Assembly (NCBI RefSeq): GCF_001307295.1
Contig: NZ_CP012700.1
Coordinates: forward strand, 623,001-687,000
Length of the DNA: 64,000 nt
Direction: 5' to 3'
From: Sphingopyxis macrogoltabida
Lineage (GTDB): Bacteria > Pseudomonadota > Alphaproteobacteria > Sphingomonadales > Sphingomonadaceae
The notes under the pieces are model-generated. The model was not told the DNA's origin. It ran no database searches and saw nothing but the letters and a program-made list of their open reading frames with translations. A program made the position numbers and the translations under genes. Shown piece after piece: positions 1 to 64,000 of this stretch. Every line of letters starts with the position of its first letter. Within the stretch, counting starts at the first letter, position 1.

Positions 1-328
1 GATCGACCGTTTCCTTCTTCTTTTCGACCGCGGGGTTGGACAGCGAACCGGTGCCGGCGCTGACGTCGACCTCGTCGTCGGCTTCCTGATCGGCTTCTTC
101 CTGAACATCCTCGTCGCTCTCGACGATGTTGATGCCCATGTCGGAGATCGCCGACATGATGTCCTCGATCTGCTCCGACGACATCTCGTCCTGCGGCAGC
201 GCCGCATTCAATTCGTCATAGGTCAGGTAACCGCGCTTCTTGCCGCGCGCGATCAGCTTTTTGACATCGGCCTCGTTGAGGTCGATCAGCGGGGCGTCGG
301 TGTCGGCTTCGGTGTTCTTCGTGGCCAT
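1..328 (-). CDS. rpoD: RNA polymerase primary sigma factor RpoD, N-terminal part (runs off the window)
   Basis: The minus strand encodes the first 109 codons of a protein starting MATKNTEADTDAPLIDLNEA and continuing through a region 1.1 typical of primary sigma factors (VKKLIARGKKRGYLTYDELN, then DEMSSEQIEDIMSAISDMGI). An acidic linker rich in Asp and Glu follows before the window edge. Region 1.1 keeps free sigma from binding promoter DNA until it joins core RNA polymerase. The start is supported by AGGA seven bases upstream of the ATG. The gene lies 34 bases after the dnaG stop on the same strand, the usual dnaG-rpoD arrangement. The DNA-binding regions 2 to 4 lie outside this window. Confidence 0.93.
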   Translation of the reverse strand, partial: MATKNTEADTDAPLIDLNEADVKKLIARGKKRGYLTYDELNAALPQDEMSSEQIEDIMSAISDMGINIVESDEDVQEEADQEADDEVDVSAGTGSLSNPAVEKKKETVD

Positions 329-362
329 ATCTGTTCCTGCCTAGGGGCATCAAGTGGGTCGG

Positions 363-2246
363 TTACTGGCCGCTGCTGTCGGACAGCGCGGCCAGCCGGC
401 GGGTCAAATCCTCGTCCATCGCGCGCAACCTTTGTTGTCGCGCCAGGCCTTCGTCATCCATCGTGCGCTGAAAGTCCGCGGTGGCCTCTGCCAGCCGGGC
501 GCGGATTTCGGGCTGGGTGACCAGCACGCCGATATATTCTTCAAGGTCGCGGAGCGCCGTTTCCGGCGCCGGAGCGGCCCCCTGTCTGCTTTCCAGCCTG
601 CGGTTGAACGAGAAGTGCATTCCGTCGGCTCTGAGCAATGTCGTCGCCCTATTATACACTTTCATTGGCTCCAATATGGCAAGCAACCCCTCGCAATCAA
701 GCCCTTCCTGACCGATTGCGATGTCAAGCATCGCGCCGAGCAATTCGGCGTCGGCGGAATCGGGAACCGCGAGCCGCGTCAGCGCCTCTTCGTTGCGGCG
801 CAGCGCTTCGGGATAGCGCAGCAGTCCGCCGATGAGCGCGGCGACGAGCGGTGCCGCAATCCCCGCCTGTCCGATGGAACGCGTCTCGTCGGCGGGAGGT
901 TGCAGGCGCGGATCGGGGGCGAAGCGGCGTCCCGCCCCGCGCCGCGCCGACGGTGCCCACGGAACGCGCGGTGCGCGCTCGGGCTGCCGCCGCGCAAACA
1001 GCGCATCGAGCCGCTCGCGGAAGGCCTCGCGATAATGGTGACGGACATCGGCGTCCTCGATCGCGTCGGCGTGAGCGAGGAGGCGCGTTTTCAAGGCGGC
1101 GCGTTCTTCGGGGGTGGCAAGCGGGCCGGCGGCGACTTCGTGCGCCCAGAGGCGTTCGACGAGCGGCTGCGCGTCCTCGAGGATTTCGGCGAAGCCCGCG
1201 GCACCGCGCGCGCGGACGAGGTCGTCGGGATCCTGTCCCGCGGGCAAAGTCGCGAAGGCGAGGCTGAAACCGGGCCGGAGCAAGGGAAGCGCGCGCATCG
1301 CGGCGCGCATCGCGGCTTTCTGACCCGCGCTGTCGCCGTCGAAGCAGAGCACCGGTACCGGCACCATCCGCCAGATCAAGCCGAGCTGGTTCTCGGTCAG
1401 CGCGGTGCCGAGTGGCGCGACCGCATCGGCGATCCCCGCCTCGGCGAGCGCGATGACGTCCATATAGCCTTCGACGACGACGATCCGGTTCGTCTGGCGC
1501 GACGCGGGCGAGGCCTTGTCGAGATTATAGAGCGTGCGCCCCTTGTCGAAGAGCGGCGTGTCGGGCGAGTTCAGATATTTGGGCTCGCCATCGCCGAGGA
1601 TGCGGCCGCCGAAGGCGATGACGCGTCCGCGCGCGTCGCGGATCGGGATCATCAACCGGCCGCGGAACCGGTCATAGGGCTCCTTGTCGTCGACCGCGAT
1701 CAGCATGCCCGCCTCGACGAGCATCGCGGTCGGGAATTTCTTGAGCGCTTCCTTGAGGGCGCTGCGGCTGTCGGGCGCGAGGCCGAAGCCGAAGGCCTTG
1801 CGCGTCGCCTCCGAAATCCCGCGTTTTGTGAGGTACTCGCGCGCCGGGGCGCCGTTGGTGCTGCCCAGCTGCTGGGTGAACCAGTCCGCTGCCGCCTGCA
1901 CCACATCGCGCAGGCTCGCCTGCTCCTCGGCCTTTTTTGCGGCGCGCGGGTCGGCGGCGGGAACCTCCATCCCGGCCTCGGCGGCAAGCTCCTTCACCGC
2001 ATCCATGAACGAGAGGCCGCGCTGATCGGTCATCCAGCGGATCGCGTCGCCATGCGCGCTGCAGCCGAAGCAGTGGTAGAAGCCCTTTTCGTCGTTGATC
2101 GTGAAGCTGGGCGTCTTTTCGTTATGGAAGGGACAACACGCCTTATACTCGCGGCCGGCGCGGGTGACCTTCACCGTCCGCCCGATCAGCGTCGACAGCG
2201 TGATCCGCGATCGCAGTTCGTCCAGCCATTGCGGGGTGAGGGTCAC
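363..2246 (-). CDS. dnaG: DNA primase DnaG
   Basis: This primase makes the RNA primers for chromosome replication and acts with the replicative helicase. The 627-residue product is of normal length. It has an N-terminal CHC2 zinc-binding domain (C38, H41, C59, C62), a catalytic core and a TOPRIM domain (VVVEGYMDVIALAEAG near 262 and CFDGDSAG near 303, which supply the acidic metal ligands). The C-terminal third is the helicase-binding region. The start is a GTG whose bases overlap the stop of the upstream GIY-YIG gene (GTGA). N-terminal alignment with known primases supports this start, yet no clear Shine-Dalgarno sequence precedes it, so translation may rely on coupling. rpoD follows directly. 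Confidence 0.97.
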   Translation of the reverse strand: MTLTPQWLDELRSRITLSTLIGRTVKVTRAGREYKACCPFHNEKTPSFTINDEKGFYHCFGCSAHGDAIRWMTDQRGLSFMDAVKELAAEAGMEVPAADPRAAKKAEEQASLRDVVQAAADWFTQQLGSTNGAPAREYLTKRGISEATRKAFGFGLAPDSRSALKEALKKFPTAMLVEAGMLIAVDDKEPYDRFRGRLMIPIRDARGRVIAFGGRILGDGEPKYLNSPDTPLFDKGRTLYNLDKASPASRQTNRIVVVEGYMDVIALAEAGIADAVAPLGTALTENQLGLIWRMVPVPVLCFDGDSAGQKAAMRAAMRALPLLRPGFSLAFATLPAGQDPDDLVRARGAAGFAEILEDAQPLVERLWAHEVAAGPLATPEERAALKTRLLAHADAIEDADVRHHYREAFRERLDALFARRQPERAPRVPWAPSARRGAGRRFAPDPRLQPPADETRSIGQAGIAAPLVAALIGGLLRYPEALRRNEEALTRLAVPDSADAELLGAMLDIAIGQEGLDCEGLLAILEPMKVYNRATTLLRADGMHFSFNRRLESRQGAAPAPETALRDLEEYIGVLVTQPEIRARLAEATADFQRTMDDEGLARQQRLRAMDEDLTRRLAALSDSSGQ

Positions 2247-2647
2247 GAGGGGCGAACCTCGTTCCCAGTTCCGTTCGTGTCGAGCGAAGTCGAGACACCC
2301 ATCGGCTTGGCGCTATCCTGAGCGGCGTCTCGACTTCGCTCGACGCGAACGGGAGGGGAGGGGCGTTCGGCTGGCGGTTTGGCGAAGTGGCTCACGGCGT
2401 TCCAATCGCCTCGGATCAGCGCTTCCTTCTTCGCCTGAGACCATTTCTTGATCCGCATCTCGGCGTCCAGTGCTTCAAATCGCGTCGCGAAATCCTGGGA
2501 CCACATCAATCGCACGGGCAATCTTGACGAAGTGAAACCATCGATCGCACCCGACTGATGCTGGCCAATGCGATACTCAAGATTGTCCGTATGTCCGGTG
2601 TAGTAGCGCCCATCGGCACAAAGCAGGATATATGTCCAGAACGCCAT
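2243..2647 (-). CDS. GIY-YIG domain protein with a tail encoded by an intergenic repeat
   Basis: Residues 1 to about 85 form a single GIY-YIG nuclease-like domain: TYILLCADGRYYTGHTDN, then R26, and KKWSQAKKEALI near 68-79, as in the small UPF0213/YhbQ-type proteins. The cellular role of this family is poorly known. Family members are about 85-100 residues, whereas this one has 134. The extra C-terminal residues (VRVERSRD to STSLDTNG) are read straight through a palindromic repeat at 2271-2352, so they are probably a by-product of repeat insertion. The start has GAGAGG just upstream. The stop overlaps the dnaG GTG start. Confidence 0.85.
   Translation of the reverse strand: MAFWTYILLCADGRYYTGHTDNLEYRIGQHQSGAIDGFTSSRLPVRLMWSQDFATRFEALDAEMRIKKWSQAKKEALIRGDWNAVSHFAKPPAERPSPPVRVERSRDAAQDSAKPMGVSTSLDTNGTGNEVRPS
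2271..2352. repeat. REP-like palindromic repeat, copy 1
   Basis: A 26-base left arm (2271-2296) and right arm (2327-2352) are near-perfect inverted copies, containing TCGAGCGAAGTCGAGAC and GTCTCGACTTCGCTCGA. The same core occurs at 2671-2732. Here the repeat lies inside the 3' end of the GIY-YIG reading frame, immediately upstream of dnaG. Confidence 0.85.
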
Positions 2648-2670
2648 CCCACCTCTCTACCCGCTCGCAT

Positions 2671-2732
2671 CGAGCGAAGTCGAGACACCCATCGACCTGG
2701 CGCCATTCCGATGGGTGTCTCGACTTCGCTCG
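2671..2732. repeat. REP-like palindromic repeat, copy 2
   Basis: This is a perfect 24-base inverted repeat (arms 2671-2694 and 2709-2732, 14-base loop) with the same arm core as the copy at 2271-2352. It lies between the GIY-YIG gene and the YqeY-like gene. The two copies therefore bracket the GIY-YIG coding domain. Confidence 0.85.
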
Positions 2733-2769
2733 ACACGAACGGGTTTTGAGGCTGGCTCTTACGAGATGG

Positions 2770-3222
2770 TCAGCTCAGCGCCGCCTTCACCCACCCACTG
2801 GCCTTGCTCATGTCGAGCTGGCTGCCGAGCCGGTCCTTCACCGCCGCCATCACCTTGCCCATGTCCTTGAGGCTGGTCGCGCCGAGTTCGTCGACGATGC
2901 CCCTGATCGCCGCAGTCGCTTCGTCGTCGGAAAGCTGCGCGGGCAGGAAATCCTCGATCACGGCCACTTCCGCCGCCTCGATGTCGGCGAGTTCCTGGCG
3001 GCCGCCCTGTTCGTACATGGCGATCGATTCGCGGCGCTGCTTGACCATTTTTTGCAGCACATCGGTGACCAGCACATCGTCGTCGGCCGGCGCGGTGCCG
3101 GTCCTGAGTTCGATATCCTTGTCCTTGATCTTCGCCAGCATCAGCCGGATCGTGCCCAGACGCGCCTTGTCGCCGCCCTTCATCGCGGCAACCTGCGCAG
3201 CCTTGATGTCATCGCGAATCAT
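2770..3222 (-). CDS. GatB/YqeY domain protein
   Basis: The 150-residue product is a stand-alone YqeY-type protein related to the tail domain of the GatB subunit of the tRNA-dependent amidotransferase. Features seen are MIRDDIKAAQVAAMKGGD, LGTIRLMLAKIKDKDIELR, a helical middle with RRESIAMYEQGGRQELA, and the C-terminal KDMGKVMAAVKDRLG signature. The function of the stand-alone form is not settled; a role in tRNA or amide metabolism is inferred from the domain alone. I chose the ATG at 3222 because family proteins begin with M-x-R/K-x-x-I. An upstream ATG would add seven residues without homology. The gene is divergent from carA, with about 130 bases between them. Confidence 0.88.
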   Translation of the reverse strand: MIRDDIKAAQVAAMKGGDKARLGTIRLMLAKIKDKDIELRTGTAPADDDVLVTDVLQKMVKQRRESIAMYEQGGRQELADIEAAEVAVIEDFLPAQLSDDEATAAIRGIVDELGATSLKDMGKVMAAVKDRLGSQLDMSKASGWVKAALS

Positions 3223-3353
3223 GCGTGTCCTCGTGCGCTGCAAATTTCGGAAAGGCCCTCTCTAGCGGGAAGATTCATAATCCGATAGCTTGTGAATCAC
3301 TTTTTTGCCGCCTAGTTGGTCGGCCGTTTAGCCCCCCGTCCGGAGCATGTTGA

Positions 3354-4550
3354 ATGGCACCTGCCAACCCCTCTGCCGCGCCCAAAACCCCGCCTTCGGG
3401 GGCCACCGGCGTCCTCGTTCTCGCCGACGGCACGGTGCTGTGGGGCATCGGCTATGGCGCCAGCGGCGCCGGCGTGGGCGAGATTTGTTTCAATACGGCG
3501 ATGACCGGCTATCAGGAAATCCTGACCGACCCGAGCTATGCCGGGCAGATCATCACCTTCACCTTTCCGCACATCGGCAATGTCGGCGCGAACCCCGAGG
3601 ATATGGAGCGCGAAAAGCGCGCCGCGATCGGCTGTATCACGCGCGAACTGCCGACGCTGCCCAGCAACTTCCGCAGCGTCCAGACGCTGCCTGAGTGGAT
3701 GAAGGCGCAGGGGCTGATCGGGCTTGCCGGCATCGACACGCGCGCGCTGACCCGGCGCATTCGCGATGGCGGTGCCCCGACCGGCGTGGTCGCGCACAGC
3801 CCCGACGGCAAGTTCGACCTCGACCGCCTGCTGCTGCTTGCGCAGGGCTGGCCGGGGCTGGAGGGCATGGACCTTGCCAAGACGGTGACGCGCGAACGGC
3901 AGGGAAGCTGGGACGCGGGGGTTTGGCATCTGGGGTCCGGTTATGAAGGGTCGGACCACAAGCGCGCTGGCGATGCCGCGCCGCATGTCGTTGCGGTCGA
4001 TTATGGCGCGAAGGACAATATCTTCCGCAACCTGGTGAAGGCGGGCGCGCGGGTGACGGTGGTGCCTGCGAAGACGAGCCTCGACGAGATCGTCGCGCTG
4101 CGCCCGGCGGGCGTCTTCCTGTCGAACGGCCCCGGCGACCCTGCGGCGACGGGCGAATATGCGGTGCCGGTGATCAAGGGGCTGCTCGAACGCAATGTCC
4201 CGATCTTCGGCATCTGCCTTGGCCATCAGTTGCTTGGGCTGGCGGCGGGCGCGAAGACGGTGAAGATGCATCAGGGCCACCGCGGCGCGAACCACCCGGT
4301 GCAGCGTGTCGGCGGTGATTTTGCGGACGGCGTGGTCGAGATCACCAGCATGAACCACGGCTTTGCAGTCGATGCGGCAACGCTGCCCAAGGGCGTGGTC
4401 GAAACGCACAAGAGCCTGTTCGACGGCTCGAACTGCGGTATCGCGATCGCCGGCAAGAAGGCGTTCAGCGTGCAATATCACCCCGAGGCGAGCCCGGGGC
4501 CGCAGGACAGCTTCTATCTGTTCGAGAAGTTCGTGGGCGGGTTGAAGTGA
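3354..4550 (+). CDS. carA: Carbamoyl-phosphate synthase small subunit (glutaminase)
   Basis: CarA hydrolyses glutamine and passes ammonia to CarB for carbamoyl phosphate synthesis, which feeds arginine and pyrimidine pathways. The 398-residue length is normal. The N-terminal CPSase small-chain domain (GEICFNTAMTGYQEILTDPS) is followed by a class I glutamine amidotransferase domain with the nucleophile C288 in GICLGHQLLGL and the His-Glu pair in QYHPEASPGP near 373-375. An Ala/Pro-rich stretch precedes the first domain. CGGAG eight bases upstream supports the start. A small gene begins within the stop codon (GTGA), and carB follows. Confidence 0.97.
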   Translation: MAPANPSAAPKTPPSGATGVLVLADGTVLWGIGYGASGAGVGEICFNTAMTGYQEILTDPSYAGQIITFTFPHIGNVGANPEDMEREKRAAIGCITRELPTLPSNFRSVQTLPEWMKAQGLIGLAGIDTRALTRRIRDGGAPTGVVAHSPDGKFDLDRLLLLAQGWPGLEGMDLAKTVTRERQGSWDAGVWHLGSGYEGSDHKRAGDAAPHVVAVDYGAKDNIFRNLVKAGARVTVVPAKTSLDEIVALRPAGVFLSNGPGDPAATGEYAVPVIKGLLERNVPIFGICLGHQLLGLAAGAKTVKMHQGHRGANHPVQRVGGDFADGVVEITSMNHGFAVDAATLPKGVVETHKSLFDGSNCGIAIAGKKAFSVQYHPEASPGPQDSFYLFEKFVGGLK

Positions 4551-4842
4551 TATTTGCAACGCTATTGTTGCTGACGGAGCCACTCGTCCTGACGTGTTCG
4601 ACGAGAACGCCAGCATGCGTGTCGTCACAACAGTTGCTTCGGGAGGACGCAGCAAAATGTGAGGTCGAGATCGATTTCCGGCCATATTCTGGCGGTGAGG
4701 TCGTTATCCTCCACGATGGTGCGCAATTTGAGATCATTGTGCCTGAAAACACTGCGGCGAAGCGCCGTGCCTGTATAGCCAAAGCGGTCGAAACTCTACC
4801 CGATCGGCTTCACGCGAAACCCTCCGGATCGAAGAAAAAATA

Positions 4843-4843
<1 letters not shown>
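4547..4843 (+). CDS. Small protein of unknown function encoded between carA and carB
   Basis: This 98-residue reading frame begins with a GTG overlapping the carA stop and ends with a TAA overlapping the carB ATG (TAATG), so all three genes are probably translated in a coupled way. The N-terminus is hydrophobic ([15 protein letters not shown]) and could be a short signal or membrane segment with a lipobox-like cysteine. The rest is soluble ([20 protein letters not shown]) and ends in a basic SGSKKK tail. I do not recognise a family. The first 100 bases look less GC-biased than carA and carB, so the gene may be a later arrival. A chance open frame is possible, but the double overlap argues against it. 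Confidence 0.6.
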
Positions 4844-8163
<3,320 letters not shown>

Positions 8164-8259
8164 AGGACCGCTCCCACCCCCGACATTGACGGAAAAGCGG
8201 CTCGGCCGCCCCGGCGAAGTTTCGCTGGCGGCGGATTATTGACGAAGGACAACAGGATA

Positions 8260-8736
8260 ATGGCAAGCGTTGAAAAGGTGCCGATGCTGGCGGAAGGTTA
8301 TGAGAAGCTGAGCGCGCAGCTCTCGGCGCTCAAAGCCGAGCGACCCCTGATCGTCGATGCGATCGAGGAAGCCCGCGCGCATGGCGACCTTTCGGAAAAT
8401 GCCGAATATCACGCCGCCAAGGAACGTCAGGGCCAGGTCGAAGCGACGATCGGCGATATCGAGGACAAGCTATCGCGCGCGCAGGTGATCGACCCGACGA
8501 CGCTGTCGGGCGACCGGATCGTGTTCGGCGCGACCGTCACCCTCGCCGACGAGGACGACAAGCCGGTGCGCTATCAGATCGTCGGGCAGGCCGAGGCCGA
8601 CGCCAAGGACGGCAAGATCAGCTATAATTCGCCGCTCGGCCGCGCGCTGATCGGCCGCCGCGTCGACGACGAGATCGAAGTCACCGTGCCTGCGGGCGAC
8701 AAATATTATCTGGTGACCAAGATCGAATTCGTCTGA
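8260..8736 (+). CDS. greA: Transcription elongation factor GreA
   Basis: GreA enters the secondary channel of stalled RNA polymerase and stimulates cleavage of the backtracked transcript. The 158-residue product has the standard N-terminal coiled coil with the acidic tip ([17 protein letters not shown], residues about 37-53) and a C-terminal FKBP-like domain ([14 protein letters not shown], then [10 protein letters not shown]). I chose the ATG at 8260 because it gives the canonical length and the [10 protein letters not shown] start; an in-frame codon 21 bases earlier would add residues not found in the family. The gene stands 96 bases after carB and just ahead of the rhomboid gene. Confidence 0.96.
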
Positions 8737-8753
8737 GTGGCGGACGCAGCGCG

Positions 8754-9389
8754 ATGAACCCGCAGCACGCGCCCGTGGTCACGGGCTTTGCGATCGCCTG
8801 CACCCTGCTGTTCATCGTCCTGTCGATCGCCGGCTACCAGCAGCAGGCGTTTATCGGCGCGGGCTTTATTCCGGCGCGCTTCGGCGCCGAGCTGATCGCC
8901 CCGCCGGGCACGATGCTGCCCTTTTTCCTGACGCCGCTGAGTTCGGCTTTCCTGCACGGCGGGGTGCTGCACCTCGCCTTCAACATGATGGTGCTGCTGT
9001 TTCTCGGCCGCCAGCTCGAAGCGCCGCTGGGTTCGGGGCCGATGGCGGTGCTGCTGATCGCCGGCGCCTATGCGGGGTCGCTGGCGCAGTGGCTCGCGAA
9101 TCCCGCGTCGACCACCGTTGTCGTCGGCGCGAGCGGCGCGATCTCGGCGCTGATCGCGGTCTATGCACTGATCTTCAGCCGCTCGCGGACGCAGGCGATC
9201 GGGCCCATCCCCGGCCATTGGGTGCGTGCGCTGTGGCTCGCGGCGGCGTGGATCGGGCTGCAATTGCTGATCGGCATCGCGGGTGGCGGCGGTTTCGGCA
9301 ACATTGCGATCTGGGCGCATGTCGGCGGCTTTCTCGCCGGGCTGCTGCTCGCGCGGCCTTTGCTCCGCTGGCGGTTCGGGGGGCGGTAG
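8754..9389 (+). CDS. Rhomboid family intramembrane serine protease
   Basis: Rhomboids cut membrane proteins within the bilayer using a Ser-His dyad. The 211-residue protein has about six hydrophobic segments, the HGGVLHLAFNMMVLLFLG region, the nucleophile S127 in VVVGASGAISAL and the histidine H189 in NIAIWAHVGGFLAG, so it appears catalytically complete. The LHLAFNM segment corresponds to the conserved His/Asn region of TM2. The substrate is unknown. The gene begins 17 bases after greA on the same strand and may share its transcript. Confidence 0.9.
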   Translation: MNPQHAPVVTGFAIACTLLFIVLSIAGYQQQAFIGAGFIPARFGAELIAPPGTMLPFFLTPLSSAFLHGGVLHLAFNMMVLLFLGRQLEAPLGSGPMAVLLIAGAYAGSLAQWLANPASTTVVVGASGAISALIAVYALIFSRSRTQAIGPIPGHWVRALWLAAAWIGLQLLIGIAGGGGFGNIAIWAHVGGFLAGLLLARPLLRWRFGGR

Positions 9390-9432
9390 TGCCGGTTGGA
9401 TTGGGCGTCGGATTTGGCGTGGGAAACGGACG

Positions 9433-9765
9433 TCAACGGGCCAGGCAGGATTGAAGCTCGCTGCATATTCCTTCGAAGGCACTAAAATAGGAAGCTTCCA
9501 GCTTTGCCGACGATAAGCCGAAGGCTGCTCTAGTTTTCGTAAGCCCTATTCTTTCAGCGAGGCGCTCTCCTTCCTCACGGTATGGCGCGTAGAGGTCTTC
9601 GGCGGTCAATAGATCGCCCGCGTTTCTCATGCTGTAGTCCGCGACCCAAACGCAATATATGAGGCGCTCAATCGCTGACAGCGCCTCCTCGCCTTTGTCG
9701 GCCTTCTTCGCGATAACTTCGTCGCCAATTTCGATAAGCCACGTCTCATTGTCAGATGGATTCAT
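9433..9765 (-). CDS. Small soluble protein of unknown function
   Basis: This 110-residue acidic, probably helical protein starts MNPSDNETWLIEIGDEVIAK and contains ALSAIERLIYCVWVADYSMRN and a second half rich in Glu and Arg (EEGERLAERIGLTKTRAAFG). I see no signal peptide, membrane segment or known motif. It is the last gene of a minus-strand series (lemA, two TPM genes, Nudix), with a 55-base gap after the Nudix gene, so co-transcription is possible. Its base composition is less GC-biased than that of its neighbours. Confidence 0.65.
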   Translation of the reverse strand: MNPSDNETWLIEIGDEVIAKKADKGEEALSAIERLIYCVWVADYSMRNAGDLLTAEDLYAPYREEGERLAERIGLTKTRAAFGLSSAKLEASYFSAFEGICSELQSCLAR

Positions 9766-9820
9766 ACGGCCCCCAATCTGAGAAACACGTCTTAAATGCC
9801 AGCCTCAGGTCCGCAATCAG

Positions 9821-10366
9821 CTACCCGCCCAGCAATCCGCCCGCCAGCAGCATCGCGACACGCACGTCGATCCCGCAGCCTTCGGCGCGTTTCGCCGCGA
9901 CGAAATCCGCGATCCCGGCCAGCGGCACGCGGTGGACGACGATATCCTCGCTGTCGACGCCGCCGCCTTCGCCGACTTTGGTCAGGTCTTTCGCGACGAG
10001 CAGGGTGAAGCTTTCGCTCACCATCCCGGGCGAGCTGAAAAACTCGCCGACGGTGCGCCAGTTGGCGGCGCGATAGCCGGTTTCTTCCTCCAGCTCGCGT
10101 TCGGCAGCAATTTCGGCGGCTTCGCCGGCGGTGTCGTCGCCGACGAGGCCGGCGGGAAGCTCGATGCAGTTCCTGCCCATCGGCACGCGAAATTGCTCGA
10201 CGAGGATGACGTGGCGGCCGTCTGCGGCCTCATCCATCGCGAGGATCACCGCGGCGTGAATCCCGCGCGAGCGCGAGACATATTCCCACGTTCCCTGCTG
10301 TTTGACGGTGACGAATTTTCCTTCCCACCGGGTCTCGATCGGGGCGTCGGGGGCAGGGCGGGCCAT
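9821..10366 (-). CDS. Nudix hydrolase, ADP-ribose pyrophosphatase-like
   Basis: Nudix enzymes hydrolyse nucleoside diphosphates linked to another group. The 181-residue protein carries a full Nudix box (GDDTAGEAAEIAAERELEEE followed by TGY), matching G-x5-E-x7-REUxEExGU, in the middle of the chain. It also has the upstream strand pattern HVILVEQFRVPMGRNCIELP seen in ADP-sugar pyrophosphatases, which is why I favour that subgroup. The substrate is not proven. The gene begins 12 bases after the smaller TPM gene on the same strand. Confidence 0.87.
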   Translation of the reverse strand: MARPAPDAPIETRWEGKFVTVKQQGTWEYVSRSRGIHAAVILAMDEAADGRHVILVEQFRVPMGRNCIELPAGLVGDDTAGEAAEIAAERELEEETGYRAANWRTVGEFFSSPGMVSESFTLLVAKDLTKVGEGGGVDSEDIVVHRVPLAGIADFVAAKRAEGCGIDVRVAMLLAGGLLGG

Positions 10367-10378
10367 GAAATGTCCTTT

Positions 10379-11059
10379 TTAGATTTCGATCAGCCGGTCG
10401 GGCAACTCATTGGGATTTTCGTCGCCCTTGGGGAAATGTTCGGCAAGCACGAGACCCATCTGCGTCACCGCCGCGGCCATGCCGGCGCCCGGCCGTCCGG
10501 CGCGAACCTCGTCGATCAGCGCCGCCATCGCGTCGCCCCAGACCTCGGGCACGACCTTGGCCGCGATCGCCTCGTCGGCGACGATGTCGGCGCGATGTTC
10601 CTTGAGGCTGAGGTAGAGGAGCACGCCGGTGCGGCCCAAGGTCTTCGCCTCGGTGCCGACCTTGAACAGGTCGACCGCACGGGCGCGGACGCGTGCCGCC
10701 AGAATCGCGCGCGGTGTCAGCGCCAGCCGGAGCGGCTGCCACAACAAGATCAGCCACATGCCGATCCATTTGAGCACGCCGACCGCGATCACCGTGCCAA
10801 GCCATTCATTGGCGGTGAGTTCGTGCCCCCAGCCGCCGGTGAGGCGATAATAGAGGCCCTGGTAAAATTCGGGGAAAAGCGCGATCACCGACATGGCGAG
10901 AAAGGCGATCACACTCGCCCAGACGAGCGCGACATCGTCATAGTCGTTCGATTGCGCCGCGACGACGGTGACGATTTCGCCGCTGGTATGCGCCTCGGCC
11001 GCCGCGACCGCGACGGTGACGAGATCATGGTCGGCTTCGCTGACATGGCTGACTTTCAT
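10379..11059 (-). CDS. TPM-domain membrane protein (short form)
   Basis: The 226-residue protein contains a TPM (TLP18.3/Psb32/MOLO-1) fold split around membrane segments. The N-terminal VAAAEAHTSGEIVTVVAAQS strand is followed by two to three hydrophobic helices (VWASVIAFLAMSVIALF; AVGVLKWIGMWLILLW), then RTGVLLYLSLKEHRADIVAD typical of the domain. TPM proteins are linked to membrane-protein quality control or weak phosphatase activity, but their role in bacteria is uncertain. It sits 12 bases after the larger TPM gene, which itself follows lemA; this trio is a recurrent bacterial cluster. Confidence 0.82.
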   Translation of the reverse strand: MKVSHVSEADHDLVTVAVAAAEAHTSGEIVTVVAAQSNDYDDVALVWASVIAFLAMSVIALFPEFYQGLYYRLTGGWGHELTANEWLGTVIAVGVLKWIGMWLILLWQPLRLALTPRAILAARVRARAVDLFKVGTEAKTLGRTGVLLYLSLKEHRADIVADEAIAAKVVPEVWGDAMAALIDEVRAGRPGAGMAAAVTQMGLVLAEHFPKGDENPNELPDRLIEI

Positions 11060-11071
11060 GGCCCTGCTCCC

Positions 11072-11917
11072 TTACCAGCCGCCCGACGCGCCGCCGCCGC
11101 CGAAGCTGCCGCCGCCGCCCGAGAAGCCGCCGAAGCTTCCGCCGCCGCCGCCCCAGCTCGAACCGCCGCCGCCCCAGGACGATCCGCCACCCGATCCCCA
11201 GTCATCTTCGTCGCCGCCCCAGACGATGATCGGCGCACCGCCCCACGGGCGGTTCTTGCGATGCTTCTTGCCGCGCCGCCCGAGGCTGGAGAGGATCGGC
11301 AGGATGAAGAAGAAAAAGACGATGAAGCCGATGAAGATCAGCCCGCCGATATCGCCGTCGTCGGCGCGGTCGCGTTCTTCGGTCGCGGCCGCCTGCGCGC
11401 GCGCGGCGGCTTCCTCGGGCGGGAGCTGGATCTGCTGGGCGATCGCGTTGACGCCGTCCTGGATGCCGCCCGGATAATCATTCGCCTTGAATTTGGGCGT
11501 CACGACGTCGCGGATGATCCGCCCAGACAGCGCGTCGGTGAGCACGGGTTCGAGCCCGAGGCCGACCGAGATGTTCATCCGCCGCTCGTTCGGGGCGATC
11601 AGGAAGACGACGCCGTCGTCCTTCGCCTCGTCGCCGATTCCCCAGGCGCGACCAAGCTTGTAGCCGTAATCGGCGATGTCATTGCCCTCGAGGTCGCTGA
11701 CGGTCGCGACGACCAACTGGTGGCCGGTGGTCGTCTCAAGCTGTTCGAGCTGCGTGTTGAGACTGGCCTCCTCGGCCGGCGGAATGATGTCGGCCTGATC
11801 GACGACGCGCCCGGTCAGCTTGGGAAAGGTCTGAGCGGCGGCGGGTGCGGCCGTCAGCAACAGCAGCCCGGTGAGGGCGGCTGTTGCGAGCGGGCGAAAC
11901 AGGGTGGTTAGGGCCAC
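11072..11917 (-). CDS. TPM-domain protein with glycine-rich C-terminus (YgcG-like)
   Basis: This 281-residue protein has a Sec signal (LTGLLLLTAAPAAAQ), an extracytoplasmic TPM domain (about 33-165: GRVVDQADIIPP, LVVATVSDLEG, VVFLIAPNERRMNISVGLG), one membrane helix (GLIFIGFIVFFFFILPIL) and a tail dominated by Gly, Ser and Trp repeats (SSWGGGG, SFGGFSGGGG). The same layout is known in YgcG-type proteins, where the tail is thought to be flexible. The start is a GTG one base after the lemA stop with only a weak ribosome site, so coupling to lemA is likely. Partners are expected to be LemA and the shorter TPM protein. Confidence 0.86.
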   Translation of the reverse strand: MALTTLFRPLATAALTGLLLLTAAPAAAQTFPKLTGRVVDQADIIPPAEEASLNTQLEQLETTTGHQLVVATVSDLEGNDIADYGYKLGRAWGIGDEAKDDGVVFLIAPNERRMNISVGLGLEPVLTDALSGRIIRDVVTPKFKANDYPGGIQDGVNAIAQQIQLPPEEAAARAQAAATEERDRADDGDIGGLIFIGFIVFFFFILPILSSLGRRGKKHRKNRPWGGAPIIVWGGDEDDWGSGGGSSWGGGGSSWGGGGGSFGGFSGGGGSFGGGGASGGW

Positions 11918-11918
11918 C

Positions 11919-12521
11919 TTATTGCCCGAAGTCGACCTTCGGCGCGACGTTGGCGTTCGGCGTCACCGCGCGGTACGGCGTCATCGGCTTGGCGCCATGG
12001 ACGATCTTGGCGCCGATGATATCGGGGAAGGTGCGGATCGTGGTGTTATAGTCCTGTACCGCGCTGTTATAATCCTGCACCGACACGTTGATCCGGTTTT
12101 CGGTGCCTTCGAGCTGCGTCATCAGATCGGCGAAGCGCGCCTGGCTCTTGAGGTCGGGATATTGTTCGACGGTGACGAGCAGGCGGCCGAGCGCGCTCGA
12201 CACATTGCCCTGCGCTTGCTGGAACGCCTGTACCTTGGCGGGATCTTCGAGATCGTCGGTGCTGAGCTTCACCTGCGTCGCCGAGGCGCGGGCCTGGATC
12301 ACGCCTTCGAGCGTCGACTGCTCGATCTTCGCGGCGCCCCTCGCGGTCTCGACAAGGTTGGGGATCAGGTCGGCGCGGCGCTGGTAGGCGGCCTCGACAT
12401 TCGCCCATTTGGCCTTGGCGGCCTCTTCCTTGGTGGGAACGCTGTTGATGCCGCAGGCGGACAGCGACAGTGCGGCAACCGGGACAATCAGCCAGCGGGC
12501 AGAACGATAGGTCATGGTCAT
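11919..12521 (-). CDS. lemA: LemA family lipoprotein
   Basis: The 200-residue product has a lipoprotein signal (VAALSLSACG) followed by the long helical LemA fold (ANVEAAYQRRADLIPNLVET near 40-60, AQGNVSSALGRLLVTVEQYP, LEGTENRINVSVQDYN). Its biochemical function is unknown. LemA genes often neighbour TPM-domain genes, as here. I chose the ATG at 12521, which has GGGAG seven bases upstream and gives the signal sequence directly; the longer open frame upstream runs through the promoter. It is the first gene of the minus-strand series and diverges from mscL. Confidence 0.92.
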   Translation of the reverse strand: MTMTYRSARWLIVPVAALSLSACGINSVPTKEEAAKAKWANVEAAYQRRADLIPNLVETARGAAKIEQSTLEGVIQARASATQVKLSTDDLEDPAKVQAFQQAQGNVSSALGRLLVTVEQYPDLKSQARFADLMTQLEGTENRINVSVQDYNSAVQDYNTTIRTFPDIIGAKIVHGAKPMTPYRAVTPNANVAPKVDFGQ

Positions 12522-12639
12522 CAATGCTCCCTCGCGCGGCGTTTTGCCGCAACAATACACATAATAGGATGGCGCTTGCCTTTGTGCAATCCACGCGGCA
12601 GTTTCGTTGCTGACCACCAACCTTCCGGGGAGAGCCAAG

Positions 12640-13065
12640 ATGTTGGGAGAATTCAGGGAATTCATCGCGCGCGGCAATGTCATCGACCTTGCGGTCGGTG
12701 TCATCATCGGCGGCGCCTTTGCGACGATCACCGGCTCGCTGACCGAGGATCTGATCATGCCGGTTGTTGGCTGGATCTTCGGCGGAGTCGATTTCACCAG
12801 CCAGTTCATCCTGCTCGGCAGCGTGCCCGACGGTATTGCGGCGACCGATTATGCGGCGCTCAAGAAAGCCGGGGTCGCGATGGTCGGCTATGGCGCCTTC
12901 ATTACCGCGGTGATCAACTTCCTGATCCTCGCATGGATCATCTTTCTGATGGTCAAGATGGTGAACCGTGTCCTCCGCAAGGCGCCCGCAGAGCCCGCTG
13001 CGCCCGCCGGTCCGACCGAAGTCGACCTGCTTACGGAAATCCGCGACGAACTGAAAAAGAAGTAG
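12640..13065 (+). CDS. mscL: Large-conductance mechanosensitive channel MscL
   Basis: MscL forms a pentameric pore that opens under membrane tension and releases solutes during hypo-osmotic shock. The 141-residue protein shows the family start [20 protein letters not shown], the first helix with the pore-lining [10 protein letters not shown], the periplasmic loop, the second helix ([20 protein letters not shown]) and a charged C-terminal helix. The start has a GGGGAGA site upstream; the longer frame adds eleven residues not found in the family. Two strong hairpins follow the stop. Confidence 0.95.
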
Positions 13066-13090
13066 TGCGCTTCCGGCTATAGCCGGATCG

Positions 13091-13167
13091 GCACCGGCCC
13101 GCTCCCCCGCCCGGCCTCCCACAGGATAAACTGGATTGGGAGGCTGGGCGGGGGAGTGGGCCGGTGC
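13091..13167. repeat. 31-base-pair inverted repeat after mscL
   Basis: The left arm 13091-13121 and right arm 13137-13167 can pair over all 31 positions with only two G-U pairs, leaving a 15-base loop. A 14-base palindrome, CCGGCTATAGCCGG (13071-13084), precedes it. There is no T-run after the stem, so it is not a textbook terminator. It could be an mRNA 3' stabiliser or a mobile palindrome. Confidence 0.8.
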
Positions 13168-13184
13168 AGAAACGAGACGAAAAT

Positions 13185-13217
13185 GCCCGCCTGCGCTCTT
13201 TCCAAGCGCGGGCGGGC
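13185..13217 (+). terminator. Candidate terminator hairpin between mscL and ssrA
   Basis: A 13-base stem (13185-13197 and 13205-13217, one G-U pair) encloses a 7-base loop and is followed by TTCCTAT. It is well placed to end the mscL transcript before the tmRNA gene. The weak T-tract keeps this tentative. Confidence 0.5.
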
Positions 13218-13249
13218 TTCCTATATCAGTCTTGCCGGTTTCGGCCGGC

Positions 13250-13600
13250 TATGAGGATAAATGGTGTCGTGGAATAGACACAGCGGACCCGGGGGCAGTA
13301 CCCGGCGGCTCCACCACAAACCCGCGCTTGCTTTTGGGGCGCGCGGGTTTCTGAGGGGGCCGAACCAGGATCGACGTGTGTTCAAAGGCGATATTTTCTT
13401 CCGGGCTGAGTAACCCGTTCAAGGCTCAAAACGATAAGTGCTAACGATAACGAAGCACTCGCTCTTGCTGCCTAACCGATAAGCCTCACGGCCTAAGGTT
13501 AGACAAATAGAACGCGGTTCGGACCGAACCGGGCAACAGAATCGGATACCAGCGGCTGGGGACGAGCCGGGCAACAGAATCGTCCCACCTTCTCCCTTCG
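13250..13600 (+). ncRNA. ssrA: Two-piece, circularly permuted transfer-messenger RNA
   Basis: tmRNA rescues stalled ribosomes and tags the nascent peptide for proteolysis with SmpB. As in other alphaproteobacteria, the gene is permuted. The acceptor piece comes first and ends at 13316 with the T-arm CCGGGGGCAGTACCCGG and an acceptor 3' strand CGGCTCC plus ACCA (13306-13316). A hairpin-forming spacer follows (13317-13355). The coding piece begins at 13356 with GGGGCCG, which pairs with CGGCTCC over seven bases. The resume codon is GCT at 13440, and the tag reads ANDNEALALAA then TAA (13440-13475). Pseudoknot-like stems follow, for example GGTTCGGACCGAACC. The outer ends of both pieces are approximate. 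Confidence 0.92.
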
Positions 13601-13613
13601 CGGTAGGTCAAAA

Positions 13614-13635
13614 GGGAGCGGCGAACCGCTCCCTT
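13614..13635 (+). terminator. Terminator hairpin after ssrA
   Basis: GGGAGCGG and CCGCTCCC form a perfect 8-base stem with a CGAA loop, followed by TTGCTTC. It directly follows the tmRNA coding piece and lies between two converging genes, so it may serve both. Confidence 0.65.
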
Positions 13636-13656
13636 GCTTCAGCTTCGGCGCAACCT

Positions 13657-14511
13657 TCAGCTCCCTTGCGGCACATATCCGGTGTCGACGCGCAGATTGT
13701 TCTGCACATGCTTCACGCCCGTCACGTCGTCGGCCAAATCCTCGGCGCGGCGTTTGGCGTGCTTGCTGTCGACCTGTCCGCCGAGCGTGACCTCGCCGTC
13801 CGACACTGCGACGCTGATCCGCGACGCATCAATCCAGCTGTCCTCGGTCAACTGATCGTTGACATCCTCGCGGATGCGGTCGTCCGACCGGATATAGTCG
13901 CTCGGCCCGCGGCCGCGATGGTCGCGGTCGCGACGGCGCTGCGCCTCTTCGTCGCCGAACCACGAGCGGACCTCGTCGCCAGCGCGTTCGAGAAAACCGC
14001 GTTCATGGTGCCGGGCGGTGGCCGGATAGACATCGCGACGATAGGTCGAGCGTCCGAAATCCGCGGCCGCATGGGGCAGGGCAGTCGGCCAGCCGTAGAG
14101 GTCGGCATAGCTGCCCGCGAGCCAGAGCGGCACACGGTCATAATCGTCGCGCCAATCGCGCCGCGACGCCCGGCCCCGGCCGCGGTAATCGCTGTCGCTG
14201 TCGTAGCGCTCGCCGAAGCCATATCCGGCGTAGCCGCCCTGTTCGCGGTCCCAATGTTCGTGTTCGCGGCGATCGCTGTCCGCGCCGTAGCGGCGTGCTT
14301 GCCCGCCGCGGTAACGGCCACCGCCGCGCGTTGGATCGAAACCGCCGTAGCGCCGCACGTCGCGCGGTCCGAAGCCGGCTTCGGGGTAGCCGCCATATGC
14401 GTGGCCGCCTTCTTCGCGGTTCGCATTCCAATCGTGGAGCGGTTCCGATCGCGTGTCACGATCGTCCTTATCCTCGTTGCCGCTACGACCCTTATAGTCT
14501 TGCCGTTCCAC
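13657..14511 (-). CDS. BON-domain protein with long Arg/Gly/Tyr-rich N-terminus
   Basis: The C-terminal part (about residues 210-280: IREDVNDQLTEDSWIDASRI, VSDGEVTLGGQVDSKHAKRR, VTGVKHVQNNLRV) is a BON domain, a small alpha/beta module found in envelope-stress proteins such as OsmY. The first 200 residues are low in complexity and rich in Arg, Gly, Asp and Tyr (GGRYRGGQARRYG), probably disordered. No signal peptide is evident with the start I chose, a GTG at 14511 preceded by AGGAG seven bases away; the open frame extends further upstream without a plausible start. The role is unknown; stress-related is an inference from the domain. Confidence 0.75.
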   Translation of the reverse strand: MERQDYKGRSGNEDKDDRDTRSEPLHDWNANREEGGHAYGGYPEAGFGPRDVRRYGGFDPTRGGGRYRGGQARRYGADSDRREHEHWDREQGGYAGYGFGERYDSDSDYRGRGRASRRDWRDDYDRVPLWLAGSYADLYGWPTALPHAAADFGRSTYRRDVYPATARHHERGFLERAGDEVRSWFGDEEAQRRRDRDHRGRGPSDYIRSDDRIREDVNDQLTEDSWIDASRISVAVSDGEVTLGGQVDSKHAKRRAEDLADDVTGVKHVQNNLRVDTGYVPQGS

Positions 14512-14645
14512 CTTGCATCTCCTCGTCTCGTCTGGGGAAGCGGCTGGTGGCACGGCCGGGGGCCGCAGCCCCCAACCTGTCAGACCGACGCGCGCCGGGG
14601 CGGCAAGTTCCCCGCGGTTCGACGAAGCGAGTGGAAAAGCTGGCG

Positions 14646-15059
14646 TCAGGGATGCTCGACGGTGCATAGGCGGTGGTCGCCCAAAGCTTCGATCACCCGG
14701 CAGTCGGCGGCGACGCCGCCGCGGCAGCGGCCGACGATGCGCGTCAGTTCGTCGCGGAGCAGCGCAAGCTGCGCGATCTTTTCCTCGACCTGCGCCAGAT
14801 GCAGGCTGGCGATCCGGTCGGCTTCGCCGCAATCGCGTTCGGGATGATCGGAAAGGTCGAGCAGCGAGCGGATTTCCTCGATCGTGAAACCGAGGTCGCG
14901 CGAATGGCGGACGAACGACAGCCGGGCCCGATGCGTGCCGCCATAGCTTCTGTAATTGGCCGCGGTTCGATCGGGCTCCGGGAGCAGGCCGATCCGCTCA
15001 TAATAGCGGATGGTTTCGATGTTGGTGCCGGTGGCACGCGACAGTTCGCCGATTTTCAT
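14646..15059 (-). CDS. MerR family heavy-metal-responsive regulator
   Basis: MerR proteins bind between the -35 and -10 boxes of a promoter with a long spacer and twist it open when metal binds. This 137-residue protein has the winged helix-turn-helix (MKIGELSRATGTNIETIRYY), the dimerisation coiled coil (about 75-110), and cysteines placed as in the ZntR/PbrR/CadR branch: one in ERDCGEAD near 78 and two in CRGGVAADCRVIEAL near 112-120. A metal such as zinc, cadmium or lead is plausible. It is divergent from a cation transporter, and its own coding start lies next to a matching palindrome. Confidence 0.9.
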   Translation of the reverse strand: MKIGELSRATGTNIETIRYYERIGLLPEPDRTAANYRSYGGTHRARLSFVRHSRDLGFTIEEIRSLLDLSDHPERDCGEADRIASLHLAQVEEKIAQLALLRDELTRIVGRCRGGVAADCRVIEALGDHRLCTVEHP

Positions 15060-15062
15060 TGC

Positions 15063-15093
15063 TTGACCCTGTAGTTGCTACAGGGTCCATATA
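15063..15093 (+). promoter_or_regulatory. MerR-type promoter and operator for the cation transporter
   Basis: TTGACC (15063-15068) and CATATA (15088-15093) are separated by 19 bases, the long spacer typical of MerR-controlled promoters. The spacer region holds a perfect inverted repeat: GACCCTGTAG and CTACAGGGTC flank TTG (15065-15087). It lies between the divergent regulator and transporter starts, so regulation of both is expected. Confidence 0.82.
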
Positions 15094-15128
15094 GGGTGCC
15101 GACTCGAAGATAACAGGAGATTTCGGCG

Positions 15129-15749
15129 ATGGCCGATCAATGCTGTGCAGGGAAAAGCGGCAAGACCGCACTCAACGATCCGAAGTGGCGGCGCGTGCTG
15201 TGGATCGCGCTGGTCATCAACGCCGCGATGTTCGGGGTCGAGATCGTCGCCGGGGTTGCGGCGGACTCGCGCGCGCTGCAGGCCGATGCGCTCGATTTCC
15301 TCGGCGACAGCGCCAATTATGCGATCAGCCTCGGCGTTGCGGGCATGGCGCTTGCCTGGCGTGCCCGCGCGGCGCTGCTGAAAGCCGTGACGATGCTGTC
15401 GTTCGGGCTCTGGGTGTTCGGTTCGGCGATCTGGGGCATTGTGAGCGGGAGTGCGCCGCACGCCGAGACGATGGGGATCATCGGCGCGCTCGCGCTCGCC
15501 GCCAATGTCGCGGTCGCGCTGATGCTCTATCGCTACCGCACCGGCGACGCCAACATGCGGTCGGTGTGGATCTGCTCGCGCAACGACGCGATCGGCAATG
15601 TCGCGGTGATGGCGGCGGCGCTCGGCGTGTTCGGGACGGGGCAGGGCTGGCCCGATCTCGTCGTCGCGGCGATCATGGCGGGGCTGGCGATCTGGGGCAG
15701 CCTCGACGTCTTCCGGCAGGCGCGCGGCGAGTTGGCGACCGCCGCCTAG
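15129..15749 (+). CDS. Cation transporter of the CDF family
   Basis: CDF proteins export divalent metal ions in exchange for protons. The 206-residue protein has about six hydrophobic helices with the acidic metal-site motifs ADALDFLGDSANYA (near 48-61) and SRNDAIGNVA (near 150). It starts with a possible metal-binding MADQCCAGKSGK. It ends shortly after the sixth helix and lacks the cytoplasmic C-terminal domain of larger CDF transporters; short forms like this are known beside MerR genes. The promoter upstream carries a MerR operator, so induction by metal is likely. The gene end overlaps the convergent gene end by four bases. Confidence 0.87.
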   Translation: MADQCCAGKSGKTALNDPKWRRVLWIALVINAAMFGVEIVAGVAADSRALQADALDFLGDSANYAISLGVAGMALAWRARAALLKAVTMLSFGLWVFGSAIWGIVSGSAPHAETMGIIGALALAANVAVALMLYRYRTGDANMRSVWICSRNDAIGNVAVMAAALGVFGTGQGWPDLVVAAIMAGLAIWGSLDVFRQARGELATAA

Positions 15750-16591
15750 AAAGCGACGCCGGGACGCAGCACGAGCTGGAAGAAGGCGAGCAGGGCAGCG
15801 AGCGCGGCGGCGGGTATGGCCAGCCCGGCTGTGCCGGGCGGTGGCTGGGCCGCGGTGGTGGTCGCCAGTCCGAGCGTCAGCCAGCCGAGGCCGACGATGT
15901 GCACGACGAGCGGGATCAGCACGACCTCGACCGGTTCGCGCGGGACGCGAAACGGGATGGTGAGAAGCGTGGCGAGTGCCAGCGTCGCGAGCAGGGCGAG
16001 GGCGGTTGCCCGATCCGGCTGGCCCGTCGCGAGTGGATAGCGCCGCGCCAGCGCGCGGCCGGCGGCGAACAGGCCGATTACCGTGAGCGGAAGCAGCGCA
16101 AGGCGGAGCAGCGGGCCGATGCCCATATAGGTCAGCGCGCGCCCGACGTCGTTTCCGGCGATCAGGCTACCGACGGCGGCCTGGCTGAGCGCCTGGAACA
16201 ATCCCTGGAACGCCATCCAGAAAGCGAAGAGCCGCCATGCCGGACGATCCGTTCCGATCCGTCCGGCCAGCCACAGGAAGGCGAGGCCGCTCAGCAGGGT
16301 GGCGATTGCGCCGCCGCCCTGCAGCAATTCGGCCACCGGCGCGTCGCCGCGCCAGTCATGGTCGTTGTGGTAGAGGATGGGGTCGAGCCCCGGCACCAGC
16401 GCCTTCGGCACGACGAGACCGACCTCCTGAACGAAGAAGGTCAGGCTGAAGGCGAGCGCGCAAAGCAGCGTCGAGGCGGCGAAGATGCGCCTATCGGCGG
16501 ATTTCGCGCCGGCCCCGGCGGGCAGCCGCAACAGGGCGATTGCCAACGGCAGCAGGCCGATTGCCGCGATCAGCCCCAGCAAGATCCCCAT
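15746..16591 (-). CDS. Multi-pass membrane protein of unknown function
   Basis: The 281-residue protein has about seven predicted hydrophobic helices (for example GILLGLIAAIGLLPLAIALL, FAASTLLCALAFSLTFFVQE, FWMAFQGLFQALSQAAVG, ALALLATLALATLLTIPF). A loop contains LYHNDHDWRGDAP, whose clustered His and Asp could bind metal, but I recognise no family. It overlaps the end of the CDF transporter gene by four bases on the opposite strand and lies 35 bases after the following small membrane-anchored gene on its own strand. Confidence 0.75.
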   Translation of the reverse strand: MGILLGLIAAIGLLPLAIALLRLPAGAGAKSADRRIFAASTLLCALAFSLTFFVQEVGLVVPKALVPGLDPILYHNDHDWRGDAPVAELLQGGGAIATLLSGLAFLWLAGRIGTDRPAWRLFAFWMAFQGLFQALSQAAVGSLIAGNDVGRALTYMGIGPLLRLALLPLTVIGLFAAGRALARRYPLATGQPDRATALALLATLALATLLTIPFRVPREPVEVVLIPLVVHIVGLGWLTLGLATTTAAQPPPGTAGLAIPAAALAALLAFFQLVLRPGVAF

Positions 16592-16625
16592 GTCCGTTCC
16601 CCGCCGTCGTTACGCTCGTGCGTCC

Positions 16626-16973
<348 letters not shown>

Positions 16974-17420
16974 CTACCGCTCGACCTTGGTCACCAAGAT
17001 GACCGAGGTGGTCGTGCGTTCGATCCCGTCGAGCAGGCCGATCTCGTCGATCAGCTCGTTGAGCTGGGCGGTGTCTTCGGCTTCGAGCATTGCGATGATA
17101 TCATATTCGCCGCTGATCGCGTGGATCGCCTGCACGAGCGGGATCGCCGCGAGCGCCTGTTCGACCTCGCGATGATAGCGGGGCAGCGTCTTGATCATCA
17201 TATGCGCGCGCACCCGGCTTGCCGAAAAGGCACGGCCGAGCCGCACCGTATAGCCCGCGACGACCTGTTCTTCCTCCAGCCGCGCGAGACGCGAATAGAT
17301 CGCGCCGCGCGACAGGCCGAGTTCCTTGGCGAGTTGCGCGATCGTCTGGCGCGCGTCGTCGCGGAGCAGGGTGAGCAGCCGCTCGTCGATCTCGTCGAGG
17401 GTGACGCCGCCGTTCGGCAT
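16974..17420 (-). CDS. Lrp/AsnC family transcriptional regulator
   Basis: Lrp/AsnC regulators sense amino acids and form octamers that wrap DNA. The 148-residue protein has the N-terminal helix-turn-helix (LDEIDERLLTLLRDDARQTI, then LAKELGLSRGAIYSRLARLE) and a RAM ligand-binding domain (SGEYDIIAMLEAED near 105-118, TTTSVILVTKVER at the end). Its ATG overlaps the stop of the S51-T2 peptidase gene (TGATG), so the two are translationally coupled. Control of that gene, and perhaps of the divergent TonB receptor, by an amino acid is a reasonable inference. Confidence 0.9.
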   Translation of the reverse strand: MPNGGVTLDEIDERLLTLLRDDARQTIAQLAKELGLSRGAIYSRLARLEEEQVVAGYTVRLGRAFSASRVRAHMMIKTLPRYHREVEQALAAIPLVQAIHAISGEYDIIAMLEAEDTAQLNELIDEIGLLDGIERTTTSVILVTKVER

Positions 17421-19360
17421 CAGTCGGCCAGCTTTTCGTCGGCGAAAATCGCCGTTGCGGGCGCTCCGCCGACGGTGATTTGGCCGCGGTACATGCCGAG
17501 GTCGTTGATCGCGAACGCCGGGCGCCCGTCGGGGCCCATCGCGATCAGCCCGCCGTCGCCGCCGATCGCGCCGACCGCCATGATTGTGTCGTCGGCCGCA
17601 TCCTTCAGGCTTTCGCCTTTCCATGCGACACGGTCGCAGACCTGCCGCGCGGCGCTTTCGCGGATGAAATATTCGCCCGATCCGGTCGCCGACACCGCGC
17701 ACTGGCCGTTCTTGGCATAGGTGCCGGCGCCGATGATCGGGCTATCGCCGATGCGACCCCAGCGCTTGCCCGTCATGCCGCCGGTCGACGTGGCGGCGGC
17801 AAGATTGCCCTCGGCGTCGAGCGCGACCGCGCCAACGGTGCCGAACAAATGGGCGGGATCGACCGCCGCCTGCTGTCTGGCGCGCCAGGCGAGCAATTGC
17901 TGCCAGCGTTCCTCGGTACGGAACCAGGCGGGGTCGGCCTGTTCGAGCCCCTGTTCGACCGAAAAGCGGTCGGCGCCGTCGCGCGCCAGCATGACGTGCG
18001 GGCTCTTGTCCATGACGGCACGCGCAAGGTCGATCGGGTGGCGCGTGCGGGTGACGCCGGCGACGGCGCCGGCCTTCAGCGTCTTGCCGTCCATGATCGC
18101 CGCGTCTAGTTCGTTCTTGCCCTCGGCAGTGAAGACCGCGCCGCGCCCGGCGTTGAACAGCGGGTTGTCCTCGAGCACGCGGACCGCCGCGGCGACCGCA
18201 TCGAGTGCCGCGCCGCCCTTGTCGAGCACTGCCGCGCCGGCGCGTAGCGCGGCGTCGAGCCCGGCGCGGTAAGCCTGTTCCTTTTCGGGCGAGAGGGTCC
18301 CCCGCTCGATCACCCCGGCGCCGCCGTGGATCGCCAGCGACCAGCGCGGCACCTCTACGATTTCGCCCGCGCGTGCGGCATAGTGGCGCTCGAAGACCGG
18401 ATTGTCGACGCGGCCCGACGGGAGGTGGACGACCGATCCGGGCCCGACGCCGACCACCTTGACGCGCGGTGCATCGAGGGGGCCGCGGCCGGTGACGCCG
18501 CGCAGCGTCGAGCCGTCGACCACCCAGGCATAGCCGTCAGGCGCGGTCGCATAGATGCGTCCGCTGCCGTCGGGTTCGACCGCGAGCGCGGCACTTTCGT
18601 CGACCCCGAGGCCGATCATCGCGGGCTGGTCGGCGGGGCGCCCGACCTGCGCCTTGGCAAGAAAGGCGAAGAGGCGGCCGAGGCGGTCGCGTTCCTTGAA
18701 ATGGGTGTCGGTGACAATGCCCTTGAGCAGCGCGAAATGGACGAAATCGCCCTCGATCGTGTTGGCGGGGCCGAGGGGGGCGGCGAGCGCCTCGGGGCTC
18801 TTGATGCTGCCGTCGTCCATCGCGCCGTAAAGCTTCTCGCCCTGCATCGCGAGGCCCGCGCTCGTCCCCGCGAGCGGCTTGCCCGCCGCGACATGCGCGT
18901 CGAGAATCTCGGCGACCGGGGTGCCGCGCCAGTAACGGACGTAGCGCGACTGGTCGCCGCCCGCGATGAAGATGCCGTCGGCCTTGCGCAGCCGGTCGAG
19001 AATCTTCCGGTTCGTCGATTGCGATCGGTCGTGAAAGACGAAGATTTCAGCCGACTGGATGCCGCCGACCTCGTCGAAGAATTCCTCGCCGATCTCCTTC
19101 CCGTAAGAGGCGCTGATCACGACGATATGGCCGTTTCCGGCTTTGCCGAAGAACCATTTCATCGAATCGATATTGCGATCGCCGCCGCCCATCAGGAGCA
19201 GCCCGCCCGACACCGGGCCCGGGGTCGGCGTGTTCAGTTTGCCGAACACATAATGTTCGTACGGTTTCGGCTTTGCTTCCTTTGCCGCCGCCGGGGCGAG
19301 TGCGAGACCCAGCGCCGCCAGTAGCGGCAGGAGCAGCCTGCGCACGATCATAGCCAACAT
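17420..19360 (-). CDS. Secreted fusion: cyanophycinase-like S51 domain plus isoaspartyl peptidase (T2) domain
   Basis: The 646-residue protein begins with a Sec signal (LLLPLLAALGLALAPAAA). Residues about 40-330 are S51-like: GGLLLMGGGDRN, FIAGGDQSRYVRYW and the serine elbow PLAGTSAGLAMQG (nucleophile near 155). Residues about 340-640 are an Ntn-type isoaspartyl peptidase/L-asparaginase: SLAIHGGAGV, NPLFNAGRGAVFT, and the autoprocessing site FGTVGAVAL with T508, then STGGMTGKRWGRIGDSPI. Cyanophycinases release beta-Asp-Arg dipeptides and T2 enzymes split beta-aspartyl dipeptides, so one polypeptide could do both steps. I chose the ATG at 19360 because GGGGGAG precedes it by eight bases. Cyanophycin as substrate is inferred, not shown. 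Confidence 0.88.
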   Translation of the reverse strand: MLAMIVRRLLLPLLAALGLALAPAAAKEAKPKPYEHYVFGKLNTPTPGPVSGGLLLMGGGDRNIDSMKWFFGKAGNGHIVVISASYGKEIGEEFFDEVGGIQSAEIFVFHDRSQSTNRKILDRLRKADGIFIAGGDQSRYVRYWRGTPVAEILDAHVAAGKPLAGTSAGLAMQGEKLYGAMDDGSIKSPEALAAPLGPANTIEGDFVHFALLKGIVTDTHFKERDRLGRLFAFLAKAQVGRPADQPAMIGLGVDESAALAVEPDGSGRIYATAPDGYAWVVDGSTLRGVTGRGPLDAPRVKVVGVGPGSVVHLPSGRVDNPVFERHYAARAGEIVEVPRWSLAIHGGAGVIERGTLSPEKEQAYRAGLDAALRAGAAVLDKGGAALDAVAAAVRVLEDNPLFNAGRGAVFTAEGKNELDAAIMDGKTLKAGAVAGVTRTRHPIDLARAVMDKSPHVMLARDGADRFSVEQGLEQADPAWFRTEERWQQLLAWRARQQAAVDPAHLFGTVGAVALDAEGNLAAATSTGGMTGKRWGRIGDSPIIGAGTYAKNGQCAVSATGSGEYFIRESAARQVCDRVAWKGESLKDAADDTIMAVGAIGGDGGLIAMGPDGRPAFAINDLGMYRGQITVGGAPATAIFADEKLAD

Positions 19361-19424
19361 CCAAAATTCTCCCCCGATGCGCCGATGCGATGGCACGATG
19401 TTACATAATAAGCGCAGATAATGA

Positions 19425-19452
19425 CAATATGATTCCGTAAAACGTCATATTG
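19425..19452. promoter_or_regulatory. Palindrome in the divergent promoter region of the S51-T2 gene and the TonB receptor
   Basis: CAATATGA (19425-19432) and TCATATTG (19445-19452) form a perfect 8-base inverted repeat with a 12-base centre, in an AT-rich 188-base divergent intergenic region. It is a candidate site for the Lrp-type regulator encoded downstream of the peptidase, but no consensus match proves this. Confidence 0.5.
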
Positions 19453-19548
19453 ATTGAAATTATCGGAGCTTTCTGGTGAAACGAAAATGCGTCAAATGGG
19501 CGCGGGCGCGCCTTGAGTCGCGCCGGGGGACATAAAGGGGTAATTTTG

Positions 19549-22335
19549 ATGCAAGCTCTGGGTACGCGGCCGCTTCGAATCCTGCTGGGGCTGGGCGTCT
19601 GCCTGCCGGCGCTGGCCACGCCCGCCTGGGCGCAGGACCCCGAGAACGAGGGCGGGAACGACGAGATAATCGTCACCGGTTCGCGCATCCCGACGATCCG
19701 CGACCAGGGTCCGTCGCCGGTCACGACGATCGATTCCGACACGATCCGCGCCAACGGCTATACCAGCGTCCCCGAACTGCTTGCGGCGATGACGCAGAAC
19801 AGCGGCGAGACGCAGAGCCCGCAATCGGGCAGCAGCGCGGACTTCACGCCCGGCGCGCAGCAGGTCGACCTGCGCGGGCTCGGCCCCAACCACACGCTGG
19901 TGCTGGTCAACGGCCGCCGCATCGCGGATTTCCCGCTGCCCTATATCGGCCGCAGCAACTTCACCGACATCTCGAACATCCCGGTCAGCCTGATCGACAA
20001 GGTCGAGATTTTGAGCGGTGCCGGGTCGGCGATCTATGGCTCCGACGCGATCGCCGGCGTCGTCAACTTCAAGATGAAGGAAAAGCTCGACGGCATCACG
20101 CTCGACTATCGCCACGGGCGGACCCAGCACGGCGGCGGCATGTCGCATCGCTTCACCGCCACCGGCGGCTGGTCGTCGGGGCGTTTCAATATCGTCGGCG
20201 GCATCGAATATCTCGATCAGCGCCCGCTCTGGGCTTATGACCGCAGCATCCAGGACAGCACCGACGATAATCCGGTCAGCACGATCGCGCGGCGTACCTT
20301 CCTTCGCTACAGCATCGAGAACGACAGCTATATCGATCCGGGCGCCGACACCTGCGCGCGGCTATCCCATCTCAATCGCGGTTCGACCATCTATACCTCG
20401 CGGCCGCGCTATGGCGACTATGACCCGGTCATCGATGATTACGGCCCCGGCTATTATTGCGGCAGCAAATCGTCGATCGCCTATGGGACGATCGTGTCGG
20501 GGCGCAAGGGCTTCAACAGCTTTGGCAGCATGTCTTACGAACTGTCGGACAACGCCAAACTGTTCACCGATTTCCAGTTCGGGATCAGCAAGGTCCGCCT
20601 GATGTACGACGTGACGAGCTGGGCGTTCGAAAATTCGTCGTCGAGTTCGGACAACAGCTTCTACAATGCGTTCGACGGGACGATCGACGATTGGTCGCGC
20701 CAGTTCGCGCCGGAGGAAACCGGCGGCTTCGAAATGCAGCGCATCAAGCAGACGACCTACAGCATCACCCCCGGCGTCCGCGGCAATTTCGGCAACGCCT
20801 GGAACTATGAACTGTCGTTCAATTACAGCCGCTATCAGTCGGTCGTGCGCTGGCCGCAGATCATCAACCAGAAGGCGCAGGACTTCTTCCTCGGCCCCCA
20901 GCTCGGGATCGACGAGGACAGCGGCTATCCGATCTATAACCGCGATCCCGACGTCTATTTTTACCGGGCGCTGACCCCGGCGGAATATGACAGCATTTCG
21001 GCCGATACCGTCTATCGCCCGTACAGCTGGACGAACAATCTGCAGGCGACTCTGACCAACGGCGAATTGTTCCAGCTTCCCGCCGGGCCCGTCGGCTTCG
21101 CGATGGTCGCCGAATATGGCAAGCAGGGTTACAACCTGCGCCCCGACCCGCTGGCGCTGACCGATTATTATTACAGCTGGAAGGACAGCGACGGCAGGGG
21201 CAAGCGCAGCCATGCCGCCATCGGCGGCGAGCTTCGCGTTCCCGTCCTCGACTTCGTTACGCTGTCTGCCGCCGGGCGCTATGACCGCTTCGGTTTTGGC
21301 GGGCGCAACGTCGGCAAGTTCACCTATAATGGCGGGCTGGAGGTGCGCCCGACCAGCAGCATGTTGTTCCGCGCGGCCTATGGCACGGCGTTCCGCGCGC
21401 CCGATCTCCACTATGTCTTCACCGGCCCGGGCAACGTCCAGAGCAGCGTCGACGATTATTATCTGTGCGGGATCGAGGAGCCCGAGGAAGAAGTCGGCGA
21501 TTGCAGCTATTCGGGCACCGGCATCGTGGTGAACCGGACGGGCAATCGCGACCTCAAGGCCGAAACGGGCAAGACGCTGACCGCCGGGTTCGTCTTTTCG
21601 CCGTCGAGCCGCCTCCATTTCTCGGTCGATTATTTCCGCGTCTCGCTCGACAATCAGGTCGACGATCTCAGCATCGACCAGATTGCCCGCGACGAGGCGG
21701 CGTGCCGTCCCGACGCCGATGGCAATATCGAACTCGATCCCAATTCGCCGACCTGCCAGGATGCGATCGCCCGCGTAACCCGCTTTACCAGTGGCGGGCT
21801 CGCCGGCCAGATTTCTTCGATCCGGGTCAACCCGATCAACATCGCGCGCGAAAAGACGAGCGGGATCGACGTTGCTTTCCGCGGCACGTTGCCGACCGGT
21901 ATCGGCGACTTCACCCTGTCGCTCGCGCACAGCCATGTGTTCAAGCACAGCTTCCAGCAATATCCGGGCGATCCGATCGAGAACAAGCTGGCGTTCGACA
22001 GCGGCTTCTACCTGCCGCGCGACAAGTCGAACGGCAGCATCACCTGGGCGAGCGACGGGTTGCAATTCACCTTCTCGGGCACCCGTCTCGGCAAGCTGCC
22101 GAACTATGACGAGGATGCCTTCATCAAGGCGAGCTATCTATTCAACGCGACGCTGCAATATGATTTCACCGATCATATGCGTGGCTCGCTGACGATCCGG
22201 AACCTGTTCGACACCAACCCGGTAAAGGATCCCACGTGGTCGGGCTATCCCTATTACAACACGAGCTGGTTCGACAGCATCGGCCGCAGCGTCTTCCTGC
22301 AGCTGACCTACAAGCTCGGCGGCGCGGCGCTCTGA
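19549..22335 (+). CDS. TonB-dependent outer-membrane receptor
   Basis: The 928-residue protein has a Sec signal (LLGLGVCLPALATPAWAQ), a TonB box-like DEIIVTGSRIP, an N-terminal plug (VPELLAAMTQNSGE, QVDLRGLGPNHTLVLVNGRR, VEILSGAGSAIYGSDAIAGV) and a long beta-barrel ending in LQLTYKLGGAAL. Such receptors bind large substrates at the surface and import them with TonB energy. The plug wording (LRGLG..HTLVLVNGRR) matches the group common in sphingomonads and xanthomonads. The start at 19549 follows GGGG with about eight bases spacing. It diverges from the S51-T2 gene and is followed by a second receptor and an S9 peptidase, so peptide uptake is likely. Confidence 0.92.
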   Translation: MQALGTRPLRILLGLGVCLPALATPAWAQDPENEGGNDEIIVTGSRIPTIRDQGPSPVTTIDSDTIRANGYTSVPELLAAMTQNSGETQSPQSGSSADFTPGAQQVDLRGLGPNHTLVLVNGRRIADFPLPYIGRSNFTDISNIPVSLIDKVEILSGAGSAIYGSDAIAGVVNFKMKEKLDGITLDYRHGRTQHGGGMSHRFTATGGWSSGRFNIVGGIEYLDQRPLWAYDRSIQDSTDDNPVSTIARRTFLRYSIENDSYIDPGADTCARLSHLNRGSTIYTSRPRYGDYDPVIDDYGPGYYCGSKSSIAYGTIVSGRKGFNSFGSMSYELSDNAKLFTDFQFGISKVRLMYDVTSWAFENSSSSSDNSFYNAFDGTIDDWSRQFAPEETGGFEMQRIKQTTYSITPGVRGNFGNAWNYELSFNYSRYQSVVRWPQIINQKAQDFFLGPQLGIDEDSGYPIYNRDPDVYFYRALTPAEYDSISADTVYRPYSWTNNLQATLTNGELFQLPAGPVGFAMVAEYGKQGYNLRPDPLALTDYYYSWKDSDGRGKRSHAAIGGELRVPVLDFVTLSAAGRYDRFGFGGRNVGKFTYNGGLEVRPTSSMLFRAAYGTAFRAPDLHYVFTGPGNVQSSVDDYYLCGIEEPEEEVGDCSYSGTGIVVNRTGNRDLKAETGKTLTAGFVFSPSSRLHFSVDYFRVSLDNQVDDLSIDQIARDEAACRPDADGNIELDPNSPTCQDAIARVTRFTSGGLAGQISSIRVNPINIAREKTSGIDVAFRGTLPTGIGDFTLSLAHSHVFKHSFQQYPGDPIENKLAFDSGFYLPRDKSNGSITWASDGLQFTFSGTRLGKLPNYDEDAFIKASYLFNATLQYDFTDHMRGSLTIRNLFDTNPVKDPTWSGYPYYNTSWFDSIGRSVFLQLTYKLGGAAL

Positions 22336-22446
22336 TGCGCCGCCGGGTCGCCGGAAGGCGGCCCGGGTTGTCCTGCTGTCCGCAATTTGAGGAAATGAAA
22401 CAAGGGTCGACGATCGATTGAATCAATCAATAGGGGGTTGCGTCCG

Positions 22447-25383
22447 ATGAAGCCTGTGCTTGCCATGTCCGCCCTGCTGGCCGGTGCCAGCTGGATCACG
22501 CCCGCGATCGCCCAGCAGGAATCGCCGCCCGCATCCGATCAGGCGGACGAGGGTAGCAGCGACACCCCCCGCGACGGAATCGTCGTCACCGGTACCCGCA
22601 TCGCACGGCCCGAGCTCGATTTCGCCAATCCCGTCACCTCCTATTCGGCGGCGACGATCGAACAGTCGGGGCAGACCAGCCTAGCCGATTTCCTCGTCCA
22701 GAGCCCGGCGCTTGTCGGCTCGCGCACCGGTGACCTGACCGGCGGCTCGAACCCCGATTTCGGCGAGGCGGGGCTTGACCTCCTCAACCTGCGTAACCTC
22801 GGCACCGACCGCACTTTGGTGCTCGTCGACGGACGCCGCCATGTGTCGGGGCTGGCGGGATCGGCGGCGGTCGACATCAATGCGATCCCGACCGACCTTG
22901 TCGAGACGGTCGACGTGCTCACCGGCGGGGCGTCGGCAATCTATGGTGCCGACGGCGTATCGGGGGTGGTCAATTTCCGGCTCAAGCATGATTTCGAGGG
23001 GCTGACCGCGCGCGGGCAGATCGGTATTTCGGAATATGGCGACGGCGGCAACCAGTTCGGCGCGCTGACCTGGGGCAAGAATTTCGCCGGCGGGCGTGGC
23101 AATATCGCGGTCGCCTATGAATATAATCGCGATGCGCGGGTGTCGGATCAGGACCGGCCGTATCTGCGCAATCCGGTGGCGGCGAACCTCTATCGCAACC
23201 AGGGCGACATTCCCGACGACCCGAATATCCCCGACAATATCATCTATAACGACGTTCGCTATGCCGACAGTTCGCGCTTCGGCGCGGTCGACGTCGATTT
23301 CGATTTCGCTGCCGATTTCGAGGGCAATGGCCGCGTCTATGACCGCGGCCTCGTGCTCGAGGAATCGGGCGGCTATACGCAGGGCGGGTCGAGCACGCCG
23401 GTCGACGGCTATCAGGGCGACCTGTTCCCCGGCATCGAGCGGCACCTCGTCAACGCGCTCGGCCATTATGAATTCAGCGACGCGTTCAACCTGTTCGCCG
23501 AGGGCAAATATGTCCGTACCCGGACGCGCAGCCTGTCGCAGCCCAATTATGATTTCTACCTTTTCCAGACCGCCGAGAACCCGTTCATGCCGCAGTCGAT
23601 CCGCGATGCGATCGTGCCGGGGGCGGCGGCCGAATATTTCGAGGATCCCGACACGCCCGACGGGGTGCTGATCACCCGCGACAATTTCGACATGGGCATC
23701 AACACCGAAGATGTGACGCGCAAGACGCTGCGCGGCGTGATCGGCGTCAATGGCGCAATCTCCGAGCATGCGAAATATGAGCTGTCCTATGTCTATGGCC
23801 AGACGAAGACGCGCGTGCTGTCGCGCGGCAACCGGCTGGAGGCGCAGTGGCAGGCGGCGATCGACGTGGTCACCGATCCCGACACCGGGCTGCCGGTCTG
23901 CCGGTCGAGCCTCGACCCCGACGCGCCGCCCGAACTCGACGGCTGCATCCCCTATAATATCTATGGCGAGAATGTCCGCGATCCCGCGGCGATCGATTTC
24001 GTGACGACCGACAGCATCAGCTTCTCAAAGGTGACGCAGCAGGTCGTCTCGGGCTCGATCTCGGGCGATTTCGGGGCGCTGTTCGAGCTTCCCGGCGGGC
24101 CGATCGGCTTTGCGATCGGCGGCGAATATCGCCGCGAACGCAGCCGTTTCGATCCCGATCCGGCGATTTCGGCGGGGCTGACCTGGGCGGGCGCGGTTCA
24201 GCCCGCGTCGGGCGGCTTCACGGTCAAGGAAGCGTTCGGCGAACTCAACGTGCCGCTGCTGAAGGAAATGCCGTTCGCGCACCTCCTGTCGTTCGGCGCC
24301 GCGATCCGCTCTTCCGATTACAGCACCATCGGCAACACGACGACGTGGAAGGTCGATGGCGTCTATGCCCCGGTGCGCGACATCTCGTTCCGCGCGACTT
24401 ATTCGCAGGCGGTGCGCGCGCCGAACATCGCCGAGCTTTTTGCGCCCGCGAGCTCGTCGTACAACTTCATCGTCGATCCGTGCGACACGGCGGAAACGAA
24501 CAACGGCACCGCGAACCGCGAAGCGAATTGCGCCGCGCTGCTGACCGCGCTCGGCGTCGATCCGACCACCTTCAGCCCGTCGAGCACCCCCCAGGCAAGC
24601 GTCTTCACCGAAGGTCTCGCGGGCGGCAATGTGAACCTGCGCGAGGAAACCGCGAAGACATGGACCGCAGGCGTCGTGCTGCGGCCGAGCTTCCTTCCTG
24701 GGTTCAGCCTGTCGGCCGACTGGTACGACATCAAGATCAAGGATGCGATCAACACGCCGCAGGCCGAGGAACTGGCAGAGCTATGCGTCGACCAGCCGAC
24801 GCTGGACAATCAGTTCTGCCCGGGCATCACCCGCGACCCGGATACGGGCTATATCATCGGTTTCAACGTCAAGCCCGACAATGTCGCGGGTTTCCGGACC
24901 GCCGGGCTCGACCTGACGCTCGCCTATCGTTTGCGCACCGATAATCTCGGCACCTTCAACATCTCGCTCGTCGGCAATTATCTCGACCGGCTGGAATTCG
25001 TCGCCAGCCCGGGCGCGACACTCGATTCCGACCGCGGCGAGCAATATATTCCAAAGTATAGCGCCAGTTTCGACTTGGGCTGGCAAAAGGGGCCGGTAAC
25101 CGTCGCCTATGGCATCACCTGGTTCAGCAAGACCGACCGTTTCGTCGCCGAAGATCTGGCGGGCGATCCCGATTACAGCGACCCGCGCTTCTTCAAGGTG
25201 AAGGAGAAGTGGGAGCATGACCTGCAGGTCGGCATCGATGTGGGCGACCGCTTCAACGTCTATGCGGGCGTCAACAACCTCTTCGACGAAAAGCCGGCTT
25301 TCGGATACGCAAGCTATCCGGTTTCGGCGATGGGCCGCTACTTCTATACGGGCGTGAAAGTCGTGCTGGGGGCAGCGAAGTGA
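22447..25383 (+). CDS. TonB-dependent outer-membrane receptor, second copy in tandem
   Basis: This 978-residue receptor has a signal (MSALLAGASWITPAIAQ), a TonB box region DGIVVTGTRIARPE, a plug (LRNLGTDRTLVLVDGRRHVS, ETVDVLTGGASAIYGADGVS) and a barrel ending GRYFYTGVKVVLGAAK. It is of the same group as the receptor before it (both share the LxxLG..TLVLV.GRR and GSAIYG patterns) but differs widely in the barrel, so the two probably bind different ligands. The start ATG at 22447 follows GGGGG by nine bases. The stop overlaps the possible GTG of the S9 peptidase, whose likelier start is 11 bases on, so the two genes probably share an mRNA. Confidence 0.92.
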   Translation: MKPVLAMSALLAGASWITPAIAQQESPPASDQADEGSSDTPRDGIVVTGTRIARPELDFANPVTSYSAATIEQSGQTSLADFLVQSPALVGSRTGDLTGGSNPDFGEAGLDLLNLRNLGTDRTLVLVDGRRHVSGLAGSAAVDINAIPTDLVETVDVLTGGASAIYGADGVSGVVNFRLKHDFEGLTARGQIGISEYGDGGNQFGALTWGKNFAGGRGNIAVAYEYNRDARVSDQDRPYLRNPVAANLYRNQGDIPDDPNIPDNIIYNDVRYADSSRFGAVDVDFDFAADFEGNGRVYDRGLVLEESGGYTQGGSSTPVDGYQGDLFPGIERHLVNALGHYEFSDAFNLFAEGKYVRTRTRSLSQPNYDFYLFQTAENPFMPQSIRDAIVPGAAAEYFEDPDTPDGVLITRDNFDMGINTEDVTRKTLRGVIGVNGAISEHAKYELSYVYGQTKTRVLSRGNRLEAQWQAAIDVVTDPDTGLPVCRSSLDPDAPPELDGCIPYNIYGENVRDPAAIDFVTTDSISFSKVTQQVVSGSISGDFGALFELPGGPIGFAIGGEYRRERSRFDPDPAISAGLTWAGAVQPASGGFTVKEAFGELNVPLLKEMPFAHLLSFGAAIRSSDYSTIGNTTTWKVDGVYAPVRDISFRATYSQAVRAPNIAELFAPASSSYNFIVDPCDTAETNNGTANREANCAALLTALGVDPTTFSPSSTPQASVFTEGLAGGNVNLREETAKTWTAGVVLRPSFLPGFSLSADWYDIKIKDAINTPQAEELAELCVDQPTLDNQFCPGITRDPDTGYIIGFNVKPDNVAGFRTAGLDLTLAYRLRTDNLGTFNISLVGNYLDRLEFVASPGATLDSDRGEQYIPKYSASFDLGWQKGPVTVAYGITWFSKTDRFVAEDLAGDPDYSDPRFFKVKEKWEHDLQVGIDVGDRFNVYAGVNNLFDEKPAFGYASYPVSAMGRYFYTGVKVVLGAAK

Positions 25384-25394
25384 GGCAGGGGCGA

Positions 25395-27410
25395 ATGCGG
25401 ACACTCATTCTCGCGGGCGCTGCGCTTGGCGCGATGCCGGGGGTTGCCGCGGCACAATCGGCGCCGGTCACGCTTGAGGATATCCACAAGCTCGCCGATG
25501 TCGCCGGGCCCAGCTTTTCGCCCGACGGCAGCCGGATCGCCTATAGCGTGGCGGTCAACGACACCAAGCTCGATGCCGAGAAGAGCGATTTGTGGACGGT
25601 GCCGTGGCAGGGCGGGGCGCCCGTCCAGCTCACCAAGACCCCCGCGACGAGCGAATGGCAGCCGCGCTATAGCGCCGACGGCAGGACGATCCTGTTCCTG
25701 AGCGATGCGGGGGCGCAGAAAAAGCCGGGCGCCGACCCCGACGACACCAAGGAAGAGGAAGACGAGAATACGCAGTTGTGGCGCATGCCCGCGGGCGGCG
25801 GCGCGGCGCGGCAGGTGACGACGCTCGCTGGCGGGATCAGCGACTACGCGCTGTCGCCCGACGGCAAGCGCGCCGTCGTGGTGGCGGAGATCGGCAAGCA
25901 TGTCGGCAGCAAGGCGAAGACGCCGCCCCCGGTCGAGACTGAGCGTTTCTTCTTCAAGCAAGACGGTCGGGGCTATCTCGACGACCGTACCCAGCAATTG
26001 TTCGTCGTCGATATCGCGACCGGCAAGGCGACGCAGGTCACAGCCGGCGCGCGCGACCACTGGCATCCGGCCTGGTCGCCCGACGGCAAATGGATCGCCT
26101 ATACCGCCAAGGATCATGGCGACGCCGACCGGACGCTGAACTACGATATTTTCGTCGTCGCGCCCGAAGGCGGCGAACCGCGCCGGATCAGCACCTCGCC
26201 GGGCGCCGACGGCGATCCCGACTGGGGCTCGGGCCCGGCCTGGTCACCGGATTCACGCAAGCTCGTCTGGCTCGAAGGTGCCGAGGACAAGTGGATCTAT
26301 TATGGCTCGCCGCAGATGGTCGTTGCCGACGTCGTCGATGGTACAACCTCTCGGCCGGCGCGGATCGACCGCTGGTTCTATCATCCGCGCTGGACCCCCG
26401 ACGGCCAGTTGATCGCGCTGATCGAGCAGGATCGCGACACCTGGCTGGCAAAGATCGATCCGGGCACCAGCGCGATCACCTATCTGACTGAAGGCGCGCG
26501 GCTCGGGTACGACTATGCCGTCGCCACGAACGGCCGGATCGCGGTGCTCGACACCGACGCGAGCAGTCCGGCCGAGATCAAGGCGGTGGGCGACATGCGC
26601 CTGCTGACGCATCATAACGACTGGCTTAAAACGCGCGCGCTGGGCTCGATCCAGGATGTCGCGTTCAAGAGCGGCGATGCGGAAATCCACGGTTTCCTGA
26701 CCCTGCCGCCCGACTATGACCCGGCGAAGCGCTACCCGCTGATCGCCGACCTGCATGGCGGACCCGTTTACCAGCACAGCCATGAGTTCGACATCGACGC
26801 GCGGCTCTATGCCGCGGCGGGCTATGCGGTGCTCAAGATCAATCCGCGCGGCTCGTCGGGGCGCGGCTTCGATTTTTCGCGCGCCATCTATGCCGACTGG
26901 GGCAACCTCGACGTCAAGGACATCAGCGCCGGGATCAGCCATGCGATCGATATCGGCGTCGCCGATCCCGACCGCATCGGGGTCGGCGGCTGGAGCTATG
27001 GCGGCATCCTCACCGATTACATGATCGCCAGCGACAAACGCATCAAGGCGGCAGTGTCGGGGGCGGGGGTCGCCAACGTGCTGGCGACCTTCGGCGTCGA
27101 CATGTATGCGCGCGAATATATCCTCGAGCTCGGGACCCCGTGGGAGAATTTCGAGGTCTGGCGTAAGCTGGGCTATCCCTTCCTCCACCCCGAACGGATC
27201 ACCGCGCCGACCCTGTTCCAGTGTGCCGACGCCGACGACAATGTGCCCTGCGTCGGTGCGGAGCAAATGTACCTTGCGCTCAAGACACGTGGCGTACCGA
27301 CGAAGTTGATCGTCTATCCCGGCGAAAATCACGGGCTTACGGTGCCGAGCTATCTTGTGCACCGGATGCGCAGCAACATCGCCTGGTACGACCGCTGGCT
27401 TAAGAGATAG
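25395..27410 (+). CDS. S9 family serine peptidase (acylaminoacyl-peptidase/DPP-like)
   Basis: The 671-residue protein has a short signal (LILAGAALGAMPGVAAAQ), a beta-propeller with WD40-like PD40 repeats (GPSFSPDGSRIAYSV, HPAWSPDGKWIAYTA, DPDWGSGPAWSPDSRKLVW) and a C-terminal alpha/beta-hydrolase. The catalytic residues seen are S534 in GVGGWSYGG, an Asp in ADADDNVP near 614 and H646 in GENHGL. S9 enzymes cut short peptides, often after proline or from acylated N-termini. I chose the ATG at 25395 over a GTG overlapping the receptor stop. Periplasmic digestion of peptides brought in by the two receptors is the likely job. Confidence 0.9.
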   Translation: MRTLILAGAALGAMPGVAAAQSAPVTLEDIHKLADVAGPSFSPDGSRIAYSVAVNDTKLDAEKSDLWTVPWQGGAPVQLTKTPATSEWQPRYSADGRTILFLSDAGAQKKPGADPDDTKEEEDENTQLWRMPAGGGAARQVTTLAGGISDYALSPDGKRAVVVAEIGKHVGSKAKTPPPVETERFFFKQDGRGYLDDRTQQLFVVDIATGKATQVTAGARDHWHPAWSPDGKWIAYTAKDHGDADRTLNYDIFVVAPEGGEPRRISTSPGADGDPDWGSGPAWSPDSRKLVWLEGAEDKWIYYGSPQMVVADVVDGTTSRPARIDRWFYHPRWTPDGQLIALIEQDRDTWLAKIDPGTSAITYLTEGARLGYDYAVATNGRIAVLDTDASSPAEIKAVGDMRLLTHHNDWLKTRALGSIQDVAFKSGDAEIHGFLTLPPDYDPAKRYPLIADLHGGPVYQHSHEFDIDARLYAAAGYAVLKINPRGSSGRGFDFSRAIYADWGNLDVKDISAGISHAIDIGVADPDRIGVGGWSYGGILTDYMIASDKRIKAAVSGAGVANVLATFGVDMYAREYILELGTPWENFEVWRKLGYPFLHPERITAPTLFQCADADDNVPCVGAEQMYLALKTRGVPTKLIVYPGENHGLTVPSYLVHRMRSNIAWYDRWLKR

Positions 27411-27906
27411 GCGTTATTTCAGCCTGACCGGTTCCGAACAGGCGCTCTTCGTCAGCAGCATATGTTTATATGTGAAGGCCTTGCGTGGCCGAAAGAAATA
27501 AGGCTGCACCGTGCCTCCCTATTTAAGCTGCGATCCCATCATTCTGAATAATGGTGTGCTTCGTACCGCGAATGGGAGAGATATTGCGACGAAATTCGTG
27601 ACCTATATTGTCATCGATTGCCCGGTATCGAGATTTATCAGAAATTCTATCGCTGCGTGCGGAAAATATCCTCGATGAATCAGGTTTGGGGTAGCTATCG
27701 ATCCGTTCGCTGCTGGCCCGTCGGGCCGGTTCCGCGAGTATTTGGTGCGAGCATGCGCCAAGAGCTAGAATCGCTAACGCTGTGAGCGAAAATTATTGGT
27801 TTGCGAATGCAACCGACTGATCCGAAATATGGGAACAACGAAAAATGTCGGGCACGAACCCGGCATTGGGCATCAACGCAGGCAATAAGGACCGTGGAGT
27901 AGAGCT
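27411..27906. other. 496-base intergenic region upstream of the dioxygenase gene
   Basis: No convincing reading frame lies here on either strand; the only long minus-strand frame is a shadow of the dioxygenase gene. The region is less GC-rich than its surroundings. It holds the partial palindrome GGTTTGC-GAAT-GCAACC at 27798-27814, listed separately. A clear terminator for the S9 gene was not seen. Confidence 0.6.
27792..27814. promoter_or_regulatory. Candidate LysR-type operator upstream of the dioxygenase gene
   Basis: ATTATTGGTTTGC (27792-27804) is followed by GAAT and GCAACC. The first 13 bases are identical to those at 31511-31523, upstream of the LysR gene and its divergent TonB receptor. 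The site lies about 93 bases before the dioxygenase start, where activators usually bind. The assignment to the LysR regulator is inference. Confidence 0.5.
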
Positions 27907-28689
27907 ATGAAGCTTTCGCAGGAACTCTTGGACGAATATCAGGAAAATGGCTTTCTGATTATTCCCGACCTCTTCTCGGCAGAGGAAATCGCCGAAATCC
28001 GCGCGGCGATGAACCGCGTCTTTGAACAGGAAGACCCGGCGAACATCCGCGAAAAGAAGAGCGGTGTCGTCCGCACGGCGATGGGTTTGCACCTTCGTGA
28101 CGAACTGTTCGACCGGCTGATCCGCCATCCGCGTCTCGTCGAGCCTGCGCAGCAGATCGCCGGTCCGGAGCTTTATGCCCAGCAGGCGAAGATCAACGTC
28201 AAGGCGGCGTTCGATGGCGATCAGTGGCAGTGGCACCAGGATTTCTCGACGCATCACCATGATGACGGCGTGCCGCAGCCGCTGGCGCTGAACCTTCACA
28301 TCTTCCTCGACGATGTCACGGAGTTCAACGGCCCGCTCTATTTCTTCAAGGGCTCGCACAAGTTCGGCAGCGTCGCGACCTGGCACGACACGGTGTCGAC
28401 GAGCTTCGCGCTGTGGGTCGTCGAACAGGAGAAGATCAAGGAAATCGCCGAGACCTGCCCGCTCGTCGCGGCGACCGGCAAGGCCGGTACGGCGCTCATC
28501 TTCGGCGACTGCCTCGTTCATGGTTCGCCGCCGAACATGTCGCCGTGGAACCGCAGCATCTTCTCGCTGATCCTCAACCCGGTCGAGAATGCGCATACCA
28601 AGTTCGATCGCAAGGATCATTTCCATCATCGCGACCTGACTCCGGTTCAGGCGATCGAGGATGATTGCCTGCTCGAAAAGGTCGCCTGA
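27907..28689 (+). CDS. EctD-like Fe(II)/2-oxoglutarate dioxygenase (PhyH family)
   Basis: PhyH-family enzymes hydroxylate unactivated carbons using Fe(II), 2-oxoglutarate and oxygen. The 260-residue cytoplasmic protein shows the metal triad H110 and D112 (QWHQDFSTHHHDDG) and H205 (GDCLVHGSPPN), and the 2-oxoglutarate-binding R216 (SPWNRSIFSLIL). The stretch WHQDFSTHHHDDGVPQPLAL, followed by NGPLYFFKGSHK, resembles ectoine and amino-acid hydroxylases more than phytanoyl-CoA hydroxylase. No ectoine genes are nearby, so ectoine is unlikely as substrate. An SHMT-like PLP gene follows 82 bases later, which suggests beta-hydroxylation of an amino acid and later cleavage. Confidence 0.88.
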   Translation: MKLSQELLDEYQENGFLIIPDLFSAEEIAEIRAAMNRVFEQEDPANIREKKSGVVRTAMGLHLRDELFDRLIRHPRLVEPAQQIAGPELYAQQAKINVKAAFDGDQWQWHQDFSTHHHDDGVPQPLALNLHIFLDDVTEFNGPLYFFKGSHKFGSVATWHDTVSTSFALWVVEQEKIKEIAETCPLVAATGKAGTALIFGDCLVHGSPPNMSPWNRSIFSLILNPVENAHTKFDRKDHFHHRDLTPVQAIEDDCLLEKVA

Positions 28690-28771
28690 AGCACCTTCAA
28701 GCATTTTTTGAATTTTGACTGCGGCGAGCCGCGCGCATCGGTGCGCGGCTCGTCCTGAGGGGATATTGATT

Positions 28772-30094
28772 ATGACGATGTTGGCGCGGCGACCCTGGGT
28801 AGGCCAAGCAAGCGAAGATCTGATCCAGAGCGTCGCTGCCAAGGTAGCCGGCAGTTCGTCGGATGCCGTCGATGCGCGGCTGGCGGAACTGGTCGAGGAA
28901 AATCGCCAGATTCACGACGTCGGCGCGATCAACCTCAATCCGGCGACGAACGCGATGAACCCGCGCGCCGAAGCGCTGCTCTCCAGCGGGCTCGGCAGCC
29001 GCCCCTCGCTTGGTTACCCGGGCGCGAAATATGAAATGGGGCTTGAGGCGATCGAGCAGATCGAAGTGCTGGCGGCCGAGGTCGCAGCCGAGGTCTTCGG
29101 CGCGAAATATGTCGAATTCCGCCTCGCGTCCGGCGCGATGGCCAACCTTTACACCTTCATGGCAACGTGCAAGCCCGGCGACGCGATCATCGCGCCGCCC
29201 GACACAATCGGCGGCCATGTCACGCACCACACCGCCGGCGCCGCGGGCCTTTACGGTCTGAAAGTGCACACCGCGCCCGTCGACGCCGATAATTTCACCG
29301 TCGACGTCGCGGCGCTCGCCGACCTGGCGCGGCAGGTGCGGCCGAAGCTGATCACGATCGGCGGCAGCCTCAACCTGTGGCACCATCCGATCCGCGAAAT
29401 CCGCGCGATCGCCGACGAGGTCGGGGCCTATGTCCTGTTCGACGCCGCGCACCTTTGCGGCATGATCGCCGGCAAGGCGTGGCAGCAGCCGCTCGAGGAG
29501 GGCGCGCATCTGATGGGATGCAGCACCTACAAGAGCCTCGGCGGACCGCCCTCGGGCCTGTTGATGACGAACGACGCGACGCTTGCCGAGCGGATCGACA
29601 AGATCGCCTATCCGGGTCTGACCGCGAATTTCGACGTCGCCAAGACCGCGTCGCTGGCGCTCGCGCTGCTCGACTGGAAGGAATATGGCGCTGCCTATGC
29701 CAAGGAAATGGCGGCGACGGCATCGACGCTGGCTGAATTGCTCGACGAGCAGGGCCTGCCGGTCTTCAAAACCTCGCGCGGTATCACCTCGTCGCAGCAG
29801 TTCGCCTTGCGCGCCGAAAGCTTCGGCGGCGGTCATCAGGGCGCGCTGCGCCTGCGCGAGGCGAATATCCTCGCCTCGGGCATCGGCCTGCCGATCGAGC
29901 CCGTTGCCGGCGGTTTCAACGGCCTCCGCATGGGAACGCCCGAAATAGTGCGCTGGGGCATGACCACCAACGATATGCCCGAACTGGCGAGCATCATCGT
30001 CGAAGCACTGACCGCCGACAATCCGGCGTCCGTTCGCGACCGCGCGACGGCGTTCCGCAAGAAGTTCCAGACGCTGCACTTCGTCCGCAACTAA
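28772..30094 (+). CDS. SHMT-like PLP-dependent aldolase or hydroxymethyltransferase
   Basis: The 440-residue protein belongs to fold-type I PLP enzymes with a serine hydroxymethyltransferase-like layout. The PLP lysine is K254 in CSTYKSLGGPPSGLLMTN, and the cofactor Asp-His pair is in LFDAAHLCGMIAG near 225. N-terminal NLNPATNAMNPRAEALLSSG and SLGYPGAKYEMG resemble SHMT. It is a divergent paralogue: true GlyA has STHKTLRGPRGG at the lysine. Likely reactions are retro-aldol cleavage of a beta-hydroxy amino acid or transfer to an alpha-methyl amino acid. The ATG at 28772 follows GAGGGGA. It is probably in one operon with the dioxygenase, and a terminator follows. Confidence 0.82.
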   Translation: MTMLARRPWVGQASEDLIQSVAAKVAGSSSDAVDARLAELVEENRQIHDVGAINLNPATNAMNPRAEALLSSGLGSRPSLGYPGAKYEMGLEAIEQIEVLAAEVAAEVFGAKYVEFRLASGAMANLYTFMATCKPGDAIIAPPDTIGGHVTHHTAGAAGLYGLKVHTAPVDADNFTVDVAALADLARQVRPKLITIGGSLNLWHHPIREIRAIADEVGAYVLFDAAHLCGMIAGKAWQQPLEEGAHLMGCSTYKSLGGPPSGLLMTNDATLAERIDKIAYPGLTANFDVAKTASLALALLDWKEYGAAYAKEMAATASTLAELLDEQGLPVFKTSRGITSSQQFALRAESFGGGHQGALRLREANILASGIGLPIEPVAGGFNGLRMGTPEIVRWGMTTNDMPELASIIVEALTADNPASVRDRATAFRKKFQTLHFVRN

Positions 30095-30123
30095 CCGGTC
30101 GTCTCCCGCAACCGGTCAAGAGT

Positions 30124-30161
30124 CGCCCCCGCGCCAGGTCTCTCCCCCAGGCGCGGGGGCG
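30124..30161 (+). terminator. Terminator hairpin after the SHMT-like gene
   Basis: CGCCCCCGCGCC (30124-30135) and GGCGCGGGGGCG (30150-30161) form a perfect 12-base stem followed by GTGCTTTTC. It closes the dioxygenase-SHMT-like unit. Confidence 0.75.
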
Positions 30162-30233
30162 GTGCTTTTCGGGGTGCAGCGTTGCCAACCCGAGCGCGGT
30201 GTGGCTTGGGTGGGGATATGCCGCTGGTTAAGT

Positions 30234-30323
30234 CGTCATCCCGGGCTTGACCCGGGACCCGCCTTCCTTCTTCCGACGCCGGATCAAAGAAAAGGCAGGC
30301 CCCGGGTCAAGTCCGGGGTGACG
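30234..30323. repeat. Sphingomonad-type palindromic intergenic repeat
   Basis: CGTCATCCCGGGCTTGACCC on the left and its near inverted copy on the right (ending GGGTCAAGTCCGGGGTGACG) flank an internal segment with CCTTCTT and AAGAAAAGG. Related GTCATCCCGG elements are frequent in sphingomonad genomes from general knowledge, and a short relative occurs near 63920. It lies between two genes converging at this point. Confidence 0.7.
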
Positions 30324-30388
30324 AAGAGGGACGTGTCTGCTTTCGGCCGGAAACCGACGTCCATGGCGTGTTCGCAGCGCCCGGCGGT

Positions 30389-31282
30389 TCAGGCGACGCC
30401 CGGCCTCGCCTGTTCGAGAAGCCAGTCGACGAAGGTTTGCGCCGCGGCGGTCAGCGGGGTCGCTGTCTTCGTCAGCAGGTAGAATTGGTTCGTCGATGGC
30501 ACCCGTCTGTCCGACAGCGTCTGCAACTGCCCAGTTTTCAGCAATTCGCCGAGCAGCGCGGTATGGCCGATCATGAAGCCGCGCCCCTGCAATGTGGCAT
30601 CGACCGTCATCGAATAGAGCGAAAAGGTCTGGGTCTTCAGCGCCTTTGGCGCGGTCGAGCCGGTGCGCGCGATCCAGTCGGCAAAGTCATGCTCCCAATA
30701 GGGATCGATCATCAGCGACGCGCCGACGGGCAGGCCCTGTTCGTCGAACGTCGCGCTTTCGATCAGCTTGGGGCTCGCCACGGGAACCAGTTCATCGAAG
30801 AAGAGCTCGCGATAGTCGCAGCCGGGGAAGGGCGGCTTGCCGTAGCGGATCGCCATGTCGAAGTTCGAGGTGCGCAGGTCGATGATCGTCGGGTCGGCCC
30901 AGATTTCGACGGTCGTGTTCGTTTCGAGCGCGTGAAATTCCTCCATCCGCGGGCCGAGCCAGAGCTGAGCCAGCGACGGCAGCATGGTGACGCGCACCGA
31001 CTTCGATGTGCTGGTCGACGTAATCTCGCGCGTTGCGGTGGTGAGCTGGTCGAGCGCCGGGGCAACCCGTTGCGCATAGCGTTTCCCAGCCTCGGTGAGC
31101 TTTACACCCTGCGGGTAGCGCTGGAACAGGTCGATACGCAGAAAGGCTTCGAGCGCTTTGATCCGCTGGCTCACGGCGCCCGGGGTGACGCCTAGACGGG
31201 CTGCCGCTAGGGCGAAGCTCTCGGTCGCGGCCGTTTCAGCGAAGACGCGCAGCCAGTCGAGATTGGGCGTTTCTCGCAGCAT
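30389..31282 (-). CDS. LysR family transcriptional regulator (GcvA-like), paralogue A
   Basis: LysR regulators activate divergent or nearby genes when bound by a small ligand. The 297-residue protein has the winged helix-turn-helix (NLDWLRVFAETAATESFALA, GVTPGAVSQRIKALEAFLRI, LFQRYPQGVKLTEAGKRYAQ) and a periplasmic-binding-like sensor (IEIWADP-type strand as VEIWADPTIIDLRTSNFD). It is clearly homologous over its full length to the LysR at 60935-61834. I chose the ATG at 31282 by aligning the two; the ribosome site is weak and a longer frame exists to 31357. It is divergent from a TonB receptor, with palindromes between them. Confidence 0.9.
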   Translation of the reverse strand: MLRETPNLDWLRVFAETAATESFALAAARLGVTPGAVSQRIKALEAFLRIDLFQRYPQGVKLTEAGKRYAQRVAPALDQLTTATREITSTSTSKSVRVTMLPSLAQLWLGPRMEEFHALETNTTVEIWADPTIIDLRTSNFDMAIRYGKPPFPGCDYRELFFDELVPVASPKLIESATFDEQGLPVGASLMIDPYWEHDFADWIARTGSTAPKALKTQTFSLYSMTVDATLQGRGFMIGHTALLGELLKTGQLQTLSDRRVPSTNQFYLLTKTATPLTAAAQTFVDWLLEQARPGVA

Positions 31283-31410
31283 CAGCAGACCTGCCGCTTC
31301 GATATGTGATGGATCATTTTCTACCTTCCCCGATTCCCGATTGGCTCGGTTCATCAACAGGCTGGTCTACAGAAGTGAAACCGTCTGTCGACATGGCCAA
31401 TTCTGGGGGA

Positions 31411-31433
31411 GACACCTAGATTTTCTGGGTGTC
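31411..31433. promoter_or_regulatory. Near-perfect palindrome upstream of LysR paralogue A
   Basis: GACACCTAGA and TCTGGGTGTC flank TTT, giving 10-base arms with a single mismatch. It lies about 130 bases upstream of the LysR start, a typical place for an autoregulatory site. Assignment is inference. Confidence 0.5.
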
Positions 31434-31510
31434 CGCATTTTGAACCTGCGCGTCTTGAGGAATGCAGGTGTCAGGAACGAGGATCAGAACAGCTACCCCT
31501 GTGCGCCAGC

Positions 31511-31534
31511 ATTATTGGTTTGCTCAGGCAAACC
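31511..31534. promoter_or_regulatory. Candidate LysR operator with perfect GGTTTGC palindrome
   Basis: GGTTTGC-TCAG-GCAAACC (31517-31534) is a perfect 7-4-7 palindrome preceded by ATTATT. The 13-base prefix ATTATTGGTTTGC is repeated exactly at 27792-27804 before the dioxygenase gene. The location in the LysR/TonB divergent region fits a regulator binding site. Confidence 0.6.
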
Positions 31535-31777
31535 GAAACATTCCTAATTGGGCTCGCGCCCGGTTCGCCGCGCGCCGCCCAGCTCGATGCCGCGGGCCAA
31601 ATAAAAAAGAAAAATTTGCGTTCTTCAAAACATGAAACCGATAGGAGGCATTTTCAGCATAATTTGAATTTATATTATAAAATAATAATAAAATATAACT
31701 TCAGAATTAGTTCTTAAATAGTGATGATAATTGCGGGAACTATTTTGACGTAAATATTTAAAATTTAAGGGGTTGCC

Positions 31778-34099
<2,322 letters not shown>

Positions 34100-34181
34100 T
34101 CGTGGCGCATCGGGTCCTCTCAAGGCCGATGCTTGCCGATGCAGGTGCCGGTGCCTTCGGGCGCCGGCATTTGTCTTTGCG

Positions 34182-35747
34182 ATGAACCGCCGCGAACTCC
34201 TCTTTGCGGCCGCGGCAGCGGCGGGTGGGGGGCAGTCGCTTCTGGCGTCCCGGTCCGGTGCCGCTGCGCTGGACAAGCCGGCAGGCGATCCTGCCGATCT
34301 GACGATTGCCGAAGCGGCAGGTGCGATCCGCGCCGGTACGCTGACGGCCAGCGATCTGACGAAGGCCTGCCTTGGCCGGATCGACGCCCGCAACCCGCGG
34401 ATCAATGCGATCATCACGCCGATGCGCGAACAGGCGCTGGCGCAGGCGGCGGCGCTCGACGCAGAGGCGCGCACGGGGCGCTTTCGTTCGGCGCTGCACG
34501 GCGTGCCGATCGCGCTCAAGGATAATATCGATACCGCCGACGCGCCGACGACCAACGCCAGCGCGCTGCTGAAAGATCATGTGCCCGCGAAGGATGCGCA
34601 TGTCGTGCGGCGGTTGCGCGAGGCGGGTGCGATCATCGTCGCTAAGGCCAATCTCGCCGAATTTGCGGTCAGCCCGACCAACGCGACCTCACATTACGGC
34701 CCGGTGCGCAACCCGTGGAGCGAGGACCATGTCTCGGGTGGATCGTCTGGCGGTTCGGGAGCGGCGGTCGCGGCGGGCATGTGTTTCGGCGCGCTCGGCA
34801 CCGACAGCGGCGGGTCGGTGCGCATCCCGTCGGCATGGTGCGGCGTGGTCGGGCTGAAACCGACCGCGGGGCTGGTCTCGAACGGCGGCGCCGGCCCGGG
34901 CATCGCGATCCTCGACACCATCGGCCCGATCGCGCGGACGGTCGAGGATGTGTCGTTACTGCTCGGGGCGATGACCGGCTATGATCCGTTCGATCCCGCG
35001 AGCGTCGAGCGGCCGCGCGAAGATTATGCCGCGGTGCCGGGCCGTCCGGTCTCGGCGCTGCGTATCGGCGTCCCGCGACGTCCCTTCTTCGACGGGCTCG
35101 ATCCCGAGGTTGCGGGTGCGGTCGATACCGCTCTCAAGACCCTCGCGACGATCGCCGGCAGCATCCGCGACGTCGACTTCCGATGGGGCGACCTGCCCGA
35201 AGGTGCGTTCACCGCGCCCGACCTGCTGAGCTACCATAGCCGCCCGTTCGCCGAGCGGCCCGACGCGTATCAGACGCGGACGCGCAACATCATGCAGATG
35301 CTGACCGAAATGCTCGACGATCCGAAAGGCGGTTCCCCGTCGCACAAGCTGGGAGAGCATGTCGCCATGATCCGTTCGATCGCGCAGCGCCAGCGGACGA
35401 TCGACGCGGCATTCGACGGCTTCGACATCCTGGTGTTGCCGACGACCAAGACTTTGCCGCCAACGGTGACGGCTGCCGTCGCGTCCGAATATGGCCCCGG
35501 CGTCGAGCCGCTGTTCTCGATCGAGAACACGATGATCTTCAATCTCGTCGGGCTGCCGGCGCTCAGCGTGCCGTGCGGGCTATCGAAGGACGGCTTGCCG
35601 ATCGGGATGACGATCGCCGGACCACGGTTCAGCGAGGTGACCTTGCTGGCGCTCGGCGCCGCCTATGAACGCCGCGCTGGCTGGCGCGGGAGCCGCCCGG
35701 TCGGGCGGGACGGACGAAACAATCCGGTTGGACGAGGAGAGGGATGA
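34182..35747 (+). CDS. Amidase with Tat-type signal
   Basis: Amidase-signature enzymes hydrolyse carboxamide or aryl-amide bonds with a Ser-Ser-Lys triad. The 521-residue protein starts MNRRELLFAAAAAAGG, a twin-arginine-like signal that suggests export in folded form. Catalytic residues seen are K113 (LKDNIDT), the cis-Ser in HVSGGSSGGSGAAVAAG near 188 and the nucleophile S212 in GTDSGGSVRIPSA. I chose the ATG at 34182 because the upstream frame overlaps the receptor stop and lacks a signal; the ribosome site is weak. The stop overlaps the start of the dipeptidase gene (ATGA), so the two are coupled. Confidence 0.9.
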   Translation: MNRRELLFAAAAAAGGGQSLLASRSGAAALDKPAGDPADLTIAEAAGAIRAGTLTASDLTKACLGRIDARNPRINAIITPMREQALAQAAALDAEARTGRFRSALHGVPIALKDNIDTADAPTTNASALLKDHVPAKDAHVVRRLREAGAIIVAKANLAEFAVSPTNATSHYGPVRNPWSEDHVSGGSSGGSGAAVAAGMCFGALGTDSGGSVRIPSAWCGVVGLKPTAGLVSNGGAGPGIAILDTIGPIARTVEDVSLLLGAMTGYDPFDPASVERPREDYAAVPGRPVSALRIGVPRRPFFDGLDPEVAGAVDTALKTLATIAGSIRDVDFRWGDLPEGAFTAPDLLSYHSRPFAERPDAYQTRTRNIMQMLTEMLDDPKGGSPSHKLGEHVAMIRSIAQRQRTIDAAFDGFDILVLPTTKTLPPTVTAAVASEYGPGVEPLFSIENTMIFNLVGLPALSVPCGLSKDGLPIGMTIAGPRFSEVTLLALGAAYERRAGWRGSRPVGRDGRNNPVGRGEG

Positions 35748-36841
35748 TGAATCGCAGGGAAGCATTCATGGCAGGGCTGGGCGCGGCGGCGGCGTTCGCG
35801 GCGCCGGGCGCGCTGGCGCAGGCCCGGCGCGCGAGCGTGCAGGACGCGCGCAAGCTGCAGGATTCAGCGCCGTTGGTCGAAGGTCTCGACGGTTCGACGC
35901 TCAACGACGAATATCTCGCCAAGCTGGAGGCCGCCGGTCTCGACGTGATTTGCCAGAGCCGGGGCGGGTTCGACAGCTTCGTCGAACTGCATAATTTTCT
36001 CGACCGGCATCCGGACCGGATCGTCCAGGCGCTCACCGTTCGCGACATCCGCGACGCGAACCAGGCGGGCAAGATCGCGCATGTGTCGGGCTGGCAATCG
36101 GCCGAATTTCTGGTGCGCGACGGCGACCCGGTCATGCCCGCGATCGGCAATCTGCGCGGCTACAAGCAGCTTGGTCTGCGCATCGTCGGTCTCGTCTACA
36201 ATGTCGCGGGCCCGTTCGGCGGCGGATCGCTCGACCCCGATGTCGGCCTGACCCGCGCGGGGAAGCGGCTGGTCGAGGAAATCCACAAAGAGCGGCTGGT
36301 GCTCGACGTTGGCGGGCATACGGCGGAGGCGACCTCGTTCGGGGCGCTCGAAATCTCGAAGGGCATGCCGGTCATCTGCTCGCACACCAATTTGCGCTCG
36401 AAGGTCGATAATGCGCGCAACATGACCGACAAGCTGATCGAAGCGATCGCCGCGACCGGCGGCGTGATCGGGCTGACCAAGGTCAATGATTTCCACGCCC
36501 GCGTGCGCAATTCGCCTGAGCCGGTGACGGCGCAGGTCGGGATCGAAAAGCATCTCGACCAATATGACTATATGAAGAAGCTCGTCGGCGTCGATCATAT
36601 CGCGCTCGGTTCCGACTTCATGTGGGGTCGCAAGGATCTGGTCGCGATCATCCCCGAACTGTGGCCGGGCGATGTCTACAGCAACAATCCGCCCTGGTTC
36701 ATGGTCAAGGATACCGAAACAGTGACCGAATATCCCAATGTTACCAAGGGGCTGATGGAACGCGGCTGGACCGACGAGGAAATTCACAAGGTGCTCGGCG
36801 GCAATCTGCTGCGCGTGTTCGAAAAGGTGTGGGGCGCCTGA
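35744..36841 (+). CDS. M19 (membrane dipeptidase)-like protein with altered metal site, Tat-type signal
   Basis: The 365-residue protein begins MMNRREAFMAGLGAAAAFAA, another twin-arginine-like signal. It resembles renal dipeptidase: LDVGGHTAEATSFGALEISK, the metal-site PVICSHTNLRSKVDNARN and DHIALGSDFMWG. Known M19 enzymes bind two zinc ions with an N-terminal His-x-Asp, a Glu, two His and an Asp. Here the N-terminal HxD is not present (LVEGLDGSTLND instead), and the Glu region reads VSGWQSAE, so metal binding and activity may differ. M19 enzymes split dipeptides with D- or dehydro-amino acids and some beta-lactams. It is coupled to the amidase by an ATGA overlap. Confidence 0.82.
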   Translation: MMNRREAFMAGLGAAAAFAAPGALAQARRASVQDARKLQDSAPLVEGLDGSTLNDEYLAKLEAAGLDVICQSRGGFDSFVELHNFLDRHPDRIVQALTVRDIRDANQAGKIAHVSGWQSAEFLVRDGDPVMPAIGNLRGYKQLGLRIVGLVYNVAGPFGGGSLDPDVGLTRAGKRLVEEIHKERLVLDVGGHTAEATSFGALEISKGMPVICSHTNLRSKVDNARNMTDKLIEAIAATGGVIGLTKVNDFHARVRNSPEPVTAQVGIEKHLDQYDYMKKLVGVDHIALGSDFMWGRKDLVAIIPELWPGDVYSNNPPWFMVKDTETVTEYPNVTKGLMERGWTDEEIHKVLGGNLLRVFEKVWGA

Positions 36842-36880
36842 TCGCTCCGTTGCAATAAACAGAAAACAGTTGGGGGCATT

Positions 36881-38971
36881 ATGAAGATCCTGTCGGGCCG
36901 GGGAAAATATTTCGTCATCGCGGCGGCGCTCGTCGTCGCGGCGATCATTATCAGCCAGCTTGTCTCGTTCGGGGCGCGCAAGGGGGCGGAGGGCGTCGAT
37001 CAGCAACGTTTGCTGAATGCCGCGGCCGAGCCAGCGAACTGGCTGGCGCACGGCGGAACTTTTTCCGAACAGAGGTATAGCGCGCTCGACCAGATCAACG
37101 CTGGAAACGCGGCGAAGCTCGGTCTTGCCTGGACGTTCGAATTCGACACCAATCGCGGACAGGAAGCGACGCCCATCGTCGTCGATGGTGTCATCTATAC
37201 CTCGACCGCTTGGTCGAAGGTCTATGCGCTCGACGGCAAGACCGGCAAGGAGCTCTGGCACTTCGATCCGAAAGTCGATGGCGACCGCGCCGTCTATGGC
37301 TGCTGCGACGTCGTTAACCGCGGCGTTGCGGTGTGGAAGGGGAAGGTCTTCGTTGCTACCTTCGATGGTCGGCTGATCGCGGTCGATGCGAAGACCGGCA
37401 AGCAGATATGGTCGGCGCAGACGACCGACAATTCAAAACCCTATACGATTACCGGCGCGCCGCGCGTGTTCAAGGACAAGGTGATCATTGGCAACGGCGG
37501 CGCCGAGCTGGGCGTGCGCGGTTACGTCACCGCCTATGACACCGAAACGGGCAAGCTCGTCTGGCGTTTCTACACCGTGCCGGGCGACCCGGCGAAAGGC
37601 CCCGACGGCGCCGCGTCCGACCCCATCATGGCGACGGCAGTGAAAAGCTGGGCCGGCAAATGGTATGATTATGGCGGCGGCGGCACCGTCTGGGATTCGA
37701 TCGTCTACGACCCCGATTTCGATCAGGTCTATCTGGGCGTCGGCAACGGCTCGCCGTGGAACCGGCGGGTGCGGTCGGACGGCAAGGGCGATAATCTGTT
37801 CCTCGCCTCGATCGTCGCGGTCGACGCCGATACCGGCAAGTATAAATGGCATTATCAGGGATCGCCGGGCGATAGCTGGGACTATACGCATACCCAGCAG
37901 ATGATGCTTGCGACGCTGCCGGTTGGCGGCAAGGAGCGCAAGGTGTTGATGCAGGCGCCGAAGAACGGCTTCTTCTATGTCATCGACCGCGAAACCGGGA
38001 AGCTTGTGTCGGCCAAGCCTTTTGTCAGGCAGAGCTGGGTCGATCATATCGACCTTAAGACCGGCCGTCCGGTGATGAGCGCCAACGCTTATTATGAAGA
38101 CGGCGTGAAGATGATCGAGCCTGCATCGGTCGGCGGTCACAACTGGCAGCCGATGTCGTACAGCCCGCGCACCGGCCTCGTCTATATCCCGACCGTGCAG
38201 TGGAGCCTGAAATATGATCAGGACCCGGCGTATAAATTTCGCCCCGGACGGCTCAATATCGGCGCGCAGGTCTTGCTCAACGAGAAGGACCCGAATGGCT
38301 CGGGTGCGCTGATCGCGTGGGATCCGGTGAAGCAGCGTGAAGTCTGGCGCGTCGAGCAGCCCGAGATGATCAACGGCGGCACGCTGGCGACCGCGGGCGA
38401 CCTTGTCTTTGCGGGCAATGCGCATGGCGAGTTCACGGCGTTCGGCGCGAAGGACGGCAAGAAGCTCTGGACCTACAAGCAGCCGGTCGGGATCATGGCC
38501 GGGCCGGTCAGCTACAGCATCGACGGCGAGCAATATGTCGCGGTGCTGGTCGGCAAGGGCGGCGGCGCGATGGGGATTCCCGACACCAAAAGGCCGCGCC
38601 TGCCGCAGCCGAACGGACGGATCATGGTGTTCAAGCTCGGCGGCAATGCCGCCTGGCCGAAGCAGGACCTGACCCCGGCGCCCGCCAATCCGCCCAAGGA
38701 ACGCTTCGCAGCCGACAAGGTCAACGCCGGCGCGATCGTCTATGGCGAAAATTGCGCCGCCTGCCACGAAGGCCTTGCCGCACCGGACCTGCGCCGGTCG
38801 GGCGCGCTCGCCGACGCTGCGGTCTGGAAGAGCATCGTCATCGACGGTGCACTCAAGGACAATGGCATGGTGAGCTTCGCGCGCTGGATTACCCCCGAAC
38901 AGGCCGAAACCATCCGCGCCTATATGGGCGAACAGGCGCGCCTGCTGCAGCAGGAAGAAGCGAAGAAATGA
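36881..38971 (+). CDS. PQQ-dependent quinohaemoprotein dehydrogenase A
   Basis: These periplasmic enzymes oxidise alcohols with PQQ and pass electrons to a haem c. The 696-residue protein has an N-terminal membrane anchor or signal (FVIAAALVVAAIIISQL), an eight-bladed propeller (WSKVYALDGKTGKELWHFDP; MQAPKNGFFYVIDRETGKL), adjacent cysteines in VYGCCDVVNRG near 142 as in PQQ enzymes, the likely catalytic Asp in DSWDYTHTQ near 331, and a C-terminal cytochrome c with CAACH near 625. It resembles type II alcohol dehydrogenases. The PQQ biosynthesis genes are not in this window. A homologous enzyme is encoded at 45086-47179. Its placement next to hydrolases suggests oxidation of a released alcohol. 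Confidence 0.9.
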   Translation: MKILSGRGKYFVIAAALVVAAIIISQLVSFGARKGAEGVDQQRLLNAAAEPANWLAHGGTFSEQRYSALDQINAGNAAKLGLAWTFEFDTNRGQEATPIVVDGVIYTSTAWSKVYALDGKTGKELWHFDPKVDGDRAVYGCCDVVNRGVAVWKGKVFVATFDGRLIAVDAKTGKQIWSAQTTDNSKPYTITGAPRVFKDKVIIGNGGAELGVRGYVTAYDTETGKLVWRFYTVPGDPAKGPDGAASDPIMATAVKSWAGKWYDYGGGGTVWDSIVYDPDFDQVYLGVGNGSPWNRRVRSDGKGDNLFLASIVAVDADTGKYKWHYQGSPGDSWDYTHTQQMMLATLPVGGKERKVLMQAPKNGFFYVIDRETGKLVSAKPFVRQSWVDHIDLKTGRPVMSANAYYEDGVKMIEPASVGGHNWQPMSYSPRTGLVYIPTVQWSLKYDQDPAYKFRPGRLNIGAQVLLNEKDPNGSGALIAWDPVKQREVWRVEQPEMINGGTLATAGDLVFAGNAHGEFTAFGAKDGKKLWTYKQPVGIMAGPVSYSIDGEQYVAVLVGKGGGAMGIPDTKRPRLPQPNGRIMVFKLGGNAAWPKQDLTPAPANPPKERFAADKVNAGAIVYGENCAACHEGLAAPDLRRSGALADAAVWKSIVIDGALKDNGMVSFARWITPEQAETIRAYMGEQARLLQQEEAKK

Positions 38972-39021
38972 CCGGCGGTCGCGCTCGGCCGCAGTGACAT
39001 CGTATAAACGGGAGATTGATC

Positions 39022-40908
39022 GTGAATGTGACCCATATGAACAAGCCGGCGCGCCGACGCATGACGGCGCTTCGTCTTGCCGCCGCGGGGGCGCTTGTCC
39101 TCGCCGGGCTCGGCGGCGCACCGGCATTTGCCTTCGAGGCGCCCGTCGCGGCAGCGCCCGCGGTCGATGCCGAGACGGCGCGCCTCAACGCCTGGTTCGA
39201 CGCGAAGTTCGAGGAGGAAATGGCGTTCAGTCCGATGTCGCGCGGCTATCAGGGCGACAAAACCGACTATGACAAGATCGACGATTTTTCGGAGGAGGCC
39301 GAGGACCGGAAAATGGACTGGCAGCGCGGGTCGGTCGAGGAGATGAAGGCGAAGTTCGACCGCGCCAAACTGCCCGAGGACGCGCAGCTTTCCTACGATC
39401 TCTGGATCTACCGCTATGAGGATGCGGCGGGCTACGCAAAGTTCCGGCGCAACAATTATGTCTTCCAGCAGATGTACGGGCCGCACACGCGCATCCCGCA
39501 ATTCCTGATGCAGGTGCATAAGGTCGACGATGTGGCGGACATGGACGCCTATATCGTGCGGATCGGCGAAGTCGCGCGCGCGCAGTTGCAATTGCTCGAC
39601 ATCGCAAAAAAAAATGCCGAGGCAGGGTCGCGGGTGCCGCGCTTTTCCTATGAAGCGATGATCGGGCAGGCGCGCGCACTGATCACCGGCGCGCCGTTCG
39701 GCGGCGAGGGCGAAAGCGCGATCTGGTCGGATGCCACCGGGAAAATCGACGGGCTGGTCAAGGCGGGCAAGATCGATCAGGCGAAGGCCGATGCCTATAA
39801 GGAAGCCGCGCGGCAGGCGCTGACCACGAAATGGCTGCCCGCCTATCAGGCGCTGATCGCGTGGTTCGAGTCCGAGTTGCCGAAGGCCGATGCGGTCGCG
39901 ACCGGGGTCGGCAAGAATCCGAACGGCAAGGCCTATTACGACATGCTGCTCGTCAGTTCGACGACGACCGACCTCACCGCCGAACAGATCCATCAGATCG
40001 GCCTCGACGAGGTCGCGCGGATCAAGGGCGAGATGGAGAAGATCAAGGAGCAGGTCGGCTTCAAGGGGACGCTGCAGGATTTCTTCAAATTCGTCCGCGA
40101 CGATCCGCGCTTCTATTATCCGAACACCGATGCGGGGCGGCAGCAATATATAGATGCGGCGACCGCGCACATCGCCTTCATGAAGCAGCAACTGCCGAAA
40201 TATTTCGGCATTCTGCCCAAGGCCGACGTGATCGTGAAACGCGTCGAACCCTATCGCGAGATCGCCGGTGGCGCGCAGCATTATTATATGTCGACCCCCG
40301 ACGGATCGCGGCCGGGCGTCTTCTACGCGCATCTGCTCGACATGAAGTCGATGCCGATCCCGCAGCTCGAGGTGATCGCCTATCATGAAGCGCTGCCCGG
40401 ACATCACATGAACTTTGCGATCGCGCAGGAATTGACCGACATCCCGAACTTCCGCAAATTTCTGTACGTCAATGCCTATCAGGAGGGCTGGGGCCTTTAC
40501 ACCGAGAAGCTCGGCAAGGAGATGGGCGCTTACAAGGATCCCTATTCGGACTTTGGCCGCCTGACGACCGAGATCTGGCGCGCGATCCGGCTGGTTGTCG
40601 ACACCGGGCTCCATTCCAAGGGCTGGACCGAAGATCAGGCGATCAAATATTTCACCGAAAATTCGGCCGCTTCCGAAGGCCAGATCAAAGCCGAGGTACG
40701 GCGTTACATCATCATGCCGGGGCAGGCCACCGGCTACAAGATCGGCATGATCCAGATGGAGAAGCTGCGCAAGAAAGCCGAAGACGCGCTGGGCGACAAG
40801 TTCGATATCAAGGGCTTCCACGACACGATCCTCGGCCGCGGGCAGGCGCCGCTCGACCTGCTCGAACGCCGCGTCGATCAGTGGATCGCAAGGCAAAAGG
40901 CGGCGTGA
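39022..40908 (+). CDS. DUF885 family metallopeptidase-like protein
   Basis: The 628-residue exported protein has a signal (LAAAGALVLAGLGGAPAFA) and the all-helical DUF885 fold. The hallmark AYHEALPGHHMNFAIAQ contains H455, E456 and the pair GHH at 460-461, which can bind zinc; VNAYQEGWGLYTEKLGKEMG supplies a second conserved Glu. Family members have been linked to peptidase activity, but few are characterised. The start is uncertain: GTG at 39022 has GGGAG seven bases upstream, while ATG at 39037 would shorten the signal only slightly. It lies 50 bases after the dehydrogenase and is followed by a strong hairpin, so it may end the first transcript of the island. Confidence 0.82.
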   Translation: MNVTHMNKPARRRMTALRLAAAGALVLAGLGGAPAFAFEAPVAAAPAVDAETARLNAWFDAKFEEEMAFSPMSRGYQGDKTDYDKIDDFSEEAEDRKMDWQRGSVEEMKAKFDRAKLPEDAQLSYDLWIYRYEDAAGYAKFRRNNYVFQQMYGPHTRIPQFLMQVHKVDDVADMDAYIVRIGEVARAQLQLLDIAKKNAEAGSRVPRFSYEAMIGQARALITGAPFGGEGESAIWSDATGKIDGLVKAGKIDQAKADAYKEAARQALTTKWLPAYQALIAWFESELPKADAVATGVGKNPNGKAYYDMLLVSSTTTDLTAEQIHQIGLDEVARIKGEMEKIKEQVGFKGTLQDFFKFVRDDPRFYYPNTDAGRQQYIDAATAHIAFMKQQLPKYFGILPKADVIVKRVEPYREIAGGAQHYYMSTPDGSRPGVFYAHLLDMKSMPIPQLEVIAYHEALPGHHMNFAIAQELTDIPNFRKFLYVNAYQEGWGLYTEKLGKEMGAYKDPYSDFGRLTTEIWRAIRLVVDTGLHSKGWTEDQAIKYFTENSAASEGQIKAEVRRYIIMPGQATGYKIGMIQMEKLRKKAEDALGDKFDIKGFHDTILGRGQAPLDLLERRVDQWIARQKAA

Positions 40909-40914
40909 TCCTTT

Positions 40915-40950
40915 GGCGCGACCCGCCCGCTTCGGCGGGCGGGTCGCGCC
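40915..40950 (+). terminator. Hairpin with UUCG tetraloop after the DUF885 gene
   Basis: A perfect 16-base stem (40915-40930 and 40935-40950) closes a C-UUCG-G tetraloop, an exceptionally stable RNA structure. There is no T-run, so it may act as a factor-dependent terminator or an mRNA 3' protector. It starts seven bases after the stop codon. Confidence 0.65.
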
Positions 40951-40970
40951 CCGGGCAATGCCCAGAATTT

Positions 40971-40987
40971 CTGACCCTCTGGGTCAG
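40971..40987. promoter_or_regulatory. CTGACCC palindrome upstream of the amidohydrolase gene
   Basis: CTGACCC-TCT-GGGTCAG is a perfect 7-3-7 palindrome. It is followed by TTATTACGTTGCCTCAGGC, which loosely resembles the GGTTTGCTCAGGC element at 31517. It lies about 140 bases before the amidohydrolase start and is a candidate operator. Confidence 0.4.
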
Positions 40988-41128
40988 CTTTATTACGTTG
41001 CCTCAGGCTTTGGCTGTCACCCATTAGGGGCATAGGCCCAAGATAAACTGGGGCTGGGAAACAGAAATTCGAAAGCGTCGCCAGGGTTTCGCGGGCGGGG
41101 CGTTCGTCAGAACGACAAGAGGGACAGG

Positions 41129-42565
41129 ATGAAGATCGCCGCACGGATTTCGGGGCTGCTGCTTGCCGCCACCATGATTGCTTCGCCCGCGCTCGCGCAG
41201 GATAACGGGCCCGAAGCGCGGCCGATCTATAATCGCGACCAGTGGCTGCCCAAGTCGGTGCCGCTTTCGGACGATGTGCTGCGCATTCCGGTCCCCGCCG
41301 ACTATAACGCGCCGAAGGGATCGTTCGTGCTCGTCGGCGGCCGGCTGTTCGATGGCACCGGCAAGGCGGCGCGCCCGGCGACGATCGTCGTGCAGGGCAA
41401 AGCGATCACCGCCGTCCTCGGTCCCGACGACAAGAACTGGCCCGCCGATGCCGTCGTCTACGACGTCACCGGCAAGACGGTGATGCCCGGCCTCATCGAC
41501 CTCCACACGCATCTGACCTTCCTCGATGTCGCCGACTCGAGCGTCTATTCGGCCGCGCATTTGAGCGGCGCGGAATCGGCGATGCGCGGGCTGCGGCGGA
41601 TGGGCATCCATCTGCAGGCCGGCGTGACCAGCGTGCGCGACGTCGCGTCGCACGGCGACACGCCGTTCGTGCTAAAGCGGCTGCAGGCGGCGGGTGAAAT
41701 CGCCGGGCCGCGCATCTTCACCGCGGGGCAGCTCATCACCCAAACCGGCGGCCACGCCGCGCTGCACGCGATGATGCCGGGCTATCCCGAAAAGCCGAAC
41801 GACAATCCCAATTCGATGGTGCGGATCGCGTCCGGCCCGGACGAATGGCGCGAAGCGGTGCGCATCCAGTTCGCCAAGGGGGCGGACCTGATCAAGCTGG
41901 CCAGCGAATATTCGCAGGCGGAAATCACCGCTGCGGTCGACGAGGCGCACTCGCTCGGCCTGCCGGTGACGGTCGACAGCGAAACGCAATATATCGACAT
42001 GGCGATCAAGGCCGGCGTCGACTCGATCGAGCATCCGCTGCCGCGCAGCGACGCGGCGGTCGCGCTGATGGCGAAGCGCGGTATCGCCTCGGTGCCGACC
42101 TTCGTCCCCTATCGCATCATCAGCCGCTCGTCGGGCGGCTATTTCGGTTCGACCTCGCGCCGCTTCGAACTCAACGAGACGACGATTCTGGAGATGGGCA
42201 AGAAGATGCGTCGCGCCGGGGTCAAGATGGGGATCGGGCTCGACCTGATCGTCAACTGGCCCGAATATATGCCCGGCGCCTATATCAACGAACTCGAGAG
42301 CTTTACCCAGATCGGCTACACCAAGGCCGAGGCGCTGGTCGCGGCGACGAAGACGAGCGCCGAGATCATGCACATGGGCGACCGGCTGGGGACGATCGAG
42401 CCCGGCAAGCTCGCCGACATCATCGTCGTCGACGGCAACCCCGACGAGGATTTCAAGGCGCTGGAAAAGGTGCGCACCGCTTTCGTCGGCGGCCGGCTGA
42501 TGCTGCAGGACGGCCGCATCTATAAGCCCGCGCACGAAGAAGTGCCGATGCCGGAGAGGAAATAG
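41129..42565 (+). CDS. Secreted amidohydrolase, Xaa-Pro dipeptidase-like
   Basis: The 478-residue protein has a signal (ISGLLLAATMIASPALAQ) and an amidohydrolase barrel. The metal motif H126/H128 is in GLIDLHTHLTFLD, a lysine candidate is in GADLIKLASE near 253, a histidine in SIEHPLPRSD near 299, and GIGLDLIVNW near 370 takes the place of the last Asp. Proteins of this layout include bacterial X-Pro and cyclic-dipeptide hydrolases. The strand that normally carries a metal His (H-A-x-G type) reads LPVTVDSETQYID here, so one ligand appears replaced. The start has AGGGACAGG upstream. It opens the second plus-strand run of the island. Confidence 0.85.
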   Translation: MKIAARISGLLLAATMIASPALAQDNGPEARPIYNRDQWLPKSVPLSDDVLRIPVPADYNAPKGSFVLVGGRLFDGTGKAARPATIVVQGKAITAVLGPDDKNWPADAVVYDVTGKTVMPGLIDLHTHLTFLDVADSSVYSAAHLSGAESAMRGLRRMGIHLQAGVTSVRDVASHGDTPFVLKRLQAAGEIAGPRIFTAGQLITQTGGHAALHAMMPGYPEKPNDNPNSMVRIASGPDEWREAVRIQFAKGADLIKLASEYSQAEITAAVDEAHSLGLPVTVDSETQYIDMAIKAGVDSIEHPLPRSDAAVALMAKRGIASVPTFVPYRIISRSSGGYFGSTSRRFELNETTILEMGKKMRRAGVKMGIGLDLIVNWPEYMPGAYINELESFTQIGYTKAEALVAATKTSAEIMHMGDRLGTIEPGKLADIIVVDGNPDEDFKALEKVRTAFVGGRLMLQDGRIYKPAHEEVPMPERK

Positions 42566-42645
42566 CGCGGACAGCGGAGCGAGCCGCCGGGCGGATCAGC
42601 CACGCACTTTGAACCCGGCCTGCCAATCGAAAAGGCATTCCACCC

Positions 42646-44727
42646 ATGAAAAATCTGTTCGCCGCCGCCCTGCTTGCCGGTACCGCGCTGGCCGCTACCG
42701 TGCCCGCAGCTTCGGCCCAGGAGGCGCCGGCGGCCGCCGCTGGCGTAGCGTCGCCGAAGCCGGAACGGGGCAGTTTCGGGTTCGACACCGCAGGCATGGA
42801 CCGTGCGGCCAAACCCGGCGACGATTTCTATGAATATGCCAACGGCACCTGGGCGAAGAACACGCCCATCCCGGCCGACAAGGCCAATTACGGCATGTTC
42901 ATCGCGCTCGACGATTTGTCGAAGCAGCGCGTGCGCGGGATTCTCGATGCCGCCGGGGCCGACGACAAAAGCCTGATTGGCCGCGCTTATGCGAGTTATC
43001 TCGACGGCGCGACGGTCGAGACGCTCGGGTTGGCGCCGATCCGGCCGTGGCTCGACAAGGTCCGGAGATTGAAGGACCGCAAAGGCTATTCGGCGCTTGT
43101 CGCCGAGGCGGCGCAGATCGGGGTGAGCGGCGTCTATGGCTCGTCGGGGGCATGGGCGGGCTATCGGCTGCCCTACACTTGGCCCGACGACGAGCAGCCG
43201 GGGCGGATGCTTCTGGTGATCGAACAGGGCGGTACCGGCATGCCCGACCGGGACATGTATCTTGCTGACACCCCGAAGATGGCGGCGATCCGCACGGCTT
43301 ATGTGGCGCATCTCGCGAAGCTGTTGACGCTGGCTGGCGAAACCGGCGCCGAGGCGCGCGCCGAGGCGATCATGGCGGTCGAGACCGAGATCGCCAAAGC
43401 CTATTGGAGCCGCGACGATTCGACCGATTCCACCAAGACCTATAACAAGTTCACGCTGGCCGAGACGGCGCGATTCTCCACCCCGACGCTCGATATGGCG
43501 GCGGTGCTGAAGGCGTGGAACCCGGCGATCGCCGAAGTCCAGATCCGTATGCCGAGCGCGACCAAGGCGGCGGCGCAGATCCTCGACCGCGCGCCGCTGC
43601 AGGTGCTCAAGGATCAGCTGCTGGTGCGTAGCCTCGACGATCTGTCGGCGGCGCTGCCCGACGCGATCGGACGCGAGAATTTCGCCTTCTATGGCACGGT
43701 GATGAAGGGCGCGCCCGAACAGGCACCGCGCTGGCAGCGCGGCGTCGATTTCATGGAAGAGGCGTTCGGCGAGGCGATCGGCAAGGAATATGCCGCGCGC
43801 TATTTCCCGCCTGCATACAAGGTCGAACTGCGCGCCTTGATCGACAACATCCTCGCTGCCATGGACCGCCGCATCGACAAGCTGGCGTGGATGCAGCCCC
43901 AAACCAAGGCGCGCGCGAAGGAAAAGCTCAAGGGCTTTACCGTCAAGATCGGCCATCCCGACCAGTGGCGCGATTATAGCGGCTTGCAGGTCGAACGCGG
44001 CGATCTGTTCGGCAACCTCGTCCGCGCCAACCGTTTCAACTTCGACTATATGATCGAAAAAGCCGGCCAGCCGACGCGGCGCTGGGAATGGCTGATGACG
44101 CCGCAGACCGTCAACGCCCACGCCCATTACAACCAGCTCGAGATCGTCTTCCCGGCGGCGTTCCTTCAGCCTGCCTTCTATGATCCCTATGCCGATCCCG
44201 CCGTCAATTATGGCGCGATCGGCGCGGTGATCGGGCACGAGATCATCCATCATTTTGACGATCAGGGCGCGCAATATAACGAGAAGGGTGAACTCGCGAA
44301 CTGGTGGACGCCCGAAGACAAGGCGGCGTTCAAACAGGCGACGCAGGCGATGGTCGAACAGGCCGAAACTTACGAAGTGCTGCCCGGCGAGCATATGAAG
44401 GGCGAGTTCGCGCTCGGCGAGAATATCGGCGATCTCGCCGGAATGACGCTGGCCTATGACGCCTATCGCGCGTCGCTCGGCGGCAAGGAGGCGCCGGTGA
44501 TCGACGGCTTCACCGGCGATCAGCGCTTCTTCCTCGGCTGGGCGCAGATCTGGCGGCGTAATTATCGCGAGGCGGACCTGCGCCAGCGGCTGATGACCGA
44601 CGCGCATGCGCCATCGATCCAGCGCGTGTGGGTGATGCGCAATCTCGATGCCTGGTACGACGCATATGGCGTGAAGCCCGGCGACAAACTGTATCTCGCG
44701 CCCGAAAAACGCATCCGGGTCTGGTGA
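42646..44727 (+). CDS. M13 family metallopeptidase (neprilysin/PepO-like)
   Basis: M13 peptidases cleave oligopeptides of limited size. The 693-residue protein has a Sec signal (LLAGTALAATVPAASAQE), the N-terminal M13 domain (GDDFYEYANGTWAKNTPIPA near 60-80) and a C-terminal thermolysin-like domain. The zinc motif is HEIIHHFDDQGAQYN with H531, E532 and H535, and the third ligand lies in GENIGDLAGMTLAYDAY near 590. The substrate-binding NAHAHYNQLEIVFPAA is present. It appears fully catalytic and secreted. It follows the amidohydrolase by 80 bases and precedes a small membrane protein by 10 bases. Confidence 0.93.
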   Translation: MKNLFAAALLAGTALAATVPAASAQEAPAAAAGVASPKPERGSFGFDTAGMDRAAKPGDDFYEYANGTWAKNTPIPADKANYGMFIALDDLSKQRVRGILDAAGADDKSLIGRAYASYLDGATVETLGLAPIRPWLDKVRRLKDRKGYSALVAEAAQIGVSGVYGSSGAWAGYRLPYTWPDDEQPGRMLLVIEQGGTGMPDRDMYLADTPKMAAIRTAYVAHLAKLLTLAGETGAEARAEAIMAVETEIAKAYWSRDDSTDSTKTYNKFTLAETARFSTPTLDMAAVLKAWNPAIAEVQIRMPSATKAAAQILDRAPLQVLKDQLLVRSLDDLSAALPDAIGRENFAFYGTVMKGAPEQAPRWQRGVDFMEEAFGEAIGKEYAARYFPPAYKVELRALIDNILAAMDRRIDKLAWMQPQTKARAKEKLKGFTVKIGHPDQWRDYSGLQVERGDLFGNLVRANRFNFDYMIEKAGQPTRRWEWLMTPQTVNAHAHYNQLEIVFPAAFLQPAFYDPYADPAVNYGAIGAVIGHEIIHHFDDQGAQYNEKGELANWWTPEDKAAFKQATQAMVEQAETYEVLPGEHMKGEFALGENIGDLAGMTLAYDAYRASLGGKEAPVIDGFTGDQRFFLGWAQIWRRNYREADLRQRLMTDAHAPSIQRVWVMRNLDAWYDAYGVKPGDKLYLAPEKRIRVW

Positions 44728-44737
44728 GGAACTGGCC

Positions 44738-45028
44738 ATGAATGATCCCGAAATTCCCGCGCCGCCGGCCGACCCGGCCAAGACCGGCGTCCTGCACGGG
44801 CGCTTCGGCCGCACCATCGCCTTTTCGGTCATCGGGCTTGCAGTGCTGAGCTGGATCGCGGTCGGCGCCTTTCTGCTTCTGTTCGAACCGACGCTGGGCC
44901 AGCGGGTCGGGGCGGTTACCGCTGCGGCCGTGGTGACCGAGGGTGCCTTCTGGACCTGCACCGCCGTGTTCGGGATTTCGGTGTTCCAGAAGATCAAAAA
45001 CCTGCTCGGCGGTCGTGGCCGAAGCTGA
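44738..45028 (+). CDS. Small two-helix membrane protein of unknown function
   Basis: The 96-residue protein has a Pro-rich start (MNDPEIPAPPADPAK), two hydrophobic helices (IAFSVIGLAVLSWIAVGAFLLL about 28-49, and VTAAAVVTEGAFWTCTAVFG) and a basic tail (KIKNLLGGRGRS). I recognise no family. It begins ten bases after the M13 gene and 57 bases ahead of the second dehydrogenase, so it is probably co-expressed. It could be an accessory or assembly factor for one of these; that is speculation. Confidence 0.7.
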   Translation: MNDPEIPAPPADPAKTGVLHGRFGRTIAFSVIGLAVLSWIAVGAFLLLFEPTLGQRVGAVTAAAVVTEGAFWTCTAVFGISVFQKIKNLLGGRGRS

Positions 45029-45085
45029 CGTTCGTTATTTTTGGAAATTTGATGGTGTTCGATGATGAATGAAGGGATTTCGGTC

Positions 45086-47179
45086 ATGCGGGGATGGCGG
45101 AAACTGGTGTTGAGCGTCGCGGCGGCGCTGCCGCTCGCGGCATGCGGCGGATCGGGTGACGATGCGGGCGCGATGGCGGCGTGGATGCGCGAAACGGCGC
45201 AATATTATACGGCGTCCGAGGTCGACGCAGCGAATGTTGAAAAGCTGGGCGTCGCATGGGAATTCACCGGCTTCGTGGTGCGTGGCCGCACCAATCGCGG
45301 GGTCGAGGCGACGCCGATCGTCGTCGATGGCGTCATGTACACCACCGGGCCGTGGAGCGTCGTCTATGCGCTCGATGCGAAGACGGGCAAATTGCTGTGG
45401 CAATATGATCCCGACGTCGACGGCCAGTTCGCGCGGCGGACCTGCTGCGACGCGGTGAACCGCGGCGTCGCGGTCGACGACGGCATGGTCTATGTCGCGA
45501 CGCTCGACGGCTATCTCGTCGGCCTCGATGCCAAGACCGGCAAGCCGAGTTGGAAAGTCGACACGATCACCGACCGCAGCCGCAGCTATGCGATCACCGG
45601 GGCGCCGCGCGTCGCCGGCAAGAATGTCGTGATCGGAAACGGCGGCGGCGAAATGGGTGTCCGCGGCTATGCCAGCGCCTTCGACAAGAAGACCGGCAAG
45701 TTCGCCTGGCGCTTCTTCATCGTCCCGGGCGACCCGGCGGCGGGACCCGACGAACATCCCGAAGTGACCGAGGCACGCAAGACGTGGGACCCCAAGTCGG
45801 CGTGGGATCTCGGCGGCGGCGGAACCGCCTGGGATTCGATCGTCTATGATCCCGACACCAACATCGTCTATGTCGGTACCGGCAACGGCAGCCCGCATTC
45901 GGTGTGGCAGCGCAGCCCCGCCGGCGGCGACAATCTCTATCTCTCGTCGATCCTCGCGCTCGACGCCGATAGCGGGCGCAAGAAGTGGCATTACCAGACG
46001 ACGCCGCAGGATAGCTGGGACTATACGGCGACCCAGAACATGATCCTGACCGACATGGAAGTCGGTGGGCGTCTGCGCAAGGTGATCATGCAGGCGCCGA
46101 AGAACGGCTTTTTCTATGTCCTCGACCGGGTGACCGGCGAGCTGTTGTCGGCGGAAAAATATACCACCGTCACCTGGGCCGAGCGGGTCGACATGAAGAC
46201 CGGACGCCCCGTGCTGACCGAGCAGTCGGATTTCTCCAAGGGCAAGAAACTGGTCTGGCCGTCGGAGGCGGGCGGGCACAACTGGCCGCCGATGGCGTAT
46301 AACGAGCAGACGAAGCTCGTCTATATTCCGGTCCTCGAAACGCCGATGACCTTCCAGATGAAGCCGCAGCCCTATCGGCCCTATAGCGTCGTGCAAGGGG
46401 TCGAGACCGGCCTGCCGGCCTTCGGCGATCCCAACGACAAGGCATTGGCGCCCTTGCTCAAGGACCAGCCCAAGCCGCGGTTCGAACAGGTCCTGAAAGC
46501 CTGGGACCCGGTGAAGCAGAAGCTCGTCTGGAGTTCGAAGGTGATGCCGTTCTGGAGCGGCGGCGTGATGACGACCGCCAACGGGCTGGTGATGCAGGGC
46601 TCGGCCGACGGCTACCTCACCGTCTATGACGGGCGGACGGGCAAGGTGCTGCGCCGGATCAACATCGGCACCGGCATCATGGCGGCGCCGATGGCCTATG
46701 AGGTCGACGGCGAGCAATATGTCGCGGTGGCCGCGGGCTTCGGCGGCGCGATGAACGCCTATTTCATGCCCGGATGGGCCGCCGCCGAGCGCGAGAACAA
46801 CCCGCGCCTGATCGTCTTCAAGCTGGATGGCGCACCGGTAAAGCTCGCGGCGCTTCGCAAGCCGATGCCGTTGCTCCCCGCACCGGCAAACTTCCGCGGA
46901 ACGGCGGCGCAGGTGGCGCGTGGCGGACAGCTCTTTGCCGAGAATTGCTCGCGTTGCCATGGCGATTCGACGGGATCGGGCGGCTATCCGAACCTGTGGA
47001 AGATGACGCCCGAAACGCACGAGGCCTTCAACAGCATCGTGCTCGATGGCGCATTCGTCTATGCAGGCATGGCGGCTTTCGGCGACATATTGAGCAAGAA
47101 CGACGCGCGCGACATCCACGCCTATCTGGCCGAACCCGTCGCGGTCGAGCCGGCGACGGCGCTGAAAAGCATCCATTGA
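45086..47179 (+). CDS. PQQ-dependent quinohaemoprotein dehydrogenase B (lipoprotein)
   Basis: The 697-residue protein is homologous to the dehydrogenase at 36881-38971: propeller blades (VVYALDAKTGKLLWQYDP; MQAPKNGFFYVLDRVTGELL), adjacent cysteines in RRTCCDAVNRG near 118, the Asp in DSWDYTATQN near 312 and a C-terminal cytochrome c with CSRCH near 620. Unlike that one, it has a lipoprotein signal (LSVAAALPLAACGGSG), so it should be anchored to a membrane in the periplasm. I chose the ATG at 45086 because GGGA lies eight bases upstream and gives the signal directly; ATGs at 45062 and 45065 are alternatives. A DUF336 gene follows 11 bases later. Confidence 0.9.
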   Translation: MRGWRKLVLSVAAALPLAACGGSGDDAGAMAAWMRETAQYYTASEVDAANVEKLGVAWEFTGFVVRGRTNRGVEATPIVVDGVMYTTGPWSVVYALDAKTGKLLWQYDPDVDGQFARRTCCDAVNRGVAVDDGMVYVATLDGYLVGLDAKTGKPSWKVDTITDRSRSYAITGAPRVAGKNVVIGNGGGEMGVRGYASAFDKKTGKFAWRFFIVPGDPAAGPDEHPEVTEARKTWDPKSAWDLGGGGTAWDSIVYDPDTNIVYVGTGNGSPHSVWQRSPAGGDNLYLSSILALDADSGRKKWHYQTTPQDSWDYTATQNMILTDMEVGGRLRKVIMQAPKNGFFYVLDRVTGELLSAEKYTTVTWAERVDMKTGRPVLTEQSDFSKGKKLVWPSEAGGHNWPPMAYNEQTKLVYIPVLETPMTFQMKPQPYRPYSVVQGVETGLPAFGDPNDKALAPLLKDQPKPRFEQVLKAWDPVKQKLVWSSKVMPFWSGGVMTTANGLVMQGSADGYLTVYDGRTGKVLRRINIGTGIMAAPMAYEVDGEQYVAVAAGFGGAMNAYFMPGWAAAERENNPRLIVFKLDGAPVKLAALRKPMPLLPAPANFRGTAAQVARGGQLFAENCSRCHGDSTGSGGYPNLWKMTPETHEAFNSIVLDGAFVYAGMAAFGDILSKNDARDIHAYLAEPVAVEPATALKSIH

Positions 47180-47190
47180 GGATCGATCCA

Positions 47191-47664
47191 ATGACCCGAA
47201 TCCTGTTTTCGGCCGCGGTTGCGGCGTGCCTGTCCGTTTCGGCCGCGGCCGAACCCGGCGATGCGATGGTGGGCCTGGCCGACGCGCAGGCGATTGCCGG
47301 ACGTGTCCAGCAGACGGCGATCGAAAAGGGGCTCAACATGGCGATCGTCGTCGTCAATCGCGAGGGCCGGGTCATCCTGTCGTACCGGATGGACGGCTCT
47401 TCCTTCATCAACCTTGCGCTTGCCGAAAAGAAGGCGGCGACCGCGGCGGCGATCGGCGCTCCGACCTCGATCCTCGAGCAGGTGGCCGATGGCGGGAAGC
47501 CATCGCTGCTGTCGGTGCCGGGTGCGGCGCTGGTCGGCGGCGGCGTCCCGATCATGCGCGGCGACCGGATCGTCGGCGGCATCGGAGTCAGCGGCGGGTC
47601 GGCGCAGGACGACGAAGCTGTCGCCAAATCGGGTCTCGACGCTGCCGCGTCTGGCGCCAAATAG
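47191..47664 (+). CDS. Secreted GlcG/HbpS (DUF336) family protein
   Basis: The 157-residue protein has a Sec signal (LFSAAVAACLSVSAAAEP) and a heme-degrading/HbpS-like domain: MAIVVVNREGRVILSYRMDG near 50-70, and the glycine-rich end VPGAALVGGGVPIMRGDRIV, then GGIGVSGGSAQDDE. These domains bind small ligands such as haem; the exact role is not known. They are often encoded beside PQQ or other dehydrogenases, as here, where the gene starts 11 bases after dehydrogenase B, with GAGG upstream. A role in cofactor or electron-transfer support is inferred from position only. Confidence 0.85.
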   Translation: MTRILFSAAVAACLSVSAAAEPGDAMVGLADAQAIAGRVQQTAIEKGLNMAIVVVNREGRVILSYRMDGSSFINLALAEKKAATAAAIGAPTSILEQVADGGKPSLLSVPGAALVGGGVPIMRGDRIVGGIGVSGGSAQDDEAVAKSGLDAAASGAK

Positions 47665-48128
47665 CGCCGCGAAGATAGGCAAACACGGGCCCCTGACGCC
47701 CTGTTTTTATCGGTCTCAGTCGCGATCGACCGGGCGCGCGAAACCCGCCGGTCGGCGACGGCCCTACATGTTTTGAAACGCCCGAAAACCTCCTGTTGAG
47801 GCGGGGCGCAGCTCTATGCTCGCGCCATGTGCCGCGTCATTCGCAGCCTCGCGGAGCAGCCAGATTGCGCGACGATCGTACCCTTAGCCTATCTGATGCT
47901 ACGGACCAGAATTACTGTGTTTTGCGTCGCGCCATTTTGGTGCAGCAAGATGTTACCAATAAAAGTCAGAGAGGTGCCATTGTTCCCGTTTTCAGGGAAC
48001 CCGACGCTTGTAGTGCAAGCGTACCTAAAGTCGTGAAGTAATAAAAAGTAATAATAATAAATACTTCTGAATCTTTCAGGAATTTACGGTCGAATATCTC
48101 TCTAATTATAATTTCTGCGGGGACCCTA
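47665..48128. other. 464-base intergenic region, AT-rich before the ABC genes
   Basis: No gene is supported; short frames at 47796-48041 and 47827-48036 lack a ribosome site and homology. A weak stem with GCCCTGTTTTTATC near 47697-47712 could end the DUF336 transcript. From about 48035 the sequence becomes AT-rich (AAGTAATAATAATAAATACT, AATTATAATTTC) up to GCGGGGACC just before the ATP-binding gene, so the promoter is probably here. AATAATAATAAA is shared with the AT-rich region near 31690. Confidence 0.6.
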
Positions 48129-49007
48129 ATGCTCCAGATCGAGAATCTTACCCACGTCTATCCGAACGGGACGCGTGCCCTCGACTCGGTCTCGCTGAAT
48201 GTCCCGGCCGGGATGTTCGGACTGCTGGGGCCGAATGGTGCGGGCAAGTCGACGTTGATGCGGACGATCGCGACCCTGCAAGTGCCGACCTCAGGCGCGA
48301 TCCGGTTCGATGCGATCGACGTCCTCGCCGATCCCGACGCCCTGCGCCAGACGCTGGGTTATCTGCCACAGGATTTCGGTGTCTATCCGCGCGTTTCGGC
48401 GTGGGACATGCTCGATCACCTCGCGGTGCTCAAGGGATACAGCAACCGTGGCGAACGTCGTGACGCCGTCGCGACGCTGCTCAACCAGGTCAATCTGTGG
48501 AGCGTGCGGAACAAGGCGGTGGCGGGTTTTTCGGGCGGTATGCGCCAGCGTTTCGGCATCGCGCAGGCCCTGATCGGCCAGCCGCGCCTCGTCATTGTCG
48601 ACGAGCCGACCGCCGGTCTCGATCCGGAGGAAAGCAACCGCTTCCTTAATCTCCTGTCCGAAGTTGCGGAAAATATCGTCGTGATCTTCTCGACGCATAT
48701 CGTGCAGGATATCGCCGATCTCTGCCAGAATGCGGCGATCATCGCGGGCGGCAGGATCATCACCACCGGTTCGCCCGACGAACTGGTCGCGCAGGTCAAG
48801 GGCCGCGTGTGGACCAAGACGATCGACAAGCATGAGCTCGACGCGCACCGCGCACAGTACGACATCATTGCGACCCGCCTCGCGTCAGGCCGCACGGTGA
48901 TCCATGTGCTTGCCGACAATAATCCGGGCAACGGGTTTACGGCCGCCGAAGGCGATCTCGAAGACGTCTATTTCTCGACGCTGCTGCCGCTGCGCCGCGC
49001 CGCCTGA
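48129..49007 (+). CDS. ABC transporter ATP-binding protein
   Basis: The 292-residue protein is a complete nucleotide-binding subunit: Walker A GPNGAGKSTLM near 38, Q-loop LPQDFGVYP, signature FSGGMRQRFGIAQAL near 136, Walker B LVIVDEPTAGLDP near 156 and the switch His in FSTHIVQD. The C-terminal 80 residues resemble the drug-export (DRA/CcmA-like) branch. The next gene, ten bases on, encodes a permease fused to an M1 peptidase, so the pair forms one transporter. A GCGGGGACC site precedes the start. No substrate-binding protein is encoded nearby, which favours export or membrane-lateral activity over import. Confidence 0.92.
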   Translation: MLQIENLTHVYPNGTRALDSVSLNVPAGMFGLLGPNGAGKSTLMRTIATLQVPTSGAIRFDAIDVLADPDALRQTLGYLPQDFGVYPRVSAWDMLDHLAVLKGYSNRGERRDAVATLLNQVNLWSVRNKAVAGFSGGMRQRFGIAQALIGQPRLVIVDEPTAGLDPEESNRFLNLLSEVAENIVVIFSTHIVQDIADLCQNAAIIAGGRIITTGSPDELVAQVKGRVWTKTIDKHELDAHRAQYDIIATRLASGRTVIHVLADNNPGNGFTAAEGDLEDVYFSTLLPLRRAA

Positions 49008-49017
49008 GGGACCGGAC

Positions 49018-52000
49018 ATGTTTGGCCACGTCGCTGCATTCGAGCTGAAATACCAGCTTCGCTCGCCCATGTTCTGGGGGACGTTCATCGTCTTCTTCCT
49101 GCTCGCCTTCGGCATGGTGGTGTCCGACGACATCCGCATCGGCTGGGGCGGTCAGGTGTTCCGCAACGCGCCGTTCGCGATCGCGATGCAATCGACGATC
49201 TGGTCGATCTTTGCGATGTTCATCGTCGTCGCCTTCGTCGCCGGCGTGGTGTTGCGCGATGACGAAACCGGCTTTGGCCCGATCATCCAGGCGACGCGGC
49301 TGTCGAAGTTCAACTATCTGTTCGGCCGCTTCACCGGCGGTTTCGCCGCTGCGTCGCTGGCGTTTTTCAGTGTACCGCTTGGCTTGCTGGCGGCGATATT
49401 GATGCCGGGGCTCGATCCGGAAACGATCGGGCCGGTCAATATCGGCGACTATCTCTACGCCTATGCGCTGTTCTGCCTGCCGACCCTGTTCCTGCTCTCG
49501 GCTGGCTTCTTCGCGCTGTCGACGATCACCCGTTCGCTGGTGGCGACCTATGTCGGGGCGCTCGTCGTCCTCGCCATCTATCTCTTTACCCGCATGTATC
49601 TGGGGCGCCCCGAATTCGGGGCGCTTTCGACGCTGAGCGATCCGTTCGGGCTTTCGTCGCTCGCTTATGCGACCAAGAACTGGACCGCCAACGACCGCAA
49701 CCTGTTGTTGCCGCCGTTCGCGGGTCTGATCCTGCAAAGCCGCGCGATCTGGCTGGCGGTAGGGCTGGGCTTCCTGGCGCTGGCGTGGCGTTCGTTCATC
49801 CGCACCGGCTTTGCGACGCGCGCCGACCGGCGCCCGGCACGCGGCAAGTCGAACGAGGACGAGACCGCGCAGGCGGTCGTCTCGACGACGGCGCCGCCGC
49901 CGCCGACCGATCGCGGGCTGGGCTGGGGGCCGCTCGCCGCGCTGACCCGCTTCGAGATACTCGGCGTACTCCGCAGCCCGGTTTTCATCGTCCTGCTCGG
50001 CTTCGCCTTCCTGAACCAAGTGATCGGCCTGTGGCTCGCCGGCGACGACACGGTGACGGTCATCCATCCGGTCACGCGCGTGATGATAAAGGCGCTGCAC
50101 GAACAGTTCGTTACGATCCCGCTGTTCATCGCCGCCTTCTATGCCGGCGAGCTGGTGTGGCGCGACCGCGAGCGGCGGATGCACGAGATCGTCGATTCGA
50201 CACCGTCGCCCGACTGGGCCTTCATGGTCCCGAAGATTCTCGCGATCTGCGTCATCCTGCTCGCGATGGGGCTGATGTCGATCATCGCTGCGATTGCCGT
50301 GCAATGGCTCAAGGGCTTCACCGCGATCGAATATGGCCATTATTTTACATGGTTCCTCGCGCCGTGGTTCCTGACCATGGTGATGTACGCGGTGCTTGCC
50401 GTGTTCGTGCAGACGCTGGCGCCGCACAAGTTCGTCGGCCTGCTGATCATGCTGCTTTATTTCGTCGCGGAATCGATGCTGCCGACGATGGGTTTCGAGA
50501 GCCATCTCTACATCTACGCCACCACCTCGCCGATGCCGCTGTCAGACATGAACGGCCTTGGCGAATATGCGGGCTACGCGGCCTGGTACCGCCTCTATTG
50601 GGCGGCGGGCGCGGTCATCCTCACCGTGCTGGCTTGGGGCCTGTGGCGGCGCGGCGCGTCGGCGCCGCTCAAGGTGCGCATCCGCCGTCTGCCGCAGCGG
50701 CTGGCCGGGCGCGCCGGTGCGATCACCGGTGTCGCGGTCGCCGTCATGGTCGCGGTCGGTAGCTGGATCTATTACAACAATTATGTCCTGAACGACTTCC
50801 CGACGTTTAACGAAAGCCAGCATTGGGCTGCGAATTACGAAAAGGCGCTGCTGCCCTATGAGGCGCATTTGCAGCCGCACATCACCGACATGACGCTCGA
50901 CGTCGACCTTTATCCCGACCAGCTGCGGGCGGTCACGCGCGGCAGCTATGTCATCGAGAACAAGTCCGACAAGCCGATCAGCCAGGTCTATCTGCAATGG
51001 GCGCATCCGTCGGTCTCGAAGAGCTTCCTCGGCACGACGATCGAGCCGGGCATCAAGATGCTGTCGCTCGACGTGCCCGGCGCGCGGCTGACGAAGGAAC
51101 TCAAGGACTATAATTTCCGCGTCTATACCTATGACAAGCCGATGGCGCCTGGCGAGAAGCGCGAAGTGCGGTTCGAGACGCTGCGCGAGCAGCGCGGGTT
51201 CCGCAACTCGGGCAACGAGGACCGGATCGTCGGCAACGGCACCTTCCTCAACAATTTCGCGCTGACGCCGAACCTCGGCGTGTCGCGCTGGCCGCTGCTG
51301 CAGGATCGCGCGACGCGGCGCAAATACGGGCTCGACCCCGATCTCAAGCTCAGCAAGCTCGAGGACGAGCATGCCCGTGCCTTCACCTACCTGCGTCACG
51401 ACAGCGATTATGTGAACGCCGACGTCACTGTGCGCGGTCCGGTCGACCAGGTGCTCGTCGCGCCCGGCCAGCGGATTTCGCGCGAAGTGAAGGGCGGCCG
51501 CCAGATTGCGCGCTTCCGCACCGAGGCGCCGATCCTCAACTTCTTCTCGATCAACGCGGCCAAATATGCGGTGCGCAAGGACGAGTGGAACGGCATCGGG
51601 ATCGAAATCTATTACCACCCGGCGCACACCTATAATGTCGACCGGTTTGTCGACATCGCGAAGGACGGGCTCGCCTATTATTCGAAGAATTTCAGCCCGT
51701 ACCAGTTCAAGCAATTCCGCGTCATCGAATTCCCCGTCTACAATAATTTCGCGCAGGCGTTTCCGGGCACCGTGCCCTATTCGGAAGGCGCCGGGTTCAT
51801 CACCAAGATCGATGACAAGGACGGCGTCGACTTCATCGCCTATGTCACCGCGCACGAACTGGCGCACCAATGGTGGTTTCACCAGGTGACCGGCGCCGAC
51901 ATGGAGGGCAGCACCGTCCTGTCGGAAACGCTCGCCCAATATTCGGCGATCATGGTCATGGAGAAGCGCTACGGCGATGCGATGATCCGCAAGTTTCTGA

Positions 52001-52641
52001 AGCGCGGCATGGACGGTTATCTCATGACGCGCGGCAAGGAGAATGTTGCCGAACCGACGCTCGAGCGGGTGCAGGAGCAGGCCTATGTCCGCTACCAGAA
52101 GGGCGGTAACATCATGTACCTGCTCAAGGACCAACTGGGTGAGGCCGAGGTCAATCGCGCGCTGCGCACGCTGGTCCAGCAGTTCGCGTTCAAGGGCCCG
52201 CCCTATCCGACCGGCCGCCATCTGGTCGACCTGCTCCGCGCCGAGGCGAAGACGCCGCAACAACAGCAACTGATCACCGACTCCTTCCAGCACATCACGC
52301 TGTACGACCTCAAGGTCGCCGGCGCGCAGGCGAGCCGCCGTCCCGACGGCAAGTGGACGGTGACGATGACCGCCGAGGCGCACAAGCGTTATGCCGACGG
52401 CAAGGGCGTCGAGACCGATGCGCCGCTGGATGCAATGATCGATGTCGGCGTCTTCACCGCCAACCCGAGCGCCAAGGGGTTCGGAAAAGCCAATGTCCTG
52501 TCGATGCAATCGCAGCGCCTGACGACCGGGAAACGCAAGATCACCCTGGTCGTGAATGCAAAGCCGCTGTTCGTCGGGTTGGATCCGTACCTCAAATATA
52601 TCGACCGCAATACCGACGACAACGTCATGGCAATTGAGTAA
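49018..52641 (+). CDS. ABC permease fused to an M1 aminopeptidase domain
   Basis: The 1207-residue protein has an N-terminal ABC-2-type permease of about twelve hydrophobic segments in two halves (FWGTFIVFFLLAFGMVV; FIVLLGFAFLNQVIGLWLAG) separated by a charged, Pro-rich linker near 300. The rest, from about 600, is an extracytoplasmic M1 peptidase domain. Its zinc site is HELAHQWWFHQ near 946, with the Glu in TVLSETLAQYSAIMV nineteen residues on rather than the usual eighteen, and EGAGFITK stands where classical M1 enzymes have GAMEN. This permease/M1 fusion is a known annotated type of unclear substrate. I chose the ATG at 49018, ten bases after the ATPase gene. Confidence 0.88.
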   Translation: MFGHVAAFELKYQLRSPMFWGTFIVFFLLAFGMVVSDDIRIGWGGQVFRNAPFAIAMQSTIWSIFAMFIVVAFVAGVVLRDDETGFGPIIQATRLSKFNYLFGRFTGGFAAASLAFFSVPLGLLAAILMPGLDPETIGPVNIGDYLYAYALFCLPTLFLLSAGFFALSTITRSLVATYVGALVVLAIYLFTRMYLGRPEFGALSTLSDPFGLSSLAYATKNWTANDRNLLLPPFAGLILQSRAIWLAVGLGFLALAWRSFIRTGFATRADRRPARGKSNEDETAQAVVSTTAPPPPTDRGLGWGPLAALTRFEILGVLRSPVFIVLLGFAFLNQVIGLWLAGDDTVTVIHPVTRVMIKALHEQFVTIPLFIAAFYAGELVWRDRERRMHEIVDSTPSPDWAFMVPKILAICVILLAMGLMSIIAAIAVQWLKGFTAIEYGHYFTWFLAPWFLTMVMYAVLAVFVQTLAPHKFVGLLIMLLYFVAESMLPTMGFESHLYIYATTSPMPLSDMNGLGEYAGYAAWYRLYWAAGAVILTVLAWGLWRRGASAPLKVRIRRLPQRLAGRAGAITGVAVAVMVAVGSWIYYNNYVLNDFPTFNESQHWAANYEKALLPYEAHLQPHITDMTLDVDLYPDQLRAVTRGSYVIENKSDKPISQVYLQWAHPSVSKSFLGTTIEPGIKMLSLDVPGARLTKELKDYNFRVYTYDKPMAPGEKREVRFETLREQRGFRNSGNEDRIVGNGTFLNNFALTPNLGVSRWPLLQDRATRRKYGLDPDLKLSKLEDEHARAFTYLRHDSDYVNADVTVRGPVDQVLVAPGQRISREVKGGRQIARFRTEAPILNFFSINAAKYAVRKDEWNGIGIEIYYHPAHTYNVDRFVDIAKDGLAYYSKNFSPYQFKQFRVIEFPVYNNFAQAFPGTVPYSEGAGFITKIDDKDGVDFIAYVTAHELAHQWWFHQVTGADMEGSTVLSETLAQYSAIMVMEKRYGDAMIRKFLKRGMDGYLMTRGKENVAEPTLERVQEQAYVRYQKGGNIMYLLKDQLGEAEVNRALRTLVQQFAFKGPPYPTGRHLVDLLRAEAKTPQQQQLITDSFQHITLYDLKVAGAQASRRPDGKWTVTMTAEAHKRYADGKGVETDAPLDAMIDVGVFTANPSAKGFGKANVLSMQSQRLTTGKRKITLVVNAKPLFVGLDPYLKYIDRNTDDNVMAIE

Positions 52642-52696
52642 TTTGAATTTCAGTTATTTAAATCAATATTTTAATTGAAAATACTAGGGGGATATT
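52642..52696 (+). promoter_or_regulatory. AT-rich leader of the fourth TonB receptor gene
   Basis: The 55 bases between the ABC-M1 stop and the receptor start are almost entirely A and T (CAGTTATTTAAATCAATATT) until the GGGGG ribosome site. TAATTTGAATTT at 52639-52650 is identical to 31660-31671, upstream of the third receptor. A receptor promoter or an upstream control element is likely; exact -35 and -10 boxes cannot be fixed. Confidence 0.45.
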
Positions 52697-55072
52697 ATGA
52701 TGTACAAGAATAAGTATTTTCTGACTGGCATTTCCGTCTTGGCACTGACTTTGCCGTCGATGGCTTCGGCGCAGACGTCGGCCGAAGAACGCGAAGCACG
52801 TGTGGCAGCCGATGAGCAGGCGCGAAATAACAGCGACATCATCGTCACGGCGACGCGCCGCGACGAATCGATTCTGAGCGCGCCGCTCAGCATCACTGCC
52901 TATTCGCAGGAATCGCTCGATACGAAGGGCGTGCGAAATATGGAGGATCTTGCCCGCATGACGCCGGGCGTTTCGATCAATCAGGGTACGTTCGGAATCA
53001 AATATCTGGTGATCCGCGGGCTTTCCTCGTCGGTCGGCGCGACGATGAACGGCGTTTATATCGACGATACGCCGGTGCAGGTCCGCTCGGTCAGCCTGAC
53101 GACGAACTTTTATCCGGCGATGTTCGACCTCGAGCGTGTCGAAGTGCTGCGCGGTCCGCAGGGTACGTTGTTTGGCGCCGGCGCCATGGGCGGCGCGGTG
53201 CGTTTCATTTCGACCAAGCCGGGATTTAGCGAATACACCGGCTACGCGCGCGGTGAGCTCGCGACGACCGAGGGCGGCGGCTTGAGCTATGAAGGCGGCG
53301 CTGCCGTCGGGGGCCCGATCATCAAGGACAAGCTCGCATTTCGGGTGAGCGGTTATTATCGCCGCGATGGCGGCTATATCGACCGCGTGCCGATTGTTCC
53401 GAGCCGCGGTACGGCGCGCAAGAACCATAACGAGCGCGATACCTATGTCGGGCAGGCGCAGCTGGCGTTCAAGCCGACCGAGGATACCACGATCACCGCG
53501 GGCGTCTTTCACCAACAGGCCGATCGCGACAACAGCGACCAGTTCTGGGAATGGCGCGCGAGCAATCCCTATGATCGGCCAGCCTACCCCAAATTCACGA
53601 GCGGCGAAGGGCTTGATTCCTATGGTCGCGACCGGGCGACTATTTATTCGCTCAAGATCGAGCAGGATCTTGGTCCGGCAAGTTTGATCAGCAATACCGC
53701 GATTACCGATCGTCGGGCGGTCAACAAAGACGATGGAACTGCGTTTTTCATAGACATACTTGGCGGCCTTGGTCCGTTGCTCGGATATCCGGGCCCGATT
53801 CCGGCAGATATTGACCTCCCCGGTATCGACGAACGCGCGGTCATCAACCTTGAAATGCGCCAGCGTTCTTTTACCCAGGAATTGCGCATCCAGTCCAACC
53901 CCGACACCGGTCCGATCAGCTATGTTGCGGGTGTGTTTTACCAGAATTCGCGTCAGACGGCCGAGGAGTTTGATACCGCGCCGGCCACAGACGGACCCTT
54001 TTTGTGGGATCTGCTCGGATTGGTTCCCGTCGTCAACGGCACCATCGGCTATCTTCTCGATCAGGCGCGCGACAAGCAATTCGGCGTGTTCGGCAATCTG
54101 GAGTATAATCTGACCGATAAACTGTCGGTAAGCGCGGGTGTCCGCTATTCCTATATAACCTTCGATTTCAGGCAGGTTTCGGGCTTCAAATTGCCGACCG
54201 ACGCCGTAAATGTCGGCCGCACGTCGGAGAGCCCGATCACGCCGAAATTCGGCATCGAATATACTCCGAACGAAAATCTGATGTTTTACGCTTCTGCGGG
54301 CAAGGGATTCCGCCCGGGCGGCACCAACTCGATCCCGGCCCCGGGTACGCTCGACGAGGCGTGCCAGGCGCAACTCCGCAGCTTGGGTTATGCCGACGGG
54401 TATCCGCCGCGTCAGTACCGGTCCGACAGCACCTGGAGCTATGAGGTCGGTGCGAAGGGACGTGTCGGCAATTGGCTGACCTTCGCCGGCGACGTGTTCC
54501 AGATCGACTGGACCGACGTGCAGCGGACGCGCAACGTGTTGAATTGCGGTAACCCGTTCCTCGACAATCTGGGCAAGTCACGGGCGCGCGGCGTCGAGGG
54601 CAAGATCACCGTCACGCCGATCACTGGCCTCTCGCTCGATGCCAACTTCAGCTACACCGACGCAAGGGTGCAGCAGACGCTCACCGTTCCCACCAACCCG
54701 CTCCCGATCGTCACTAAGGGAGACCGGTTCGCGCCGGCGTGGATTATTTCGCTGGCAGCCGACTATGAAACCGAACTGGGCGCGGGAAATACGGTCGGCT
54801 ACGGCCATGTGCAGTACGATTACCGCAGTGGCTATACGACGCCCACCGGTAACGCGGGCTACGATCCGAATTATGCCCTCATCGATACCCGCAACTTTGT
54901 TTCTGCGCGACTGGGCGTTCGTACAGGCGGCGCTAATGTTTCGGTGTTCGTCGATAACCTGCTCAAATCGGAGGATGAACTCGGTCGCCTGGCGTTGGGT
55001 GGGGGAGAGCGCCTGCTGCGGCAGGTCTATCGTCCGCGGACCTGGGGTGCGACAGTCAGCTATCGCTTCTAG
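52697..55072 (+). CDS. TonB-dependent outer-membrane receptor (fourth)
   Basis: The 791-residue receptor has a signal (LTGISVLALTLPSMASAQ), a TonB box region NSDIIVTATRRDE, a plug (MEDLARMTPGVSINQGTFGI, YLVIRGLSS, VEVLRGPQGTLFGAGAMGGA) and a barrel ending WGATVSYRF. It is of the same group as the third receptor (VEVLRGPQGTL(Y/F)GxGxMGG in both) and its leader DNA shares an exact 12-mer with that gene. The start follows GGGGG by four to seven bases. It sits between the ABC-M1 gene and a penicillin-acylase-type gene, so import of an acylated or otherwise blocked peptide is plausible. Confidence 0.93.
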   Translation: MMYKNKYFLTGISVLALTLPSMASAQTSAEEREARVAADEQARNNSDIIVTATRRDESILSAPLSITAYSQESLDTKGVRNMEDLARMTPGVSINQGTFGIKYLVIRGLSSSVGATMNGVYIDDTPVQVRSVSLTTNFYPAMFDLERVEVLRGPQGTLFGAGAMGGAVRFISTKPGFSEYTGYARGELATTEGGGLSYEGGAAVGGPIIKDKLAFRVSGYYRRDGGYIDRVPIVPSRGTARKNHNERDTYVGQAQLAFKPTEDTTITAGVFHQQADRDNSDQFWEWRASNPYDRPAYPKFTSGEGLDSYGRDRATIYSLKIEQDLGPASLISNTAITDRRAVNKDDGTAFFIDILGGLGPLLGYPGPIPADIDLPGIDERAVINLEMRQRSFTQELRIQSNPDTGPISYVAGVFYQNSRQTAEEFDTAPATDGPFLWDLLGLVPVVNGTIGYLLDQARDKQFGVFGNLEYNLTDKLSVSAGVRYSYITFDFRQVSGFKLPTDAVNVGRTSESPITPKFGIEYTPNENLMFYASAGKGFRPGGTNSIPAPGTLDEACQAQLRSLGYADGYPPRQYRSDSTWSYEVGAKGRVGNWLTFAGDVFQIDWTDVQRTRNVLNCGNPFLDNLGKSRARGVEGKITVTPITGLSLDANFSYTDARVQQTLTVPTNPLPIVTKGDRFAPAWIISLAADYETELGAGNTVGYGHVQYDYRSGYTTPTGNAGYDPNYALIDTRNFVSARLGVRTGGANVSVFVDNLLKSEDELGRLALGGGERLLRQVYRPRTWGATVSYRF

Positions 55073-55132
55073 GTCTCATGATTTCGATGCCGTCCGCATC
55101 CCTTGCTTTCAGGGCGGCATCAAAAGAGCGGT

Positions 55133-55162
55133 CCGGTCATCGCGCGGGCGCGCGATGGCCGG
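55133..55162 (+). terminator. Candidate terminator between the fourth receptor and the acylase
   Basis: CCGGTCATCGCGCG and CGCGCGATGGCCGG form a 14-base stem with one G-U pair and a very short GG loop (in practice a 4-base loop), followed by GCCGTTCGGCTTTCT. The T-tract is poor, so attenuation or processing is as likely as full termination. Confidence 0.4.
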
Positions 55163-55232
55163 GCCGTTCGGCTTTCTATCGATTATTGAGTAATGGATCG
55201 GACGGTCATCCAACCGGAGGAACGGAGAAGAA

Positions 55233-57557
55233 ATGAATTGTCCGGTCATTTTCGCACCCCGTTTGCTTAGAAGGGCGCGTCTCTCGATGGCGGCGTTTGT
55301 CGCAGTCTCGGCTGCGCTCGCTCCGGCGGCGCAGGCGGCGCCGCGCTATGAAGCGACGATCACCCGCACCACCTTCGGCGTGCCGCACGTCGAAGCCGAG
55401 GATTTCGGCGGGCTGGGGTTCGGCGCCGCCTATGCGCAGGCGCAGGACAATATCTGTCTGATGGCGGACGGCTATGTCAGCGCGTCGGGCCAGCGTTCGC
55501 GATACTTCGGTCCGGACGGCGCGACGGTGATCGGGCTCGTCCCGGCGAAGAATATCGACAGCGACCTCTATTATGCGACGATGCAGGACATCGCGGCGCT
55601 GCGCGCCGGTTTTGCCAAGACGTCGAAGGATTCAAGGGCGCTGATCGAGGGCTGGGTGGCGGGGTATAACCGCTTCCTGCGCGACAATCGGGACAAGCTA
55701 CCCGCCGGATGCGCGGGCCAGCCATGGGTGCGCGAAATTACCCGCGACGATGTCCTGCGCTCGCTCAACGGCTTCACCATGCTGGCGGGATCGGCGATGG
55801 CGGCCGCGAAAATCGCGGAGGCTGCACCGCCCGCTGCCGAAGCTGCTACGGCTGCGGCCAAGCCGGTCGCCGCGGCGCCGCAGTTCGCCGACGACATCCG
55901 GGAATCGATGAAGCTGGGCAGCAACGGCTGGGCGTTCGGCGGCGATGCCACGATGAACGGCAAAGGGCTCGTCGTCGGCAACCCGCATTTTCCCTGGTAC
56001 GGTCCCAACCGCTTCTACCAGATCCACCTGACGATCCCCGGCAAGTTCGATGTCGCGGGGGCGGCGATCACCAACCAGCCCTATGTCGGGATCGGCTTCA
56101 ACAGGGATGTCGCGTGGACGCATACCGTCGACACCGCGGCGCACATGACCCTGTTCAAGCTGACGCTCGATCCCGCCGATCCCACCGCCTATATCGTCGA
56201 CGGCAAGCGCGTGCCGATGGAACGCCGCGAGGTCGCCGTCGCGATGAAGGACGGGGCGCCCGTCGTGCGGACGCTGTTCCAGTCGCGTTACGGCCCGATC
56301 CTCTCGATGCCCGGCACCGACTATGCGTGGACGCGGCAGACCGCCTATGCCCTCGCCGATGCCAACAAGGGCAATGTGCGGAGCGGCGAGGGCTATCTCG
56401 CCATGGCGCGGGCGCGGAATGTCGGCGACATCCACGCCGCGCTGATCCGATATCTGCATGCGCCGTTCCTCAACACCCTCGCCGCCGACCGCAAGGGCGA
56501 CGCGCTCTATGCCGACATCAGCCCCGCGGCCAATGTCTCGGCCGAGCGCTTTGCCGCCTGCGGCACGATGTCGCCGCCGACCCCCGGTTTTCTGCAGCGG
56601 CTCTATGTCCTCGACGGCGGCCGGTCGGCCTGCGATTGGGAAAAGACGCCGGGCACCCCGGTGCCGGGACTGCTCCCTGCGTCGAAGATGGCCGCGATCT
56701 ATCGGCGCGACTATGTCCAGAACAGCAACGACAGCTATCGCTGGGCGAATATCGAAGCGCCGATCGCCGAACTGGGGCCGATGATGGGTCCCGATTTCCT
56801 GTTGCTGCCCAGCATGCGCACCCGGTCGGGGCTCCAAGAAATCCGGGGCGTCCTGCAATCGGGCAAGTTCGATATCGACGTCGGCATCCGGACGATGCTC
56901 GGCAACAAGAATTTCGCCGGCAACCTCGTCATGCCCGCGGTCCTGAAGCTGTGCGAGCGTCCCGAGGCGCCGAAACCCGCCTGCGCAGCGCTCGCCAAAT
57001 GGGACGGCAAGGCCGAACTCGACAGCCGCGGGGCGATGCTGTTTGCAATTTTCTGGTCGAAGATCGAGCGTCGGGCCAATCTGTGGGCAGATGCATTCGA
57101 CCGCAACGACGTGGTGGGTACGCCGCGCACGCTCGCCATCGATGGCGCCGCAGGCGCCGCGCTGCTCGCCGACCTTGCTTTCGCGGCCGATACGCTGACC
57201 AAGATGGGCATCGCGCTCGATGCGCCGTTGGGTGAGGTGCAGTTCGCCGAACGCGGCGATGAGCGCATCCCGATTTCGGGGTCGCCCGCCGGGGTGCTCA
57301 ACTATACCGCTGCGCTGCCGGTCAAGGGCGGTTTCGGCGTCGTCCACGGGGCGAGCTATGTCCAGTCGGTCAGCTTCGACGACAAAGGGCCGGTCGCGAA
57401 GGCGATCCTGACCTATTCGCAATCGACCGACCCTGCGTCGCCGCACTACGCCGATCAGACGCGCGAATTTTCGAAGCTGGCGCTGCATCCCTATCCCTTC
57501 TCGAAGGAGGAGATTGCGGCGCAGGCGATCGGGGGACCGGTGACGATCCGTCAATGA
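55233..57557 (+). CDS. Penicillin acylase/AHL acylase-type (S45) amidase
   Basis: S45 enzymes are secreted Ntn hydrolases that remove acyl groups from amides such as penicillins or N-acyl-homoserine lactones. The 774-residue precursor has a signal (FVAVSAALAPAAQAAP), an alpha-chain segment (YEATITRTTFGVPHVEAEDF, GAAYAQAQDNICLMADGYVS), an Ala-rich linker and the beta-chain start GSNGWAFGG, with S230 as the autoprocessing nucleophile. GNPHFPWYGPNRFYQIHLTI and VAWTHTVDTAAH are typical of the AHL-acylase/aculeacin branch. GGAGAAGAA precedes the ATG. The three genes that follow (CPBP protease, P1 peptidase and more) are on the same strand with short gaps. Confidence 0.9.
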   Translation: MNCPVIFAPRLLRRARLSMAAFVAVSAALAPAAQAAPRYEATITRTTFGVPHVEAEDFGGLGFGAAYAQAQDNICLMADGYVSASGQRSRYFGPDGATVIGLVPAKNIDSDLYYATMQDIAALRAGFAKTSKDSRALIEGWVAGYNRFLRDNRDKLPAGCAGQPWVREITRDDVLRSLNGFTMLAGSAMAAAKIAEAAPPAAEAATAAAKPVAAAPQFADDIRESMKLGSNGWAFGGDATMNGKGLVVGNPHFPWYGPNRFYQIHLTIPGKFDVAGAAITNQPYVGIGFNRDVAWTHTVDTAAHMTLFKLTLDPADPTAYIVDGKRVPMERREVAVAMKDGAPVVRTLFQSRYGPILSMPGTDYAWTRQTAYALADANKGNVRSGEGYLAMARARNVGDIHAALIRYLHAPFLNTLAADRKGDALYADISPAANVSAERFAACGTMSPPTPGFLQRLYVLDGGRSACDWEKTPGTPVPGLLPASKMAAIYRRDYVQNSNDSYRWANIEAPIAELGPMMGPDFLLLPSMRTRSGLQEIRGVLQSGKFDIDVGIRTMLGNKNFAGNLVMPAVLKLCERPEAPKPACAALAKWDGKAELDSRGAMLFAIFWSKIERRANLWADAFDRNDVVGTPRTLAIDGAAGAALLADLAFAADTLTKMGIALDAPLGEVQFAERGDERIPISGSPAGVLNYTAALPVKGGFGVVHGASYVQSVSFDDKGPVAKAILTYSQSTDPASPHYADQTREFSKLALHPYPFSKEEIAAQAIGGPVTIRQ

Positions 57558-57595
57558 GCCTGCCGACAGGGCAGGCCGGATAAAGGGGAGCGACT

Positions 57596-58489
57596 ATGAA
57601 CGACACGCGTCAGGGATCGGTAATCTGGACCTATCTGGTGCTCACGGTGGTTTTCTGTGCGCTGCCCTATTTCCTGATCGGTTACACGGGCGAGGTCGGC
57701 GGCGGCAACGCCGGCTATGTCACTGCGCTGATGTGGGGGCCGGCGCTCGCCGCGATCGTCACCGTGGCGTGGAAGAAGCTCGACTGGGCCTCGCTCGGCT
57801 TCGCGTGGCGCGATACGCGCTCGTCATGGTACAGCTATCTGCTGCCGATCGGTTATGCGGCGGTCGCCTATCTGATCATCTGGTCGACGGGGATGGGCGG
57901 TTTCGCGGAGCCGGAAAGCATCGCGGCGCTGGCCGACCGGCTCGGCTGGACCTTCACCGATCCGGGGCGCTTCGTTCCTGCCTATTTCCTGTTCGTCGGC
58001 ATCACCGGCATCATCGCGGGGACAGCGCGCGGGCTGGGCGAGGAGATCGGCTGGCGCGGATTCCTGGCGCCGCGGCTGCACGACAAGTTCGGCTTTACCG
58101 GAGGCGCGGCGGTGACCGGCGTCATCTGGACGCTGTGGCATGTCCCGCTGATCCTGTTTGCCAATTATAACAGCGGGGCACCGCAATGGTTCGCGCTCAC
58201 CTGCTTCTTCGTCATGGTCATGAACCTCAGCTTTATCATGGCGTGGTTCCGGTTGAAGTCCGGCAGCGTCTGGCCTGCCGCGATCCTGCACGGCAGCCAC
58301 AACCTTTATATCCAAACGATCTACACGCCGCTGACCGCGCCGAAGGGTGACATCACCGCCTATGCGATCGACGAATTCGGTTTCCTCATTCCGCTGACGA
58401 CCTTCGTCGTCGCGCTGTTGCTATGGTTGCGGCGCGACCGCGCGATTGCCGCCTATGATGCACGCCGGGCGGCGGGGGAAGCGAGCTGA
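57596..58489 (+). CDS. CPBP family intramembrane glutamic endopeptidase
   Basis: The CPBP family includes Rce1-like CAAX proteases and the microcystin-linearising MlrA. The 297-residue protein has about eight hydrophobic helices and the three motifs: EEIGWRGFLAP with adjacent glutamates near 149-150, TLWHVPLILF with a His near 182, and LHGSHNLYIQT with a third His near 231. It therefore looks active. It is shorter than MlrA (about 336 residues), and the other mlr genes are absent, so I do not call it MlrA. A GGGGAG site precedes the ATG. Position between an S45 acylase and a P1 peptidase suggests a role in processing the same substrate. Confidence 0.87.
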   Translation: MNDTRQGSVIWTYLVLTVVFCALPYFLIGYTGEVGGGNAGYVTALMWGPALAAIVTVAWKKLDWASLGFAWRDTRSSWYSYLLPIGYAAVAYLIIWSTGMGGFAEPESIAALADRLGWTFTDPGRFVPAYFLFVGITGIIAGTARGLGEEIGWRGFLAPRLHDKFGFTGGAAVTGVIWTLWHVPLILFANYNSGAPQWFALTCFFVMVMNLSFIMAWFRLKSGSVWPAAILHGSHNLYIQTIYTPLTAPKGDITAYAIDEFGFLIPLTTFVVALLLWLRRDRAIAAYDARRAAGEAS

Positions 58490-58515
58490 TTTACGATGAA
58501 ACAAGGGGATTGGTC

Positions 58516-59769
58516 ATGACGGCACGGCGTTTCGGATGGGCACTGGCTTCGGTCATGGCGGTCGGATTGCTCGCACCGGGCGCGGCGGCGGAGGAGCCGC
58601 GCGCCCGCGACCTCGGCGTGCCTTTCCATGGCGAGCCCGGCCCGCTCAACGCGATTACCGATGTGCCGGGGGTCGAGGTCGGCCACACGACCTTGATCGC
58701 CGGCGACGGCCCGCTCAAGGTTGGCGAAGGTCCGGTGCGGACCGGGGTCACGGCGATCCTGCCGCGCGGCAAGAATTCCACCGTGCCGGTGTTCGGCGCG
58801 TGGGCGACGGCCAATGCGGCGGGCGAAATGACCGGCACGATCTGGATGGAGGAACGCGGCTCGTTCGATGGGCCGGTGATGATCACCAACACGCACAGCG
58901 TCGGTGTGGTGCGCGATGCCGTGGTCAAATATCTGGCCGACAGCAAGGCGTGCTGCCTGTTCTACACCCCGGTCGTCGCCGAGACCTGGGACGGCTTCCT
59001 CAACGATGTGAATGGCCAGCATGTGAAGACCGAACATGCCTTGCAGGCCATCGCGACCGCTGCCGGCGGGCCGGTGCCCGAGGGCAATGTCGGCGGCGGT
59101 ACCGGGATGGTGTGCGCCGGGTTCAAGGGCGGCATCGGCACCGCGTCGCGCAAGGTCGAAATCGGCGACCGCAAATATACCGTCGGCGTGCTCGTCCAGT
59201 GCAATTACGGCGCGCGGCCGCTGCTCCGCATCGCCGGCGCCCCGGTTGGACAGGAACTAGCGACCAGCTACCTGCCGTGCAGCGACCTGCCGGGCAAAGC
59301 GGTCTACAAGCCCGAACGCCGCTGCACGCCGATCGACAAGAAGCCCTATGAGCCCGAAGGGTCGATCATCGTCGTGATCGCGACCGACATCCCGCTGTTG
59401 CCGCACCAGCTCAAGCGCATCGCCAAGCGGCCGACGCAGACGATCGGGCGGATGGGCGATATCAGCCATAATCTGTCGGGCGACATCTTCATGGCCTTCT
59501 CGACCGCCAATGCGGGCGCGCTCGATGAAAGCGCCGCGGGCGTGCAGGCGGTCTCGGCTATCTCGAATAGCGAGATAACCAAGGTGTTCGAGGCGGCAGT
59601 CGATGCGACCGAGGAATCGATCGTCAACGCGCTGGTTGCGGCGAAGACGATGACCGGACGCGACGGCGTCACGGTCCATGCGCTGCCGCACGACGAGCTC
59701 CGCACGATCCTTGCCAAATATGGACGTCTGCCCGCCGCGACGGGCAAGCCCGCCGCCAAACGGAAATAG
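58516..59769 (+). CDS. P1 family peptidase (DmpA/BapA-like)
   Basis: P1 peptidases are self-processing and cut N-terminal residues, including D-amino acids and beta-amino acids, from peptides and amides. The 417-residue protein has a signal (VMAVGLLAPGAAAEEPRARD), the N-terminal INAITDVPGVEVGHT-type strand (as GPLNAITDVPGVEVGHTTLI), GNVGGGTGMVCAGFKGGIGT near 195, and the processing site PEGSIIVVIATDIPL with S283 as the likely nucleophile, then LLPHQLKRIAKRP. I chose the ATG at 58516, six bases after GGGGA. BapA-type enzymes are known from sphingomonads growing on beta-peptides. It follows the CPBP gene by 26 bases. Confidence 0.9.
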   Translation: MTARRFGWALASVMAVGLLAPGAAAEEPRARDLGVPFHGEPGPLNAITDVPGVEVGHTTLIAGDGPLKVGEGPVRTGVTAILPRGKNSTVPVFGAWATANAAGEMTGTIWMEERGSFDGPVMITNTHSVGVVRDAVVKYLADSKACCLFYTPVVAETWDGFLNDVNGQHVKTEHALQAIATAAGGPVPEGNVGGGTGMVCAGFKGGIGTASRKVEIGDRKYTVGVLVQCNYGARPLLRIAGAPVGQELATSYLPCSDLPGKAVYKPERRCTPIDKKPYEPEGSIIVVIATDIPLLPHQLKRIAKRPTQTIGRMGDISHNLSGDIFMAFSTANAGALDESAAGVQAVSAISNSEITKVFEAAVDATEESIVNALVAAKTMTGRDGVTVHALPHDELRTILAKYGRLPAATGKPAAKRK

Positions 59770-59784
59770 CGGCGGGCGAACCGG

Positions 59785-60783
<999 letters not shown>

Positions 60784-60840
60784 CTACCATCAGAGGAACT
60801 ATTGCTGTATCCTCCTCCGGGCTTGCCCATGCGGAGCGCG

Positions 60841-60876
60841 GCCTTATGATTCTCTATGTGTCCGGGGACATAAGGC
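60841..60876. promoter_or_regulatory. Inverted repeat in the pip/lysR divergent region
   Basis: GCCTTATG (60841-60848) and CATAAGGC (60869-60876) form a perfect 8-base inverted repeat around a 20-base centre that itself contains TGTCCGGGGACA. It lies between the divergent proline iminopeptidase and LysR starts and is a candidate autoregulatory site. Confidence 0.45.
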
Positions 60877-60934
60877 GCGCGAACGGCGTGCCTGTGCAAT
60901 CGACTAATTTTGCTGCTGAGGAAGATATATTCTG

Positions 60935-61834
60935 ATGCCGAGGGAGCTACCGAATCTGGACTGGCTGCGCGTCTTCGCGTCGACCGCTGCAACCGAGAGC
61001 TTCGCGCTCGCCGCCGGCGAACTCAGCGTGACGCCGGGTGCGGTCAGCCAGCGGATCAAGGCGCTCGAGGCCTATCTCGGCGTCGAACTGTTTCAGCGCT
61101 ATCCGCAGGGCGTCCGGCTGACCGAGGCGGGGAAGCGCTATGCGCAGCGCGTGCTTCCACCGCTCGAGCAGCTTCTCATGGCGACGCGCGACATCACGGC
61201 CTCGGGCGGCACCAAGGCGGTGCGGCTGACGATCCTGCCGGCGCTCGCGCAACTGTGGCTCGGTCCGCGGATCGAGGAGTTTCATAAAGCGCATGCCAAT
61301 ACGACGATCGAGATCTGGGCCGACCCGGTGATCGTCGACCTGCGCACATCGAACTTCGATGTCGCCATCCGCTATGGCCAGCCGCCCTTTCCGGGCTGCG
61401 ATTCCCGCCCGCTGTTTTTCGACGAGCTCGTTCCCGTCGCGGCGCCCTCGCTCATCGAGACTGCGGAGCGCGACGAGCACGGGCTGCCGGTCGGAATGCC
61501 GCTGATGCTCGACACCTATTGGGCGAATGATTTCGAGCAGTGGCTGCAGCATACCGGCCACGCGCGCCCCGCGAATCTGATCACCCAGACCTTCTCGCTC
61601 TATTCGATGGTCGTCGAGGCGACGCTGAGCGGACGCGGTTTCATGATCGGTCATACGTCGGTGCTGTCCGACCTGATCGCACAGGGACGGCTGCAACCGC
61701 TTTCGGACCAGCGGGTGGCAGCGGGCAACCAATTCTACCTGTTGACCAAGGCGTCGTCGCCGCTGTCCGACATCGCCGAAACCTTCATCGACTGGATCGT
61801 CGAGCAGGCGACGCCGGACGGCGCGGCGGAGTGA
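60935..61834 (+). CDS. LysR family transcriptional regulator (GcvA-like), paralogue B
   Basis: The 299-residue protein has the same layout as the LysR at 30389-31282. By eye well over half of the residues are identical (for example TAATESFALAA, VTPGAVSQRIKALEA, LTEAGKRYAQRV, RTSNFDVAIRYGQPPFPGC, GRGFMIGHTSVL). The near-identical recognition helix implies the two bind similar sites, while changes in the sensor domain leave room for different ligands. AGGAAG twelve bases upstream gives a moderate ribosome site. It is divergent from the proline iminopeptidase gene and 108 bases ahead of the CocE-like gene. Confidence 0.92.
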   Translation: MPRELPNLDWLRVFASTAATESFALAAGELSVTPGAVSQRIKALEAYLGVELFQRYPQGVRLTEAGKRYAQRVLPPLEQLLMATRDITASGGTKAVRLTILPALAQLWLGPRIEEFHKAHANTTIEIWADPVIVDLRTSNFDVAIRYGQPPFPGCDSRPLFFDELVPVAAPSLIETAERDEHGLPVGMPLMLDTYWANDFEQWLQHTGHARPANLITQTFSLYSMVVEATLSGRGFMIGHTSVLSDLIAQGRLQPLSDQRVAAGNQFYLLTKASSPLSDIAETFIDWIVEQATPDGAAE

Positions 61835-61942
61835 CGGCAAGAGGCAGCAATTCTGGTCCAGAGGCGCAGGAATAATCGCATTGCGCCATCTCCGCCCCGC
61901 GCGCACCCTTGGAAAAACTGGGCGTGCCGGGGACATAGGAAT

Positions 61943-63892
61943 ATGATGAAATCGCTGCTGGTCGTGCTGACGCTTGCTGCCGTGCTTCCCCTGCCCGTGA
62001 TGTTGCAGGCGGCGGGCGCCGAGCCGATTGTCAGGCCGGGCGGCGACATTCCGGGCGATTACAGCCCGCTGCCGGCGGACGCCGATTACGAACGGCGCGA
62101 AATGATGATCCCGATGCGCGACGGGGTGAAGCTTTATACGGTCATCCTCGTCCCCAAGGGAGCGAAAGACGCGCCGATCGTGCTTAACCGCACGCCCTAT
62201 AATGCCACGGCGCGGGTGTTGCGGACGACGAGCCCGGTAATGGTCGACGCGGTGCCCTTCGAGGATCGCGAGTTCGCGAAGGCGGGCTATATCCGCGTGT
62301 GGCAGGATATTCGCGGCAAGTATAAATCGGAAGGCGATTATGTCGTCACGCGGCCCATGGTCGGTCCGCTGAACGATACCGGCGTCGACAATGGTACCGA
62401 CGCCTATGACACGATCGACTGGCTGGTGAACAAGGCGAACCTGCCCGAAAGCAACGGCCGCGTCGGCATAATCGGTTCGTCCTATGAGGGCACGACGGTC
62501 GTCCAGGCGCTCATCAAGCCGCATCCGGCGGTCAAGGTCGCGGCGCCCGAGAGCCCGCTCGTCGATGCGTGGACGGGCGACGACTGGTTCCACAACGGCG
62601 CCTTCCGGCAGGTGATGGCCGATTATATTGCGCAGCAAACGGGCGACCGGTCGATCGCCAAGGCTGCGTCGCGCGGCGGTTACGACGATTATGACAACTT
62701 CCGCGCCGCCGGATCGGCGGGCGATTGGGGCAAGGCGCGCGGATACGACCGTCTGCCCTTCTGGCGGCGGTTACAGGAGCATCCGGCCTATGATGCGGTG
62801 TGGCAGGGGCTGGCGCTCGACAAGCTGCTCGCGGCGAACCCGTCGGACGTGCCGACCCTGTGGGTCCAGCCCTTGTGGGACCAGGATGATATCTATGGCG
62901 CAATCCGTTCGTGGGAGGTGCTGAAGGCGAAGGGCAAGATGGGCAACAACCACCTGCTGCTGGGGCCCTGGTCGCACAGCCAGGTGAACCGCAACGACGT
63001 CGGCCGCAACCTCGGCCCGCTCCAGTGGAGCAGCAATACGATCACCCAATATTGGCGTGACATGATCCTGCCCTTCTTCAACGAGCATCTGCAGGGTGGT
63101 CCGCCTGCCAATATTCCGGCGGTGACCGCTTACAATACCGGCGAAGACCGCTGGGAACGGCTGTCCAACTGGCCGCTCGCCTGCGAAACGGGATGCCCGG
63201 CGCCGCTGACGCCGATCTATCTCGGCGCCAATGGCGGGCTGGGCTTTCAGACCGGAGCGGCCGGCGGCGACGCCTATGTCGCCGATCCTGCCAAGCCGGT
63301 TCCGCATTATCCGCGGCCGGTCAATTTCGACGATGGTAGCTGGCAGAGCTGGCTGACCAGCGATCAGCGTTCGTTCGACGGGCGTCCCGACGTGATGACG
63401 TACCAGACCGAAGTGCTGACCGAAGCGGTGCGCGTGTCGGGTACGCCGATCGCCGACATCTTTGCGCGCACCACCGGCACCGATGGCGATTTCGTCGTCA
63501 AGGTGATCGATGTCTATCCCGCGACAAATTCGAGCGAGCCGAAGATGGGCGGCTACCAGCTTGCGATCGCGCTCGAAATCTTTCGCGGCCGCTACCGCGA
63601 GAGTTTTGAGCATCCCTCGGCAATCCCCGCGGGGAAGGTGCAGCAATATAAGTTTCGCCTGCCGACGGTGAACCACGTCTTCAAGCCGGGGCACCGGATC
63701 ATGGTGCAGGTCCAGTCGAGCCTCTTTCCCTATTATGACCGCAATCCGCAGACCTATGTCCCCAACATCTTCCACGCGAAGCCATCGGACTATCGGCCCG
63801 CGACGGTGACGATCGAACGCGGCGGCAAGACGCCCAGCCGTGTGTGGCTGCCCGTCGTTCCGCTCGACCAGTCGACGGCGATGGCTCGCTAA
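61943..63892 (+). CDS. CocE/NonD family hydrolase, alpha-amino-acid ester hydrolase-like
   Basis: The 649-residue exported protein has a signal (VVLTLAAVLPLPVMLQAAGA), an alpha/beta-hydrolase with the serine motif IIGSSYEGTTVVQALI (S180 in GSSYEG), a helical cap (DAWTGDDWFHNGAFRQ), and a C-terminal jelly-roll domain (VNHVFKPGHRIMVQVQSSLF). It resembles alpha-amino-acid ester hydrolases and glutaryl-7-ACA acylase-type enzymes, which use the GSSYEG motif and act on beta-lactam side chains and amino-acid esters; X-Pro dipeptidyl peptidases share the fold. The start may be 61943 or 61946. It follows LysR paralogue B on the same strand. Confidence 0.88.
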   Translation: MMKSLLVVLTLAAVLPLPVMLQAAGAEPIVRPGGDIPGDYSPLPADADYERREMMIPMRDGVKLYTVILVPKGAKDAPIVLNRTPYNATARVLRTTSPVMVDAVPFEDREFAKAGYIRVWQDIRGKYKSEGDYVVTRPMVGPLNDTGVDNGTDAYDTIDWLVNKANLPESNGRVGIIGSSYEGTTVVQALIKPHPAVKVAAPESPLVDAWTGDDWFHNGAFRQVMADYIAQQTGDRSIAKAASRGGYDDYDNFRAAGSAGDWGKARGYDRLPFWRRLQEHPAYDAVWQGLALDKLLAANPSDVPTLWVQPLWDQDDIYGAIRSWEVLKAKGKMGNNHLLLGPWSHSQVNRNDVGRNLGPLQWSSNTITQYWRDMILPFFNEHLQGGPPANIPAVTAYNTGEDRWERLSNWPLACETGCPAPLTPIYLGANGGLGFQTGAAGGDAYVADPAKPVPHYPRPVNFDDGSWQSWLTSDQRSFDGRPDVMTYQTEVLTEAVRVSGTPIADIFARTTGTDGDFVVKVIDVYPATNSSEPKMGGYQLAIALEIFRGRYRESFEHPSAIPAGKVQQYKFRLPTVNHVFKPGHRIMVQVQSSLFPYYDRNPQTYVPNIFHAKPSDYRPATVTIERGGKTPSRVWLPVVPLDQSTAMAR

Positions 63893-63916
63893 GACGTCTT
63901 TCGATCATCTTGAATT

Positions 63917-63940
63917 GTCATCCCGGCGCAGGCCGGGATC
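63917..63940. repeat. Short GTCATCCCGG-type palindrome after the CocE-like gene
   Basis: TCATCCCGGCGCAGGCCGGG contains the inverted pair CCCGGC and GCCGGG around GCAG. It resembles the left end of the repeat at 30234 and belongs to the GTCATCCCGG class of intergenic palindromes. The remaining bases to the window end hold no gene start that I can support. Confidence 0.55.
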
Positions 63941-64000
63941 TCGGCCTTGCATCATAATGCACCGTTGAGATGCCGTCCTTCGCAGGACGACGAATAGGTC

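What the first reader, a model, noticed from the sequence alone, without database searches (positions are those of the whole stretch)
30389..63892. A 33-kb peptide/amide scavenging island flanked by two paralogous LysR genes
The sequence shows at least ten peptidase, amidase or related hydrolase genes (amidase, M19-like, DUF885, amidohydrolase, M13, M1 fusion, S45, CPBP, P1, S33, CocE-like), two TonB receptors, an ABC unit and two PQQ dehydrogenases. Most are plus-strand with short gaps, and a paralogous regulator lies at 30.4 kb and at 60.9 kb. Several families (S45, P1, M19, AEH-like CocE, CPBP) are known for unusual amides: beta-lactams, D- or beta-peptides, cyclic peptides. I infer a dedicated pathway for one non-standard peptide or N-acylated compound.
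Basis: partly seen in the sequence, partly recalled or inferred. Interest (0 to 1): 0.75.

Follow-up and report, generated by a model that had tools for sequence, protein, structure and literature searches.

The report
Aib-peptide (peptaibol) breakdown gene island
A bacterium of the genus Sphingopyxis carries a co-regulated gene island that probably dismantles protease-resistant fungal antibiotic peptides and feeds on their unusual amino acid, 2-aminoisobutyric acid, by a route I found no description of.

Summary
The gene content is confirmed: peptidases, amidases and acylases, two TonB receptors, two PQQ dehydrogenases and an ABC/M1 unit between two LysR genes 70% identical to each other (next LysR in the genome 29%). 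Just past the window lie an amino-acid permease and alanine dehydrogenase. One Sphingopyxis has near-identical synteny; eight more genomes have reshuffled or contig-cut versions. In the ten genomes found with this LysR, eight carry PhyH plus the SHMT-like gene and two carry dialkylglycine decarboxylase, the classic enzyme for 2-aminoisobutyrate (Aib), at the LysR. I wrote that down as a test before seeing its answer. A shared LysR-box-like motif precedes these genes and several peptidase, receptor and PQQ operons; its strict form occurs three times in the own 5.1-Mb genome, always in the island. Best reading: uptake and periplasmic hydrolysis of Aib-containing peptides (peptaibiotics), then Aib to alpha-methylserine to alanine plus formaldehyde. 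Regulon and Aib link are well supported by sequence; substrate and reactions are inferred.

The parts
27792..27805 (+). LysR-box-like site ATTATTGGTTTGCG upstream of PhyH
   Evidence: Motif scan; one of 3 strict matches in the 5.1-Mb genome
27907..28689 (+). PhyH-family Fe(II)/2-oxoglutarate dioxygenase of the GriE / proline-hydroxylase clade; proposed Aib hydroxylase
28772..30094 (+). SHMT-like PLP enzyme lacking the folate-site Glu; proposed THF-independent alpha-methylserine aldolase (start inferred)
   Evidence: PF00464; alignment with own GlyA; close homologue in 8 of 10 LysR genomes
30389..31357 (-). LysR1, GcvA-like regulator
   Evidence: PF00126/PF03466; 70% identical to LysR2
31511..31534 (+). 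LysR-box-like site with perfect 7-bp inverted repeat GGTTTGC-TCAG-GCAAACC between LysR1 and TBDR3
31778..34099 (+). TonB-dependent receptor (TBDR3)
34182..35747 (+). Amidase-signature hydrolase, Tat-like N-terminus
   Evidence: PF01425
35747..36841 (+). M19 dipeptidase, Tat-like N-terminus
   Evidence: PF01244
36881..38971 (+). PQQ alcohol dehydrogenase with cytochrome c domain (PQQ1)
   Evidence: TIGR03075 664 bits against cut-off 480
39037..40908 (+). DUF885 protein, export signal by crude check
   Evidence: PF05960; orthologues of 65-99% in 7 of 10 LysR genomes, own included
41129..42565 (+). Amidohydrolase, prolidase / Xaa-Pro-dipeptidase-like, export signal by crude check
   Evidence: PF01979
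42646..44727 (+). M13 metallopeptidase, export signal by crude check
45065..47179 (+). PQQ alcohol dehydrogenase with cytochrome c domain (PQQ2), lipoprotein-like N-terminus
   Evidence: TIGR03075 560 bits against cut-off 480
47191..47664 (+). HbpS/GlcG-like protein, export signal by crude check
   Evidence: PF03928
48129..49007 (+). ABC ATPase
   Evidence: PF00005
49018..52641 (+). ABC-2 permease / M1 aminopeptidase-like fusion
   Evidence: PF12698 (below its cut-off) and PF01433; recurs in 7 of 10 LysR genomes
52697..55072 (+). TonB-dependent receptor (TBDR4)
55233..57557 (+). S45 N-acylase, PvdQ-like
   Evidence: PF01804; PvdQ model 638 bits, below cut-off 950
57596..58489 (+). CPBP/Rce1-like membrane protein
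   Evidence: PF02517
58510..59769 (+). S58 aminopeptidase (DmpA/BapA family), export signal by crude check
   Evidence: aminopeptidase 1b65 328 bits, beta-peptidyl aminopeptidase 3n2w 315 bits
59785..60741 (-). Prolyl aminopeptidase (S33), no export signal seen
   Evidence: TIGR01249 above cut-off
60894..60910 (-). Weaker LysR-box-like site (14.4 bits) between the S33 gene and LysR2
60935..61834 (+). LysR2, GcvA-like regulator
61943..63892 (+). S15/CocE-NonD hydrolase. Outside the window follow a permease (64018-65418 in window numbering) and alanine dehydrogenase (65480-66658) with its own strict box at 65443
   Evidence: downstream genes; site

Best explanation
A LysR-linked regulon for scavenging peptides that contain alpha,alpha-dialkyl amino acids, most likely fungal peptaibiotics/peptaibols. 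TonB receptors take the peptide into the periplasm. Exported hydrolases remove the N-acyl cap (S45) and cut the chain (M13, DUF885, amidohydrolase, M19, S58, S15; prolyl aminopeptidase in the cytoplasm), and the PQQ dehydrogenases oxidise the C-terminal amino alcohol. In the cytoplasm, Aib is hydroxylated on a methyl group by the PhyH 2-oxoglutarate dioxygenase to alpha-methylserine, which the SHMT-like PLP enzyme splits to alanine plus formaldehyde. Alanine dehydrogenase (with alanine racemase in some relatives) makes pyruvate and ammonia, and S-(hydroxymethyl)glutathione dehydrogenase in some relatives clears formaldehyde. Two relatives have dialkylglycine decarboxylase in place of PhyH plus SHMT-like beside the same regulator. 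Shown by sequence: gene content, LysR linkage, module replacement, shared box. Inferred: substrate, each reaction, that LysR binds the box, and the direction of regulation.
For: (1) The 10 genomes found with this LysR (61% identity or more) carry an Aib-type module at a LysR locus: PhyH + SHMT-like in 8, dialkylglycine decarboxylase in 2 (Caulobacter MAG, 570 bits against 224 for the best other family; G115, 545 against 231). The DGD test, and the guess that the Zn-alcohol dehydrogenase is a formaldehyde dehydrogenase, were written in a note before their answers (sent in the same turn). (2) Family samples: LysR in 5 of 397 genomes, PhyH in 4 of 387, DGD in 1 of 397; PhyH and DGD together mark the same five genomes. 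Genus: PhyH in 4 of 40, the same four that carry two LysR copies (which had tested 36 of those 40). (3) Genes at these loci fit the aldol route: alanine dehydrogenase (own, TIGR00518 502 bits against cut-off 392; G035; directly after PhyH-SHMT in G389), alanine racemase above TIGR00492 cut-off in S. colocasiae and G389, formaldehyde dehydrogenase TIGR02818 above cut-off in JAI108 and G319, amino-acid permease in own, G035, JAI108 and S. colocasiae. (4) The SHMT-like enzyme keeps the PLP lysine but lacks the folate-site Tyr-Glu motif; alpha-methylserine aldolase is described as THF-independent and as linking alpha-methyl-L-serine with D-alanine (PMC7918591, passages). (5) PhyH is closest to hydroxylases of free leucine (GriE) and proline. 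(6) Box: strict form 3 times in the own 5.1 Mb, 3 in JAI108, 1 in G389, all in the islands; in four genomes not used for the matrix 7 hits of 14 bits or more, all upstream-intergenic, column-permuted null mean 0.50, maximum 4 of 1000; they precede M19, PQQ, ABC-M1, DUF885, permease, receptor and DGD/LysR genes. (7) DGD and Aib are linked to peptaibols in print (PMC10169451, passages); the Rhodococcus Aib cluster also has a permease, an SHMT-annotated enzyme, alanine dehydrogenase and a LysR (PMC7782822, passages).
Against: No expression, binding or enzyme data. The SHMT-like family is wider: homologues of 49-64% in 23 of 384 other Alphaproteobacteria; of 20 fetched loci none has PhyH, one has an S15-like match (27%) and one an S45 gene. 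S45, S58, S15, CPBP, M13 and the amidase are found in only 2 to 4 of 10 genomes' loci; JAI108, G010 and the Caulobacter MAG have no S45 at E <= 1e-30. M19 matches outside own and G035 are only 27-33% identical. The motif was picked by eye from regions that included the later test genomes, although only four other sites went into the matrix. Control loci without the LysR gave 6 hits of 14 bits or more in 382 kb (none at 16 or more); G018's two contigs have none at 13 or more; strict sites are absent in G115, S. colocasiae and G010. PhyH's nearest solved relatives act on leucine and proline. No reference sequence of alpha-methylserine aldolase or AibC was compared. The list of LysR relatives was capped.
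Confidence: 0.62

Rival explanations
1. Same Aib-peptide regulon, different chemistry: alpha-methylserine is oxidised to 2-amino-2-methylmalonate and the SHMT-like enzyme is an AibC-type decarboxylase giving L-alanine, as in Rhodococcus wratislaviensis.
For: AibC is annotated as SHMT, has no hydroxymethyltransferase activity and sits with a permease, alanine dehydrogenase and LysR (PMC7782822, passages). The SHMT-like enzyme here lacks the folate motif.
Against: Formaldehyde dehydrogenase (2 loci) and alanine racemase (2 loci) are present, which this route does not need. No AibD1/AibE-like pair was recognised among the genes scanned, but I did not search for one. AibC itself was not located; two homologues (33-34%) in the Rhodococcus family have no alanine dehydrogenase match nearby.
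Confidence: 0.13
2. PhyH/SHMT-like act on another amino acid (proline, leucine or another aliphatic residue) released from ordinary peptides; the island is a general peptide-scavenging regulon.
For: Nearest PhyH structures are leucine and proline hydroxylases; several island peptidases resemble proline-directed ones; SHMT-like homologues occur in unrelated contexts.
Against: Dialkylglycine decarboxylase in the same place beside the same regulator and alanine dehydrogenase directly after PhyH-SHMT in G389 point to Aib and alanine; hydroxyproline is not an SHMT-type substrate (recalled).
Confidence: 0.15
3. Two neighbouring functions: an Aib-catabolic module and an unrelated cluster of hydrolases that share a locus by chance.
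For: Gene order is not conserved outside G035 and the hydrolases are found in 2 to 7 of 10 genomes' loci.
Against: The same box precedes peptidase, receptor and PQQ operons in genomes not used for the matrix; DUF885, amidohydrolase and ABC-M1 each recur in 7 of 10 genomes in different orders.
Confidence: 0.07
4. The first reader's beta-lactam, beta-peptide or cyclic-peptide pathway.
For: S58 resembles BapA/DmpA; LysR2 has a match to the PenR model far below its cut-off (106 bits against 625).
Against: S58 is found in only 3 of 10 genomes' loci and scores no closer to the beta-peptidyl aminopeptidase than to the aminopeptidase 1b65; no beta-lactamase or beta-amino-acid enzyme was recognised among the genes scanned; the amino-acid modules are of Aib type.
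Confidence: 0.03

Closest known systems
Rhodococcus wratislaviensis aib cluster (AibH1H2GF, AibT, AibC, AibA, AibR)
   Same: Aib catabolism through alpha-methylserine is the proposed shared chemistry; permease, SHMT-annotated PLP enzyme, alanine dehydrogenase and a LysR gene are together (PMC7782822, passages).
   Different: A single 2OG dioxygenase would stand in for the three-component monooxygenase; aldol cleavage proposed instead of oxidation plus decarboxylation; linked to receptors and peptidases.
2,2-dialkylglycine decarboxylase (DgdA) systems, Burkholderia cepacia and Saccharomyces DGD1/DGD2
   Same: Aib consumption; DGD sits beside the same LysR in two relatives.
   Different: Absent from this genome at E <= 1e-130; another module takes its place, within a peptide-hydrolysis island.
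GriE leucine hydroxylase / trans-3/4-proline hydroxylase H11
   Same: Fold, iron ligands and probably a free-amino-acid substrate.
   Different: 34-40% identity in the structural alignments; catabolic rather than biosynthetic context compared with GriE (recalled); substrate untested.
alpha-Methylserine aldolase / hydroxymethyltransferase (Nozaki et al., as cited in PMC7918591)
   Same: PLP enzymes of the SHMT kind; folate independence expected for the aldolase.
   Different: No reference sequence was compared; activity untested.

Membership tests
Fe(II)/2-oxoglutarate dioxygenase (PhyH) | PhyH domain with HxD...H iron ligands and a 2OG-binding Arg (ligand roles recalled) | tested here: met
   PF05721 119.7 bits against cut-off 22; H110, D112, H205, R216 invariant in 35 sequences
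Serine hydroxymethyltransferase (GlyA) | PLP-binding lysine | tested here: met
   Lys conserved in alignment with own GlyA
Serine hydroxymethyltransferase (GlyA) | Folate-site Tyr/Glu motif (E. coli Y55, E57; numbering recalled) | tested here: not met
   YAEGYPGRRYYQG in GlyA aligns with PSLGYPGAKYEMG here; NCBIfam SHMT 270.5 bits, below cut-off 335
alpha-Methylserine aldolase | THF-independent release of formaldehyde from alpha-methylserine | not testable with these tools
   Needs an enzyme assay; no reference sequence at hand
2,2-Dialkylglycine decarboxylase (in relatives, not in the window) | Clear best match to DgdA over other class III aminotransferases | tested here: met
   Caulobacter MAG 570 bits against 224; G115 545 against 231. 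NCBIfam listed only other aminotransferase models, all below cut-off
Alanine dehydrogenase (outside the window) | NCBIfam equivalog cut-off, against transhydrogenase alpha | tested here: met
   TIGR00518 502 bits against cut-off 392; transhydrogenase models 156 bits or less; PDB 416 against 113 bits
Rhodococcus aib cluster | Permease, SHMT-annotated enzyme, alanine dehydrogenase and LysR together | tested here: met
   (orthology to the Rhodococcus genes not shown)
Rhodococcus aib cluster | AibH1H2GF monooxygenase with ferredoxin and reductase | tested here: inconclusive
   No ferredoxin/reductase partner was recognised among the island genes scanned; AibH sequences were not compared
LysR regulator (GcvA-like) | HTH_1 plus LysR substrate domain | tested here: met
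   GcvA model 217 bits, below cut-off 288
PvdQ acylase | NCBIfam equivalog cut-off | tested here: not met
   638 bits against 950; S45 family membership itself is clear

The most novel reading that the evidence does not exclude
This is a gene system for complete bacterial consumption of peptaibiotics, with a third route of Aib catabolism (2OG-dioxygenase hydroxylation followed by folate-independent aldol cleavage) that is interchangeable with dialkylglycine decarboxylase beside one LysR regulator, which also controls dedicated decapping, peptidase and amino-alcohol-oxidising enzymes.
Probability: 0.5. Interest if true: 0.82.

Novelty: new variant of a known kind. Interest (0 to 1): 0.72.

Why it matters
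Peptaibols resist proteases (PMC10169451, passages; PMC10487733, abstract start in the listing), and I found no account of how bacteria break them down. This island names a testable set of enzymes, a regulator with a candidate binding site, and two exchangeable Aib modules. It could explain how bacteria feed on, or disarm, Trichoderma antibiotics, and would add an Fe/2OG enzyme that hydroxylates an inert methyl group of Aib, of use for making alpha-methylserine.

Tried and rejected
Beta-lactam/beta-peptide reading: S58 is found in only 3 of 10 genomes' loci and the amino-acid modules are of Aib type. Pyoverdine-like siderophore maturation (PvdQ-like S45, M19 like PvdM, PLP enzyme; PvdM recalled): considered, no NRPS seen among the genes scanned, not tested genome-wide. 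Microcystinase (MlrA-like CPBP, recalled): best named model is MmRce1 at 47 bits against a cut-off of 425. Chloramphenicol-type degradation (oxidise, deacylate, split phenylserine; recalled idea): dropped because of the DGD replacement. My first version of the pathway had a folate-dependent hydroxymethyltransferase (note); the missing folate motif changed it to an aldolase. Plasmid origin: no LysR relative at E <= 1e-50 in 72,556 plasmid records; SHMT-like at E <= 1e-60 in 3 records.

Led nowhere: a first AF2 model of PhyH with 7 sequences was poor (pLDDT 34) and not used. Locating AibC: 2 of 301 genomes of the Rhodococcus family sample had SHMT-like homologues at E <= 1e-55, with no match to alanine dehydrogenase in the 18 kb fetched. 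Neighbourhoods of 20 of the 23 other SHMT-like loci (three not fetched) showed no gene group shared by three or more loci except the SHMT-like gene itself and one group in 3 loci. A paper search for PDB codes gave only unrelated listings. Paper searches 'peptaibol' + 'Sphingomonas', 'alamethicin' + 'biodegradation' + 'bacteri' (15 of 16 listed), 'peptaibol' / 'peptidase' / 'aminoisobutyric' / 'bacterial degradation', 'peptaibol' / 'degradation' / 'aminoisobutyric' / 'Sphingopyxis' (20 of 51 listed), 'aminoisobutyric acid' + 'bacteri' + 'catabolism' + 'dioxygenase' (20 of 34 listed) and '2-aminoisobutyric acid' + 'methylserine' + 'hydroxymethyltransferase' (none) showed no description of this system in titles or abstract starts. 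I saw listings only, except passages of PMC7782822, PMC10169451, PMC10848231 and PMC7918591; no paper was read whole, and most subscription-journal papers are not in the library. Pfam, NCBIfam and PDB scans covered selected genes, not every ORF of every neighbourhood; gene calls in relatives come from a simple codon-usage script and can miss starts or genes (it missed LysR2 of JAI108, which one search shows). In one search I gave the G115 decarboxylase on the wrong strand, so it matched nothing there; one search repeats it correctly against PDB. In the genome search family runs only the best few candidates per genome were scored (4 to 6).


Full report
WHAT IS THERE. The window is G000:C1:623001-687000 of a 5.1-Mb genome. 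An HbpS-like gene was missed. LysR1 and LysR2 are 70% identical; the next LysR in the genome is 29%.

THE MISSED HALF. Directly left of LysR1 lie a PhyH dioxygenase (27907-28689) and an SHMT-like gene (28772-30094). Directly right of the S15 gene, just outside the window, lie an amino-acid permease and an alanine dehydrogenase (L006). By a crude check the receptors and most of the hydrolases have N-terminal export signals; PhyH, the SHMT-like protein and the prolyl aminopeptidase do not.

DISTRIBUTION. The LysR occurs in 4 of 60 nearest genomes, own included, with two copies in each, and in 5 of 397 of the family sample, own included. A capped named scan adds Sphingopyxis sp. JAI108, Sphingomonas colocasiae and a Caulobacter MAG. 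I examined ten different genomes: G000, G035, G010, G018, JAI108 (G448), S. colocasiae (G308/G449), G389, G319, G115 and the Caulobacter MAG (G450). G035 keeps the island genes at 94-100% identity except TBDR4. Elsewhere the order is reshuffled. Counting own, the ten genomes have at these loci: a TonB receptor in 8, DUF885, the amidohydrolase (in G010 a 76-residue piece at a contig end) and the ABC-M1 fusion in 7 each, a PQQ dehydrogenase in 6, an M19 in 6 (only 27-33% identical outside own and G035), S45, S15 and prolyl aminopeptidase in 4 each, S58, CPBP and M13 in 3 each, and the amidase in 2. Several loci are cut by contig ends, so absences are weak; a whole-genome search shows no S45 at E <= 1e-30 in JAI108, G010 and the Caulobacter MAG.

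THE AIB LINK. Eight of the ten have PhyH next to the SHMT-like gene (in G018 PhyH is cut by the contig end). The other two, G115 and the Caulobacter MAG, have no close SHMT-like homologue and carry a class III aminotransferase next to the LysR. I noted that it should be tested for dialkylglycine decarboxylase if the substrate is Aib, in the same turn as and before the answer. The best PDB match of the Caulobacter protein is that enzyme, 570 bits against 224 for the best other family; of the G115 protein likewise, 545 against 231. In G115 it is divergent from the LysR, about 130 bases away. In the family samples DGD is found in 1 of 397 genomes and PhyH in 4 of 387; together they are the same five genomes as those with the LysR. 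For five genomes out of 387 drawn at random a coincidence would have a chance of 1.4e-11, a figure that ignores relatedness and small differences between the samples. In the genus sample PhyH is found in 4 of 40, the same four that have the LysR pair (36 of these 40 had been tested for LysR).

CO-REGULATION. I picked the motif by eye from upstream regions of eight loci, then built the matrix only from four PhyH upstream sites (own, G010, JAI108, G319). Scanned over four genomes not in the matrix (G389, G115, Caulobacter, S. colocasiae; their regions had been among those looked at), it gave 7 hits of 14 bits or more in 16,228 upstream-intergenic bases and 0 in 131,381 genic bases; column-permuted matrices gave a mean of 0.50 and a maximum of 4 in 1000. 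These sites precede an M19, a PQQ, a DUF885 (divergent from PhyH) and an ABC-M1 operon (G389), the DGD/LysR gap (G115), the permease/LysR gap (S. colocasiae) and a TonB receptor (Caulobacter). The strict pattern occurs 3 times in the own genome (PhyH, LysR1-TBDR3, alanine dehydrogenase), 3 times in JAI108 and once in G389, always in the island; the backwards control gave 1 match over the six genomes, in G010. Against it: 20 control loci without the LysR gave 6 hits of 14 bits or more in 382,469 bases, though none at 16 or more, against 6 at 16 or more in 157,576 held-out bases; the own flanked window also has 4 genic hits at 13 or more, and G018's contigs have no hit; G115, S. colocasiae and G010 have no strict site. 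The TBDR3 site holds a perfect inverted repeat GGTTTGC-TCAG-GCAAACC. That LysR binds these sites is inferred. Two paralogous LysRs with one kind of box could set different thresholds; that is speculation.

LIMITS. The SHMT-like family is wider than this pathway: 23 of 384 other class genomes have 49-64% homologues. Of 20 fetched neighbourhoods none has PhyH; one has an S15-like match and one an S45 gene, and several have a LysR of 30-35% identity. Sphingopyxis fribergensis has PhyH and SHMT-like relatives by name, but its LysR status was not checked. No enzyme, growth or expression result exists. AibC could not be located for comparison.

VERDICT.

Noticed in passing
window 17420-27410: A cyanophycinase-like (S51) / asparaginase-2 fusion on the minus strand, two more TonB receptors and an S9 dipeptidyl-peptidase-5-like enzyme form a second peptide module just upstream; conserved in G035 as far as fetched.
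   Followed up: partly
L016/L017 (G035), against window 52697-55072: TBDR4 in G035 is only 43% and 65% identical, in two pieces, while its flanks are 94-99% identical: a receptor swap or an interrupted gene.
   Followed up: no
L006:6383-11367 (about 70-75 kb in window numbering, outside the window): Molybdenum hydroxylase-type genes (FAD-binding and molybdopterin subunits) with an XdhC-family gene after alanine dehydrogenase and a DUF2339 gene; could oxidise amino aldehydes, unproven.
   Followed up: no
L006:14045 (outside the window): An 18-bit LysR-box-like site upstream of an ORF at L006:14265-15089; not matched by the strict pattern.
   Followed up: no
L172:9294-13003: In another alphaproteobacterium an SHMT-like homologue (62%) sits directly beside an S45 acylase.
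   Followed up: no
L165, L166, L168, L174, L175: SHMT-like homologues in other Alphaproteobacteria lie beside a LysR gene of 30-35% identity in these 5 of 20 fetched loci, so the regulator-enzyme pairing may be older than the Aib use.
   Followed up: partly
window 13221-13566: ARAGORN reports a tmRNA gene marked with an asterisk, tag ANDNEALALAA; I read it as the permuted type.
   Followed up: no
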